Positions 1 through 64,000 of a stretch of DNA of 64,000 bases are shown here, one piece after another (positions within the stretch are counted from its first letter, which is position 1; each line of letters opens with the position of its first letter). The position numbers and the translations under genes were made by a program. The DNA is from Aradus depressus (lineage: Eukaryota; Arthropoda; Insecta; Hemiptera; Aradidae). The notes under the pieces were generated by a model. The model ran no database searches. It saw nothing but the letters and a program-made list of their open reading frames with translations, and was not told the DNA's origin. The stretch lies in contig OY759216.1 in the NCBI GenBank assembly GCA_963662175.1, forward strand, positions 51,725,087 through 51,789,086, in the 5' to 3' direction.

Positions 1-144
1 TATAACAGGAATGAAGTGAAATGAAAACACTCTTCAAAGCGACATCGCAGTTTTGATTTGACGGAATAAGCAAATTTCCACTTACGAGAGAGAATATCGA
101 AAAGAAAAAAAAAAGTTTAAATTTTTTTATTGTTCCTATTGTCT

Positions 145-339
145 TCAAGAAGTGGGGAAGGGATTAGAAAAATTAATTCCTTTATTAGTTATAATTTTTT
201 CAAAAAGAGATGAGCTATAGTTATATCGAAAATATTCTTTCTTTCTGGTATCGTAATCATGACTAGTATTGTTGAGAGGGAACATATTTTTATTTTTCCT
301 AATAACCATTAATGTTTTAAATATAAACAGCGCAGGCAT
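145..339 (-). pseudogene. LINE ORF2 C-terminal remnant (HxYxTR type)
   Basis: A minus-strand frame of 64 codons carries the peptide SHDYDTRKKEYFRY followed by SLFEKIITNKGINFSNPFP. The H-D-Y-D-T-R block, then an F-E-K and a K-G-I-N block, is the usual extreme C terminus of jockey/CR1-group non-LTR retrotransposon reverse transcriptases. The same segment recurs in better condition at 43209-43445, which ends properly with a stop. Only the tail of the element is present, so this is a 5'-truncated, decayed copy whose 3' UTR would lie to the left of base 145 and beyond the window. Family placement inside the non-LTR group is uncertain. Confidence 0.55.
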
Positions 340-340
340 A

Positions 341-1079
341 GTCAGGATTTAAAGTTTTTTTTAAGTATTTCTCTGCAGCTTGTTCTTGGAGTAATATGGA
401 TAGATTCCCGGGGGTAGGGGAGGTTTTTACAAAAATGGAAAATACTCGTCTAGAGTTTACAAAATAGTCACAATATCAAAACAATATACAAAATTTAAAT
501 TAAAGAAATATATTCTCATTACTCACTCAGGCTAGTGAGCACACCTATAAAAATGGCAGTGGGTAAAATATCAATTTTTTCTGCGATCCAAGAATATTAG
601 TGTAGATGTGGTAAACAGGCTGGTTCCCATTTTGCCCACAAAAACCGATATTTGTCTTTTTATAAAGTGGAATTCTGGTAGAGTTTTATTTCTGTACGGA
701 GTTCCGCGCGATCAGCAAAACTTTCAAATAATGCCTTGACAACAATGAAGGCACTAAGCGAAGAAATATAATAGTAATGGATGGAAAATAAATCTCACGC
801 AGTATTGGTTAGCGTAAAAAAGTAGTTTTTATATGTAGATGAGGCAGTATGTTCAGAGCTCGTCCTTTGTGCCCGATTGGGAGTGTACAGGTCGTTAAGC
901 CAAACACCTAAGTTTGGAACAAAGCACAAAAAATATTATTAAATGAAATTAATACTTCAAACTAAATTTAGTGTACATTATAATAATTTGAAGTGTAAAA
1001 AATAATTAAAGCCTCCTTCAAAGCCCCAGATTCATCGCTTCCATTAGGGATATCGCAGAAGAATCAAAGAATGAATAGT
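341..1079. other. Unassigned AT-rich stretch
   Basis: No coding frame, splice-bounded exon, or recognisable repeat was found here. Composition is AT-rich and unremarkable. Confidence 0.4.
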
Positions 1080-1084
1080 GAAAA

Positions 1085-1560
1085 ATAACCGGGGGAGGGC
1101 CTTGCGTGTCAGAACTCAGCTGAGGGAAGCCAAGATGATGATCAGGCCAGTAGTGTCAAACGCCATAGAGATGTGAGTCCTCTCCAAAGTCAAACGAACA
1201 CTCTCCTTAAGTCGCTGAACAGAAAATACTAAGGTCTTTATGCGTACAAGGGCAGTGGCGAATAAGGACGAACATTGAACTAGGAGCGCTGTACGCAGAG
1301 AAGAAACTCATGGTCTTTGGTGGGCGAACAAAGGCTAAGGATGGTTCAGACATGTCGAAAAGACGAACCTTCAGAGAGTGTAGAGAAAGATCCACTCCGG
1401 TAAGTCAGGAGGCAGAAAAATAAAATGGAAGAAAGAGATGGCTGGACGATGTGGCGGAAGATCTACAAGAGAAGGGATTGAGAAGATGGCAAGAAGAATA
1501 GTAATGTCTACTTGAGGAGGACCAAGTTCTACTAAGACTATAGCGCACGGACTAACTAAC
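1085..1560 (+). pseudogene. Decayed non-LTR retrotransposon RT C terminus
   Basis: Conceptual translation gives, with frameshifts, a block like RTNIELGALYAEKKLMVF, a RWFRHVEK-like block near 1340-1360, and then an in-frame GRKRWLDDVAEDLQEKG at about 1429-1480, ending RRWQEE and a stop. The R/K-R-W-L-D-D-V-x-x-D-L...G...W signature is the familiar C-terminal end of endonuclease/reverse-transcriptase LINE polyproteins in insects. Neither endonuclease nor RT catalytic motifs are present, so the copy is 5'-truncated and inactive. Confidence 0.6.
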
Positions 1561-2140
1561 TTTATTAATTATGTAAAATATAAAAAGAGGTAGTAGCTAA
1601 ATATCTCCTTTTTCTAGCCCTAATTAGGAATTAGCAACCAATATCTTACTATAAAACTCTTTTTTAAACAATAAGACTCTATTTTTATATACCAATTGTT
1701 GTAATGACTTTCTCCTGGAATCTCTTCAAGATCGCGTTCACATGGTGTTGGTGAGACCACACAGCAAGGTTCTCAAATTCAAAATTACTATTTTATTACA
1801 ATTCATCCCATATTTATAACTATAATTTATTTTTGTTCACCTTCCGCTTCAATCTTTTATGTTACTTTCACAAGTTATATAAGTTGCAGCTCAACAATTT
1901 ATTGTTTAATAGAAATGTTGCTTTCATTAAGGCAATTCGAATTAAAGTGATATCTATAATTATTTTTTAATGCTCGATAAAAAAGTTTATTATGAACAAT
2001 AAAAGTTTTGTTCCAAGGGAAATATTATAAACAAGGTTTGACGTCAAGTTTAAAGTTTTAATTTATTGTTCTTGTCTTTCAGAGGATTTCTGTATAATTC
2101 AACTTATGTGCTAGTCAGCTAGTTATTACTTGTTATTTAT

Positions 2141-2421
2141 GACTCATGGCCGGGCTTTAACTACAAGGTCATATCGCCTACTACCAGAGTGCTCTTTCGT
2201 CACTCTGGTGGACATGAGTCCGACTCTACTACGGGAGTTCTATATATTGCCTACCCTAAATTTTATTCACCTAGGATATGGGTCTTTAACGAATACCTGA
2301 CATCGTACATGCACGGGAAAATCATTTAACGTCCCATCCGAAGGACGGCCTACTTAACTTTATTTTACCTCCCAGATAAAATAAACTAAGGGCCTCGTTT
2401 GGGGATCTCGTTCGAACCCAC
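2141..2421 (-). repeat. tRNA-derived SINE, family A, minus copy
   Basis: Minus-strand copy of the window's commonest SINE. It begins (reading plus) with GACTCATGGCCGGGCTTTAA and contains the family blocks CATATCGCCTACTACCAGAG, CCCATCCGAAGGACGG and TTCGAACCCA (reverse of the tRNA B box). The 5' tRNA head beyond the B box has been lost, so it is a truncated copy and cannot be transcribed by its own promoter. Confidence 0.8.
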
Positions 2422-3466
2422 GGTGCCCTCAGGTTGGCAAGATCTATGGAAACTATCTTCATATTTTCAACAATCATGCTCTATTAAAGAAATTTAATTG
2501 TTCCACAAAACTTATGGTTTAATTACCTACGTCAGCGAACGAAAAATATCAACGTAAATATTTGATATTTGTATAATTTATCAGTGAAGAAATTCGAACT
2601 TATTGTTTATCACTTTATTACAATAAACCCAAATAGCTTTACAATTATTATGTATGCAAACTCCTATAACTTTTGAGATTGTGTTTTTTTCTTGTGTTCA
2701 CAAGAAATGAATTAAACAAATAGAATAGAAATAAGGACAAATTAACAATAATTGTCTGACCTAAGAGGCATAACAACGAGGAGGCGAATGAACAACCAGC
2801 GGATGGGATGACACAAGATATGACATGGAAGGGAGGAAAAAAATGAATAAGTGATTTGAGAGGAAGACACCGAATGGTGATCCCTCACAGTGTCACCAAC
2901 AATGAGGAGATCTCTGTGCCTAACTCTCTGTAACCTTCTTGGCGGATTGTGCAGAAAAATAATTTTAAATCCTTATTTTCTTTAAAAAGTCTATTTTATA
3001 CTGAGCATGAAATAAACACAAAAACAAGTTAAACGAGTTAAAGGTCATTAAAACTTCACAAAATGTAAAATCCTTAGTTTCAGCAATGCTTCTCTGCCGT
3101 TGTGCCTACATGTATCGCGAGGTAAATAAAATACATTGTTAATTATTCAACATAAAGCAAAATACGAAATCATACAATAATAAATAAAAAAATTGGGCAA
3201 TGTAGGTGGAACTTCCATTTTTTATTTCTTATTTATAAGTTTACTTTTAAATCTCTCAGCGCTGACGAACGCACGAACTGAGGTCCGACCATGTTCTCAT
3301 GTTACATCCTTATTCAACTTTTGAATTAACATAACAGTTAATAGAATGTCAATATCTAAGGAAAAAAAGTTAAAAGAAAATAAACAAAAAAAAACAAAGT
3401 AATTCTCATCAAATCCTTCTTTTATAGGGAATAATACACAAATGACATAAATTTCAAAATCATTAC

Positions 3467-6172
3467 TAGTTATTGTCATCATATTTAATATTATTTTAAT
3501 CACTTCTGTATTAGAATCATTTCATTTTAGTCCAATCTCCTTATTGTCAACATATTTAATATTATTTTAATCCCTTCTGTATTAGAATCATTTCATTTTA
3601 GTCCAATCTCCTTATTGTCAACATATTTAATATTATTTTAATCGCTTCTGTATTAGAATCATTTCATTTTAGTCCAATCTCCTTATTGTCATCATATTTA
3701 ATATTATTTTAATCACTGCTGTATTAGAATCATTTCATTTTAGTCCAGTCTCCTTATTGTCAACATATTTAATATTATTTTAATCCCTTCTGTATTAGAA
3801 TCATTTCATTTTAGTCCAATCTCCTCATTGTCAACATATTTAATATTATTTTAACCGCTTCTGTATTTGAGTCATTTTCTTTTAGTCCAATCTCCTCATT
3901 GTCAACATATTTAATATTATTTTAATCCCTTCTGTATTAGAATCATTTCATTTTAGTCCAATCTCCTTATTGTCAACATATTTAATATTATTTTAATCGC
4001 TTCTGTATTAGAATAATTTCATTTTAGTCCAATCTCCTCATTGTCAACATATTTAATATTATTTTTACCGCTTCTGTATTAGAATCATTTAATTTTAGTC
4101 CAGTCTCCTTATTGTCAACATATTTAATATTATTTTAATCACTGCTGTATTAGAATAATTTCATTTTAGTCCAATCTTCTCATTGTCAACATATTTAATA
4201 TTATTTTTACCGCTTCTGTATTAGAATCATTTAATTTTAGTCCAATCTCCTCATTGTCAACATATTTAATATTATTTTAATCCCTTCTGTATTAGAATCA
4301 TTTCATTTTAGTCCAATCTCCTTATTGTCAACATATTTAATATTATTTTAATCCCTTCTGTATTAGAATCATTTCATTTTAGTCCAATCTCCTTATTGTC
4401 AACATATTTAATATTATTTTAATCGCTTCTGTATTAGAATAATTTCATTTTAGTCCAATCTCCTCATTGTCAACATATTTAATATTATTTATACCGCTTC
4501 TGTATTAGAATCATTTAATTTTAGTCCAGTCTCCTTATTGTCAACATATTTAATATTATTTTAATCACTGCTGTATTAGAATAATTTCATTTTAGTCCAA
4601 TCTTCTCATTGTCAACATATTTAATATTATTTTTACCGCTTCTGTATTAGAATCATTTCATTTTAGTCCAATCTCCTTATTGTCAACATATTTAATATTA
4701 TTTTAATCGATTCTGTATTAGAATAATTTCATTTTTGTCCAATCTCCTCATTGTCAACATATTTAATATTATTTTAATCCCTTCTGTATTAGAATCATTT
4801 CATTTAAGTCCAATCTCCTCATTGTCAACATATTTAATATTATTTTTACCGCTTCTGTATTAGAATCATTTAATTTTAGTCCATTCTCCTCATTGTCAAC
4901 ATATTTAATATTATTTTAATCACTGCTGTATTAGAATCATTTCATTTTAGTCCAATCTCCTTATTGTCAACATATTTAATATAATTTTAATCGCTTCTGT
5001 ATTAGAATAATTTCATTTTAGTCCAATCTCCTTATTGTCAACATATTTAATATTATTTTAATCCCTTATGTATTAGAATCATTTCATTTTAGTCCAATCT
5101 CCTTATTGTCAACATATTTAATATTATTTTAACCGCTTCTGTATTTGAGTCATCTTCTTTTAGTCCAATCTCCTCATTGTCAACATATTTAATATTATTT
5201 TAATCGCTTCTGTATTAGAATCATTTCATTTTAGTCCAGTCTCCTTATTGTCAACATATTTAATATTATTTTAATCCCTTCTGTATTAGAATCATTTCAT
5301 TTTAGTCCAATCTCCTCATTGTCAACATATTTAATATTATTTTAACCGCTTCTGTATTTGAGTCATTTTCTTTTAGTCCAATCTCCTTATTGTCAACAAA
5401 TTTAATATTATTTTAATCGCTTCTGTATTAGAATAATTTCATTTTAGTCCAATCTCCTCATTGTCAACATATTTAATATTATTTTAATCCCTTCTGTATT
5501 AGAATCATTTCATTTTAGTCCAATCTCCTCATTGTCAACATATTTAATATTATTTTAACCGTTTCTGTATTTGAGTCATTTTCTTTTAGTCCAATCTCCT
5601 CATTGTCAACATATTTAATATTATTTTAATCCCTTCTGTATTAGAATCATTTCATTTTAGTCCAATCTCCTTATTGTCAACATATTTAATATTATTTTAA
5701 TCCCTTCTGTATTAGAATCATTTCATTTTAGTCCAATCTCCTCATTGTCAACATATTTAATATTATTTTTACCGCTTCTGTATTTGAGTCATTTCATTTT
5801 AGTCCAATCTCCTCATTGTCAACATATTTAATATTATTTTAATCACTGCTGTATTAGAATCATTTAATTTTAGTTCAGTCTCCTCATTGTCAACATATTT
5901 AATATTATTTTAACCGCTTCTGTATTTGAATCATTTCCTTTTAGTCCAGTCTCCTCATTGTCAACATATTTAATATTATTTTAATCACTTCTGTATTAGA
6001 AGCATTTAATTTTAGTCCAATCTCCTCATTGTCAACATATTTAATATTATTTTAATCACTTCTGTATTAGAAGCATTTAATTTTAGTTCAGTCTCCTCAT
6101 TGTCAACCTAATTAATATTATTTTAATCACTTCTGTATTTGAATCATTTAGTTTTAGTCCAGTCTCCTCTTT
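3467..6172. repeat. 71-bp minisatellite array, about 38 copies
   Basis: The block CATATTTAATATTATTTTAA returns every 71 bases from about 3478 to 6120 (for example 3481, 3552, 3623). Units differ at a few fixed positions: TAATCCCTTCTG, TAATCACTGCTG, TTACCGCTTCTG and AACCGCTTCTGTATTTGAGTC variants. The variants are not random: the ACTGCTG unit followed by the AATCTTCTC unit returns after 425 bases (4141 and 4566), about six units, a higher-order repeat. The array carries no open coding frame. A similar ~95-bp sequence (ACTTCCATTTTTTATTT...) flanks both sides at about 3208-3298 and 6800-6893. Confidence 0.95.
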
Positions 6173-7177
6173 CAAGGATTTAATCATTAGCCTAACACTT
6201 TTTCTCAATGCTAACCCTAATGGTTTCTAACCTTTTGCATACATAAAGATGTGAAGGGGTTAAGAATAGTTATTTTCTCTTCGGAATCAATTTCAAATAA
6301 TCACTAAAAAATTCCTGTTATAGTAATAATTACTGTAGTAATAATTATTATGAAAAATATTAATTAGACAAGTTCATTGAATCACTTATTCAATTCTAGT
6401 AATTGAATAAGTTGATTCAATTACTACAATTTTTTCAAGATTATGTTGAGGTTTAAATACCTATCTTCTGACAACCAACTTCATTATTTTGACTTTCTTC
6501 TGTTTTTTGTTCACTCTCACTACAGGTGCGACAACTTGTTCCATATTTTTAATACTAAAGGAATTTAAAAGTAAACTTATGGAAAAGGAATACTACAGGG
6601 AGTACTACCCGATGTAGATCCTATGCCAAAAAATATATTTGACAAATTGTCGTGACTTTAAAGGAGTGAAAAAAAATCGGGACTTCAAATTCAACTTCAT
6701 TATTTTGAATGTTTTCCCTTTTTTTGTTTACTCTCTCTAAAGATGTGACACTCTGTCACATATTTTAGGCAAAGTGTCAATAAGGGTGATACTTCCATTT
6801 TTTATTTATTATTCTTAAACTTACGATAAAATCCCTCTGCAACATTTGCCCTGAATGCACTTAAAACTTAGGATTGACCATGTTCACAGGAAATGTTAAT
6901 TCGAAATCCTATGTTTTCACTTTTCTCTTAGAAGATGTTGACAAAATGAATTAAGATTTTCGAGTTTGTGGGGAAGGGGATTTCCAATAACGTTATGTTT
7001 TTATTCATTTTTGAATAACTATAAAAACAATAACTATGTCACTGATGTTTCAAATTTTATAGATACTGAGGATGGACTTGCAGCTCAATACGTCTATGAA
7101 AAAAAAAAAAAAAAAAAAAAGTTTTAAAATAAAGCGGGAGACGAAAAGAGCTGCAACGAAAAAACACAACTGAATTA
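6173..7177. repeat. Minisatellite right flank with local duplications
   Basis: Two related ~80-bp segments (about 6470-6553 and 6689-6768) share TTCATTATTTTGA and a T-rich run then a C-A-rich block, so the flank is itself a short tandem duplication. A 21-base A run lies near 7099-7120. No coding sequence was recognised. Confidence 0.5.
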
Positions 7178-7600
7178 AATTTAGATAAATATAACTTTGA
7201 ACATTTAACGTTGCTGAAGTGGAAGATTGCGGACAAAGAAATGTACAAATGGCGTGAATCATGTGACAATGGACGTCAACTCCTCATAGAGATTCAAAAT
7301 AGTTTAGAAAGACAATAATGAAATTAAAATGTAATAAGGATAATGAGTTATTTTATTCCGCTCCATTCAAGACAATTAGCCATCCGCGCGCGCAACATAC
7401 TGTAATATTTGAAAAAACAAAATAAAAAAAACAGTTCCATGTTGTGAGCTATCAACAGTTTAATTTTTTTCAAAAATCACCACCAAATGTTGTTCACCCT
7501 CGAATCCCTTCGACTGACGTATTGACAACCGAGATTTTAAAATAAAAATGCTATCCTATGATCTAGGAGACTACTATGTCTAGGTCGATGAGATGAAAGG
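7178..7600 (+). repeat. Dispersed 0.42-kb direct repeat, copy 1
   Basis: Nearly identical to 11243-11630: shared blocks include AACGTTGCTGAAGTGGAA, GACAAAGAAATGTACAAATG and ATTAGCCATCCGCGCGCGCA. The two copies are in the same orientation about 4.06 kb apart. Protein potential is not evident; it may be the end of an unidentified transposable element or a duplicated anonymous segment. Confidence 0.8.
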
Positions 7601-7804
7601 TTCAAAGATTGATGTAAGTTAAAGTTCAACCACCATAAAGTCCGTTTTTAAAAAGAACTTTATTATTTAGATTACAAAATACACTAATTGCTCTAATTAT
7701 AATTTATTCTTAATTATAAAAAGTAAAACAAAGGTACTATGAACAGAAACTATCTGTTCGGTACGAGCACTGAGGATAGAATGATTCTGTGGGAAGAGAG
7801 TCCC

Positions 7805-8085
7805 TGGGAGGGCAGCTTATCTTAAGCTGACCTCAGCCTTATTTTTAAGTAAATTGGCAGAAAAGGTGGATATAACTCCTCCCCCCTTAGAAGGAAGCAT
7901 CCCCTGGCATGATTGGAGGGTGGCTCTGGTCAGTGGTTTCTGCGCTATCGAACTTTTGCAGCCCACTACGAAAAACTCACCAGAAACTTCCATGAAGGTC
8001 TGCCAGCCTGCTCTGGAACGGTCCACTACAGTCTCGGCCAGCCTGTAGCTCTCAGACTGCAGCCGAGACTGTACCACGATTTTTT
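7805..8085. other. GC-richer unassigned block
   Basis: This ~280-bp block is clearly richer in GC than its surroundings and is open in a minus frame (about 86 codons) and a plus frame. On the minus strand a possible donor GTGAGT follows GAAGTTTCTG near 7985. The protein is not recognised and no good acceptor was found, so neither host exon nor transposon origin can be claimed. Confidence 0.3.
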
Positions 8086-8379
8086 ATTTTAATTTAATTA
8101 TTCTTCATTTGTCATTTTGTGTAATTAACATGTTTAGTACTGGTCAAAATAAAAATGTAGTCTCATTTGTGATAAATGAATATCTCAGGCTTTCATTACA
8201 AATTCAATTGCTTATAAATTATGTTATCAAAATAGCTTTTTAAATTTTAGCTTCAACATTTGTCATATTTTTGTCACTCCTGAAAAATAAGGTTTTTCGA
8301 CATATGAAGTTGTGTTTCAAACAGATCGGTGTATAAAAAGAGTAGCAAATATTGAACAAATAATGGCTGTCTGTCTTAC

Positions 8380-8479
8380 CTGGAAGCCCGGGTGGTCCTA
8401 CGTCTCCAAAGGTTCTCTTGATCCCCGCACTGCCTGGCCAGCCAGGAGGTCCCGGAGGTCCAGCATTACCTGCATCACC
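8380..8479 (-). CDS. Single collagen (type IV-like) triple-helix exon
   Basis: The minus strand reads TTTTTTCTAG | exon | GTAAGACAG, a strong acceptor and donor around 100 bases. The exon translates without a stop to GDAGNAGPPGPPGWPGSAG followed by IKRTFGDVGPPGLP and a split Gly codon, i.e. Gly-X-Y repeats with one interruption (IKRTF), which is typical of basement-membrane (type IV) collagens rather than fibrillar ones. It ends after the first base of a codon, as collagen exons often do. Collagen IV chains trimerise in the secretory pathway and form the basement-membrane network. No other Gly-X-Y exon was found in the window, so it is either one exon of a gene with very long introns or an isolated relic. 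The intact frame and splice sites favour a functional exon (inference). Confidence 0.7.
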
Positions 8480-8574
8480 CTAGAAAAAATACACACTCTT
8501 AACATTCAGCTTTGGATAATAGTATCCAAATGGTCAATTAACTGCAGTTAACAGTAAGTCCATTCGTGTTGTAT

Positions 8575-10290
8575 TCGCCGAGGAAAATCTAGCCGAGGTA
8601 CTTAGGTCAGATGTTTGAATCAGTGAGTTAAAATGAACCTTGAGCACGTCGTCCTTCGGACGGGACTTTCCATATATATCTGAATCTGTCGTATCAGTTT
8701 TAATAAATATTAAATCTATAAACCATTAGATAGCGCGAATTTTTATGAATGGGATAATATGAAGTTAGCTCGACATTTTTTGAAAAACATTTTTATTTCG
8801 ATTTTTGTGTAGGATTCAGATAATCCGGTGGTTCTCTTTCTGTTTTAACAATATTAAATCTATAAACCGTTTAAGAGCGAGAAATTTGAAGAATGGATTC
8901 TACCGAGCTCAGGATCGCCACTTAGAAATCTAGCTGAGGCACTTAGGTCAGATGTTTTAATAACTTTGAGCATGTCGTCCTTCGGATGGGACTTTAAGCG
9001 ATGATTCAGGGCTTTTTCGAATGTGAGGTACTCGATAATGAGACGTATGTTATGAAAATAAACCTGGGAAGGTGAAATTTCACTTAGGTTGAAAATAACC
9101 TTGAGCACGTCGTCTTTCGGATGGGACTTTCCGGATATATCTGAATCTGTCGTATCAGTTTTAAAAAAAATTGTTGAATAGGATAATATGAAGTTAGCTC
9201 GACTTTTTTTGAAAAAAAAATTTTTTTCGATGTTTGTGTAGGATTCTGATAATCCGGTCGTTCACTATCAGGTTTAACAAATATTAAATCTATAAACCGT
9301 TAAAAAGCGAGAAATTTGAAGAATGGAGTCTACCGAGCTTAGGATCGCCAATTAGAAATCTAGCTGAGGCACTTAGGTCAGATGTTTTAATCGGGAAGTT
9401 AAAAATACCTTTGAGCACGTCGTCCTTCGGATGGGACTTTCAGCGATGATCCAGGGCTTTTTCGAATGTGAGGTACTCGATAATGAGACGTACGTTAAGT
9501 AAATAAACTTCGGTAGGTGAAATTTCGCTTACGTTTAAAATAAACTTGAGCACGACGTCCTTCGGATGGGACTTTCCTGATTTATATGAATCTGTCGTAT
9601 CAGTTTCAAAAAATATATAGCCTATAAACCGTTAAATAGCGCGAATTTTGATGAATGTGATAATATGAAGTTAGGCCGACTTTTTTTGAAAAACATTTTT
9701 ATTTGATTTTTGTGTAGGATTCAGATAATCCGGTCGTTCTCTATCAGTTTTAACAAATATTAAATCTATAAACCGTTTAAAAGCGAGAAATTTGAAGAAT
9801 GGATTCTACCGAGCTCAATAAAGCCACTTAGAAATCTAGCTGAGGCACTTAGGTCAGATGGTTTAATTGAAAAGTTAAAAATAACTTTGAGCACGTCCTC
9901 CTTCGGATGGGACTTTAAGCGATGATTCAGGGATTCATCGAATCTGAGGTACTCGATAATGAGACGTATGTTATGTAAATAAACCTGGGTAGGTGAAATT
10001 TCACTTAGGTTGAAAATAACCTTGAGCACGTCGTCCTTCGGATGGGACTTTCCGGATATATCTGAATTTGTCGTATCAGTTTTTAAAAAAATTGTTGAAT
10101 GGGATAATATGAAGTTAGCTCGACTTTTTTTGAAAAACATTTTTATTTCAATTTTTGTGTAGGATTCTGAAAATCCGGTCGTTCTCTATCAGTTTTAACA
10201 AATATTAAATCTATAAACAGTTAAAAAGCGAGAAATTTGAGAATGGAGTCTACCGAGCTCAGGATCGCCACTTAGAAATCTAGCTGAGGC
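8575..10290. repeat. ~460-bp tandem repeat derived from SINE sequence, ~3.7 copies
   Basis: The block CACGTCGTCCTTCGGATGGG followed by ACTTTCC recurs at about 8645, 9106, 9552 and 10026 (spacing 446-474), alternating with a second version followed by ACTTTAAGCGATGATTCAGG or TCAGCGATG at about 8971, 9417 and 9893. Each unit also carries TCTGTCGTATCAGTTTTAA, GATAATCCGGTCGTTCTCTA and AAATCTAGCTGAGGCACTTA. The CCTTCGGATGGGAC...AAGCGATG...GAGGTACTCG... core matches the middle of SINE family A, so the satellite seems to have grown from two half-SINE modules. Small open frames in it are by-products. Confidence 0.85.
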
Positions 10291-10298
10291 AGTTAGGT

Positions 10299-10690
10299 CC
10301 ACAACGCCTACCGTACTGTCTCCACGGCTGCGCTGCAGGTGCTGGCGGGGGCCCCACCCATAGACCTAGTCTTGGATGGGGCCGTCGCCTCGTACTTCTG
10401 TAGACGCGGCTTACCAATAGAGGCAGACACGGACGTGGCCTTGCGTCAAGCCCTGGAAGGGGAGATGCAAGGACGGGCGAAACCAGAGCGTCTGAGGGGC
10501 ATTGTTCAGGAATGGATCGTAGAAAGATGGCAACAGCGTTGGGCGCGATCGACAGATGGCCGAACAACCTTCGCCTATTTGCCGGACGTCCAGACGCGCC
10601 TTGACTCTCCATGGGTACAACCAGACCATTGGACGTCACAGATGCTATCAGGTCACGGCCACTTCAGCGCCATGCTCTTCTTCTTTTGTC
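10299..10690 (+). pseudogene. R1-clade LINE ORF2 C-terminal fragment
   Basis: From CAC at 10300 the plus frame reads NAYRTVSTAALQVLAGAPP, then IDLVLDGAV..., WIVERWQQRWARSTDGR and QMLSGHGHF before a stop at 10693-10695. The order AYRTVS - AGxPPIDL - W/E-rich block - LSGHGxF is the same as in the LINE at the window's right end (AYRTVS near 63480 and LTGHGGF near 63822), but the sequence differs, so this is another R1-type family. It lacks endonuclease, reverse transcriptase and the terminal CCHC motif. It is abutted on the left by the ~460-bp satellite. Confidence 0.75.
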
Positions 10691-11242
10691 TCTAATATAA
10701 ATGTGAAGATGGACAGACGTGCCACATGACACAAAGAATGATATAAGAAATTGTTATTCTTTATGTAATAAAACATATAAAGAATGTATAGAAATATTAA
10801 TTTAAAAAAATAGTAAATCCAAATAAATAAAAATGAACATCTTGGCAAAAGATACTAATTAAAAGAAAAAAATATGATTAACTATAAAAGAAAAGACAAA
10901 CCTGATGATATATGGTGGGGGAAAAAATGGCGAGGAGGGCCGAAGAAGCCAACTCGTGGTAGTATCTTGGAGGATCTTGGAGGAGGTAGTGTAGTATGGT
11001 TTTGGAAGATCTTGGAGGAGGTGTGGTGTGAATTGGGAGAGCGTAGAAGGAGGTGGAGTGATTAAGAAGAGCAAAGAAGAAGGTCATACGGAAAGTATCT
11101 TCGAGAAGATGGAGGACATCACAGTGATATGAAGGAGTGTGTTTTGGAAGAAGATGCCCTGAGTTGCCAGAATTGTTATAACCCAGATAAATATCATTTA
11201 ATATTTTATTTTGACATTTGGCAAAATTATATTTTGAATTAA
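10691..11242. other. Purine-rich stretch without recognised gene
   Basis: Between about 10900 and 11160 the plus strand is strongly G/A-rich, with a short imperfect repeat of GATCTTGGAGGAGGT at about 10973 and 11010. Open frames here follow the base bias and match no family I know. Confidence 0.4.
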
Positions 11243-11655
11243 GATTAGATAAATAAATTTGAATATTTAACGTTGCTGAAGTGGAACATTGCGGACAAAG
11301 AAATGTACAAATGGCATGAATCATGTGACAATGGACGCGCACTCCTCATAGAGATTCCAAATAGTTTAGAAAGACAATAATGAAATTAAAATGTAATAAG
11401 GATAATGAGATATTTTATTCCGCTCCATTCAAGACAATTAGCCATCCGCGCGCGCAACATACTATATTTGAAAAAACAAAACAAAAAAAACTGTTCCATG
11501 TGTGAGCTATCAACAGTTTAATTTTTTTCAAAAATCACCACCAAATGTTGTTCACCCTCGAACCCCTTCGACTGACGTATTGACAACCGAGATTTTAAAA
11601 TAAAAATGCTCTCCTATGATCTATTACTTTATTATTGACTATTATGTCTAGGTCG
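11243..11655 (+). repeat. Dispersed 0.42-kb direct repeat, copy 2
   Basis: Partner of the copy at 7178-7600, differing by a few substitutions and small indels (for example GGCATGAATC against GGCGTGAATC). Homology fades near 11630, after TAAAATAAAAATGCT. No function assigned. Confidence 0.8.
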
Positions 11656-12010
11656 GTATAATACAGTTCTTTCTTGATAAGCCCATGTATTCAGGTTATT
11701 CTCCAAAATGTACAACTCTTTCCTCCAGTTCCTGCTACTTATTGTAGGTGGCACTATTATTGAAAGCGTTAATTGTATAATAGATATGTTGAAGTTTTTA
11801 TGCGCCGTTTTTGGCTGTCGAGTAAGGAAAGTGATCTTGGAGAACGTGAGGCCCCAAGACAGAAGTGAAAACACATTGTGTATGCGATGTACATCCGGCG
11901 AGGTTGGCACAGAGCTTGCGGTCCTTTATGATCCCCATCAATGTCCGCTCTGGCTCTGATTCTACGTCCTCATTCATTACAACTCTACAGTGACATAACA
12001 TTGCGCCAGT
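11656..12010 (-). other. Unassigned block with fragmented minus-strand frames
   Basis: Two overlapping minus-strand frames are unusually non-repetitive: one includes ESEPERTLMGIIKDRKLC and the other SRNWRKELYILENNLNTW. Together they look like one decayed coding sequence with a frameshift near 11800-11900. The family is not recognised; a retroelement polyprotein is possible but not shown. Confidence 0.3.
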
Positions 12011-12219
12011 TCATTACAGCAGTAGTTTCATATATCATAAAAACTATTTTATTGCTCGTGCATTTGAAGAATAACAATATGTGTTCAAGCATTTCGCTTA
12101 ACGTTTTGATCATATGTACATTTTACATTTACATTTAGTATTTGGAGTTCCAGAATAATTAGGTTAATTGAACATTGAGTACATCGTCTTATGAAGGACT
12201 AAGAAAAAATATATATATA

Positions 12220-12852
12220 CATGGGCGTAGCCAGAGGGGGGCAGGGGGGGGCACGTGCCCCCCCCTGGCCAGAGAAAAAAAAAATATAAAAATTAAATAA
12301 ATTAAAAAAATAGTTTTTATTAAAAATGCATTGCTTGCAAGTTACCATAGGATCATAAAATTTCCCGTTCTTCTGACTCCTAAATCAGCAATCAGCTGTT
12401 GTAAGTGCAGGCCGCAGGCCATGCGCTGTAACTGTTCACTGTGTTTGTGTTCACGTGACAGTTTGTTTTGAGGTTTTGACGAAGTTTTCGTCTAACAGTT
12501 CCGTTCCGTTTTGACTGTTTTCCATATTTGCATACAATTATTAGGATATTAGGAAGTTTTTTAGTAAGTATCTTGAATTGTTTTATAATTGAATTGAAGA
12601 GCCTAGAGATTCAGACAGATAACCTAATAGTCCAAGCTCCCATGGCACAAAAAGAAGGTACCCCATCAAACATCTCAAATTTTAAAGGTGAAAATGCTTG
12701 GAAAACATGTAAAAAAACATTTTACCCCCGCCAGACTAGAAAAAATGTATTAATTGATATGTTAAATAAATTTTTTAAATTAGCTAAAAAAAATTAATTT
12801 ACTTTTTAACCCCCCCCCCCCCCCCCTGCTCAAAATCCTGGCTACGCCCCTG
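12220..12852. mobile_element. hAT-like non-autonomous DNA transposon
   Basis: The ends are inverted: CATGGGCGTAGCCAG on the left and CTGGCTACGCCCCTG on the right (CAGGGGCGTAGCCAG when reversed), differing at two positions. An 8-bp direct repeat TATATATA abuts both ends (12212-12219 and 12853-12860), the target-duplication length of hAT elements, although it is low-complexity. Just inside the left end is a G8-CACGTG-C8-like palindrome (about 12244-12266) and inside the right end a 17-base C run. An 89-codon frame (12528-12797) is unrecognised and has no transposase motif. Confidence 0.65.
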
Positions 12853-13007
12853 TATATATAGTATTACTGAGTTTAAAAACGAGGTTAAGTTCAAAACTTC
12901 GTTTGATTGTTTCAACATCTTTGTTTACTGCAAACTTGGGCAGAAAGGATAACATTTCCAAGTTTTCCATCCTTTCACTAATTTATTGTTATATGTTTTC
13001 AAACTTG

Positions 13008-13012
13008 GCTTT
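13008..13012 (+). repeat. 5-bp target-site duplication, left
   Basis: GCTTT immediately precedes the left LTR; the same five bases follow the right LTR at 14466-14470, marking a transposition by an integrase. Confidence 0.75.
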
Positions 13013-13092
13013 TGTGATGAATATGTATAAACATATGTTATATTAGAATAAATCAGTTCTAGATTGACTGTCTACCAGTACGTTTCATTACA
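13013..13092 (+). repeat. 80-bp left LTR
   Basis: Starts TGTGATGAATATG and ends CATTACA, i.e. the canonical TG...CA. It contains TATAAA (TGTATAAACATATG) and AATAAA (AGAATAAATCAG), which could serve as TATA box and polyadenylation signal. It is identical, base for base, to 14386-14465. Confidence 0.9.
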
Positions 13093-13109
13093 TGGCGCAG
13101 TCGGTAGGA
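13093..13109 (+). other. tRNA primer-binding site
   Basis: TGGCGCAGTCGGTAGGA follows the left LTR directly. It starts with TGG, the complement of a tRNA CCA end, as expected for the minus-strand primer-binding site of LTR retrotransposons. The exact priming tRNA cannot be named from the sequence alone. Confidence 0.75.
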
Positions 13110-14307
13110 CAGAAATGAGTTGGGTCCTTTAATACGACCATATTATACTTTTAAGGACGACATAACAGTGAGCAGAGAGGGTTTGTACATTAAATCTAAC
13201 CAGATAATAATACCCAAGGATCTGAGGACATGCCTGTTAAGGAAAATTCACTATGGTCATCAAGGGATTGAGAGATGTAAGCAGCGAGCTCGAGAGGTGA
13301 TGTTTTGGCCAAGAATGAATAAAGAAATAGAAAATTACGTTCGAAACTGCTACGTCTGCGCTCGATATCAGAATTCTAGCTGCAAAGAACCTATGTTGCC
13401 GCATGAGCTACCAACTAGCCCTTGGGAAAAGGTTGCTACAGATTTATTTTCTTTTTCAGGAAATTCATATTTATTAATTGTGGACTATTTTTCCAAATTT
13501 ATTGAAGTTTGTAAATTGGAAAATACTTTAAGTCAGACGGTTATTCGATATATGAAATCAATTTTTTCCCGCCATGGAATACCGAGAGTAGTAATGTCTG
13601 ACAACGGACCTCAGTTTAGTTCTGCTGACTTCAAGCATTTTTCCAGAGAATGGAATTTTGTTCATAAAACTAGCAGTCCGGAGTATCCTCAGTCTAACGG
13701 ACTCGCAGAGAGATCTGTCCAGACTATAAAAAAAATGTTCAAAAAAGCGAAGATGGACAATTTAGACCCGTTTCTCTGTTTGCTTGAATTTCACAATACT
13801 CCACAAGGTGAACTGGATTCACCAAGCGAGATATTGTTTAGAAGAAAAGTAAGAGGAATACTGCCGATGACCTCGACTCAGGTGAATAACTATGAACCCT
13901 CAAAATGGAAGGCGGTATCGGAAGAGTTAGGAAAAAGACAGATGAGACAGAAAGTGTATTATGATAGAGGTGGGACTCGGCACTACAAAGCGAATCTTTA
14001 TGAAGATGACCTAGCGTTGGTGCAAAGAGGACCCACTTGGGACAGGTGCACTATCATAGAGAGAATGGCAAGACCGAATTCTTTCAGAATTAAATTAGAA
14101 AATGGAAGAATTGTGGAAAGAAACCGGCGTTTTTTGAAACCGTTCGTTGGACCAGTGGAACGGGGAAGGAGGCTGGGAGAGCTGGCTTGGGACAGTGAAG
14201 AGGAGACGATGGATCCTGCCAGAGAGGGAGCTGGGAGTCAGCCTGCTTCAGGGTACTGCCTCCGAGATAGGGCCACCCTCCGCAGACCGGACAGATACCA
14301 GCCATGA
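13108..14307 (+). CDS. Ty3/gypsy integrase (K02A2.6-like), start lost
   Basis: The frame is open from 13108 to the stop at 14305-14307. In order it shows the HHCC zinc-binding domain (HYGHQGIE..., then CYVCARYQ), the catalytic core with D (KVATDLFSF), D (VMSDNGPQF) and E (QSNGLAERSVQ) in the normal D,D35E arrangement, and a C-terminal region (VYYDRGG...ERNRRFLKPF) with a basic tail. Integrase joins element cDNA to host DNA in the nucleus. All three catalytic residues and the zinc ligands are present, so the protein part looks undamaged. There is no in-frame ATG before the MFWPRM block; the first ATG at 13115 is out of frame and stops at once. The junction therefore looks like a large internal deletion that fused leader to integrase, and translation would need a non-AUG start or is absent. 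Confidence 0.9.
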   Translation, partial: DRNELGPLIRPYYTFKDDITVSREGLYIKSNQIIIPKDLRTCLLRKIHYGHQGIERCKQRAREVMFWPRMNKEIENYVRNCYVCARYQNSSCKEPMLPHELPTSPWEKVATDLFSFSGNSYLLIVDYFSKFIEVCKLENTLSQTVIRYMKSIFSRHGIPRVVMSDNGPQFSSADFKHFSREWNFVHKTSSPEYPQSNGLAERSVQTIKKMFKKAKMDNLDPFLCLLEFHNTPQGELDSPSEILFRRKVRGILPMTSTQVNNYEPSKWKAVSEELGKRQMRQKVYYDRGGTRHYKANLYEDDLALVQRGPTWDRCTIIERMARPNSFRIKLENGRIVERNRRFLKPFVGPVERGRRLGELAWDSEEETMDPAREGAGSQPASGYCLRDRATLRRPDRYQP

Positions 14308-14385
14308 GAACTTGCTGTTTGTTTCATGTTATATTTTGTTGTTGTATTTCCATAATACTTGTTCTCTGTAGTTTTGAAAGGGAGA

Positions 14386-14465
14386 TGTGATGAATATGTA
14401 TAAACATATGTTATATTAGAATAAATCAGTTCTAGATTGACTGTCTACCAGTACGTTTCATTACA
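14386..14465 (+). repeat. 80-bp right LTR
   Basis: Identical to 13013-13092, preceded by the purine tract and followed by the GCTTT target duplication at 14466-14470. Confidence 0.9.
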
Positions 14466-14470
14466 GCTTT

Positions 14471-15411
14471 ATTGTTGTATATTTTAATTATGAAGGTTGC
14501 TATGTATGTACTATTAATGATTCTGTTGTGATGTTCCATAGCACAGAGGTCTTGTAATAATAACAGATTTCTGTGAGAAAACTTTTTTTTCTCTATATAT
14601 AATTCTTTATTTTGAATATTTACAATTGGTATAAACCATTGTCACAAACTTGGTGACGTTGGATCCGTGAGATCCTGAACCAAAACTCAACAATTAAAGA
14701 TATTGGTGATTTTGCTTTTGTGAAGAAGGAATGACACACAAAATAGGTTGTAATAAAACTTTTAATACAAACAATTTATCTAAAGTTACAAAAAAAACAA
14801 CACACAAATCTCAATTAGTGATATCACATTCATATCACACAATATTTACCAGTCAGAAATATTTGGAACAAATCGTTAACAATATTATTAAAACCATAAC
14901 AGAAAGGAAAAAAATTCGCTAAAAAATTCACACAATTTTATAAAACACGACTCAATACACAATAATTGAAGCGTGGAAATACATATCCGTAAGTGCTAAT
15001 TTTTAAAATTTTCAGTACTGCAATTTTAAACATTAATGTTTTCAAAAAACTCGGGAAATTTGTTTTAATTAATCAGATAAATAAACCAGGCTTAAATTTA
15101 CTTCTCACTCTTCGTCTTCGGAGATCCTCAATTCACAGCTTTCAGAACAAACAATGGCGCTACGCTGATGGCACAAATACTGGCGAATTTGGTGGCGAAG
15201 GATCTGACAGATGCACCTGCTCTGTAGTTGCTGAGATGAATTGCACTGCCAGACTCAATGTTTACACTATGTAAGATAGGTGACGGGCTCCGCCAGCCCT
15301 CGCGCACCAAACTAATTTACAAATATGTTGAAGGTGGATCTCCCAGATCCGGCGCCACCATCCGAGTGTTATCTAAAACAAACAATGTCCATAGCAATAT
15401 ATTCTAAATAA
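14471..15411. other. Unassigned AT-rich stretch
   Basis: No coding frame with family resemblance and no repeat partner in the window was recognised; a somewhat GC-richer patch lies at about 15110-15360. Confidence 0.35.
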
Positions 15412-15718
15412 AAAATCGGGTGCGTGCAACTCCGATGCGTGGCGAAATGAGCTTGACAACGTCTGAATTGCGAGATAGCGAAAGTGTCAAGAATCAAATA
15501 TAACAAATCATTTCAATAAAATTTTTGAACCTTAAATGAACCTTTACATTTGCATTGCATTTGATTTGAACCTTTCTTGTTTTTAAAAGTGTTTCAAGGT
15601 TCAAACATTTTATTGAAATGATTTGTTATATTTGATTCTTGACACTTTCGCTATCTCGCAACTCAGACGTTGTCACGCTCATTTCGACACGCATCGGAGT
15701 TGCACGCACCCGATTTTT
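15412..15718. mobile_element. Foldback MITE with ~120-bp inverted arms
   Basis: The left arm, from AATCGGGTGCGTGCAACTCC to CATTTCAATAAAATTTTTGAA, is the near-perfect inverse of the right arm, which ends GTTGCACGCACCCGATT. Arms span about 15414-15532 and 15595-15715, separated by a ~60-bp spacer. A-rich sequence on the left and T-rich on the right may be part of the inversion or the target. No coding capacity; the class cannot be set because no unambiguous target duplication is seen. Confidence 0.8.
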
Positions 15719-16551
15719 TTTGTATTGTAACTATTTTTTTCAAATAAATTTTATTTATCAATAAACATTTACCAACGAAAATGTTTTTATAATGTTTAAA
15801 ATAATAAATTATTCAATTTAGAAATACGTATTCATTTCGTTTTGTTTTGAAATATTTTATATTTCAAAAAGTAAACATCAAATCGGTCAGCAGCGATACG
15901 TTTGTAAGCGGTACCACGTGAATCGAGACAGGAGAGCAACTAGCGGAACGAAGACAGTGTGAAGCGCTCTCTCTCTCTCTCGGCGCATGTATTGATTTTA
16001 AAGTCTTAAAAAACTCTTCAATTTGATATCTTGAATACGTTCAATCAGAAGCGGTCTTTATCCTCCTAAGCCGTTTTCCCGCCTGCTCATTAACCGTTTA
16101 GTTCATTTATATAATATTATATATTTATATATTATATTATAATATCGTACGTTAGAAATGTTTATATAGCCTCATATGGCCGGCCAATAACATCGTTGCC
16201 CGAGACTCTTCACTTCCATTCTGTTGTTTCTGTGAAAGTTCACGTACACAGAATCCTTCAATACGATACAGGTACATACTTTGCACTCGATGGACAAAAG
16301 AAAAAACACAAGGTAAGAGTATTGTATGAGTTTTATTCGAGAAGAAAGCTGAGAGAGAAAGAGAGAAGAGAGATGAAAGACGGAAAGAAATGGACAGTAG
16401 ACACGTGATAGATGTGAATCTAAGAGTTTCAACACTGTCCATATGAGGCGGTCGTGTTCTGATCAATGCTAGTGATACAATTAAATAACCTTAGGTGAAA
16501 GGGAAATTGAACTATCTCTTATATCATTTTATATCAAAATAGTAATAAGTA
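15719..16551. other. Unassigned stretch
   Basis: Contains a (CT)n run near 15968-15982 and an AT palindrome near 16108-16143. Open frames in 16152-16466 overlap on both strands and match nothing known. Confidence 0.35.
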
Positions 16552-16824
16552 GGGCGCCGGTAGCTCAGTGGTATGCGTGCTTGCCTTCTGAGCTCAAGGT
16601 CGTGGGTTCGAAACCCGACCTAGGCCTTTAGTTTATTTTACCTGGGAGGTGAAATAAACTTAATTAACTTAAGCATGTCCTCCTTTGGATGGGACGTTAA
16701 GCAATGGTCCCGAGCCTGTACGATGTCAGGTACTCGTCAAAGAACCCTGCCCTAGGTGAATAAAAATCTAGGATAGGCAAAATTTAGGACTCCCACAGTA
16801 GAGTTGGGCTCATGAGTCATAATA
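16552..16824 (+). repeat. tRNA-derived SINE, family A, near-complete head
   Basis: Begins GGGCGCCGGTAGCTCAGTGG with a pol III A box and has the B box GGTTCGAAACC at 16605-16615, spacing as in a tRNA gene. The non-tRNA body follows: CTGGGAGGTGAAATAAAC, CCTTTGGATGGGACGTTAAG, GTACGATGTCAGGTACTCGT. The terminal part (gacgaaagagcgctctgg block) is deleted, and CATGAGTCATAA closes it. Confidence 0.85.
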
Positions 16825-17630
16825 AGTAATAATTATCCACGGTGGTATCACAGCTGATACAAACCAAGGCCAGAATAGCTACAGACAAAGTATACTATGA
16901 AAGAAAAATATATATTCTATGTCATTGGAACGGAGCTCTCTTTCAAACGGAAGTCCTAACTTCGAACATGGAATCACATCCTTCTTTTGATACATTTATT
17001 TATTTATTTTTCGTGTATTTCATCTTGTAATTCATTTCACTCATTAGACAAAAAAGGCATTTTTCATATTACATGGGAAAAGCATTTTCCGTGCCTACCC
17101 TCGAATGACGAAAAGAGTCCAGAAATCATAAGTGTGATTCATGTTAACCTAGAATTGCGAATTTAATAAGAGACCAGACTTGTTTTTGCTCTTTTATCCT
17201 TTGTCAATGAGCGAGAGAAAATTTTACATTTTTTTTCTTCATCGAAGAGAATTTTACTGTTTTTCTTCATACAAAATGTCCTCTCAACCATTTTAGCTGG
17301 TTATATTCAAATGATTAATTATTTGAGTACTTTCATAAAATTCATAACCACTATTTAATAGTGGTATCAGATTTTGAGTAAATACCTTTACCCCCTCCTC
17401 CAGACTTGAACCTAAACATTTGTATCAACAATAATTATAATTCTTGGCCTCTAATTCCATCTTTAAAAAGAGAATTATAATCAAAGAAGTCCCTTGCCCG
17501 CAGTTTTCATTAATTTGTTCAGAAGTGCTCCATATCTGAATTAGTAGGAGTGAATGTTATTGGTTATTAAAAATAGTAATGTAAGAATTTTCCGTTTCTC
17601 TTCTAAATCTCTTCATATGATTGTGGTTTT
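16825..17630. other. Unassigned stretch
   Basis: No gene or family-level repeat recognised. Confidence 0.35.
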
Positions 17631-17952
17631 TGCCCAGGCTTCAACAACAAGGTCATATCGCCTACTAACAGAGCTATTTTTCATAATAATTATTGTACAA
17701 TAACAATTATTGTTGGTGGACATGAGCCCAATTCTACTATGGAAACCTTAAATTTTTCCTACCCTAAATTTTTATTCACCTAGGATAGGGCTCTTCAACG
17801 AGTACCTGACATCGTACAGGCTAGGGACCATCTGAAGGACGGCGTGCTCAAGATTTTTTTTTTTTCAGATAAAAAACCTAAGGGCTTCGGCTGGGTTTCG
17901 TGCCCGGGCCTCAACTACAAAGTCATATCGCCTGATAGGCGCTCTCTCTTCA
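17631..17952 (-). repeat. Two abutting SINE family A fragments, minus
   Basis: A near full-body copy (17631-17900, from GCCCAGGCTTCAACAACAAG to GGCTGGGTTTCGTG) is followed directly by the start of a second copy (GCCCGGGCCTCAACTACAAA...CATATCGCCTGATA). The second probably inserted into, or was fused to, the tRNA end of the first. Confidence 0.75.
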
Positions 17953-18533
17953 TAAGACATTATCCTTTCAACGATATAATTTTACATTTCAATTACTGAT
18001 GATGAAGAACCCACTTATTTCAAAGCATTTGACCTATGTAAGACTGATGTCAAGATGATGACTCAAGTTATTGTTTACGTTTTCAGTTCGCAGACTATTG
18101 ATAACAAGTGAACAGTTACTAGGCGTGAAAAGACAATGCGTAGTACACTTTTGAACGAGTTTCTGAATATTATGGACAACTAACATTTTATAGCTTGTAT
18201 TGATATCCTTCATTAACGAATATAACGCCTTTTCCCTAATATTTCCTTCACCAAACTTGTTTTCTCTGCGCACTCAACACCATGATTAGATCTTTTCGAT
18301 CCTATAGCGCTAATGAGTCTTAGATATCATTTTTTAGATAGGAAAAATTGTGTAACCATAACAAAATTCGTTTTTTTTTTTGCGTTTTTATCAAGTTTTA
18401 TGATCTGGTTCTTCATATCTCCGAAATGAATGAATCAATTTTAATCAAATTTGGAACACTGTACTATGGTTTGAACCTCTATTGTACCAGCAAAACGCTT
18501 GAAAGATACTCAACGTTTTAGGCTGTAGTGATT

Positions 18534-18721
18534 TCTTTTTTTTTTTTTTGGCTTTATGTACAATGCATATTAGCCATGTCTCTAAAGATGTTATCTAGTT
18601 ATTTAACGACATCGATGGCCCAGGGAAGGAGTTCTATCTACGAAATAAAACTCACTCTCAGACGCGATTCGAACCCGCAAACTATGGTGAGACCATGCGA
18701 CCAAAGCCCCTACGCTCTAGT
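18534..18721 (-). repeat. tRNA-derived SINE, family B, minus copy
   Basis: Reversed, it reads ...GGTCGCATGGTCTCACCATA, GGGTTCGAATCGCG (B box), GAGTTTTATTTCGTAGATAG and ends GCCAAAAAAAAAAAA. It matches the plus copies at 49043 and 50603. The first ~20 bases of the tRNA head are missing. Confidence 0.8.
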
Positions 18722-19241
18722 CTAGTATTATTTGGTTTAATATATTTTTTTTAGAATTTTCTAAAGAAATTTTAAAGGGAAGAAGGATAATAGTAAATCT
18801 GTTCCGTTGACTATAAATGTGGGTTTCAAGACATTTTCCATTCATTAATACAACGTTCAGATATTTATTCTTTAAAAATGTTTACATATATATTATTTTG
18901 TAATCGACCTCTCTCATATTTTATATAAGACCGATTGGTATTATAACTACTGAAAGTCATTTAACCGAAAAAAGAGCAATACTCAAACTTTCCAAAAGCC
19001 AAAAACAATAATACACATCCCATCTGCAAATATTTATTATATTATATTTAGGTGGCAGTGAGTTGTGCCTCGGAATCAGCTCATCAACGTCACGTAACGT
19101 GTTGGAATTCAAAATTGGAATACAAAAATCGATAGAGTAGTGGGTGAAAATTTTGGTTTCCGTTTATGGACCGAACTAGAAACCTAATTTTGGATTGAGC
19201 GCACGTAGCCCGGTCTGCCACCACTACTCAACTGTGCTCAC

Positions 19242-19274
19242 TATAAATACTGGCACCAGTTTGGGAACTTCATT
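19242..19274 (+). promoter_or_regulatory. Core promoter of histidine-rich gene 1
   Basis: TATAAAT at 19242-19248 is followed 30 bases downstream by TTCATT with its A at 19272, fitting an arthropod initiator. The predicted 5' UTR to the ATG at 19317 is about 45 bases. Upstream, a GTCACGTAACGTG near-palindrome at about 19089-19101 could be a factor site (inference). Confidence 0.65.
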
Positions 19275-19316
19275 AAACCAACCATTGTGTTTTCATCAAC
19301 ACCACACCACTACAAC

Positions 19317-19334
19317 ATGGCTTCATCTGTTATC
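19317..19334 (+). CDS. Histidine-rich gene 1, exon 1
   Basis: ATGGCTTCATCTGTTATC followed by GTAAGT; codes MASSVI, the start of the signal peptide. The context ACAACATGG is a good start context. Confidence 0.75.
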
Positions 19335-22300
19335 GTAAGTCCAGTGTAAAATTTTAATTTCATTTATTAAATTGTCATTACTAATAATTAATTATGACAA
19401 ATTATTATTAATTTTTTATAAAGTAATGAGAATATCAAGGGCCCAGTTACCGAAAGTTCAAGTAAAACTAACTCAAATTCTAACGTTGAAAATGTCCACT
19501 AAATTGCTAAAGAAATATCTTAACCAATTAGGACTTATTTTGGCAGCTGACTCGTCTAGTTAACTGTAATAGAAGTCGAAAAGCTTAAAAGTCACTAATT
19601 AATGTAAAAAACTGAAAACATTTAACCAATGAATGAACACTTAATAATTACATATATCTATACATTTTTGAAAGTTAGATATAATAATTATATCTATATA
19701 CCTTTTTGAAAGTGTTCATTCATAGATGTTCTCAGTTTTTGACTTGAATTAATTACTTTTAAGCTTTTCGACTTCTATAACAGTTAACTAGACGAGTCAG
19801 CTGCCAAAATAAGCCTTAATTGGTTAAGATATTTCTGTAGCAATTCGTAGCAGTTCGGTAACGGCACTTGATATTCTCATTACTTTATTAAAAATTATTA
19901 ATAATAATACTATTAATTATTAATAGTATTAGTTAGTCCTGTGTCCGTGTTTTTAAGTGTAAAAATACTTACTAAATTTAAAAACCTAACACCAATCTAT
20001 GAGCAGGTAAGCCTCGTCTTGTCTCTTCCCTAAATCCACGGCTTCTATTTTTAGGTTAGGTTAGGTTTTATGACTAATGCCCGGGCTTTAACTACGGGGT
20101 CATATCGCCTACTACCAGAGCACTCTTTTGTCACTCTCTTCTATTTTTATGTTTCTCTTCTGTCTGCAATCATTTCTTCTGAAGTTTTGACCATCCTTCA
20201 GACGGCTTCATTCTGTAAAGTAATTCATATAGATGAATACATCATAGAATAATTTTTTTTTTGAAATTATCAAGAACGAAATAATTACACATATTAAGTG
20301 TACGGAGCCGAGGTTTACGGGTTCGAATCCCGTCTGGGAGTGAGTTTTATTTTGTAGATAGAACTCCCTCCGTAGGCCATGGATGTCGTAAATAACTAGA
20401 TAACACAGTGACATGGGTAATCAATCGTACATGAGGCCAAAAAATAATAAGTGTAATAAGAATCCTATCTTAGAGTTTTGGCTGCATTTGAATCACGATT
20501 GTAAATTTGAAGCATAACTTAATACAGGTGAGAGGTATTTATATCATGTGATCATACTGTATTAACTTCAGTCATTTGAAAGAAGATAAACAAAAATAAA
20601 CTAAAATCAAAGGCAAAAACAAACTAAGATCCAAGTAAAAAAAAAAAGCTACTACCATTAATATGAAAAGATAAAGAATACAAAAAGAAATAATAAAATA
20701 AATACAAAAATATGTGATCTGTACAAAAGTGATTGGTAATAGGGTTGGGTTAGGTTTTATGACTCATGCTCGGGCTTTAACTACGAAGTCATATCTCCTA
20801 CTACCAGAGCGCTCTGGTGGACATGAGCCCGACTCTACTGTGGGAGTCCTAAATTTTGCCTACCCTAAATTTTTATTCATCTAGGGCAGGGGTCTTTAAC
20901 GAGTAACTGACATCGTACAGGCTCGGGACCATCGCTTAACGTCCCATCCGAAGGACGGCGTGCTTAAGTTTATTTTACCTCCCAGATAAAATAAACTAAG
21001 GGCCTCGGTCGGGCTACGAACTCACGACCTTGAGCTCAGAAGTCAAGCACGCATACCACTGAGCTACCGGCGCCCCCTACGTGATTGGTAATAGAAAGTC
21101 CCATTACGACCACTTCACATACATTTAATTTTATCTTTCATTTTCATCCTTTTTAATAAAAAAAAAATATATCAATAATATAAAGATATTTTAAAATTCG
21201 TTTCTATGCGTTGCAATTTAAACAATGCTTTGTAATGTTTCCTACGGAAATTTATTGTACATTCTTTGGGGAGGTATGACTTTGTTTGCATTGGTCCTAT
21301 CTAGATTCTGAGGGCATTTTGGAAGTCGGAAAATTAAAAAGGAACATTTTAGGTAGGAAGACATTTTTCATTAGGACTAACCGTTTTTTTCTAGTAAATC
21401 AAGCAAACATTAAAAAAATGTGGATATAATGAATTTATCGACACAAATTTCAGTATGAGGATTTAGAAGCCGCTATGTCAACTATTGAATATTAGCGCAA
21501 ACGGTCGCTTGGTTTTGAAATGGGACCAAAAAATTAATTAATTCATTGGTTCGGGGAATAGGTACATCGCTGGTAATTCACCGTCGATTTTTTTTTTTTT
21601 TTTTTTCCAAAATACAGAAAGCAATCGAGTGGAAGGCCATCTCAATCTAAATGAGCCGAGCCAAGAGCCTAGCGACTAGGAGAGGCGAGATTAATGTAGC
21701 GGAGTGGTGTGTGTTTCCGGCGCCTGGCCTGAGTATCACGTAGCAAGCCCGGAAGTCAGGACATCCGCGACAAATGACTTTCACACCCACCCACTAACAG
21801 TTCTCAACCCTTAATTACACCCTGATGTATTACTTCCACAACACTTTCTAAGCTCCTCTGTCTGGTGTGCGTGCATTGGTTGGGCGCCAAGGACCCAACG
21901 TATGTTGAAAAGGCAATGACATAGTACACTAATAAAAGAGGTACCTATGTGTACACGTTGTTGTACAAATGAATAGTAGGTTTTTATGATTGGTAGAGAC
22001 CATATGTGACGTAGAATATTCTATTCTATTCTTCAAAAGAAGAGGTATAAATAGAAATTCATTGTTTGAAGTAGTCGTAACGTTTCTTCTAACCGCTCCG
22101 TCTTTGTACGGCTGTTTGCAAGGATCTGCGATCAAAAATAAAGTTAAAAATGAAAAAAGTATGTTTTTTAAAATATTGTCTATTTCACCAAATATATATA
22201 GTATATGAGAGTACTTTTGATATTGCTACAATCTTCAGCCACGACTAAACAAATGCTGTATTTGTTAAGTCATGGCTGAAGATGGTATCAATGCCATATA

Positions 22301-25300
22301 TTATATACTATACTAGCTGTCCCGGCCACGCGTTGCTGTGACTCTTTTAACTTTGAATTACAGCTAAAACAGTTAACTTCAAACTTTTTAATACTGTCAA
22401 ATTAAAATTAACTAATAATGATAAAAACGTCTTAGCCGATCTTAGAACCTATGGGAATGAGAATGGAACGTTACACCAAAATTTAAAAGTGATTGGTGAA
22501 GAGTTTCGGAGAATTAAAATTAAGCACAAACCAACATAGAATTGTTAGATTTACATTTTATTAAATACTGAATTAATACAATATAATAATCCAATTTTAT
22601 AAAGGAGGTAGAAAGCGTTATTTTCAAATATTTTAATCCATTTAAGTGCCAGTTGGTGTACAATATTTTTAGTTAGCCCGTCTTTTGCACCAAATAGATT
22701 TGATGGTTTCCCCACACATGAAATTTAAGTATGTGTTAGAGGCGTCCGTGGCATCTGGGTTGGATAACATGTCGTCAAAATAATTGCGTCTTTGTCATAC
22801 ATACAACCGTTGTCGGCTTTGATGACGATTTGACAGTTGTCATTTCTTAATTGTGGTAACTCTCTTTTAAACAATTGAATAAGTTGATTATGATTTTCCA
22901 AAAAATCTTCCAACAATAACACAATTGCTCTCTCTTCTGCTTGTTCGATGAAATTATACTGGCACCGAGTTGTCACGCGTTCTTCACAACTACCCATAAA
23001 ATAGATTTGGAGAAACTTCGGATCATTATCAGCCCGTCATCCAGTGGCATGTCTAGCCCGGTCAACCGTAGCCGTGTATCAATAAAACGGACCGCGTGTG
23101 TTTTTAAGCGTTTTAGAATTTTAAATAATGTTAGAATTATTAACATTAGAATTATTAAAAATAATAATACACAGCTCAATTATAAAACGGATATACGAAG
23201 GATTAAAAATACAATGGTTATGTCGTAAACATAAACACATATGATGTGGAATAGATCGTAGCGTCAAGAAATCTAAACACGGTGCCATCTACTGGTTGTT
23301 TACACAACCTAGATAGCAAAAGATGTTGAAGTGTTGTCGTTAAATTAAATAACACTGCCATCTGTTAGAAGCCGAGAAATCGAGATGAAAACTATTCTAT
23401 CTTTTAAGTTGGACCAAATTACACACAGTAAGCCAAATTTCATTAAAATTGGTTAAATAGTTCCGGAGTTTATCCCGGACAAACATTGTGACACGAGATT
23501 TATATATATAAGATTATAGTCACTCACAAAACAGAAATGGACTGCATTTACTATTTCACACTCTACAAAACCCAATCAAACACTTCCACCGCCTTCTTAA
23601 TAGAAATGGTCGGAAGACTTGCTTAACGAGTCCTGAACTTTAATTCAACTTCAAAAGGATGATCTATCATCCTCAGTTCTCAAGGCACCGCCTCTTTCAG
23701 GTATGAAAAGTTAATTCAATTGCAAAGAAATTAGATAAAAAAATTACTTATGCGTGAAAAAAAAAAAAAAAAAACAATAAAATGATGCAACTAAGAGAGA
23801 AAATAAAAGAATTTTAGTACACTTATATATTTTAATATACCTTATATGAATTTGGTTTGGTGACGTGAAGTGTGCCGATCGCTTTTTCAGCCACTTCTAA
23901 TACTAATAATAGGAACTTGATACATAGATACCCCTCATAATGAACAAAGCATTATATCAAACTTTCAGTCACAGCAGTCGAGCGGTTCACCGTCTGTATT
24001 TTTTTCAGACGTTTACTTAATTTATGCGAAATCGGTTGGATCTATGGAAAAATCTTCTGTGAGAAAAAATGTTCATTATGGAATTTCTAACTAATAAGTT
24101 TTGTCAAATTTGAAGTAGTATCAATTAGCACAATTGTAGCATCTCAAAAATTGCTTTCCCTAACTATATTAATTAACAGCTGTTAAATAAAACCTACGAT
24201 AGCTTTAAAATGTATGTAAATAACCAAAGAGTTAGAAAATAAAAAATAATATAAAACAATAGTTTAAAAATATATATATTTTAATTATAACACTAAAAAT
24301 TAGAAAATAAACTAATTTTTTACTGTATATATTTTTTGATTATTAAGGAAGAATGATCTCTGATATAGTTGGCAGTTGAGGGGCGTGGCTAGCGTTTATC
24401 GACAGAAAACAACCCATTTATTGCTGAAACATCAATAACATTAGACATAGATTTCAAGATTGAATTTGGAGTGTTAAGCCCAACCCTAAGATTGAACGAA
24501 CATAACAAAATGAAACAATAATTAGTATTTATTTAATAATTGTTGGTTAATATTGGGATATATATAATTAAGGTGACAATTTTATCTATTAATGAAATGT
24601 CCGAATACATTTTTTGCGTTCTGTGTTGATATAGTGGAAATACTAATAAATACAATAAAATGATAGATAAAACACTTTGAACACTTATATTGTCTAATTC
24701 CACAAACATATACTTAAATGTGTACCGGTTTCGGCTCACGCCATCGTCAGCCCAATGTTCAATAATAATTATTATATATTAATAAACCGGTACACATTTA
24801 AGTATTAATGAAGTGTTTATGACATTCTTTATGCACATAGGTTTGTTGTAATCGGAGAATCCATTCAAAACAACGTCAGTTTCTCCAGGTATTAGAGGTG
24901 TATTACTGCTCTCAATCCACTGGAGCCGTTTTTGGTCTATTGGGTATTTCAATTAGCCTTAAAATCGTGACGTCTCTAAGGACGGAGCTCAAGAACGACA
25001 GTATACCAAAGACACACGTGTCAAAGGCATGTATTCACTCAGCATACTGATATCGATTACATAGTTCCTCTTGAGTATTTGCATACCTACCACCTGTGTT
25101 TATCTGATAACGTTACGGAACAGACTGACCTGGTCGCCCATATCGAAATAGTCTTTTACAGAGAGGCCGCCTTTTCATGATTAGATATGGTTTTCTATAA
25201 GTGGCCGGACGAGGAGTGAGTAATTTAAACACAATACCGAGAGGAATCTGGCACAGCCACTCCGTATCAGTCTATTTCTCCAAGAGTTACCGGCCACCGA

Positions 25301-27462
25301 TGTACACAACCCATGTAAATCCGGGGACATATAATGCAAACAAATCCAACTTTCATGAAAAATGTATCAGCACAATTCATGTACGTTCATACATCGAAAT
25401 CTTCAAAGCGGTTTAAGAAAGAAAACGTCAGAACTATGGCTGTTTTGTTGAGTACCTACTCTCATTAAGTTGCATATAGTCAGACTAAGGTGCTCATGGT
25501 TAGACATAAACTAACCGACTACCGAAGTTATGAGCAGGAACGACTTATGTCATCACGGGCAAACTGGCCAACTGTAAGACGACAGTATATAATTAATGTT
25601 GTCATAACTACCAGTGGAGACCTACGTCACTAGCTGCTGGTCGAGTACTGTGGGCGCGAGCTTTGCAGTGGCGTGTTGTACTACAGTACAACATTAACAG
25701 TGGCTCGAAGATGATGTCTTCAAATCGAAAGTACTCGACCAGCAGCCAGTGACGACGGTATTTAATTTATTTAATGGCGGAACTAACCCCTTAGATTGTA
25801 TATAATTAAATCCAAACACAATTTGGAGTCTCAAAATGTTTACTATATGTGATCCGAACGCTCATTCGAGTTTTAACAAACATTGCACATCAATACGATG
25901 CAAAAATTGTTCTTATAATAAGGTAGGTTCGTTCGGGAAGTTTGTTAACCAAAAAAATCGGCTCAACAGAAGGGAAGGTGAAATGGAGTCTAAAAAAAGA
26001 AGACGTACATTCGCGCTACGCTCTCGTCATCTGCGGTCAGAAATATGTAGGGTGCCTTTTCTAATTTGAGTCATAAAACATCGTATATTTTCCTTAGAAG
26101 CAGAGAATACAGATATAAATCAGAATAGTTGCACTTTACCTCTAAACATCGGTTAATAAGTAAATGCAAAGTTAAGCATTATCCATCTTTTAATCTAGCC
26201 AATATGACTTGGCCAACAACATAGTACTTAACACATTGAAATGCGCCTACTATACGCAGCTTTTGCAAGAAAGAACTTTCTTGTTTATTTACCTAAGTCA
26301 TTCTTATTGAGTTTTTACCGGAACTTCATGTTTTCCGACCTCTTGAATTGAAAAAAAAACAAAAAAAAACTGAAGATTCTCTGTTTCGTCTGTCCTTATG
26401 TCACGATAACTCTCGATAAAAATTAATATAATAGAACATTTTTTATGTACCAATTACAGGAAACTTGAAAGAACCCATCATAATATTAAGAAAGATCTCC
26501 CAGGGTTCATTGTATATTAAGATGTAATATTAAGATCTTCTGTATATTATTTTATAAAAATGTTGTATCGTTATTCCATTGTTTATTACAGCTGGCTGCA
26601 CTTCTGCTAGTGACGGTTGCTGCAGTTTCATCGGAACCTGAACCCAGCTACCATCGACCGTAAGAAAAATGTTTTTTTTTTCTTAAATATTTATTTACTA
26701 CCTTCGGTCGCCAACTCCGCTTTGCTGTAAGTACTGTCCCAACCCCCTGCACAGCTGTTTAATGGTCCAGTGATTACTCTATTCAGCTTCCTAATCCCTG
26801 TTCAAAGAATTGCCTTTGTATGTGGTTGTAAAAGAAGACATTCAAATGAGCGATGTTCCATTTTCAATCGCCTGCCATTTCGAACAATGAAAGATATCAG
26901 AAAAATATATATTTGGACAAAAGTGTCTTATTTTTGAACGATCTTTAAGATATAGGAACAGCTTGACGCCCCCTTCCTATTAGATATTTTGAAGTTAGTA
27001 TGTTGGGAAGCAAGAATGCGGGCGAATGTCTTAGTTAATATTACAAAGTACCACCAATTTTTCAAATAATTTAACTCAATAAAAATTTTAGATAGCGATT
27101 CCCAATAGTTTGAAATTGATTGAAATTATAAAAAAAATAAGTTTTAAATTAATTTATGAGGTCCCAAAGTCTCAGAACTACAATTGGAGGTGTAGAGATA
27201 AGAACAATAACGTAGTCGAACTGATTGCAGGGTGGTGTCACGTGTAGTGCACGTGCACGGTGAGCCGGTGAGCCACTACGTGCACAGTCGTCACCTACAC
27301 TACCACCACGAGCCCACCTATCATCATCACCATCTTGAGGATGTCGTCCTTGACCACCATCACCTGGACCACCGTCATATTGACTATCATCATGGACATC
27401 ATCATCACCATCCTCATCATCTTCACCATCATGATGACCACTACCTCCATCATCATCATTAA
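19317..27462 (+). CDS. Secreted histidine-rich protein 1 (three exons, 105 aa)
   Basis: Assembled from splice sites: exons 19317-19334, 26592-26659 and 27231-27462. Introns are GTAAGT...TTACAG (7257 bases, phase 0) and GTAAGA...TTGCAG (571 bases, phase 2), and the joined frame has no stop until TAA at 27460. The product starts MASSVILAALLLVTVAAVSS, a clear signal peptide, then EPEPSYHRP and a tail with about 35 His in 105 residues (HHHHHPHHLHHHDDHYLHHHH-like), ending on four His. Splitting a signal peptide by a phase-0 intron after a few codons is characteristic of insect cuticular protein genes. No chitin-binding Rebers-Riddiford motif is present, so a cuticular role is only a possibility; metal binding by the His tail is another. 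TATA and initiator lie upstream and AATAAA at 27530. Gene 2 at 40121 has the same plan. The gene structure is inferred, not transcript-verified. Confidence 0.75.
19401..19907. repeat. ~500-bp imperfect hairpin in intron 1
   Basis: The left half (AAGTAATGAGAATATCAAGG, GGCAGCTGACTCGTCTAGTT, AGAAGTCGAAAAGCTTAAAAG) returns inverted on the right (AACTAGACGAGTCAGCTGCC, TGATATTCTCATTACTTTAT). Arms are about 200-240 bases with scattered mismatches around an AT-rich loop near 19660-19710. It may be a foldback transposon; no coding sequence. Confidence 0.85.
20052..20139 (-). repeat. SINE family A fragment with telomere-like tail
   Basis: TTAGGTTAGGTTAGGTTTTA then GACTAATGCCCGGGCTTTAA and CATATCGCCTACTACCAGAG. 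Only the 3' end of the SINE is present (minus orientation). The tail holds three TTAGG-like units. Confidence 0.75.
20296..20445 (+). repeat. SINE family B fragment
   Basis: Holds the B box GGTTCGAATCCCGTCTGGGAG, GAGTTTTATTTTGTAGATAG, GGCCATGGATGTCGTAAATA and the end GGCCAAAAAATA. The A-box part is diverged or replaced. Confidence 0.75.
20743..21080 (-). repeat. SINE family A, full-length, 14-bp target duplication
   Basis: Full copy from TTAGGTTTTATGACTCATGC to CTGAGCTACCGGCGCCCCC, so head and tail are both present. It is bounded by a perfect 14-bp direct repeat GTGATTGGTAATAG (20729-20742 and 21081-21094), proof of insertion by target-primed reverse transcription. A good reference copy for the family (about 335 bp). 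Confidence 0.95.
21095..22190. other. Unassigned intron 1 sequence
   Basis: Includes an 18-base T run near 21590-21606 and a GC-richer patch at about 21620-21800; no coding function recognised. Confidence 0.35.
22198..22312. repeat. Small inverted repeat with CTGAAGA core
   Basis: TAGTATATGAGAGTACTTTTGA...CAATCTTCAGCCACGACT is inverted as AGTCATGGCTGAAGATGGTATCAATG...ATACTA. It directly abuts the Helitron end at 22313. The CTGAAGA block is like the ribozyme-like cores elsewhere but no GAAA is preserved. Confidence 0.65.
22313..23513 (-). mobile_element. Helitron relic (1.2 kb)
   Basis: On the minus strand the element starts TCTTATATATATAAATCTCG and ends GGCCGGGACAGCTAGT, i.e. 5'-TC and 3'-CTAG, inserted between A and T without target duplication, all as in Helitrons. 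A minus frame at 22725-22997 contains FLENHNQLIQLFKREL then NDNCQIVIKAD, matching the stretch between the helicase-like N region and the Rep domain in insect Helitron proteins. The Rep HUH motif and helicase are absent, so the copy is a deletion derivative. Confidence 0.75.
22725..22997 (-). pseudogene. Helitron Rep/helicase protein fragment
   Basis: About 90 codons: the core LLLEDFLENHNQLIQLFKR and CQIVIKADNG is the conserved pre-Rep block of Helitron transposases. It stops early and is joined to unrelated residues on both sides, so no activity is expected. Confidence 0.65.
24698..24812 (-). repeat. Inverted repeat containing a hammerhead-like core
   Basis: ATACTTAAATGTGTACCGGTTT (about 24710-24731) returns inverted as AAACCGGTACACATTTAAGTAT (24784-24805). 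Between them on the minus strand lies CTGACGA, a short stem and GAAA. Confidence 0.8.
24729..24750 (-). ncRNA. Hammerhead-ribozyme-like core
   Basis: Minus strand: CTGACGA, then TGGC-GTGA-GCC (a 3-4 bp stem with tetraloop), then GAAAC. CUGANGA and GAAA are the invariant halves of the hammerhead core. The sequence after GAAA pairs over ~19 bases with the upstream arm, which ends in GGTTT, so a GUU triplet sits where the NUH cleavage triplet of a stem III-closed ribozyme would be. A convincing stem I was not found, so activity is unproven. Confidence 0.45.
25626..25755. repeat. Inverted repeat, ~26-bp arms
   Basis: CGTCACTAGCTGCTGGTCGAG TACT pairs with AGTACTCGACCAGCAGCCAGTGACG. A GAAGATGATGTC...TCGAAAGTACTCGACC block beside the right arm resembles the ribozyme-like cores at other loci but has an extra base in CTGANGA. 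Confidence 0.7.
26592..26659 (+). CDS. Histidine-rich gene 1, exon 2
   Basis: Acceptor TTATTACAG and donor GTAAGA frame 68 bases coding LAALLLVTVAAVSSEPEPSY then HR and two bases of a Pro codon. It supplies the hydrophobic core and cleavage region of the signal peptide. Confidence 0.75.
27231..27462 (+). CDS. Histidine-rich gene 1, exon 3
   Basis: Acceptor CTGATTGCAG. The first base completes the Pro codon, then VVSRVVHVHGEPVSHYVHS and a His-rich tail; stop TAA at 27460-27462. His codons alternate CAT and CAC, so this is a selected or drifted coding region rather than a pure CAT trinucleotide expansion. Confidence 0.8.
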
Positions 27463-27529
27463 ATACCTCCAAATATGTTATATATAATGTACATTTTATA
27501 AATATTTTTTTGTAATTTTTTTTTTCTAC

Positions 27530-27535
27530 AATAAA
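27530..27535 (+). terminator. Polyadenylation signal of gene 1
   Basis: AATAAA 68 bases after the stop codon, within a T-rich region; the predicted 3' UTR is about 90 bases. Confidence 0.55.
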
Positions 27536-27567
27536 TAAAAAATATATATTTTTTTTACATTTTCAAC

Positions 27568-28600
27568 AATAATAATAATAATTGTATTTCCGTTAAAACA
27601 ATATGTGGTAATAGGATACGTTATAAGAATGTATGAGTCGTCATCAGATCGTAGAATTGGGCAGATCGTAGAATTGGGCAGATCATGATCTGCCACCATT
27701 TCATGAAATAACCAACTAATATCCGCCATATCGTTCAATGCAAATCATTTGACGATTTGGCCAGCCATAGTTGGGCATATCGATTCCATTTGAAAAGGCT
27801 GGGATTTATCCGAAAGAAGACAAATTTGTCGTTCCTTTTAGTGAAACAGAACAGGTTCTCCTCACGAAACCAATGAAGTTTTGTTTTGACACAGCCATTT
27901 CCGCGACCAGTGGCGTAAAATGCAACTATTTCACGATATGTCCAGCCATATCAGGATGTGGCGAAGCGTTTAGTTTGGAATATAGACAAACGTATTGCTC
28001 TCGTCGATCCACCCGACTTTTCATTGAGCACATCATAATATGGCCGCTTTACAATAGGGCAGATCATGAAATGCCCAAGCACATTATGATCTGCCCAATT
28101 CTGCAATCGGACGACCATATATACATTAAGTTTGCTTATAAACTAGATTGATAATTATTTGATTCTGACACACAATACAATTAAAAAAATAAAGTGAAAT
28201 GAATAAAAAAATAATTAGTAAATACAATAAATATGAGTTCATAGTAATAATACTAGTACCTAGATACATTTATAATAAGTAGATACATTTTTTAAATTTC
28301 ATAATGATAATGAAAATAACAATTTTGTATAACTCTTCCGGAAGTGTGTTCATCATGACGATATTCCGGGGCGTTCATAGGTCTTTTTATCAAAGGTCCC
28401 AATGGGCGAATTATAGAAAAGAGAAATAAAACAATGTAACAATAACAAATAAAAAAAATAAATAAAAAATATATACCTACCTATTGAACAAATATAATTT
28501 AATAAAATACAAATGAATAAATAAAAAATATATAGGTAAATGAATAAATAAAAAAATATAAATAAATTTAGATACAATAATAATAAGAATAGAAAATAAA
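27568..28600 (-). mobile_element. LINE 3' tail ((TTA)n type), split by a MITE
   Basis: Begins with (AAT)n then TTGTATTTCCGTTAAAACAA, and resumes after the MITE with CATTAAGTTTGCTTATAAAC, ATTTGATTCTGACACACAA and the GACGATATTCCGGGGCG block. The same order is seen at 42536, 53056 and 58988. On the minus strand it is the 3' UTR of a 5'-truncated LINE ending in (TTA)n. It starts only ~30 bases after gene 1's polyadenylation signal. Confidence 0.7.
27637..28115. mobile_element. MITE nested in LINE tail (~480 bp)
   Basis: Terminal inverted repeats: GTCGTCATCAGATCGTAGAATT and GGGCAGATCAT on the left against GTCGTCCGATTGCAGAATT and GGGCAGATCAT reversed from the right. Short sub-repeats of GGGCAGATCATGA-type sequence lie inside both ends. 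The LINE's sequence is interrupted exactly here. A 126-codon frame inside has no recognised domain. Confidence 0.7.
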
Positions 28601-29014
28601 CAATAATAACAATTTTGTTAAAACATAATAGTAATAATTTTAAAAAATAAAATAAAAATACTCTAAAGAATATACCAAGAGAAATAAAATAAATTAGTTC
28701 ACAAATAACAAAAACAATGATTAAATAACGTGGATTCCACAGAATCTTTATAGTTTTCAGGGTTGGATATTATTAGTTCTGTTCTGTACAGTCAAGACAT
28801 GCCCTATCCTCCCATAGTGCTGTTGTCCATCAACATTGATATCTCAACATCTTTGTCTTCATTATAAAGTTTTCAGGATTGGGGAAAAACAGCCGAAAAA
28901 AGACGGTAGCAACTTGTAGACAGCTCATCCATTCTGTCCCACTGGAGAGCATTCAAGAATGTTAACGAAGTTCTAACGTCATATCTTTCCCTACTTATAG
29001 GAATACATTTTTCT
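28601..29014. other. Unassigned AT-rich stretch
   Basis: No gene or repeat partner recognised. Confidence 0.35.
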
Positions 29015-29018
29015 TTAA

Positions 29019-29770
29019 CCCTTTAGTACACTCGCCTTTCATTGTGACATTAGTACACTCGCGCGGCACTCAGTACCGCATGCTTAACTACTGAGTTTTT
29101 CAGCAGTTTTGCACCCCATACAACTCCAAAAAGTTATTATTAGGCGAACTGAATGCATAGCAATGTTCTTAAAAACTTTATTGAAAAAAAAAATGCAAAA
29201 TCGTTCAAAAAAAGTAACAAAAATTGAACCTTTTAAACAATGTTTAAGAATTACTTACATTGAAGTAAAGAAAAACATCTTATTATAGTACAAATGAAGA
29301 ACAATATAATTAATTATAAATAGTTTATTTTTATTATAAATTAGTCGTAGGTACAAAGAAAAAACAAAAAATTAATATTTAATTATTTTTTAGTTTTTCA
29401 ATTAATTAAAATTAATTAATTAACAGCTAATTATTATTATTTAATTATAAATTTGTAGTTCATGAAAAAAAATTAACTATAACATAAAAATATACTTAGT
29501 TATAAAGAAAACAAATAGAAATAAAATATAAAAAAAACTTCCATTCTAACACAGGCCGGTATAGAGTGCCGCAATTGTTGTCCCTTCCACTTTGACCTCT
29601 TGTTACCGACTGATAAAATATCAGATCAATGCGCTACTTGTTGTGTTCATTCTTAGACATGTCATTGAAGAATAGAAGTGGGGATTAGCTTGTTATTAAA
29701 CATAGGGACCGCGAAAATTCAAATTTAGTAAATTTGCGGCACGGAGTGCCGCGGCGAGTGTACTAGAGGG
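29019..29770. mobile_element. piggyBac-type non-autonomous element, TTAA target
   Basis: Ends CCCTTTAGTACACTCGC and (reversed right end) CCCTCTAGTACACTCGC, 16 of 17 matching and starting CCC as piggyBac ends do. Both ends are flanked by the tetranucleotide TTAA (29015-29018, 29771-29774), the specific piggyBac target duplication. Subterminal GCGGCACTC-type repeats occur near both ends (about 29065 and 29745). No transposase frame; 752 bp. Confidence 0.85.
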
Positions 29771-29774
29771 TTAA

Positions 29775-30396
29775 GAGGAACAATACTAAACCTATATTCA
29801 CAACTTCTTACCCATTATACATTTCACTATATGCGAAGGATAGTTTTGGATATCCCAAATATTAAAGATTCAATGAGCTGCGAATTGCTCCACAGAAAGT
29901 AGGGATCGTTAGTTCCGTAAGCAACTAAACACCCTCCGGCTCTTATTATTGTTCAAGTTTTTCCTTATGGTATTTAGAAAGTCTATTGTAATATATGTAA
30001 TTATAATATATTGTAATATTGTTTTTTTTAGTTTTTTGACTAGAATCTCTCTGAATCCTTGAATATTATTAAAATACAGAATGAAATGTAAACTCATTAG
30101 AATTTCATAAGTGGACCTACACAATTATGTCTATTGACGAATGAGCAATTGAGAGATTTCAGATAGCAATACCATTAGTCAATTTTTTAAAATTCCCATT
30201 CCAAAAAATAAATTTATTTAAAATATTTTTGAATTAACATTTATGTTAATTAAAAATTTTTTTTTAAAATCTTTAAAACTTAGTTTGAATTTCGGGCACA
30301 AAATAGCACAGATAAAAAGCAATAACTAAATGCGGATTCTTGTTGAGGGCTTCCATATTGTCCCTCCCTCTTAGAAGTCAAAGTTCCACATAGAAT
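29775..30396. other. Unassigned stretch
   Basis: AT-rich, no coding or repeat assignment. Confidence 0.35.
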
Positions 30397-30404
30397 GTTT
30401 AAAG

Positions 30405-31117
30405 CATGTATGGGTAACCTTTGACATGTTGCGGGCCAAACTTTAGTGTGCAAATACGTTCGCGGGCCGCGTAGATGGTTCAAAATAAAATAACGTCGGA
30501 CTTTAAAGTACTGTTCATAATTTTTAGCGGTAGATATCAGACATGAAATAATAAGACAATGTTATTATAATACAATTTATTAAAATAACAAAATGAAATG
30601 AAAAAAAAATAGGTACAATATTATAATTAAATCGTGAAATTTGGAATTATTACAAACTACGAAAGTTAAGTAGCGACACCGAAATCAATGAGACACTTGA
30701 GCTTGAATTTGGGAAACTAATCCATTGATGTTTGGATTAATTCCACTGATACAAAGACGTAAAGAATTTTCCAAATTATCTTCAGTGAGCCTTGTACGAT
30801 GTTTTGATTTATTAACTTTCATCATTGAAAAGAACTGTTCGCATTTATAAGTACTGCCAAACGGACAAACCAATCTTCTTGCGAATTTTTTAAGCTGCGG
30901 AAAATGGTCTTCTTCGAGGTATTTTTTGTAGAAATCGCACAACTTCACGTCTTCAAATTTAGATTTTTGGAGTGAGTTTTCTTGAATCTCGATCAACTCC
31001 ATTTGCAAGTAGTAGTGAGTAAGTAGTGTAATATTATTTTTTTTTTAAATTGGGTTTTTCAAAATGTCTCGCGGGCCGGACCAAATCTTACAGCGGGCCG
31101 GTTGTTGCCCACATATG
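30405..31117 (-). mobile_element. hAT element, internally deleted, 8-bp TSD
   Basis: Flanked by a perfect 8-bp duplication GTTTAAAG (30397-30404 and 31118-31125). Ends CATGTATGGGTAAC and, reversed, CATATGTGGGCAAC, with GCGGGCC subterminal repeats on both sides. It retains the 3' part of a transposase gene on the minus strand (30685-31008). 713 bp in total. Confidence 0.9.
30685..31008 (-). pseudogene. hAT transposase C-terminal dimerisation domain
   Basis: The 107-codon frame includes ARRLVCPFGSTYKCEQFFS, MMKVNKSKHRTRLTEDNLE and NSLRLCIS. This F-G-S-T-Y-x-C-E-Q-x-F-S-x-M-K...K-S-K-x-R-T-R-L-T...L-x-N/S-S-L-R pattern is the C-terminal hAT dimerisation region of GTF2IRD2/ZBED-type transposases. 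The BED finger and the catalytic core are missing, so it is a fragment kept inside a deleted element. Confidence 0.85.
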
Positions 31118-31464
31118 GTTTAAAGTATTGTTTTCCTGATGATTTTTATATTTATTTAATGCTTTGTTCCTCTACTAGATTTGTCCGAGAGAAAAAATAG
31201 GGCGAAGCGTTTTTTGTCACATGGTAATTATTATTTATTGAGTGTGGCAATGTTGGAACACTTTTACAAAAAATATGTAGTAACAATCATATAAACATAT
31301 AATATAAATGGCGATATATTTTTTGAAATTATTTGCATACTTTCATCAACTAACAGATTACGTTTATAAGTTGGCACTTGCTTAGATTCATAGTCTTTGT
31401 AATTGCTTATAAATATTAAATCAATAAGAGTGTGTATATTCTTATTTATAAAGGAGTAATTCTA

Positions 31465-31745
31465 GGGCGCCGGTAGCTTCAAAACCCGGCCGAGGCCCTT
31501 AGGTTTTTATCTGGGAGGTGAAAAAACCTTGAGCACTCTGTCCTTCGGATGGGAGGTTAAGCGATAGTCCCGAGCATGTGCGAAGTCAGATATGCATTAA
31601 AGACCCCCTACCCTAAGTCAACAAACCAAAGTAGAGAAAATTTAGGACTCCCATAGTAGAGTCGGGCTCATGTCCACCAGAGTGACGAAAGGGCGCTCTG
31701 GTAGTAGGCAATATGACCTCGTAGTTAAAACCCGAGTATAAGTCA
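31465..31745 (+). repeat. SINE family A, tRNA head deleted
   Basis: GGGCGCCGGTAGC joins directly to TTCAAAACCCGGCCGAGG, skipping about 45 bases between A and B boxes; the body then continues to GTAGTTAAAACCCGAGTATA. Confidence 0.8.
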
Positions 31746-31899
31746 GAATTACTAACTAAATGAGTAAATTTCACTTCCCATTAATATAAGGTGACCATCC
31801 GTCCCGATTTTGGAGGTTGGGTCCCGAAATTTTTAGAGCGTCATTCGGGACGGCCGTTTGTCCCGAATTTAGGTATGGGATTGTCATTTCAACAAAAAA

Positions 31900-32316
31900 T
31901 TTCAACTATCGAACCAACCTCTCGGCATAATCCAAGCGAGTTGCATTACGAGATACCATGGCAATTTGTTAATGAAGAACAGCTGAATAAATGGAAAGAG
32001 TTGAAAACTCTTCCTGAAAACGAATGGGTTAAGATCACTTTAGTAAAAACTGTGTTCCAAGTTCTAATATATCAAAGGTTGCTGAAATTTTCCTGGAACA
32101 AATGCACCAACTGAAAGACTTTTTTCTTTAATGAACGATTTATGGTCACCAGAAAAAAATCAATTAACAGTCGACACTTTAAAATCAATTTTGGTTACAA
32201 AAGTCAACTTTAACATGTCCTGCCATGACTTTTATAAAATGTTAATTTCAAACAAAACCTTGCTAAAAAATTTCATTAATCTGAAAAGTACAATGCCTAA
32301 TGTATTAACTATTTGA
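31900..32316 (+). pseudogene. hAT transposase C-terminal region, frameshifted
   Basis: Frame one gives LHYEIPWQFVNEEQLNKWK and TLPENEWVKITLVKTVFQVL; after a shift near 32085 the next frame gives FPGTNAPTERLFSLMNDLW, then LTVDTLKSILVTKVNFNMSC and HDFYKMLISNKTLL. The N-A-P-x-E-R-x-F-S-L-M block followed by L-x-x-x-L-K/S..K-x-N..S-C..F-Y is the hAT C-terminal dimerisation signature. The frameshift and missing N-terminal core make it non-functional. Confidence 0.8.
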
Positions 32317-32505
32317 CCAGTTTTACAAGATATCAAGAATTTGTGTTTTATTTTTATGTGTATTTAAATAATTATAAAGTTCATTAAAACTCATTAATGA
32401 TAATAAGGTGTATGTTATTTTTATTATTAGAATTTAATTGCACTTATCTTATTATTAATGTTTTTAGTGTTTATGTTTTGATGTTAATATTTCCTGTGGT
32501 AATAA

Positions 32506-32537
<32 letters not shown>
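32506..32537 (+). repeat. G32 homopolymer
   Basis: Uninterrupted run of 32 G inside the hAT element; length may be subject to assembly or sequencing error. Confidence 0.8.
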
Positions 32538-32538
<1 letters not shown>

Positions 32539-32596
32539 AATTATTTTGGAGCGTCCCGAATTCTGCTTCAAAAAATATGGTCACCTTACATTAATA

Positions 32597-34864
32597 GGAC
32601 CATTTTAAAATTCAATTATACCTCCTCTCCTCACAAAACTATTGTTGCGATTCTTCCGAAAAAGTGTATTCGAATGTTTCCCCACTAAGGCAATTCGTGG
32701 ATTTTTTTTTCAGATTTGTATCATCAAAATGGTTCGAATTGAATATTGAGAACAAATATTCCCTCCTCATTTCCTCCTTCTCACGCTGCTATTTCAAAAC
32801 TTTAATATAAAAAAAAAAATTATATTGTGATACTTAATGGAAATTTTATACCTACTGCATCTTCAAACATATTTGGAATCTATGTGTTCAATTTAATCAA
32901 AAAAAAACGGAAAATTGTTTTGAGGGAATCAGCTTTCATTAGTTAGATTTTAAAAATTTGCACAAAACTGGGGATGAGAGGGCTTCGCCCCAAAATATGG
33001 AATTTTATCACATAAAAGTGTTACAAATTTCAACAACTATTTGTAAGAGTGAAGGAAAAAGATAACAGTACTTGTTATAGAAAGCAGAGAAAGAGGTAAA
33101 CTGATCCATGATCCGATGTCCACCATTGTCACAGAGACAGTCTTGTGGTATTTCTAACATCTTTCACCAAAAACTATTGCAATATCCCTTCAGACATCTA
33201 GCTCTCTTTCCTGAGTTGTGTCAGCTGCTGTATGACAACTGTTCAGGTGAAAAAAAGAGGAAACTTTACCAAAAATATAATATTGAATTGGGCTATCGTC
33301 TATTCTTCGTTAGTTGGGGCTTCACAGTTAAGAGGTCAGGTTAGTTTTCAAATTCATTTTTGAAACATCTGCCACGGTGACATATGTCAATACAATAAAT
33401 TTGATTGGATAAAGTATTTTAAACCTAAAAAATTTATAATATAAATTCAATAAATTGAAGTTAGACATAACCGTCACACCGCTATTTTCTGCTCTCGCCA
33501 GGAACTGACACACCGGCTGAACACTGGGTAGCCGGTCTCCGTCCCCAGCTGCCTCAACTATTTCAGTAGCTAAGCCTAAACATACGAACTAATAGTATTT
33601 TTGATTCCACCATAACATTTGTGGTTTGATTCCACCATAACCATGTCGTTTCACAAAACTCGCTCATCCTGTAGGTATTTTTATCTCCATATGGATATTT
33701 TTTTTTTCCTCAGTTTACCTTATTTAAATTACGTACCAAATTTAGTATAAAATATTTGAGATTATTTTTGTCATCTTAAGACATAGTTTTGCTTATCTTA
33801 GAGAATATTTTTTAGAGGAAGTAAATCATAGAGAGAACCGAAATGCCTTCTCTAAAACACCGCCGCCTTCATTATTGCTCTGTCGGTTCTAATATATATA
33901 TATATATATATTTAAATTTAATCAGGGTCTAGGCAATAGTATTATTGTAATATATAAGTACAATTAATTTTTTATTGATAAAAAATGTTTAATATACAAT
34001 CCGCGCTATCCAACTAAATGTTGCTACTTCTAAACACTAATAAAATATTATAAAAGAAGACGGCGCTGGTAACCACAGCTAAAATAGATTGTTAAATAAA
34101 CATACTTTAAACGCCTGCAATTCTAAAAAAAAATACTTTGAATTAGCTAAAGAAATGTGATTAGTCTAATAAATGAGACATGGAAGGTTATTAGCAGGCT
34201 ACTTCCTGTCAGGCTTCCAATGAGATGACTACACTGAAATTAATAGCGTCACGAAACAATAGGTTACATTTCTGAAGTGGACTTCCGTTCCAGGTGGTGT
34301 TACGTGATGGCAGCATTGTCCCCTTACCAGTGACATGGTGTAATATTCAAAATGCCCAGGGCGACTTCCAGTTTAGGCATAACGAGGAGGCTTAGCTCTT
34401 TTGCATGCATATTAGATCTACTCTACAATGCACCTTGGTCATGATTACTGCTATACAAATATCGCTATATGAAATCATTAATAATACAATTAATATTTAA
34501 TTAATAAATGAAATAACTGTTTTATTATGATGCAACTGTTATTAAAGAACAGAAGAATATCGTGTTAGCGTTAGCTAAAGTGATATTGAGGTGCTAATTG
34601 TTAGTTTTTAGATATTCAAAGTTACAACTGAGTATAAGCACGTGAATATTGTTTTTTTTTTGATCATTCTCTAATGTAAATTAAAATTTGTTATGTATTA
34701 TACTAATAAAATATCGCCAAACAGTTAATTTAGCGTTCAAAATAATTTTGAATTTTAAGGTTAAAAACTTTGCATTTCAGGTAAGAACAAACAATTTTTT
34801 TGTTCCGTCTTTGTTTGTCTGAATTTCCCGAAATATTTTTCGTTTGATATATTCGTTAAGCTTG
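32597..34864. other. Unassigned 2.3-kb stretch
   Basis: AT-rich with a (TA)n run at about 33891-33911. Short frames (for example 33108-33344) match nothing known. No splice-bounded exon found. Confidence 0.35.
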
Positions 34865-35078
34865 GCGCTCTTTCGTTACTCTCGTGGATATGAGCCCGAA
34901 TTTACCGTTGAGTTCTAAATGTTGCCTACATAGATTTACTCACCTAGGATAGGGGTATTTAACGAGTACCTGACATCGTACAGGCTCGGGGCCATCGCTC
35001 AACGTTTCATCCGAAGGACGGCATGCTCAAGGTTTTTTCACCTTCCAGATAAAAAACTAAGGGCCTAGACCGGGTTAA
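34865..35078 (-). repeat. SINE family A fragment, minus
   Basis: GCGCTCTTTCGTTACTCTCG, GAGTACCTGACATCGTACAG and CATCCGAAGGACGGCATGC blocks; both the 3' tail and the tRNA head are lost. Confidence 0.75.
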
Positions 35079-35345
35079 CAACTTACCTGCTACGATTTTT
35101 GTTAAAAACTATTTTTCTATCGAAAGGGATTTTATCACAAAATTTGTAATGACAAAAAAGCATTCGTTCAATGAATTAAATAAAACTATAATAATCAGCT
35201 GTATAATAATTACATTTGTAAAGGTTAACAAGAGAGGAGCCTTTATGCTATTATTTCTCTTTGTTTATTGCCTGGAAGCAATTAAAAAACAAAAAAACTT
35301 CAGTTTTTGGTTAAAAATAATAACAACCAGGAGTGGAATGTTCAG

Positions 35346-35366
35346 GGGGGGGGGGGGGGGGGGGGG
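35346..35366 (+). repeat. G-run
   Basis: About 21 consecutive G within TTCAGGGG...GGAGGCG. Confidence 0.8.
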
Positions 35367-35463
35367 AGGCGAAATGCTTTTTGGCACAATTTCGTCGAGC
35401 ACTCAAAGTAAAGATCTCAACAAATTAAAAAATGAAAACTATCTTATTTACATCCAGAGATAG

Positions 35464-36380
35464 AGATATAGCAGTTCAAGCGAAAAAGACCCCTTTTTCA
35501 GAACCGTAATAACTATTTAACCTAAGAGGCTCATATTTACACAAAATGTACAAAACGTGTGCCAAATTTCATCAAAATCAAAGTACAGGGGCTTTCCTTT
35601 GTGTATGAACTGACGTCGAATGACCAACCTGCCTCAAACCATATTACCTAACTCTGAGATATTTACAAGTCATTCACTTCCCAAGATGTCCAACTACCAT
35701 AAAATATATACGACTGGGCAGCTTCCGTGAGGGCTCATTACAATTGGAAACTGATTTATGAATGTGCAATGATACTGTGGAGATGGCGCGGACTGTGTTT
35801 CTCCCAATGAGCTTCCTAACCTACGTGAGGTACTTAATTAGCCATGTTCACGTACTTGAGAGGGAAACACGAGATGACACCAACCCACACTGGAACAGAA
35901 AGTTACATAAGTGAGTGTTTCCTCAAGCTTGCCGACTGGAGTTTCCCGTATTTTCTGCCCTACTAACACCCGACATTATGACAGACATAGGCCGTCTTCT
36001 CATTCCACAAAACTTTCTCCTCTTTTGCTTCAGACCGGATTCTCACCAAAGGACCTTGACTATGACATGCCATTGATTTTTTTTTTATAAACCGAAGCCA
36101 ATGGAAGAGAATTACAAGGAAAATATCAGTTCGATAGGTTTTGTACCACTTACATCATTCATAGCATAGATATCAATCTTTATATAGACACAAGATTGAA
36201 ATATTGACGTTTTCAATTTTGCAGATGGATTCCTCACACTAGGCCTGCAACATAGTACAGTATTTTGAATGGGCGTTCAACGCGACCAAACCAATCTGAA
36301 ATATTCCCCTTTACTGTCACCAATAATATGACCCTCCAGTCGATGTGCACAGGTACGTTTAAATATACTTAGAATTTACC
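35464..36380. other. Unassigned stretch
   Basis: No gene recognised; a GC-richer interval at about 35730-36060 has no convincing frame. Confidence 0.35.
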
Positions 36381-36383
36381 AAT

Positions 36384-36386
<3 letters not shown>

Positions 36387-36414
<28 letters not shown>
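36387..36414. repeat. (TA)n microsatellite
   Basis: About 14 TA units, followed ~40 bases later by a second short (TA)n and a duplicated TGAATCTTGCCAAT. Confidence 0.85.
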
Positions 36415-36422
<8 letters not shown>

Positions 36423-36764
36423 CTGAATCTTGCCAATGCGTGAATCTTGCCAATATATATATATATATTTATATAATTTACAGTATAATAATTTTAATTA
36501 AGTTGTAATTGGAACCAATTATTTTTGATTTGTTAATGTTATATTATTCGCCTGTTCATTGTTAATGCTTTATACCTAGATCTTAGAAGGGGTCACACAT
36601 TTGAAATATGGGGACCGTCTTGTCATAAAATATCTCACAGCTTGACAATTTAGCTTAGTTAGGAATGTCTGACGTCATGGGGAACACCAGGGGGGAGGGT
36701 AAGGGGTTCCTCGAGAGGCTGACATTCTCTAATATTAACTTAGTCTTATCTCTTATGCTTTTGG

Positions 36765-36788
36765 CTGAGGATGGTAGAAATACCGAAA
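36765..36788 (+). ncRNA. Hammerhead-ribozyme-like core
   Basis: CTGAGGA, then TGGTA-GAA-ATACC (stem GGTA/TACC), then GAAAG. Both invariant halves of the hammerhead core are intact. No cleavage-site arm was identified nearby, so it may be only half of a larger structure. Confidence 0.35.
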
Positions 36789-37501
36789 GTACTCCCATGT
36801 AAATATAATTGGTGAAATTAGACAATATCATAAATAAACAAGTTTTATTTCTTTCAAGTTCAGCTGTACTGTGTGTTTTGTTTGTTTCCCGGAGGAACAC
36901 ACTTGTTTAATTCAAGGCTCCCTATTCCTTTTGAATAAGGAAATCCTCAAATAAATTTTATTTTGCTGGACCTTCCTAATTATTGGACAAGCACATGATA
37001 GGGAAACGGAGAACAAAAATATAGGGGACCAAAAATATAATACTGAGAACAATGTAAAAAAAATAGGTATACATATATATGTATATTCAATGACGTAAAA
37101 AATAATAAATCTTGTTAGGTATTCAAAATAAAATTAAAAATTAACTTGAGTTTAAAAAGAAATTCTTATCAAAATATGTCAAAAAGATTGGGTAAATAAT
37201 TATTATATATTATCGGACATATCGGATCTACATATAATAAAAACAAACAGAATATCAATTCTTAAAACAAAAAGAAAGGCATCTAGGTATATATGTATAT
37301 TTATATTGTTAAAAAATAATCACTGAAAGTAATAAAATAAAAAATATAATTTACTGAGACTGAGTGTCAAACTCAGAGAGGGATTAGCCCTGTGTTTACA
37401 TTACGAACCTGTAGACTAAACACCTTTCATGTCATTTTTTTTTTTTTCTTCTTCTTTGTACAGCCTCTGGTTTTGCGTCTTTTGTATTGTTGAGGCTTTG
37501 A

Positions 37502-37529
37502 ATAAAAAAAAAAAAAAAAAAAAAAAAAA
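37502..37529 (+). repeat. Poly(A) run
   Basis: About 27 consecutive A after TTTGAATAA; could be the tail of a retrotransposed sequence, but no retrocopy was recognised upstream. Confidence 0.7.
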
Positions 37530-37918
37530 TCGGAGCCCTCATATATCAACTTTATTTTAATTGTTTAACCACAACCTGGTAACTTCTAAATTTTACCACA
37601 ATATTTCGGTATACATATTACAATAAATGTGTAAAAGTGTACTAATCTCAGGAAAACTACTCTTTTTCATTACATTGAGCACTCATATTGATGTTTCTAG
37701 AAAACCACCGGTGTCTGTGTAATGTCGTCCATTAGAAACATTTCAGAAAAATTAGGTAGTCGGAACTTTTCATAGGCTTGTCAGTGTGCAAAGAAAAATA
37801 ATTTTATTTTTTGAATTTTAGCCAATTGCTAGTCAAGACAGCAGGGAACTGTTCATTATTATCACTAATTTTAGTTATTACTAATTTTAACACTTAATTT
37901 ATTTTACCTGAGATAAAC

Positions 37919-38180
37919 TCGGCCGAGGCCCTTAGTTTATTTTATCATGGAGGTAAAATAAAAGTGAGCACGCCGTCCTTCGGATGGGATGCTAAGCGAT
38001 GGTACCGAGTCGGTACAATGTCAGGTTCTCGTTAAAGACCCCTACCTTAGGTAACTTAACCTGGGTAGGTAATGTTTAGGACTTCAACAGTAGAGTCGGG
38101 CTCATGTACACTATAGCGACGAAAGAGGGCTCAGGTAGTAGGCGATATGACCCCGTTAAAGTCTGGGCGAGAGTCATATA
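37919..38180 (+). repeat. SINE family A, head truncated
   Basis: Starts at CGGCCGAGGCCCTTAG just after the B box, then CGCCGTCCTTCGGATGGGA and GGCGATATGACCCCGTTAAAG. Confidence 0.8.
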
Positions 38181-38681
38181 ACTAACTTATTCCATATACA
38201 TATATAAATATATATATATATTTTTTTTATTTACTGTTGAACACATTTTACAAAAATATAGGTATTTCAGTTGTGATACACTGAAAAGTTGAAAATAAAC
38301 TTCTTCAGACGATCTGTTGGATGAATGAATAATAGAAATTGAAGAAATAAATTCCATGTTGCAGTTTATGTTGCAAAGAAAGGTAGATGCAACAGAATAT
38401 GCGACACATTATAAATGAATATATGTGGTCTACGTTTCAAGTTACTTTGACCCATAGAAGGCGTTTCAAGTAATTTTGCACCTGCACCCTTGAATCTATC
38501 ATAGGGTTAATTTAATAGCTGTTAATTATTATATAAATGTTTATAGTTAGGAAAAGTAATTTTTGAGGCGCTATAACTATGCACGTTGGTGCAACTTCAA
38601 ATTTGACAAAAGTTGTTTTGTAATAGATCATTTTACTTATAAATCAAGCAAACGTCTAAAAATAACATGCAACGGATAGAC

Positions 38682-39016
38682 CAGGAGTGGCCAACCCGCG
38701 GCCCGCATTGAATAATTTTATGGCCTGAGAGATTCATCACAATTTTACAAAATATATTTTTGTTCTGCAAAAGCTAAGTGAAAGAGTTGAGAAACAAATA
38801 TCTCAATGATTAAATAAATTAAATATTATTCGATCATTTCATTATTATATTATATATGTTTATATGTATCAATAATAATAATTCATTCTGATTTAAATTT
38901 TCACTCCAAAAAAGATTTGTAGTGGGTGCAAATCTAATATGGGGATATTTAATTTTATATGCGGCCCGCGGGATTATAATACATTTCCAAAGTGGCATTT
39001 GGGTTGGCCAACCCTA
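38682..39016. mobile_element. hAT MITE, 335 bp, 8-bp TSD
   Basis: Perfect duplication GGATAGAC (38674-38681, 39017-39024). Ends CAGGAGTGGCCAACCC and, reversed, TAGGGTTGGCCAACCC; GCGGCCCGC and GCGGCCCGCGGG lie inside the two ends. No coding sequence. It interrupts a dispersed sequence (TTTTTGAGGCGCTATAACT...AAATCAAGCAAACGTCTAAA) that is also present at about 43529-43660. Confidence 0.9.
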
Positions 39017-39489
39017 GGATAGACGGTGTTCCTCCCGAAATTTTGATATAATGTATTGTCACCGGAATGAGGCATATGTACCAAGTTTCAGTCTTCTGTC
39101 TCTATTAGATGTGAGTGAAAAAGTGACTGACAGATTTGACATCACCAAACTCAATTAATATAAGGTAGGTATATAAAAATTAACATATCCATATTGCATA
39201 GAAGTGTGTTACAACCAGAACAAAAAAGAAGAAAGGTGTCTATTGCAATAGAGAATATAGTCGTTCATGTCCGTGAAAATGTTGAAAATTTCTGTTGAAA
39301 TGCCGGGTCTCCCCAGTGCGTTCAACGCAGTAATAGAGTAATTTTCTGTGAACGTGCATGTAAATTCACTCAGCATTATTTATTTTTTCTTTATACTTCA
39401 CTCTACCTCTATATGAAAGGTTCAGTAGGTCGAAGAGTAGAAACAAAATCTTTATAATGGATTTAGATTTTTTATCAAGAAAGAAAAAC

Positions 39490-39700
39490 AACCTTGACTT
39501 CTTCGGATGTAACGTTAAGCGATGTTGCCAAGCCTGTACGGTGTCAGGTAGTCGTCAAAGACCACATCTAAGGTGACTAAACCTAAGTAAGCAAAATTTA
39601 GGACTCCTCAGAGAGGCTTTATGTCCACCAGAGCGATGAAAGAGCGCTCTGGTAATAGGTGATATGACCTCGCAGTTAAAGCGTGGGCATGAGTCATAAT
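39490..39700 (+). repeat. SINE family A fragment
   Basis: Begins at ACTTCTTCGGATGTAACG and runs to GCGTGGGCATGAGTCATAAT; 5' half missing. Confidence 0.75.
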
Positions 39701-40065
39701 AACTAACAATAAGAAATCCTTCATCATATTAAATATGAATACATTTTAATCCAAATTCACATTATTGGAGAATATGAAGAAGCAAAAATGTTTGCCTAAA
39801 ATTGCATTTTTTAGCAATTTGATCTTCTACTGGATTTAAATTTTTCTAATGAGGGCTCCTGTAAAAAAATTATTCTGTGAATTTTTTCCAAATATCCACA
39901 TTCCAGTCTGCTACGAAGATAAGCTCTAATACTTATTTATTATTTGAGAATTTAAATAGATTTAGATGGACTAAAATGCGTTAATCTGAGCCAGAAGGTG
40001 CTGTGAGGAGTGCATTGTTCCATCACGCCGCGCCCCCACTTCGACAACTCCCACAGAGACCGCTC

Positions 40066-40073
40066 TATATATA
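40066..40073 (+). promoter_or_regulatory. TATA box of histidine-rich gene 2
   Basis: TATATATAG in a GC-richer promoter, 48-55 bases before the ATG at 40121. A start site about 30 bases downstream would fall near GCAGACA at 40093-40099. Confidence 0.6.
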
Positions 40074-40120
40074 GAAGGCCGGGAGGATGGAAGCAGACAA
40101 TTTGTACGATAGCTAGCAGA

Positions 40121-40147
40121 ATGGCAACCCTAGCCACCATCGCCACT
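40121..40147 (+). CDS. Histidine-rich gene 2, exon 1
   Basis: Codes MATLATIAT, followed by donor GTGAGT; three codons longer than its counterpart in gene 1, same phase. Confidence 0.75.
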
Positions 40148-43100
40148 GTGAGTAGTCACCTCATTGTGTTATAGTGTTTGTGTGAACTGTTTTGCGACTC
40201 AGTGTTTCATGTGATCAACATACTTAGTGCAACAACATGGATATTTTTGTTTTAATATTTTTCACTGAATTCTCTATACATTTTTGTGCATTTCTTTTGA
40301 GGAAGGAGGGTGCTAATGTGAAAGTGATGTATCTACAAAAAACAAGATAAATAGGCATCTCAGATAGTATATTTCAAAAATAGGAAACGTCAGGAAAATG
40401 TGAAGAACGGATTACTTTTTTTTGGACGGCAGATTTTATATTATTATTATCCCAATTAATGTCGCAATGACTTACTAGAAAAACAAGTTCCTTCAGTAAT
40501 TATGTAATATCTCAGTTTGGATAAAATATCACAACTTTGTTAATTATGGAACATCCAAGTTTTCAATGTACTGTATTATTGGAGATTTACTGAGCGTTTT
40601 GCTATAGTTCGTAAATCAATTAGGAAAAAAATGTATTAGCCGTTTTTCATTATCAACCAAATTATCGTTGATTCTTAATAAAAATAATTTGGTAAAGCTA
40701 AAGTGGGGGGCTAACTTGACGCACCCGCCAAAGCCATCTAGATCTCTGCCCGCCTCTTCTCTTATCACGTGCAGTTGGATGTTGGAAGGGATAGGTTGCA
40801 ATTTACCTTACACTTTCCACTATCACCCATGCATTACATTTTATGTCAATTCCTTTTGTTTTGTTTTTTCATTTTTACTTTTACACTAATAACAAACCCC
40901 AAGAAGGAACGTAAAACTGACTCAAGAAGTTAAATAAGAATAAAGAATAGTTTTGATAATTATATCAAAAACATACATATTCCTTATTTTTACAAAAGTA
41001 GTATACAAATATTACAAATCATAAGACAATTCTATTATAATTTTTAAAAATGTCAATAAATTCCATATATTCTAATTCAATGTTTCTCTTTTTAAATATT
41101 TTACAGATCATGACAATAGCAGTGTGGATTTGCATGATTTCAAGTACACAAGGAGGTGACGATGTCGTACAGTAAGTCAAGACATTTTTTAAATTTTATT
41201 ATGTACGTAAACAAAATTATTATTATCATGGAATGAATGTATTGTCATAAAATTTTATAAGTAAATTCAAAAGCTCAAAATTGAGGTAACTATTGATTTT
41301 CAGTCAAATAGGATTAAGAAGGGTTCAAAGTGACTGGAAATTCAATTTTATTTAAATGTAACTCGAGCTGGGAAAGTAGATTTCTGGTGAATCATGGACA
41401 ACATTTTCCCTTTTATTTTAATTGATAATCAACCCAAAATGAATGAATAATTATTATATACATTATTTTAATTTATATATTATATATTTTTTTTATTTTT
41501 ATGTAAAGGCACACAACCAACTGCGGCTTATAACATCTCTTTCGGCACTTTTTTTTTTTTTCACGGGATCACAATAATTTTTTTTGATTTACTGAACATC
41601 CTCCTGCATCGTTCTTACTAATTGTGAATTTTAATATTCTAATGTGAGATCCTGCATTAATTCTCATTAGCAGAAAGAATTAACACTAATTGAAAGAAAA
41701 GACGGTACAAACACACAGAAAGATGTTTATTGGAGAACTATAAATAAGAATAAAGGAGAAAAACAAAAAAAACAATGTTTTTGTACAAATATTAGGTGAG
41801 GTTGAAGCTGCCTCAGGTACATCGTCTTATAACCGAGTTAGATTAGCATTGGAACAATGTAGAGATGTTATGTCCTCTAGAAAGTGTAACGCACCTTACT
41901 CACTTTTCTAGTAGAAAAGCTCTGAAAGAGATTTGAAATGAAAACAGTATTTCAACATTATATCATGATAAAGGCTCACCTAAAACTTGTTTTCTCCACA
42001 AATGTTGCCATACTAAATGTGAAACTTATGGACCCACCGATTTGATTGGTTTCTTTCATGAGTTGGTTTTGTACTAATGTTTATTCAAAGATTCAAGGCC
42101 CGTAATCAGCTGAACTTAGCTAAATGACCTGCTTTTGGCCAACTAACTTCGACTTTTATAACTTCTAAATTTTTTTATGTAATACTTAACGATATTCCTG
42201 AGGATAGTTATGTAATGACATTAAAAAAAGTCATAGGTCAATCACTGGCAATGTACTTCCCCAGAGCGAATTCATCAATTAACTTTTTGGTCCCTCTCGT
42301 TTTACGCTAATATTCAACAGTTGACTTACATTGTGTCTTCCTCCAAATAACCGATTCCCTTTGATTAGACGTTAGACCACCTCTCAAATTCATTTCATTC
42401 TGGCCTTACTGGCTATAAGAAAGTAACTCGTTGGCTTCAGCAGTTTTTAGTTTTTTGTTTCATTGTACAGTGTAATTGTGAGAGTGACATTCTTATCCCC
42501 AGTAACGTCACTATGAAAGGAGGAGGGGGGATTATGGTAATAATAATAATAATAATAAATTTATTTCCGTTAGACCAATACAAGGTAATAGGATACTTCA
42601 AAAGAATTTATACATTAAGATATAGATTTATAACTACTTGAGTCTGACACACCTATGATTAGTAATAATAACAAAACTATTAAAAAAAAGTAAATGAAAT
42701 TAATAAAAATTGAACATATAAATACTTAAAAATATATGAGTGTATAAAGAAATTAATACAAGATACGTTTATAATGAGTAGACACATTTTTCAATTTAAT
42801 AAAAATTAAGATAACTATTTTTTCAAAAAAACTCTTCGGAAATGTCTTTAACCAACGATGTTTCAGGACGATCTTACGTCCCATCATCAGGTCCCGATGT
42901 GCGAGATATAGAGAAAAAAAACAATGTAACTATAACAATATATGAAGAAAAAAAATATATATAAAAGTCTAAATAAATAAAAAATTATAAATGAATAAAT
43001 AAAACAATAACGTACACTCAACTGACCTTTAAGGTGTGGAGGAACTGTGTCTAAAAAAGAAAAATTAAAGCTTTCTATCAAATAATGTTTTTTGGATATG

Positions 43101-45537
43101 AAACACGATTTTTTTTTATTGTGGTTATTTTATTCTTTTTGTACAGTGAGAATAAAATTCCGTTTCCATGTAAAGGGTTTCCTCTAACATAACATTTTTA
43201 GTTGAAATTTAAATTTTTTTTATTTTATCTATTGACTTCAAGAAGTGTGGAAGGGCATTGAATAAATTAATTCCTTTATGAGTTTTACTTTTTTCAAAAA
43301 GAAAAGAGCAATGTTTAGTTATTCGAAAGTTTTCTTTCTTCCTGCTATCGTAATCGTGACAGTAGACAGAATCAAGAGTGAAATTGTGAGAAGCCGATGA
43401 GATTTCGACCGCAGTCGATTGCTCTAAGGCTCGGAGAGTCCTGTTATGTACAAATTATATATATATATATATATATTTTAATAAAAACTACCAGTATATT
43501 TGATCTATTATCTACGGAAATCGTTCTTTGAGGCGCTATAACTTTGTTCGTATTGCTCCTTTCCGAAATCTGAGGGAATATTGAAATATAATTTTATAGG
43601 GAACATTTTTGGAAAAAAACAATTTTTCCTGTAAATCAAGGAAACGTCTAAATATGGGTTTCAAAACGACATTTTAGGATGGTTTTCGGCATGAAACTCG
43701 CAAACTGGGCGCCCTTTGAAAAATCTTGCTTCATATAACAGGTGCATTTTAGTTTTCTATACACAACCTTTATTTGAAGAAATTTTTAAAGTGGTCACCA
43801 TTGTCTGCTGTTTTCGATCAAAATAAATTTCATGTTCATTGCTACAATCGTTTCTCGAGTTCACCAATTTCCAATTACACCACACCAAAACAATCATCGC
43901 GAAAATGGTCAAAACTTGTTCAGAAGACCTTGAGACGTGAAAATCCTTCGAAAACTCAATCTTGGATTTTCCCACGATTATAGTAGTACTTGCTTATATT
44001 AAAAGTATAAAAAAATATAACAAAGTAAAAAAAAAATTAAAAATATAATTTATTGAAAACAGAATAGTGAAGTTGTTATGTCAAGAATGGTGCAGGAGAA
44101 TTTTAAAATAAACAAAAGTGGATGAAAAAAGTATTGGCAATTCTAGTGTTTTTTTTTTTTTTTTTGTGGGTGTAATTTAAATAATAATTCAGTTTAATCA
44201 ACAAAGATTAAGTCATTACAACGGGTAGAAACAAAAAAATACTGTTTTTACTAGAATTATTTCCATCTAATGCGATTAGAAAAATGAAATGAAAAATTAA
44301 AACAATATATGAGAACAAGAGCTTTCTAATAAAAACAAGAACACGGAAGATTTTTTTTTTTTTAGTCTTGGTATTTGTATTTTTTCCTCTCAAAACTATT
44401 TTTTTTCTATGCACTACTTTCTATTTATTTCTAAGCCTTAATGATCTAAAAAAAATATAGTTTATTTTCGGCAAATGTTGGCTGATTTTCCGAACCTACT
44501 CGTTCAACACATTAGCCACGGAGAGAAGGAGTCTCAATTCGACAAAATGCGTGACACTTTTTAACACCATTACACACTAATTACATGATTCTCGTATCTT
44601 TTGTTTGGATATTATCTAATTTTTAACGGAATCTTTTTTCTCTGATTAAAAAGGAACTTTATTTACCAAAATGATGAAGAAAAAGTGTTACGTGGGTTCG
44701 TTGAATGCCCAAATACATAATTCTGTGAATTTCGTCGTTTGTTATACGTTCAAAATTATTTTCACTCGCTTTTCAGAACTTCGAAGTCAAAGAAGACATA
44801 AGGGTTCATGAAATTAAGTGAAATCATAAAGATAACGTTTCTATATTCTCGTCGTTTACATGCGAGAAGGTTTTATATTTTATAGTGTTATCTTTTTTCT
44901 CCTCTGTTTCTGAAATAAAAACAAAGTCATTAAACATTTCTAGCTTAGGAAGGTGGATATCGGGATTGTTCTGGCAATATCTGTCTAACAATTTTTCTAT
45001 TCAAAAGCGCAATGAAAAAAGGCAAAATGTTAAAATAGTGTAATAAACCCGCATAATACATGCTAGTTGTACAAATTACTTAGCAAACAATCAATGTTAT
45101 ATTGTTATATTATTGTAAAATACTCTCTGCACTTAAAAACAAGTTATAACCGAATAAGCAAGGTAAATGACTTCTTCAATCCGCCTGCAACGGACTAAGA
45201 GATACAGACACGTGTTTTTTCTCAATCAAGATCCTGAGTTAACATCAATCCAGTAGGATATACAATTATTTATTTCATTGGGGCTGTCGCCGGAAGGTAC
45301 TATGTTACAGGCGTCTTTTCTAGTACCTAGTCATCTAATTACAATCAATTAACGACGGATTGACCAACGATGTAATAGGAAGGATGAGAGATGAGGCTTA
45401 TGGTCGATAGAAACAAACTTGTAGAATTTCTGCCAAGCTTTCGGCACTAGTGTGCCTTCTTCAAAGCCTTTATTGACATATGTTGATGTATGCTAGATTT
45501 TAGTAATCTTTTACTCAAATCTAGTATACATCAACTC

Positions 45538-45586
<49 letters not shown>

Positions 45587-47811
45587 GCATATATATATAC
45601 AGGCATATATATATACAGGCAATACAGGCCCTGAAGAAGGCAGACTCAGTGTCAAAAGCTTGGCAGAAATTCTACAAGTTTGTTTTTATCTACCACAAGC
45701 CTCATCTCTTCTCATTCCTATTAAATTACAATGGCACAACATAGCTCTTAAACAATTACCCATAATTACCTTTTAAGTATTTTTCATGTACAAGTTCACG
45801 AACCGGACACCTTGTTACTTTGGTCATGCCTTGTACCTAATTGGAAACACGGAAAACAAAAGTAAAAAATCATAATTAGTGTAGATACAAATAATAATAA
45901 TTGCATACAAAAGACAATTTTATGACAGTACTCATTGTTAAACTGAAGATAACACTTTCCATTGGTCGTTTTTAGGGTTCCATAGTTTAAAAACCGAAAC
46001 TAGAACTTTCTAGCCAGCTTTATGTACAAAATTTCCTGTCACGTGCACACAAACATCCTTACAAAAATGGTTTAGATATTTTCAGGACCTTGAAATGTGA
46101 AATTTCCTTGAAAACTCGATCTTTGATTTTTTGCACGATTTCAATACTTCCGAATACAAAAGGTTTAAGAAAGTAAAAATAATAATTTACAAATAATGAG
46201 CCAACTCTAGTCATGATCGCCTAACTCTACAGACCAACTCAGTCTACACAAAGACGCATGGACATTGTAGCACGAGTTCCGACTCCATAGTTATCATACA
46301 AACAAGAAAGGCTAGGAATAATCGACCTACAACACAAATATACACTTGAGGGGAAATTGAAAAAAAGTTGTTTTGTGTAAAACCGATTATTTCAAGAAAA
46401 CAGAGAAAATTTCATTTCTTCGTCCATGGCAATGGCTGAGACACAATGAAGTGAGATCCATTGTAGAACAGTTCCCAGTGAGACGGCGGTCAATTGAAAT
46501 CTTATGTAAGGTAATGATTTTCAGCGACAGGCGCCTCACTTGCTTCAGTTCCTCCATGTCTACCAACATTGTAAGAGCCACTACCTACCAACATTATCTG
46601 GGAAATTATTGAAAACATATCGTTATACAAATAATCTTGTGTGTGTAGTTGAATAATGTCAAATAACATTTATTGTTAAAGCATAATCTTAAGAAAGAAT
46701 TGAGGGTTCCCTCACAATCTTTACAATATAATATGTGTAATGAAGTTATAGTTTTAATAACCATGGTTTTTCATTTTCTTCGTATTAGTGAATCGTTTTA
46801 AATGTAATTTTTTAACGTGCAAACCATCAACCATAACAATCATCACAAATGTTTATTTCCTCCGAGAGGGAAAAATAAGGAACATATTTGCTGCTCCCTT
46901 ATAACCGCATAAGCAAGAAAATGCATTTTTAGAAACATTTAGTTGCTTTCCACCTAAGTGAGTCAAAATTCTTGCTCTGCTACTTTAGGAGGATGTCGAT
47001 GCTTTGGACCGTTTTACATAAAATTAGTCAGGATTTTAAACTGTCCACGATAAGCTGTTCTATCCAGTGTAATATTTATCTTGAGTTAGTGAATCTTGGT
47101 TTATTCTAAATGTAATTTATCTAAATAGCGCCGGTAGCTCAGTGGTATGCGTGTTTGTCTTCTGAGCTCAAGAACGTGGTTTCGAAACCCGACCGAGGCC
47201 CTTAGTTTATTTTATCTGGGAGGTAAAATAAACGTAAGCACGCCGTCCTTCGGATGGGACGTTAAGCGATGGTCCCGATGGTACTCGTTAAAGACCCCTG
47301 CCCTAGGTGAATAAAAATTTAGGGTAAGAAAAATTTAGGACTCCCACAGTAGAGTCGGTCTTATGTCCACCAGAGTGACGAAAGAGCGCTCTGGTAGTAG
47401 GCGATATGACCTCATAGTTAAAGCCCGGGCATGAGTCATAAAACCTAACCTAACCTCTAAATAGCGTTATTTGAATAATTTTTTTTCTTAACCTTTTTAA
47501 ATATTGCATTGGTCGATGATTATGACAACAAACACAAGCCATTAACGCCTGTAGGAGGCTCAGAACAGAATAAATTGTTAATTATAGTTTAAAACTACAA
47601 TATCTTTTTAAACTGTTTCAGTCGGAAAGTGATTATCCACGTGCCTTACAAGATACACACAATTCATCACCACATCATCAAGAAGATCCCCGTCTACCAC
47701 TTCTATGATCACCACGACCATCATCATCACCACCTCCCACCACCACACGACTTCAGCCACTTTAGCAGCCATGGTGGTGACTTTAGCAGCCATGGTGGTG
47801 ACTGGGACTGA
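40121..47811 (+). CDS. Secreted histidine-rich protein 2 (three coding exons, 93 aa)
   Basis: Exons 40121-40147, 41107-41171 and 47622-47811; introns GTGAGT...TTACAG (959 bases, phase 0) and GTAAGT...TTTCAG (6450 bases, phase 2). The joined frame is open to TGA at 47809. Product: MATLATIATIMTIAVWICM and ISSTQG (signal peptide), then GDDVVHRKVIIHVPYKIHTI, HHHIIKKIPVYHFYDHHDH and a tail with two FSSHGGD repeats ending DWD; 18 of 93 residues are His. Intron positions and phases match gene 1, and the K/R-V-V/I-x-H-V...H-Y/T...HHH segments are alike, so the two are probably old duplicates. Role unknown: secreted, possibly cuticular or metal-binding. A further GTAAGG donor 55 bases after the stop suggests a 3' UTR intron. 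Inferred from splice signals only. Confidence 0.75.
41107..41171 (+). CDS. Histidine-rich gene 2, exon 2
   Basis: Acceptor ATTTTACAG, donor GTAAGT, 65 bases coding IMTIAVWICMISSTQGGDDV V and two bases of a His codon: the rest of the signal peptide and the acidic start of the mature protein. Confidence 0.75.
41180..42535. other. Unassigned intron 2 sequence
   Basis: No gene or recognised repeat; a T-rich run lies near 41549-41562. Confidence 0.35.
42861..42890 (-). ncRNA. Hammerhead-ribozyme-like core in LINE 3' UTR
   Basis: Minus strand: CTGATGA, TGGGACG-TAAGAT-CGTCCT (6-bp stem with one G-U), GAAAC. In the related copies the core is weaker: at 53287-53315 CTGAGGA and GAAA remain but the stem is eroded, and near 59465-59493 CTGATAA has lost the essential G. 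Confidence 0.4.
43209..43445 (-). pseudogene. LINE ORF2 C terminus (HDYDSR motif) with stop
   Basis: 79 codons: NRTLRALEQSTAVEISSAS, then YCHDYDSRKKENFRITKHC, SFLFEKSKTHKGINLFNAL and PHFLKSIDKIKKI before TAA. The H-x-Y-x-T/S-R, F-E-K and G-I-x-L-F/Y-N-x-L-P blocks are characteristic of jockey/CR1-group ORF2 ends. The frame is undamaged over its length but the RT itself is absent. Confidence 0.7.
43529..44600. other. Dispersed repeat remnants, no gene
   Basis: GAGGCGCTATAACTTTG and GTAAATCAAGGAAACGTCTAAA match the sequence interrupted by the hAT MITE at 38682. Another segment (CTTGAGACGTGAAAATCCTTCGAAAACTC, about 43930) recurs near 46092. No coding sequence supported. Confidence 0.45.
45373..45721. 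repeat. Inverted repeat with long (TA)n centre
   Basis: Left ATGAGGCTTATGG...ACAAACTTGTAGAATTTCTGCC returns inverted as GGCAGAAATTCTACAAGTTTGT...CACAAGCCTCATCTC. Inside, the two sides carry GAAGAAGGCACACTAGTGCCGAAAGC and CTGAAGAAGGCAGACTCAGTGTCAAAAGC, two degraded versions of the hammerhead-like core. A (TA)n tract (about 45541-45583) and three ACAGGCATATATATAT units lie in the loop. Confidence 0.8.
45780..47119. other. Unassigned intron 2 sequence
   Basis: Contains one dispersed segment shared with ~43930 but no gene recognised. Confidence 0.35.
47129..47455 (+). repeat. SINE family A, full-length, 9-bp target duplication
   Basis: Complete from CGCCGGTAGCTCAGTGGTAT to the tail CATAAAACCTAACCTAACC. 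Perfect direct repeat TCTAAATAG at 47120-47128 and 47456-47464. The tail is two CCTAA units. Confidence 0.95.
47622..47811 (+). CDS. Histidine-rich gene 2, exon 3
   Basis: Acceptor CTGTTTCAG. The first base completes a His codon; then RKVIIHVPYKIHTIHHH..., a PPP stretch and a perfect 21-base tandem duplication (TTTAGCAGCCATGGTGGTGAC twice, 47760-47801) coding FSSHGGD twice. Stop TGA 47809-47811. Confidence 0.8.
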
Positions 47812-47999
47812 CGACCAGTCATCAATCAACCTCTTGATTCAAGCTTCCACCTGTCAACAAAGAGGGTAAGGAGAATTATTCAGTTATACAATTATTAATA
47901 TATACTGTCTGTATATATTATTCAGTTATACAATTATTAATATATAGGTACTGTCTGTATGTATATACCTGGGTCTGTGTTACCCATGAAATTCAATAC

Positions 48000-49006
48000 T
48001 TCTTCTGCCATTTGAAAGCTTTACTACAATCAATCTTATTGACATATACTATTGTAGAGGACTCGAAATAGCATGAAAAATTGTGATCAGACCGGAGACT
48101 TAGGACTATTATACAAATAATTTATGGTTTCCAGATTTACTTTGTGAAGCTCCATTCTAGGAATAGATAATTAAAATACACAATTTCTTTATTTTCTTCT
48201 ATATTTCACTATATATTCTCAAATACTCAACTATTATACAGAATTAAGAAAAAAAAACTAAACTGTAACATCTTCCCTCTGCGATCTCTCCTGGACTTAT
48301 GGCTTACACACATATATGGGACAGTAAAGACTAGAGTACAGATATTTCAATCCAAGATTCTCCGACTGAACACACAATGCTCACCATACCCTAGCAACAA
48401 GAGTGTATACGGTGACTTGCAATGTCAACGTTTTTACAACAAAATGTATTTACATACCAATCCGGAAATTCGTAAAATTTAAAATACAAATTTACATTCT
48501 AAAATATTTTATTATATTATTCTCGTTTATCATTAATATATCCTAAAAGTTTCGTGAAATGCTGTAAAACAGTTTTCATATAATCCCCGGACTGTTGGAA
48601 ACCAACCTGTGGTTGATTATAGAAAAAGAAAAAAAAAAAAAGAAAGGAGAAAAAAAGAAAGAATATGAATTTTTATATCACATTTAAAGAAAATATATCA
48701 ATATTATTTTAAAATATTAGTTGTATTGTTTGGATGTAAGATACATGGAACCTCCTATTATTTATTTAAATTATGCGATTCAGGACAAAGTATCATAGTT
48801 GGAGAAATTAGTTTTCATTCTCCTGAGTGTATTTTATACTGTAGACTTTGTTCAGCATTTAAAAAAAATCCAGTTGACCATCAACGGATAAAAACTGAGT
48901 GAGCTACGAAATTTATTTATTTAAAGTTTTTCTTCAATCTTGAAGGTAAAATAACGTTCAGAAAATATGTAAGTTGGTACCTTACTTTTACCTGTACCTA
49001 GCAGTA
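48000..49006. other. Unassigned stretch
   Basis: AT-rich; no gene or repeat recognised. Confidence 0.35.
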
Positions 49007-49042
49007 ATTATTATACAGAACTTAATATAAAAAAAATAAAAG

Positions 49043-49240
49043 GGGGCCATGGTGGCCGTGCGGGCTAGAGCGTAGGGCTTTGGTCGCATGGTCTCACCAT
49101 GGTTCGTGGGTTCGAATCCCGTCCGGGAGTGAGTTTTATTTCGTAGATAGAACTCCCTCCCGGGGCCATGGATGTCTTAAATAATTATACATAACACATT
49201 GACATGGCTAATATGCACCGTTCATAAAGCCAAAAGAAAA
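49043..49240 (+). repeat. SINE family B, near full-length
   Basis: GGGGCCATGGTGGCCGTGCG (A-box region), GGTTCGTGGGTTCGAATCCC (B box), GAGTTTTATTTCGTAGATAG and the end GGCATA...GCCAAAAGAAAAAA. A ~35-base flank ATTATTATACAGAA(C/A)TTAATATAA... is repeated at about 49007 and 49306, longer than a usual target duplication. Confidence 0.85.
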
Positions 49241-49558
49241 AAAAAGAAAAATAAAAAAATAAAAATTATAAATAATATTATTATATAATAATATAATGTA
49301 TAATATTATTATACAGAAATTAATATAAAAAAAATAAAAATTATAAATAATATTTTTCAGTCACTACAATCCATTATACTACGCCACATTGTCAATGCGA
49401 CATTTTTCGTTTCCAATCTCTCATTGCATAATGACCTTAATATCTCATCTGTACCTGCAGTTATCAGGTCACAATATCAACATTTTCACGACAAACTCCA
49501 TCATCACGCCAATCCACTTAACTTATTCAGCAATTATCCACAAACACTCTCCCTATAA

Positions 49559-49703
49559 ATTTGACCAGAACCGAGTTTCAACGCAACCGCATCATCATCA
49601 GTGGTTCATCCCACCCACACAGCACAGTGTCCAGTTGTCCTTTAACCGCTGTGCTGTCTGGGTGGCAGTTGCTGTTGCGTTGAAAACCAGTTCTGGTCAA
49701 AAT
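49559..49703. repeat. Inverted repeat with hammerhead-like core
   Basis: TTTGACCAGAACCGAGTTTCAACGCAA pairs with TTGCGTTGAAAACCAGTTCTGGTCAAA. The left side carries a CTGATGA...GAAA core on the minus strand. Confidence 0.75.
49576..49601 (-). ncRNA. Hammerhead-ribozyme-like core
   Basis: Minus strand: CTGATGA, TGATGC-GGTT-GCGTT (4-bp stem with a G-U), GAAAC. The adjoining sequence after GAAA is inverted 100 bases away, as at the other loci. Confidence 0.35.
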
Positions 49704-50238
49704 AAAACAGTGGGAAGACAGTGTATTTTATTTCTATGATAAATCTCGTCCCACAACATCTTACTATCACATATAAACTTATATTACGTTTTCCTGCATC
49801 GCATTACTTAGTATATAATATATATATAAAATTTTTTGTTTCAGGTTGCGTCGCACAATCGAATGGACGCTGTTCAATGAACTTTACCACAGCCACATAA
49901 TGCTAATTTTTTTATTTTAACTGGTTACCTATTTTTGCCAAAAAAGTAATGTTAATTCGTGTCCTATCTCTTTAGTGTTCAAAGATATACAAAATGAATA
50001 CTGATTTGATTCTCCTAGTCATGTATATGTGCAGATACGTACGTTAAGTAACAATATGTCAGTCTTGTTATGAAAAGTCACTAAGCCTAATTATTTGATG
50101 AACTTTCCCTCCTAAGTAGTAGTTTTACGACAAATCCGCTTCTCAAGGATATAAAATTAATATTGTATTTATTATTATTAAAAATTCTGGGGGTATTGAG
50201 GGTCAGTCAATGAAGAAAACACTATTCAAATGCCAACG

Positions 50239-50265
50239 TTTCGATATATTTCATATCATCATCAG
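50239..50265 (-). ncRNA. Hammerhead-ribozyme-like core
   Basis: Minus strand: CTGATGA, TGATAT-GAAAT-ATATC (5-bp stem), GAAACGTTGGC. No inverted arm was found nearby. Confidence 0.35.
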
Positions 50266-50602
50266 GGCCTAACAAACATGGGGGTATCAAGATTAGAAAA
50301 ATATAATGGGTGATCGATTATTTTGAATTCTACAGTCGCTAGCAAACATCTACATTGTATTTATTACAATAACTGCTTTTTAAGAAATTCATAAAATCGA
50401 AATGTCTTAAACGTGGAAGTAGTGACTTTTCGTAGCAATTCGACAATATGTATTGTTTCGAAAATAAAAATAATATTTGTAAAAATGAATAAATATTTAA
50501 AAAGTTGAAGATCAATTATTTGCGATTTTTTTTTTGTATTGTGTACAAATAAACATATTTTTTTTAAATTTATTTTAAATGTTTAAAACATCAATCCCCC
50601 CC

Positions 50603-50815
50603 GGGGCCATGGTGGCCGTGCGGGCTAGAGCGTAGGGCTTTGGTCGCATGGTCTCACCATGGTTTGCGGGTTCGAATCCCGTCCGGGAATGAGTTTTATT
50701 TCGTAGATATAAGTTCCTCCCGGGGCCATGGATGTCGTGATTATAACTAGAGACAACACATTGACATGGCTAATATGGCAGCGTACATAAGGCCAAAAAA
50801 AAAAAAAAAAAAAAA
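50603..50815 (+). repeat. SINE family B with poly(A) end
   Basis: GGGGCCATGGTGGCCGTGCG to GGCCAAAAAAAAAAAA (about 18 A). AATCCCC occurs on both sides, a likely target duplication. Confidence 0.9.
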
Positions 50816-51031
50816 ATCCCCAGTAATATGTTCTCTCACTGAATTAAGAAATATGGACGAAACAAAATTGCTAACGTAACAAATAAATATAATTTCCTGT
50901 AGAGAATATATTCGCACTATCTGTGGTAGCACTGCAATACAAGCCATTCATTTTGATGAGTACCACTCTAATTTTCAGGATTTTTTGGCTGTGTTCATTC
51001 GAGAAACATGTCAAGTTGCAATTAGTTATTG

Positions 51032-51208
51032 TGACTCATGCCCGGGTTTTACTACGAAGTCATACCGCCTACTACCAGAGCGCTCTTTCTTGGCTTTTTC
51101 GAGTCTACAGTGGGAATCCTAAATTTTGCTTACTTATGTTCTTTTATCTTAGGGGTATTTAACGAGTACCTGACATCGTGCAGAGGTCCATCGCTTAAGA
51201 TCCACCGT
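51032..51208 (-). repeat. SINE family A fragment, minus
   Basis: TGACTCATGCCCGGGTTTTA, CGCCTACTACCAGAGCGCTC and GAGTACCTGACATCGTGCAG, with internal deletions. Confidence 0.75.
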
Positions 51209-51778
51209 GGTAGAACATGATGGCATCTGGTTGAGGTTTCTACCGACATTGCTATATTAATGTTTTTTCAGAAAATATGAAGAATCGGTGCCACAAGGAC
51301 AACGTATATTCTATATTTCTTCTTCGGTTACTTTGGTTTAAACCACAAGAACTAATTTTCATCTTTTACTTATGGTTGTTCATCATTATATCTGGTTGAA
51401 GCCCCTCTACTGACATTCCAGCATTAATGTGTTTTTATTATATATATAAAAGGCTACGCCCAACTTAAACGTAAATTTCTGCTGCAGGTGTGTGAATCGG
51501 GGCGTAGCCTCAAATTCGGAGATCAAATGAGCATCTAAAAAAAAGAAGGGTCCACTAAATGAAGAGAAAAAATGTGTAGAGAGAGCGCGGAAACATCTGT
51601 GTAAGTCGGGTTGTAGCCACAAATTCAATGATCAAAGAACCATCAGAAGAGCTAAAACACAAGGCTTGGTCCAGCAAATAAAGAGATCCAAGATTTAGAG
51701 GGAGAAGAACTACCGATACCCGGTTCTGCTCCCCTCCCTCGCCTCTTCCTTCTGGCCGATCAGGCTCATCAATATATA

Positions 51779-52147
51779 CAGGATAAAGGAATATGCACAC
51801 ACTAAGGAATATAAACTCCACACACTACTTGTTAATATTTTCACTATATTGGTCAAAATTACACGACTATAGTTTCGCCTGTTACGGCATCAAGTGAACT
51901 AAACAGAGATTACTACTGAACTAACACAAGGCAGGACAAACAATGTCATACTTTCTTGTCACATGTCTAATTTATGACATTGTTTTCCTGCCTTGTGTTA
52001 GTTCAGTAGTAATCTCTGATTAGTTCACTTGATGATGCCGTAACAGGCGAAACTATAGTCGTGTAATTTTGACCAATATAGTGAAAATATTGACAAGTAG
52101 TGTGTGGAGTTTATATTCCTTTAGTGTGTGTATATTCCTTTATCCTG
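51779..52147. repeat. ~370-bp hairpin with ~170-bp arms
   Basis: CAGGATAAAGGAATATGCAC ... CTAACACAAGGCAGGACAAA is nearly perfectly inverted up to GAATATAAACTCC... / ...TTCCTTTATCCTG. The loop is only ~20 bases around 51951-51972. Each arm holds (C/T)TTGATGATGCCGTAACAGGC then GAAACTATAGTC, a variant of the hammerhead-like core. Confidence 0.9.
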
Positions 52148-52285
52148 TTCATTATGAATTTTCACAAAGTAGACCTGGAATCAGTTCAATACTCATCAAT
52201 ATACGTCGCATATACAAACACACCCTCTCCAACAGGCTTAGCTACTCCGGGGCCGAGAGACGCACCCCCTCCGGTCTCTCTATGA

Positions 52286-52875
52286 CAGCGATCTCCAAAC
52301 TTTTTTGATCGCGTACCCCTAAGATGAAAATAAATATAAGTTGTATCCCCTGTAATATAATAGGGGATGTTCAGTTTTTAAATGCCTATTATCATTGATG
52401 CTTCATACAAGCATTAGATAGCATCTCATAACATAATACATATGTAGCACGAGATTTTTCTTGACCTTTGATGTGAACCCAAATTTTAATTTTTCTTGAT
52501 AATTTCGAACTTTCTGGTACAATTTTTTTGTACACGCCATATCGTTAATATTTTTATCTCTTGGCATGATTGCTAATGAACTTGAACAATTATCAGTATC
52601 AACACTATTACTTTCTTGTTGCGTTCGAGAAGTAGAAGCACTATCAGAATAACCTTCAACCCGCAGTTTCTTTGCTGGCAATTTTTTAGCAACCATTTAT
52701 CCATTTTATGGGGGGTTTAAAGTCAGTAGCATTTAAGAGTCAACTAATCATAAGTATACGTGAAACCAGACACAGCGACCAATGAGAGAACCTCGCACTC
52801 ACGTGATACACGATCATACATTCGCATGTGATCTTGAACCTACTTCTTTCGCGTACCCCTCTTTGGAGACCCCTG
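52286..52875 (-). mobile_element. hAT (ZBED5-like) remnant without target duplication
   Basis: Ends CAGCGATCTCCAAA and, reversed, CAGGGGTCTCCAAA, each followed within about 20-25 bases by GCGTACCCCT. Inside is a 97-codon minus frame (52403-52696). The flanking eight bases differ (CTCTATGA, CGAGATTT), so the insertion is old or one end is lost. Confidence 0.7.
52403..52696 (-). pseudogene. hAT/ZBED transposase N-terminal fragment
   Basis: MVAKKLPAKKLRVEGYSDSAS, a Ser/Thr-rich linker, then KKLYQKVRNYQEKLKFGFTS. The K-x-R-x-Y-x-E-x-x-L-K-F-G-F-T-S block resembles the start of ZBED5/FAM200-type hAT transposases just before the BED-like finger. Finger, catalytic core and dimerisation domain are missing. 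Confidence 0.55.
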
Positions 52876-53004
52876 CGAGATTTCATACCGATTAGAGCAG
52901 TCAGGCATCCATAACCCTCGTGGTTAATATGCCTTTAAAAAAACAACAAGAAACTTTGCTATGAAGAATGCACATTTATCTTTAGCTGAAGCCTGACCAC
53001 TGGA

Positions 53005-53022
53005 GGGGGGGGGGGGGGGGGG
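53005..53022 (+). repeat. G-run
   Basis: About 18 consecutive G just before a LINE tail. Confidence 0.8.
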
Positions 53023-53055
53023 TTGAAGAGATGTAAACTGCTTATATCGCATTAA

Positions 53056-53570
53056 TAATAATATTTATTTCCATTAAAACATAACAAGGTAAATGTCTTC
53101 AACAATGTAGCTTATAAATTAGATACATAGTTATTAAATCTTAGAGTAGAACACATTGTGATTAACAATAACAATATAAAATAAATTAGTATGAAAACAA
53201 TAAAAAATAATAAATACAGTTTCATTGTATTTAAAATTAGGATAAATATTTGTATGATTCTTCTTGAAGTACTTTTCTCGACGATATTTCAGGACGTTCT
53301 TTCGTTCTTCCTCAGGTCACAATAGTGAATGAAATATGGAAAATAAAGAGAAAAAAAATGTAATAAAACATAAATCAATAAACCAATAAAAATAAAATAA
53401 ATTAGTGAATACCTTATACAAAATATTGAACAAAACTTAACTCGGATAGACCTTGAAGTCTTATTATTTGTGGAGTAAAAATAAAAATGAAAGCTAATTA
53501 TGAAATAATACTTGTATATATGATCCACGACTTTTATATCTTGGTTATTTTATTCTTTTTGAAGGACGAG
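53056..53570 (-). mobile_element. LINE 3' tail ((TTA)n family)
   Basis: AATAATAATATTTATTTCCATTAAAAC, then the ACGATATTTCAGGACGTTC block and a TGGTTATTTTATTCTTTTTG block also found at 43124. Minus orientation, no ORF retained. Confidence 0.7.
53287..53315 (-). ncRNA. Eroded hammerhead-like core in LINE tail
   Basis: Minus strand CTGAGGA...GAAAT; the intervening stem has decayed relative to 42861-42890. Confidence 0.25.
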
Positions 53571-54099
53571 ATTGTTGTGCAGTTGTACTTGGAAGAGGAT
53601 AGAGCCAAGAAGTCCTCTCCTTGACTCACAAAAAGAAAAAGGCAGCACTTTTCATTTGGTTTTAAAGTTGTTGTTTTTCTTGATAAAAACCGAATAATAA
53701 AAATATAATTGCGCGCATGGAGGACGAGTGAAGAGCCTTCGCCACATTTTGTGGAACACGAAGATTTTTTTTTTATATTCATTTTTTATTAAACCAAAAA
53801 TATAGGTATTATTTGAATGTATCTAAAATGAATTTATTTATTTTCATTCAAATAATGTGTTTAAATCATTCTGTGTTAAAAATAATAATACTTTTTTTTG
53901 TATTTTTTTTACGTTATTTAAATGTTATTAATCTAAAAGATTGTTTTAGATCAAGTTAACCCTTCCAGACAATTCCAGTTCAGTTTAAATATGACAAATC
54001 ATAATTCATGGGATCTTTTCGATTCTAGTAAATCCTACATACACCGTATTAAATAACGAGTTATTCAGTCAGCTGTATGGATTGAGTTAGTAGTAAGTT

Positions 54100-54337
54100 G
54101 TTTAATAAAAGAACATAGTTGTTGTCGATCCACAAGTTTTTTGGGAGAACCAGCTTTCATTCATATTGGACCATCTCCAGTGCTAACCGAATTAACAAAA
54201 CCAGAGAGTTGTAACTGTCAGACAGCTTACAGCTCTCTGTTTTTATTAAATCAGTAGGCACTGAAGATGGTTCAATATGGCTGAACGCTGGTTCTCCCAA
54301 ATAAGTTTGTGGGTGGACAACTGTGTTTTTTTATTAA
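54100..54337. repeat. Inverted repeat, ~50-bp ends
   Basis: TTTAATAAAAGAACATAGTT...CCACAAGTTTTTTGGGAGAACCAGC is inverted as GCTGGTTCTCCCAAATAAGTTTGTGG...CTGTGTTTTTTTATTAA, with ACAGAGAGCTGTAAG / CAGAGAGTTGTAAC inner repeats. CTGAAGATGGTTCAATATGGCTGAACGC at 54251 is a degraded hammerhead-like core. Confidence 0.75.
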
Positions 54338-54754
54338 TGTATAGTGAGTTAATTAGTTAAGATGTAAATAGTTGTTTTCAGTGTCTATTAGAGCCAGTTT
54401 TCTATTATTTGGTGAGAATTAACGTTTTGAAGTGCAAATAATTTTGCGCGTTTTGGACTAAAATGATTTTTGTTAGTTACATAACGACAGTTGTCTCTTC
54501 TCCTACCAATAAGCTTTCTACGAGTTATCTTTGTGACTGACCGAGTCATTAAGCTTCTATATTGAATAAACTGTTGTTTTTTTTACCATAGAGTGGATTA
54601 TTTATTGCCACAAGTGGAATAAAAGTTGAAAGTCTGTGAATTTGAAAAAATGAAATTTGGCGGCTTTTTGAAAACATCAGAAGTCGCTAACTGTAAACTA
54701 TTAAATGAGAACGCAATGTGTAAGTCATATTTATGTTTTGTTTGTTTGAGATTC

Positions 54755-54990
54755 ACGTCCGAACTTCAACAGCGAGATCATATCGCCTACTACCAGATTT
54801 TTCGTCATTTAAGTTTGACTCTATTGTGGGAATCCTAAATTCTGCTTACCCAGGTTTCACAGTAGGGATCTTTTTAAATACTCCCTGAAATCATACAGGC
54901 TCGAGATTGACATCTCCGAAGGACATGGCTAAGGTTTTTCACCTCCCAGATAAGAAAACTGAAGGTGTCTGTTCCCGGCTGGGATCCAAC
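54755..54990 (-). repeat. SINE family A, diverged minus copy
   Basis: CGTCCGAACTTCAACAGCGA, CATATCGCCTACTACCAG, CATCTCCGAAGGACATGG; no tRNA head. Confidence 0.65.
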
Positions 54991-55794
54991 TCACCACACT
55001 TTTGTACATTAGTCATATTCCATTTTATTTATAAAAGAACACCATATACATACATAACTAGTTAAAGCAGTTTCAGTGAAATTAATTAAGCTTTTTTTTA
55101 GATAAAGAGCAATATGATCTTTACATTGTGTTTTCATTTGATAGTTTTACATCATGAAATTCCACAAGAAAAAAAAGCAAATGTGGGAGTGACGCTGTTT
55201 GATATGTAAACATCTGCTTTAGTTTCAAAAACTTGCTGTCGTGCACTGATTTTAATTAAAATTTGTTTATAACGTTACAATAAGGAAAGTAGTATGAGGA
55301 ATTAAACTTTCAAATTTATTGTTTTTCAATTTTTTTTATACAAGAAATAATAGGTTTGTGATAGCTAAAATAAGATATATACAACTGTGATTGTAGTGTC
55401 TCTAAATACCGCGAGAATACAGCGTCGATCGTAGATTTCGAATTTGTTGTTGAAATGCTTTGATTCGTATTCATTTGTAAATTATGTTGGTCATTTAAAA
55501 ATGAAATAAGCTGTTCGGTATTTCCTGAAATGGGTAATGGGTATTATTTGTTGTGACAATGTGACAACAAATATATTTTTTTTGATCGATATTTTCAGCA
55601 ATTATTATTATTATATATTAATAACAATATTATATAATAATATATTGAAATATTATATATTATATTTTTTTTAGATTTACACTGCTATATTATTTACACA
55701 AAGTTTATTTATTGTTACAAATAATTTGATAATTAAATATCATAGATAATCTTAAAATTTAATATCTTAAACTATTTTAGCTATCGAGGTTAGG

Positions 55795-56127
55795 TTTTAT
55801 GACTCATGCCCGGGCTTTAACAATGAGGTCATATCGCCTACTACCAGAGCCCTCTTTCGTCACTCTGGTGGACATGAGCCCGACTCTACTGTGGGAGTCC
55901 TAAATTTGGCCTACCCTAAATTTTTATTCATCTAGGTTAGGGGTCTTTAACGAGTACCTGACATCGTACAGGCTCGGGACCATCGCTTAACGTCCCATCC
56001 GAAGGACGGCGTGCTTAAGTTTATTTTACCTCCCAGATAAAATAAACTAAGGGCCTCGGTCGGGCTACGAACCCACGACCTTGAGCTCAGAAGTCAAGCA
56101 CGCATACCACTGAGCTACCGGCGCCCT
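55795..56127 (-). repeat. SINE family A, full-length, 13-bp target duplication
   Basis: TTAGGTTTTATGACTCATGC to GAGCTACCGGCGCCCT. Perfect direct repeat CTATTTTAGCTAT (55782-55794, 56128-56140). Very close to the copy at 20743. Confidence 0.95.
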
Positions 56128-56140
56128 CTATTTTAGCTAT

Positions 56141-58920
56141 GGAAGCATCTGAACCAAAAAGTTTCTTAGCGACAGATCATTTTATTGTTTGTAATATTGA
56201 TATTTTAGTTAAATTCACTACAACGGTAAATATGATCAATAATGTTGAAAAAATCCAATAGAAATGCTCAAACAGCTGACATCACAAATAAAGAAGTGTA
56301 TAGTTGTGTGCGCTGCGCGCCAGAGCTCGCCCATCTTTTCACATTTGCGAAACACATTAGCTTTAGTTTTTCAAGTGCAGATGGTATATTTAGAAAATAT
56401 AAACAAAAGAGTTCATAAATTGAAGTATTTTGATTGTACCCAGCATCTTGACAGCCGCTATGTTATTAGGCAGCTGATTTTCATAGCTTTAGCTTCTATT
56501 ATTTGGTGTTTCTTTTGTGTACTAACTAATTAGTTTGATCTTCCTAGGAAACTCTCAAAATTCATGTTTTGCTCCCATTCCATTAATGTGGATTAAATAT
56601 ATACTTCAATGTAGTTTTCAAATTAAAAATGCTGTTATATATTTCAAATGAGGGGGGGGGGGGATGTAACATTCAATATTACATAAAAACTAAAATAACG
56701 GCTCCGTCAATTCTACGTAAACAAAAGTATCTTTGTTAGGGTCTATGATTTTGGGGGCAAAATTTCTTCTGGGTGCCTTTAGAAATAATACTATTTATGA
56801 GAGGTGAACCATGAATTTCAGACAGTCGTTAATAGTGTAGATGGAGTATAACAGGGGGCCTAATGGGGTGGCAGGAGGAAATAGCTCAGCCCTGTGAAGT
56901 AATAAAAAAAAATGTTTAAATTATTTAAATAAAATGAAATAACATGTTATTCTGTGTTAGTTACAAATATCTGAAGACAATTGGTTTAACAAAATGTGAA
57001 GAACTATGTTCAACTACGTTAGTACACAAATTTCTATAACAAAAACTAATGATTATATAAAGTATAATACAACAATTTTTAATTATAAGATGAATCAGCT
57101 TTAAGAATATTCTGACGCGAAAAATAAATAATTATTACCAATAGAATTCATATTGATTAACATTCATAACTGGTTTGCCGAACTTAGTTTAGGAAGGCAA
57201 TTTGTTTTTGTTTTTTCTTGGTATTTATTTATTTAAAGTCTTAAGTTATAACTATCTATACGTGAACATGTGCACAACCTGCGACTAGGCTGCCATATAT
57301 ATGTTTCCACTTTTTCTCAATGTATTTTTCACATCAGTAGAAAAACATTGAGCGGTGAACCCGCATGGCATCACATCACAGTAGAAAATATCAGTGCCAA
57401 ACTCAGTTGAACCTACTGTGGGGTAAATTTGAATTTAAAAGTTTACCAACTTCCGGATTGGTTTGTAAATAAATGTCAGCGTAGAAATGTTGGTATGGGT
57501 GTGATGCTCAAGTTACGGTACAGTCTCATAGTTAAACTAGTATGGTGCGCATTTTATAAGAATTCAGTAAACATAACCTTTACTCATTAGATGTAAATTT
57601 AATAAATTTTACTGATTAAAATGAAACTATACAGATATAATAATAGCAAATATCCCGTTAAGAATTACATTTTATTAGTTTTTGAAATAATTCTTATATT
57701 TGAACATTTTAAATCTTGTAGAGAATGGATAGTACCATGTTGATCATTAGTTATTTTATTATTTTAATATAATAATTTTTATTTCTCTGAGAAGCTGTCT
57801 TTGAGTTACCACCCTCTCTCACGTCATTCATATCACAAAAAAACATTTTTTTTATACATGTAAAGTGGCGGTCTTCTATTACACTTTGTTTATTTCTATC
57901 TCCTCCATAATCTTTTTGTAGAAAAAATAGAATTTTCATCATAATAAAGTTATGTTACATATTCATCAATGTGCCTACTCTGAAAAAAGAAGGAGTTTTA
58001 TATGTGATTTCCCGGTGCATGCCATCTCTGGGTCCCAACAGACTTACAACCGCCAAATACGTAGAAAGACATCTGATAACGATAAAAGTCATCTTCGTAT
58101 GGTAGATTTTCATGAAAATATAATATAGGTATAACACTAGACTTAAGTGAAACAAACACCATACACTACACCAATAAATGTCCTCAAGAGAAGAAATATT
58201 AGTCGCAACATAGGTTTCAGTACTTATTCAATATTGAACAGAACAAATAATGATTTCAGTATTTTGGAATTCAGTGTTGGGCCATTTTAAGTTACGCAAT
58301 GAATTTTGTAGATTATACAAAGTGAGTAGAAAAAAAAAAAAAATGCCAGAAAAGTCAAATCGCTGAAATTTGTATACGGCGTGAATACACCATCATTCAG
58401 TTTTGTCCTCGGCGCTGCTTCAACGTTTGACCATCTCTAAAAAACTCAATTTAAGAAATAGTAATCGACAAAAAGCTCGAACCTCATACTCACCGATTCA
58501 TTTAATTTTTAGTACATTCTTAGAGGTGCCAGACTCGTGAACAAATCAAAATTTGTTGAGTTTCTTCTAATAATTGATAAAATCAATTGTGCAGTAGAAG
58601 AAAAAAAAATGCCCTGTAAAAATAAATGTTCGACCATTCAATTTAAATATTCTTATAGGAATGTCAGTCAGTACGAGCAATCAGACAACACATCTACCGC
58701 AACATTTTTGAAGGTTCGGATTTTTTATATGGATATTATGTTTACAGTTCAAAATGACCTCTACTTTATTATAGTCCAAAATGAGACATTTCTGATGAAA
58801 TTATAGATTCGTTATAATGTTGTACCTTAGTTGTTATTGTCAGTAGAGAATCAAAGCCCTAAATACTCTGACATTTGAAAAAAAAAAAAATATATTTTTT
58901 TATTCCTAAATTCATATATG
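56141..58920. other. Unassigned 2.8-kb stretch
   Basis: AT-rich, with an 11-12 base G run near 56652. Frames at 56264-56533 and 57751-58155 match no family and lack splice or promoter context. Confidence 0.35.
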
Positions 58921-58926
58921 AATTTG

Positions 58927-58987
58927 AGAGCGCCAGTAGCACAGATGGAGCGTTCTCGTCTCCTGTGGTAAAGGTTGCGGGTTCATA
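58927..58987 (+). repeat. Third tRNA-like SINE head, interrupted
   Basis: GAGCGCCAGTAGCACAGATGG (A-box like) ... GGTTGCGGGTTCA, where the B box is cut by the (TAA)n of the following LINE tail. Possibly a third tRNA-derived family seen only once here. Confidence 0.5.
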
Positions 58988-59567
58988 ATAATAATTATTT
59001 TATTATTTTCCGTTAAACCAATACATCGGTAACAAGACATCATATACATTAAGATTATTATAAATTATATTTATAACTATTTGATTCTAATACACATATG
59101 TTTAGTAATAACAAAACTATTAAAAAAAGTGACATGAAATTAATAAAAACTTAATAGATAAATACTTAAAAGTATGGTCCTTCGGATGGGACGTTAAGCG
59201 ATGGTCCCGAGCCTGTACGATGTCAGGTACTCGTTTAAGACCCCTACCCTAGGTGAATAAAAATTTAGGGTAGGCAAAATTTAGGATTCCCACAGTAGAG
59301 TCGGGCTCATGTCCACCAGAGTGACGAAAGAGCGCTTTGGTAGTAGACAAAAGGGATACTATTAATACATAGATGCATTTATAAAAAAGCAGACATTTTT
59401 CAATCTAATAAAAATTAAGATAACTATTTTTAAAAATCTTCCGGAAGTGTCTTTATCAGAACGATATTTCAGGACGTTCTAACGTCCCTTTATCAGGTCC
59501 CAATGTGCGAGATATAGAAAAGAGAAAGAAAACAAGGTAACAATAACAAATATAAATTAAAAAAATG
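58988..59567 (-). mobile_element. LINE 3' tail with a SINE inserted
   Basis: TAATAATAATTATTTTATTATTTTCCGTTAAACCAATACA then family blocks to CGATATTTCAGGACGTTC at 59461-59478, interrupted by SINE sequence at 59174-59349. Confidence 0.75.
59174..59349 (+). repeat. SINE family A fragment nested in LINE tail
   Basis: GGTCCTTCGGATGGGACGTT to GCGCTTTGGTAGTAGACAAA; 5' truncated at the middle of the body. Confidence 0.8.
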
Positions 59568-59574
59568 TGTTTTT

Positions 59575-59745
59575 CAGATGTCCCTCCAGTCCCGTGCCTG
59601 TGATCTCAGATATTTGTCGAAGACTCCTACCCTAATTATTCCTGGATAGATTTAGGACCCCCACAGAGTTGGGCTCATCTCCAACGAAAGGCTCTGGTGG
59701 TAGGTCATCTCGTAGAATATCCTGGAGTGAGTCACAAAGAAACAT
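59575..59745 (+). repeat. SINE family A, strongly diverged
   Basis: CCTCCAGTCCCGTGCCTGTG, CCTACCCTAATTATTCCTGG, AGAGTTGGGCTCATCTCCAA and GGCTCTGGTGGTAGGTCAT keep the order of the SINE body with many changes. Confidence 0.55.
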
Positions 59746-60161
59746 AAAACATTTGTTTTCTTACATTTCAGTTTTTTGATATATTGTGAAAAATAAAATA
59801 CCTTATTCGTAATTGTCAAGAACAATTAATAATTGTCACACATTCTCATCTACAAATCATAAATGTTAAATTTTAATTGACCTACATAGTATCTCACAGG
59901 ACAGGTTAGATAGGAAGTAAAAATTTATGTAAAGGAATTTGAGTCGAGGGATCAAAAAAAAAAAAAAAGTAAATGAGTAAACGTGATGGTTGGTTGAAGG
60001 AAGGACGGGACCGGTCGGAACTTCCTTGTTAACCTGGTCATATTGTGTAACCGAAACTAACCGGGTCACCGGCTTCACCTTTCTAGAACAACATCCTCAA
60101 CCATTAGCTCACATGTCTGGTCAGCATCCATGAGTAGCATCCTTCCTACATCTCTCATTCC

Positions 60162-60446
60162 ATGTTCCAGTTGCTTTCTCAGCTGCTATCTGAAGAATAC
60201 CGGTATTACAGTAGTGGTTCACATTACGAACACCCCTCCAGAGACATACCAACTAGCAGAGTTAGTGCCAGAGACTTGTCAGATCTTTTTGACATTTCTC
60301 AAACCAGAACTTTGACTTATATTTTAAATACTGCCAAGTTTTTAACTAGATTAGTTACACTAACTTTTCTTGTAGATACCAAATCCACATCGTCGACCAT
60401 TTTTGATAGAAAGCACTTCAAGAATATATCACCAGTTTTACAATAA
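60162..60446 (+). CDS. Unrecognised frame, possible terminal exon
   Basis: A 94-codon frame begins MFQLLSQLLSEEYRYYSSG and continues HYEHPSRDIPTSRVSARDL..., ending SPVLQ and TAA. CTCATTCCATGTTCCAG just inside the start, or GCTTTCTCAG after it, would make good splice acceptors, so it could be the last exon of a gene beginning elsewhere. Composition is less repetitive than surrounding frames. No family is recognised and no poly(A) signal is obvious within 60 bases. Confidence 0.25.
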   Translation: MFQLLSQLLSEEYRYYSSGSHYEHPSRDIPTSRVSARDLSDLFDISQTRTLTYILNTAKFLTRLVTLTFLVDTKSTSSTIFDRKHFKNISPVLQ

Positions 60447-60476
60447 ACCAACACTGTGTCTGACATGCGCGGAGAA

Positions 60477-61212
60477 CACACAATAATTCTTGTAATTCCA
60501 AAATGTTTTGTATATTATTTAATTTTTTGTGGAACGAAACAATATAAATTAAAAAAGTTCATTGTTTGAATTAGCTTTCCACTATATTGACATAGCGCAA
60601 GTATTAGGAAATAGTGCTAATGGGGCAGATAGGATAAATGAAAAGTTCAGTAAACTGAGTTTTAAGTTCCCAAAGGCCAATAAGGAAATTTAATTCAACA
60701 AACTACAAGAGGGATAATTTGGGAAATGTACCCTACAATCTGAGACAAACACTGCATTACCAATATTCAAAAGTTATCATCGAAAACATATATTATTCGA
60801 TAAGAAGCATATATCGTATCATATTCAGTTTTCATGAGAAATGTTGAAATAGAAATTCATCAGCCAAGAAATAAAACTGGGTAAATTGAAATTGTTTGTG
60901 TAATCAAACAATATAAATGTTAAACAGTTTGTTTGTTTTTATTAATTGTCTACTCGATAGATCGTAAAAATGTTGCGGACATAAAGAGAATCGGCCTAGT
61001 AGAATATTAATTGCAGCTGACACGTAGTCCATAGGGACGGAATATTAATTCCTTCTATTTGTGGAATAAACAATTATATTTAATAATTTACACACTTTTG
61101 AAAAGTTTTGAGAAAATATTATCTGTTATAATTCATTTCACTATTGTTTATCTCTACCCTCAGATCCTAGTTCAAGATTTAGATTTAGAAATGAATTTTA
61201 GTCAAATGGTGA
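60477..61212. other. Unassigned stretch before the LINE
   Basis: AT-rich, without recognised gene. Confidence 0.35.
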
Positions 61213-64000
61213 GGAAAGATTATGTTTATATACACTTGCGGGACTATGTCATTCGGGGCGACACCCTGCAGGCGTGGCAAGGGCTACGTCCACGGAGAGA
61301 TAGCCGGAGTACACTTCTTCAGCTGCTACTTCTCACCAAATGAGCCCCTAGACCTCTTTGAGGCGGGACTCTTGGAACTGGTGAGGGAGGCGCGCACGCT
61401 CAAGCCCCTAGTTATAGCAGGCGATTTCAATGTCTGGGCGGTCGAGTGGGGCAGCAGGGGCACCAACCCAAGAGGGAAGGCTCTCTTGGAGGCTTTCGCC
61501 TTATTGGACTTGGTGCTGCTGAATGTGGGAAATGTCCCGACGTTCACGGGGATAGGTACGGGGTCCATCGTGGACCTTACCTTCGTGTCCCCTACCCTGT
61601 ACAAGGGAGGTGGGGGCTGGAGAGTGGGTCAGGGGTACACCGCCAGCGACCATCAGGCGATCCTGTTCGAGGTGTACCCTGTCAAGAGACTCACTCGAAG
61701 AGGAGACAGAGGGTTAGGCTCACCCCACTGGAACGTTAGGGACTTCCAGATGGACACCTTCAATCAGGCACTGGAGCTATGGCCGCCTGAGACTAACAGC
61801 GCCGGCGCAGGGAGTGCCGCCGAGCAGGTAGAGGCCGTCATGCTCTGGCTCTCCCGTGCGTGCGACGTCACCATGCGAGTCAGCAAGGGTTGCATCAGGG
61901 GCCCACCGGCATATTGGTGGAGTGACACCATCGCAGCTCTACGCAATGAATGCCACTCCGTCAGGCGCCAGTACCAAAGGGCAAGGAAAAGGAATGGGGG
62001 TAGTGCGGAAGTGCTCCGGCAAAAGTTCGCCGAGGCCAGGCGAAACCTGCGCAAGGAGATTCAGAAGAGCAAGAGAACCTGCTGGACGGAGCTGTGTGCC
62101 GAGTTGAACGCAGACCCATGGGGTAGGGCTTACAAGATCGTGACCAAGAAGCTCCACAAGAGCCAGCCAAAGATGGAGCCAGGGGAGGTCCAGAACATCG
62201 TGGAATGCCTCTTCCCCTGCAGCGGCGTGGCAACATTAGAGATGGTTGAAGGCGGGCCAAACGACATCCCCCCTGTCACAAGAGAGGAAATTGAAAGAGC
62301 CTGTCGACACGTCGGTGCCAACAAGGCACCCGGGCTGGATAAAATCCCAAACCGAGCCCTGAAAGCAGCAATGAAGGCCAGGCCAATGGTCTTCGCTGAC
62401 GTGTACGATAAGTGTTTGAGAGCGGGGGTTTTCCCTGGTCGATGGAAAAGGCAACGTCTTGTCCTGATCCCGAAGCCGGGAAAGCCCCCAGGTGATCCTT
62501 CGGCATACAGACCCCTCTGCCTCCTTGATACAGCGGGGAAGGTGCTGGAAGGCATCATCCACGAGAGGTTGCGCGAGCATGTGGAGGCTGGCCTAACCGA
62601 CAATCAGTATGGGTTTCGACCAGGGAGGTCAACAACAGATGCAGTGGAAGAGGTGAAGAATCTGGTGTGTGCAGCAATAACCGGGACGCTAAGGAACCGG
62701 AAGCACTGCCTTATGGTCACGTTGGACATCAGCAATGCGTTCAACTCGGCTCGGTGGGACAAGATCTGGGAGAACCTCTTACGGGACTTCAAGATCCCCA
62801 GGTATCTGATGAAGATCATCAGGAACTACCTAAGCGAGAGGATGCTGTTCGCGGACACCACTGACGGAACCAGGGAATTCAAGGTCACTACAGGAGTTCC
62901 ACAAGGGTCAGTCCTTGGCCCCACACTGTGGAACATCCTGTACAATGGCTTGCTGAGCCTGCCAATGCCAGAAGACCTTACCTTGGTGGCGTATGCTGAC
63001 GATGTAGGGATCGTCATAGTGGCTGATGATCTGGAAAACCTGGAACGCAAATTCCAGGCTGCCATGGAGCGGATACACCATTGGATGAGCTCTGTGGGCC
63101 TTTCCCTGGCCATCCACAAGACGGATGCAGTACTCTTCACCGGGAGGAAGGCCAGAACCAACATGTCACCGACCTTCCAGGGTTATACTATCGAGACCCA
63201 ACCGGCAATCAGGTACCTGGGGGTAATGCTGGATCAGAGGCTCACTTTTAGGGAGCACCTCAAATACGTGGGAGCGAAGGCCGCCAGGACATCGGCGGCG
63301 ATTTCGAGAATTCTGCCCAACGTCGGTGGCCCTAGGCAGAGCAGGAGAAGACTGCTGGCAGGAGTCAGCACATCCATCCTTCTGCACGGGGCCCCGACAT
63401 GGGCAGATGCAACGAGGATTCCCTCATACCTGAGGCTGATCGCCCCCGCTCACAGGCGAAGCGCACTGAGAGTCGCATGCGCCTACCGAACAGTTTCTGG
63501 CGACGCTGCCTATGTAATTGCTGGGCTGCCCCCCATTGACCTCTTGGCACGGGAACGTACGCGACACTTCAAAAGGAAACAAGACCCGGTTCAGGTGGAA
63601 GAGGTGGTGCAGCGCTTCGACCACAGGGGAAACCGGGTCTTCTATCAGGACGCGGGGGCCAGCCCTGGTCCAGCAGAGCCAGAGAGGGCCAGGACAATTA
63701 GGGAGTGGCAGGAAGAATGGGACAAGTCCACAAAGGGACGGTGGACCCATCGGCTCATCCCTCGAGTCGAGCCTTGGCTCACCAGAAAGCATGGGGAGGT
63801 GAATTACCACCTCACCCAGGTACTCACGGGACACGGTGGGTTCCGGGGGTACCTCCACAAAATCGGAGCAGCAACAACACCAGACTGCCCCGCGTGCCTT
63901 GGTGAGACGGAGTCGGCGGAGCATGTCCTCCTCAAATGCCCCAGATTTGAGGAGGGAAGGAAAAATCTGGAGTGCAGAATGGGCGCCCCGCTGACTGCTA
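61213..64000 (+). CDS. R1-clade LINE ORF2 (endonuclease part, RT, CCHC), partial
   Basis: One frame is open from 61213 to the window edge (929 codons, no stop or frameshift). The element starts about 61250; upstream residues are host sequence. In order: C-terminal half of the apurinic-like endonuclease (SCYFSPNEP; GDFN at 61420; TFTGIGTGSIVDLTFVS; SDH at 61645), a basic linker, the RT (NKAPGLDKIPN; YRPLCLLDTAGKVLE; NQYGFRPGRSTTDA; TLDISNAFNS; GVPQGSVLGPTLW; YADD at 62992), the thumb and connecting region (RYLGVMLD), and a C-terminal C-x2-C-x8-H-x4-C finger (63886-63939). This layout is that of R1/LOA-clade LINEs, which copy RNA into nicked chromosomal DNA. The endonuclease N terminus is missing, so this copy is 5'-truncated yet otherwise undamaged, indicating recent insertion. 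GC content is far above its surroundings. Confidence 0.9.
61250..64000 (+). mobile_element. 5'-truncated R1-clade non-LTR retrotransposon
   Basis: The boundary is seen as a sudden rise in GC near GGACTATGTCATTCGGGGCG. The 3' end and any target duplication lie past the window, so the insertion site cannot be characterised. Confidence 0.85.

Follow-up and report, generated by a model that had tools for sequence, protein, structure and literature searches.

Hammerhead ribozymes in Penelope-like elements (PLEs) are already known, and the questions raised by a 64,000-nucleotide stretch of the Aradus depressus genome (hereafter the window) are by which route such elements insert and what role the ribozyme plays. 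Many insertions in this genome are nearly identical and preserve the two ends of an event, and some families keep the core intact where another has it altered, making insertion and ribozyme role directly testable; the back-to-back look of the PLE ends bears on how PLEs insert.

The initial annotation listed six stretches with intact CTGANGA, a short hairpin and GAAA, and the letters agree at all six, one on the forward strand (36765) and five on the reverse (core starts 24750, 42890, 49601, 50265 and 53315). That the hairpins pair holds for five of them, in which stem II has at least 3 bp, and fails for 53315, whose 2 bp leave the stem unclosed. Its decayed places need recounting, as 45440 and 45628 fall in opposite arms of a single palindrome, 51885 and 52028 do so in a second, and 54251 lies in one arm of a third (features are collected in Table 1). 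Set against dinucleotide shuffles, CTGANGA followed by GAAA with a stem II of at least 3 bp was seen five times versus 0.47 ± 0.74 (maximum 3; 200 shuffles), and with at least 4 bp four times versus 0.21 ± 0.45; bare CTGANGA occurs 37 times on the two strands, versus 21.5 ± 4.6 (maximum 35). A full hammerhead descriptor, combining the core and stem II with a stem I of at least 3 bp and UH after the partner of A15.1, returned four strict sites (36765, 42890, 49601 and 50265) where 0.05 were expected and no single shuffle out of 100 had more than 2; allowing one core mismatch raised the yield to nine versus 1.05 (maximum 4), and the one-mismatch sites 6470 and 31983 look like chance. Adding stem III self-complementarity, with at most one mismatch, gave six sites (36765, 45464, 45631, 50265, 52029 and 59496) versus 0.12 (maximum 1; 60 shuffles), under a rule that was derived from these same data and is thus post hoc. 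The recurrent ribozyme-like motifs are real.

Table 1. Coordinates of hammerhead-like motifs and associated repeats in the window.
Feature	Position	Strand	Description
S22, decayed S36 relative in inverted pair	22136..22315	-	core start 22238
S24	24660..24805	-	predicted hammerhead core 24750-24744, stem I one mismatch; element 24706-24687; inverted arm 24784-24805
P25 short inverted repeat	25620..25759		motif reminiscent of core
Family A copy, decayed	28172..28530	-	
S36 solo PLE 3' end	36283..36862	+	last 15 codons of RT-EN frame, 3' UTR, predicted hammerhead, end
S36 predicted hammerhead	36762..36797	+	stem I TGG/CCA, core CTGAGGA, extra T, stem II GGTA/TACC, GAA, stem III AGTACT, H17 = C
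S36 downstream element TTGGTGAAATTAGACAATAT	36809..36828	+	44 nt past core start
Family A copy (A42)	42539..43141	-	dispersed repeat, internal hammerhead-like motif (core start 42890), TTA-type tail
P45 palindrome	45370..45726		divergent hammerhead-like motifs 45464 (-), 45631 (+)
P49 inverted pair with predicted hammerhead	49530..49701	-	core start 49601; stem III palindrome of relatives absent
S50 hammerhead-like motif	50232..50268	-	stem I GCC/GGC, stem II 6 bp, stem III ACGT
P52 left-flank 12-bp direct repeat CTCATCAATATA	51765..51776	+	
P52 head-to-head pair of PLE 3' ends	51778..52191		hammerhead-like core at 52029, U3 instead of C3
P52 right-flank 12-bp direct repeat CTCATCAATATA	52192..52203	+	
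Family A copy, decayed	53053..53561	-	core start 53315; stem II not closed
P54 head-to-head palindrome	54102..54337		core start 54261 (+); GAAC for GAAA, intact in relatives
Family A copy (A59)	58985..59566	-	core start 59496; stem I 8 bp with wobbles, stem II 7 bp, G8 to A

The NUH triplet with A15.1-U16.1 is present in window sites and their relatives. Stem III is self-complementary over 4-6 nt in two of the four strict sites, the others being 42890 and 49601; across the window, a self-complementary stem III of 2-4 bp is found in S36, S24, S50, P45, P52 and A59 and in neither A42 nor P49. All five sites with a stem II of at least 3 bp, including the four strict ones, carry an extra T between CTGANGA and stem II, a feature absent from the initial annotation. 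The Rfam hammerhead models, proposed there as a check, gave no match in the window at the gathering cut-off or at E <= 10; a genome-wide Rfam search matched 0 of 14 controls and is hence uninformative. Two pattern scans of viral contigs yielded a single stretch each, both taken as chance: L001, in which the frames look phage-like, and L002, in which no hammerhead core lies beside the match.

Across nine families with different stems, stem I forms 27 of 27 pairs and stem II 27 of 27, whereas halves swapped among these families form only 91 of 216 and 146 of 216, respectively; several of the rows were picked by pairing, such that permutation values are not unbiased. In a wider sample of 309 kb, for which the core, a stem II of at least 4 bp and GAAA were the sole criteria and the first copy of each core was judged, stem III pairing and H17 occur together in 18 of 29 distinct cores, 12 of which also have a stem I of at least 3 bp; with upstream halves swapped, such a stem I forms in 23 of 706 combinations. 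The extra nucleotide before stem II is present in 26 of the 29. A pairable stem I/III and NUH were likewise found in copies or the majority sequence of all five families examined (S36, S24, P49, P54 and P52), and in S24, P49 and P54 the pairing is intact in relatives where the window copy has lost it.

Which elements carry these motifs is clearest for S36. The window copy aligns with L079:125-668 at 89.7% identity over 582 positions, and PLE residues 791-805 match 36284-36328 at 100% (E 0.001); the motif recurs in L004, L016, L035, L077 and L079. The S36 PLE frame (L079:699-3113) spans 805 codons and joins a reverse transcriptase (RT) and a GIY-YIG domain. RVT_1 scores 58.3 bits (Pfam cut-off 29.6), and GIY-YIG, at 21.1 bits for the whole frame, falls under its cut-off of 22.6; the same domain exceeds that cut-off in the S36 copy of L077 (PLE2, 23.3), in L077 PLE1 (26.7) and in L074 (30.7). 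A hammerhead motif follows each of these four frames. A piece in L073 reaches only 15.4 bits for GIY-YIG, the sole match among PDB sequences is a maturase RT (E 0.0012), and Pfam found no PLE domain between 20 and 60 kb of the window. Tandem units with pLTRs, seen for S36 only, lie at C5:16852183, 16855126 and 16858067, a spacing of 2943 and 2941 nt (2.94 kb); the motif sits between units, behind the RT and GIY-YIG frame of one and with 130 nt separating it from the first ATG of the following unit. Among 145 places with the S36 frame, those less than 6 kb apart are head-to-head in 20 cases, tandem in two and tail-to-tail in none. The decayed relative S22 matches L079:566-671 over 22241-22136 at 75% identity, and its arms (22199-22254 and 22260-22315) are 75% complementary. 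An obligate tie of the downstream element to the hammerhead was rejected, near matches at 60526 and 60895 having no hammerhead.

Penelope-type genes bearing these ends were also found for P52, in which longer copies reach upstream into a GIY-YIG frame. For S24 the link runs through a relative of 77% identity, with another stem I, that adjoins a GIY-YIG frame in L077; in both cases it is the GIY-YIG end of the frame alone that is seen. Sampled S24 copies (162 candidate places, 40 scored) have the full 4-bp stem I in five of seven, and P49 relatives have a self-complementary stem III in 12 of 18 sites, 11 of which add a 4-bp stem I. P49 has 1233 candidate places in the genome and P52 has 806. 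Evidence for the P54 family comes from four sites (L055, L065, L066 and L067) and a majority sequence. Judged from sequence, the S36 and P52 motifs are predicted minimal type I hammerheads at the 3' ends (pLTRs) of PLE families. Those of S24, P49, P54, P45 and S50 are probably of the same kind, P49 and P54 being assigned as probable PLE ends by form and P45 and S50 by motif alone. The proposal that several families of ribozyme-bearing mobile elements populate this genome is thus supported by family pairing, NUH and the links to Penelope-type genes, with the ribozyme as a predicted feature.

Family A, to which two of the six intact sites (42890 and 53315) belong, was not assigned to the PLEs: homology continues some 330 nt past the motif to a TTA-type tail that is not PLE-like, so that the element end is not close behind the motif, and inverted copies were not seen, none of 47 matches having a partner on the opposite strand within 6 kb.

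In the window copy of P52, an arm without a tail (51778-51950, reverse strand) meets an arm with one (51949-52191, forward strand). Among 30 loci, which are the best matches to the window copy rather than a random sample, 22 have two arms; all 22 are head-to-head, and all 22 bear a tail of about 37 nt on one arm and none on the other. Of these 22 loci, 17 are bordered by direct repeats 8 bp or longer, versus 9 of 462 mismatched flank pairs; their length varies, and the arms also differ in inner extent. Two-arm P52 insertions are thus head-to-head pairs of 5'-truncated 3' ends, one arm ending about 37 nt earlier. The inverted repeats had been described as unrelated; where this is testable (P52, and S36 by frame positions), they are instead head-to-head inverted PLE ends. 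Arm asymmetry and flanking direct repeats together suggest priming from both target strands. An alternative, that a single cDNA primes itself or folds back to yield the pairs, has a precedent in passages of PMC3846280 that read palindromic junctions of rotifer PLEs in this way, through an antisense-template route. We regard it as unlikely given the regular tail/no-tail asymmetry of the P52 arms; arms of one locus also share 2 of 45 variants versus 99 of 3544 between loci, no clear excess, in a comparison (12 loci whose arms are both complete across the stretch compared) that has little power, 40 of 54 variants being singletons.

In the model that we favor over fold-back, the GIY-YIG protein would make a staggered cut, and both exposed target strands would prime reverse transcription of sense RNA, beginning at either of two internal sites that lie downstream of the hammerhead. 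Joining of the resulting short cDNAs in the middle would leave the hammerhead near the outer end of truncated copies. The hammerhead would cut tandem transcripts into single units, perhaps dimerizing by way of its self-complementary stem III, both being predictions. We consider this account as a whole, uniting PLE-end hammerheads, double priming at a staggered cut and predicted cleavage of tandem transcripts, to be very probable. More tentatively, and with somewhat less than even confidence, Penelope insertion may normally be two-ended, the strands of one staggered cut priming on sense RNA at starts about 37 nt apart to give a head-to-head pair with unequal arms. If the hammerhead and the stem-loop that follows it fixed both starts within an asymmetric protein-RNA dimer, the asymmetry of 22 of 22 P52 pairs would be explained, and ribozyme cleavage could be secondary to that role.

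In a second alternative, the cores would be remnants that no longer self-cleave and persist as structural RNA close to where reverse transcription starts. The P52 core, with U3 for C3 (and A8 in 7 of 42 arms) in copies mostly 97-99% alike, speaks for this reading, as does the normal insertion of catalytic mutants in vitro described in part of PMC11167929. Retention of core, NUH and pairing stems in S36, P49 and S24 copies argues against it, as does a hammerhead of CChMVd that, according to passages of PMC3705267, carries an extra nucleotide at the same place; like fold-back, we judge it improbable. A third reading, in which the palindromes would be MITEs of DNA transposons, with a hammerhead-like hairpin present by coincidence in their terminal inverted repeats, would account for short, strongly palindromic units that are flanked by direct repeats at many genomic places, but it is very hard to reconcile with outer ends that are unequal in all 22 two-arm P52 loci, differing inner extents, direct repeats of inconstant length, longer P52 relatives that reach a GIY-YIG frame and an S36 element that is an RT and GIY-YIG retroelement. 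Chance hairpins in AT-rich repeats, for which one might cite the post hoc stem III rule and the two of nine one-mismatch sites that look fortuitous, are refuted by the excess over shuffles and the linkage to PLE frames, with the stem-swap results also against them, and have a negligible likelihood.

Cervera and De la Pena reportedly treated minimal hammerheads of Penelope-like elements in 2014, and hammerheads are said, in the title of Lunse et al. 2017, to 'cleave RNA as dimers', which would fit the self-complementary stem III seen here. The minimal PLE hammerheads in passages of PMC6155905, which reports them without helix III, resemble ours in core, stems I and II, little or no stem III and a position in the pLTR of RT and GIY-YIG elements; the present motifs differ in the extra nucleotide before stem II (26 of 29 cores) and, in P52, in U3. 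Metazoan retrozymes, as portrayed in part of PMC7229834, also have type I hammerheads in small retroelements, minimal PLE-like ones being counted among them, whereas their canonical hammerheads lie in 150-450-bp tandem repeats, none of which was noticed in passing around the present sites. The CChMVd (+) hammerhead shares an extra nucleotide (A10) between A9 and G10.1, although CChMVd is a viroid RNA with A where these motifs have U; passages of PMC3705267 state that A lowers the rate moderately, that C and G are very harmful, and that U 'increased' some property.

The Poseidon element of Anolis carolinensis (PAc), in the portions of PMC11167929 that describe it, has tandem units, a hammerhead at the pLTR-ORF junction, tailed and untailed ends, and a protein that in vitro uses internal start sites bounding the 'tail' to extend both strands; mutating the ribozyme left insertion in vitro normal, and ribozyme cleavage depended on protein. 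The PAc ORF starts at stem II, with the cut 26 bp inside it, whereas the first S36 ATG lies 130 nt after the core start. A start codon formed with the extra T (CTGANG-ATG), which PAc suggests, was accordingly rejected for S36, in which the first frame ATG lies that much further on, and for P52 and P49, in which frames from that ATG end within a few codons (by eye). PAc shows no strand difference in start site, whereas here the arms differ in 22 of 22 P52 pairs. Penelope of Adineta vaga, in passages of PMC3846280, a paper whose main text lacks the word 'hammerhead', likewise shows inverted pLTRs, mostly head-to-head, with an optional 31-bp tail at one and target-site duplications (TSDs) of 8-10 bp; that description proceeds copy by copy, whereas the present one draws on 22 two-arm insertions of a single family.

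The six stretches of CTGANGA, short hairpin and GAAA that the initial annotation reported are present in the window exactly as written; its description of the hairpin as intact holds for five of the six, in which stem II closes on GAAA with at least 3 bp, and fails for the other. Five such closures compare with 0.47 in 200 shuffles (window G+C, 34%). When stem I and an NUH triplet are added, this full descriptor finds four window sites against 0.05 (100 shuffles), and one that demands a self-complementary stem III, a rule set post hoc, finds six against 0.12 (60 shuffles). The Rfam hammerhead models, proposed as a check, gave zero matches in the window, which we infer reflects their expectation of a longer stem III.

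Many copies carry, directly after GAA, a short self-complementary run that begins with A and ends with U, followed by H17 (the predicted cleavage-site nucleotide) and stem I; the run is absent at window sites 42890 and 49601. A paper by Lunse et al. (2017) is said to have cleavage as dimers in its title. An excerpt of PMC6155905 calls the hammerheads of Penelope-like elements (PLEs) minimal, 'lacking the helix III'.

Stem III runs and copies of family A (a dispersed repeat with a hammerhead-like core) in the window
Feature	Sequence	Position
Stem III run	AGTACT	36765
Stem III run	ACCGGT	24750
Stem III run	ACTATAGT	52029
Stem III run	ACGT	50265
Stem III run	AGCT	45464, 45631
Stem III run	ATAT	59496
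Family A copy		42539-43141
Family A copy		53053-53561
Family A copy		58985-59566
Family A copy		28172-28530

Covariation-like pairing, originally noted for the intervening hairpins, is seen across nine families whose stem sequences differ: the first three pairs form in 27/27 cases for stem I and 27/27 for stem II, as against 91/216 and 146/216 when halves are swapped. Because some of these rows had been picked by pairing, permutation values were set aside. A less biased count began from core, stem II of at least 4 and GAAA in 309 kb, taking the first copy per distinct core. Among the 29 distinct cores (many of them P49 or P54 variants, and hence not independent; sites here and below are named by kb position), 18 have a pairing stem III with H17 and 12 also a stem I of at least 3, a stem I length that 23 of 706 swapped upstream halves reach. 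Cores falling short include P49 and P54 variants, family A, the GAGG family, whose stem I has 2 bp, and chance-looking cores. The GAGG family, a further hammerhead-like one with a GAGG/CCTC stem II and AGCCGGCT as stem III, occurs at L066:2265 (minus), L066:2557 (plus) and L018:228 (minus), in a long head-to-head palindrome.

Across the genome (697.7 Mb, 74 contigs), 40 places per family were scored among candidates whose numbers are a first look and not copy numbers: 162 for S24, 1233 for P49, 143 for P54, 806 for P52 and 2037 for family A. Stem I of S24 is 4 bp (TGTG/CACA) in five of seven sampled copies and has one mismatch in the window copy; an 8-nt stem III with a 4-bp stem I occurs in 11 of 18 pattern-caught P49 sites, the window copy being without that stem III. 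P54 relatives are 74-90% identical and four copies match the full descriptor, the window copy having GAAC for GAAA. The P54 palindrome (54142-54299) also matches Rfam mir-2513 (RF04108; 45.9 bits, E 8e-6, short of the gathering score of 89), whose consensus likewise contains CUGAAGAUGGU; palindromes of this type may be the source of that microRNA family. P52 (58 matches, 93-100% identical) has the core UUGAUGA, with G8 changed to A (reference position 753) in 7/42 arms; A8 with U3 would replace the C3-G8 pair by U-A. Intact members of family A read CTGATGA-T-GGGACG-TAAGAA-CGTCCC-GAAACATCGTT, with, by eye, a 3-bp stem I and 1-bp stem III. Their start points vary and four of nine copies examined end in at least four TTA-type units; one possibility is that this high-copy family consists of LINE- or SINE-like elements which acquired a PLE-type hammerhead.

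PLE-type reverse transcriptase genes with these ends, which the initial annotation suggested seeking elsewhere in the genome, do exist: in L079, a piece of the S36 tandem array, the S36 motif at 569 precedes an open frame at 642-3113 (first ATG at 699) with RVT_1 at 58.3 bits and GIY-YIG at 21.1 bits, below the cut-off of 22.6. The window S36 copy (36283-36862) matches this piece and opens with the frame's last 15 codons. Named relatives of the PLE protein, among the best 120 of 529, are from moths, butterflies and beetles. P52 copies in L007, L009 and L010 run back into a frame carrying SNCPAAYVGQTGR or like, and GIY-YIG scores 30.7 bits (L074) and 15.4 bits (L073) in P52 pieces. L077 contains two other PLE ends. 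PLE1 has GIY-YIG at 26.7 bits and, behind it, a motif 77% identical to window S24 over 69 nt, with a different stem I; the gene link of S24 runs through a relative. PLE2 has GIY-YIG at 23.3 bits and the S36 motif about 400 nt past its end. As a query, the end of PLE2 drew 15017 candidates (145 scored) and gave 146 matches; most of these are 95-99% identical, and six lie inside open frames of at least 800 codons. Apart from the S36 copy, three PLE queries found nothing in the window better than E 0.29, and a Pfam search of window 20-60 kb found no PLE domain.

The window also holds an R1-type frame (61213-63999) with named insect relatives (Anopheles, Neodiprion, Ceratitis, Trichogramma; best 120 of 369), and a tandem array at 3470-6172, whose units recur about every 71 bp and are about 92% alike. 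A repeat some 270 bp long is dispersed in either orientation, at 2136-2403 and elsewhere, its copies being roughly 70-96% identical. A partial Gypsy-like LTR element (13013-14465) has an identical 80-bp direct repeat (13013-13092, 14386-14465) and an integrase-like frame (13108-14304), very similar to one in L076.

In S36, S24 and S22, TTTGTGGAATTAGACAATAT or like begins downstream of the motif, 44-46 nt past the core start, and similar stretches stand, by eye, behind the motif in P54, P52, P49 and P45. In PAc (Poseidon of Anolis carolinensis), reverse transcription begins in an AC-rich stem-loop, according to passages of PMC11167929, and the TTTGTGGAATTAGACAATAT-type element may be its equivalent. 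Two similar stem-loops at 60526-60545 and 60895-60914 (369 nt apart) have no hammerhead core upstream.

Thirty P52 loci, those most similar to the window copy rather than a random sample, were aligned to L073:6525-7432. Two arms (each one PLE 3' end) are present in 22, head-to-head in 22/22, a few arms (as in L019, L028 and L031) being too short for a hammerhead. In all 22, one arm extends to 905-908 and its partner stops at 823-878 (864-878 in 18/22); the tail, an extra end of about 37 nt, is present in seven of eight single-arm loci. Flanking direct repeats of at least 8 bp accompany 17/22 two-arm loci versus 9/462 mismatched flanks, with 12 bp at window P52. For the S36 frame (145 places), neighbours less than 6 kb apart are head-to-head in 20 cases, tandem in 2 and tail-to-tail in 0. 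An optional tail at one of the inverted terminal repeats (pLTRs) has been reported, in a section of PMC3846280 that leaves the origin of inverted junctions open, and in vitro both strands were extended from internal start sites bounding the tail, the strands being alike (PMC11167929, in part). Together with these reports, the tail asymmetry, head-to-head arms and flanking repeats favour an origin of the P52 inverted pairs by double priming at one staggered cut, a fold-back origin being less likely. A count of asymmetric PLE pairs like those of P52 was not found in the open-licence literature searched.

The initial finding is right, with high overall confidence, and its kind already known; for specialists, the interest lies in how many families there are, in the extra nucleotide, in the altered P52 core and in the regular asymmetry of P52 insertions. 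The extra nucleotide, ahead of stem II in 26/29 distinct cores, falls at a position where the hammerhead of CChMVd carries an additional A; in the part of PMC3705267 consulted, that A brings a moderate rate loss, C and G at the position are very harmful, and with U an unnamed quantity is 'increased'.
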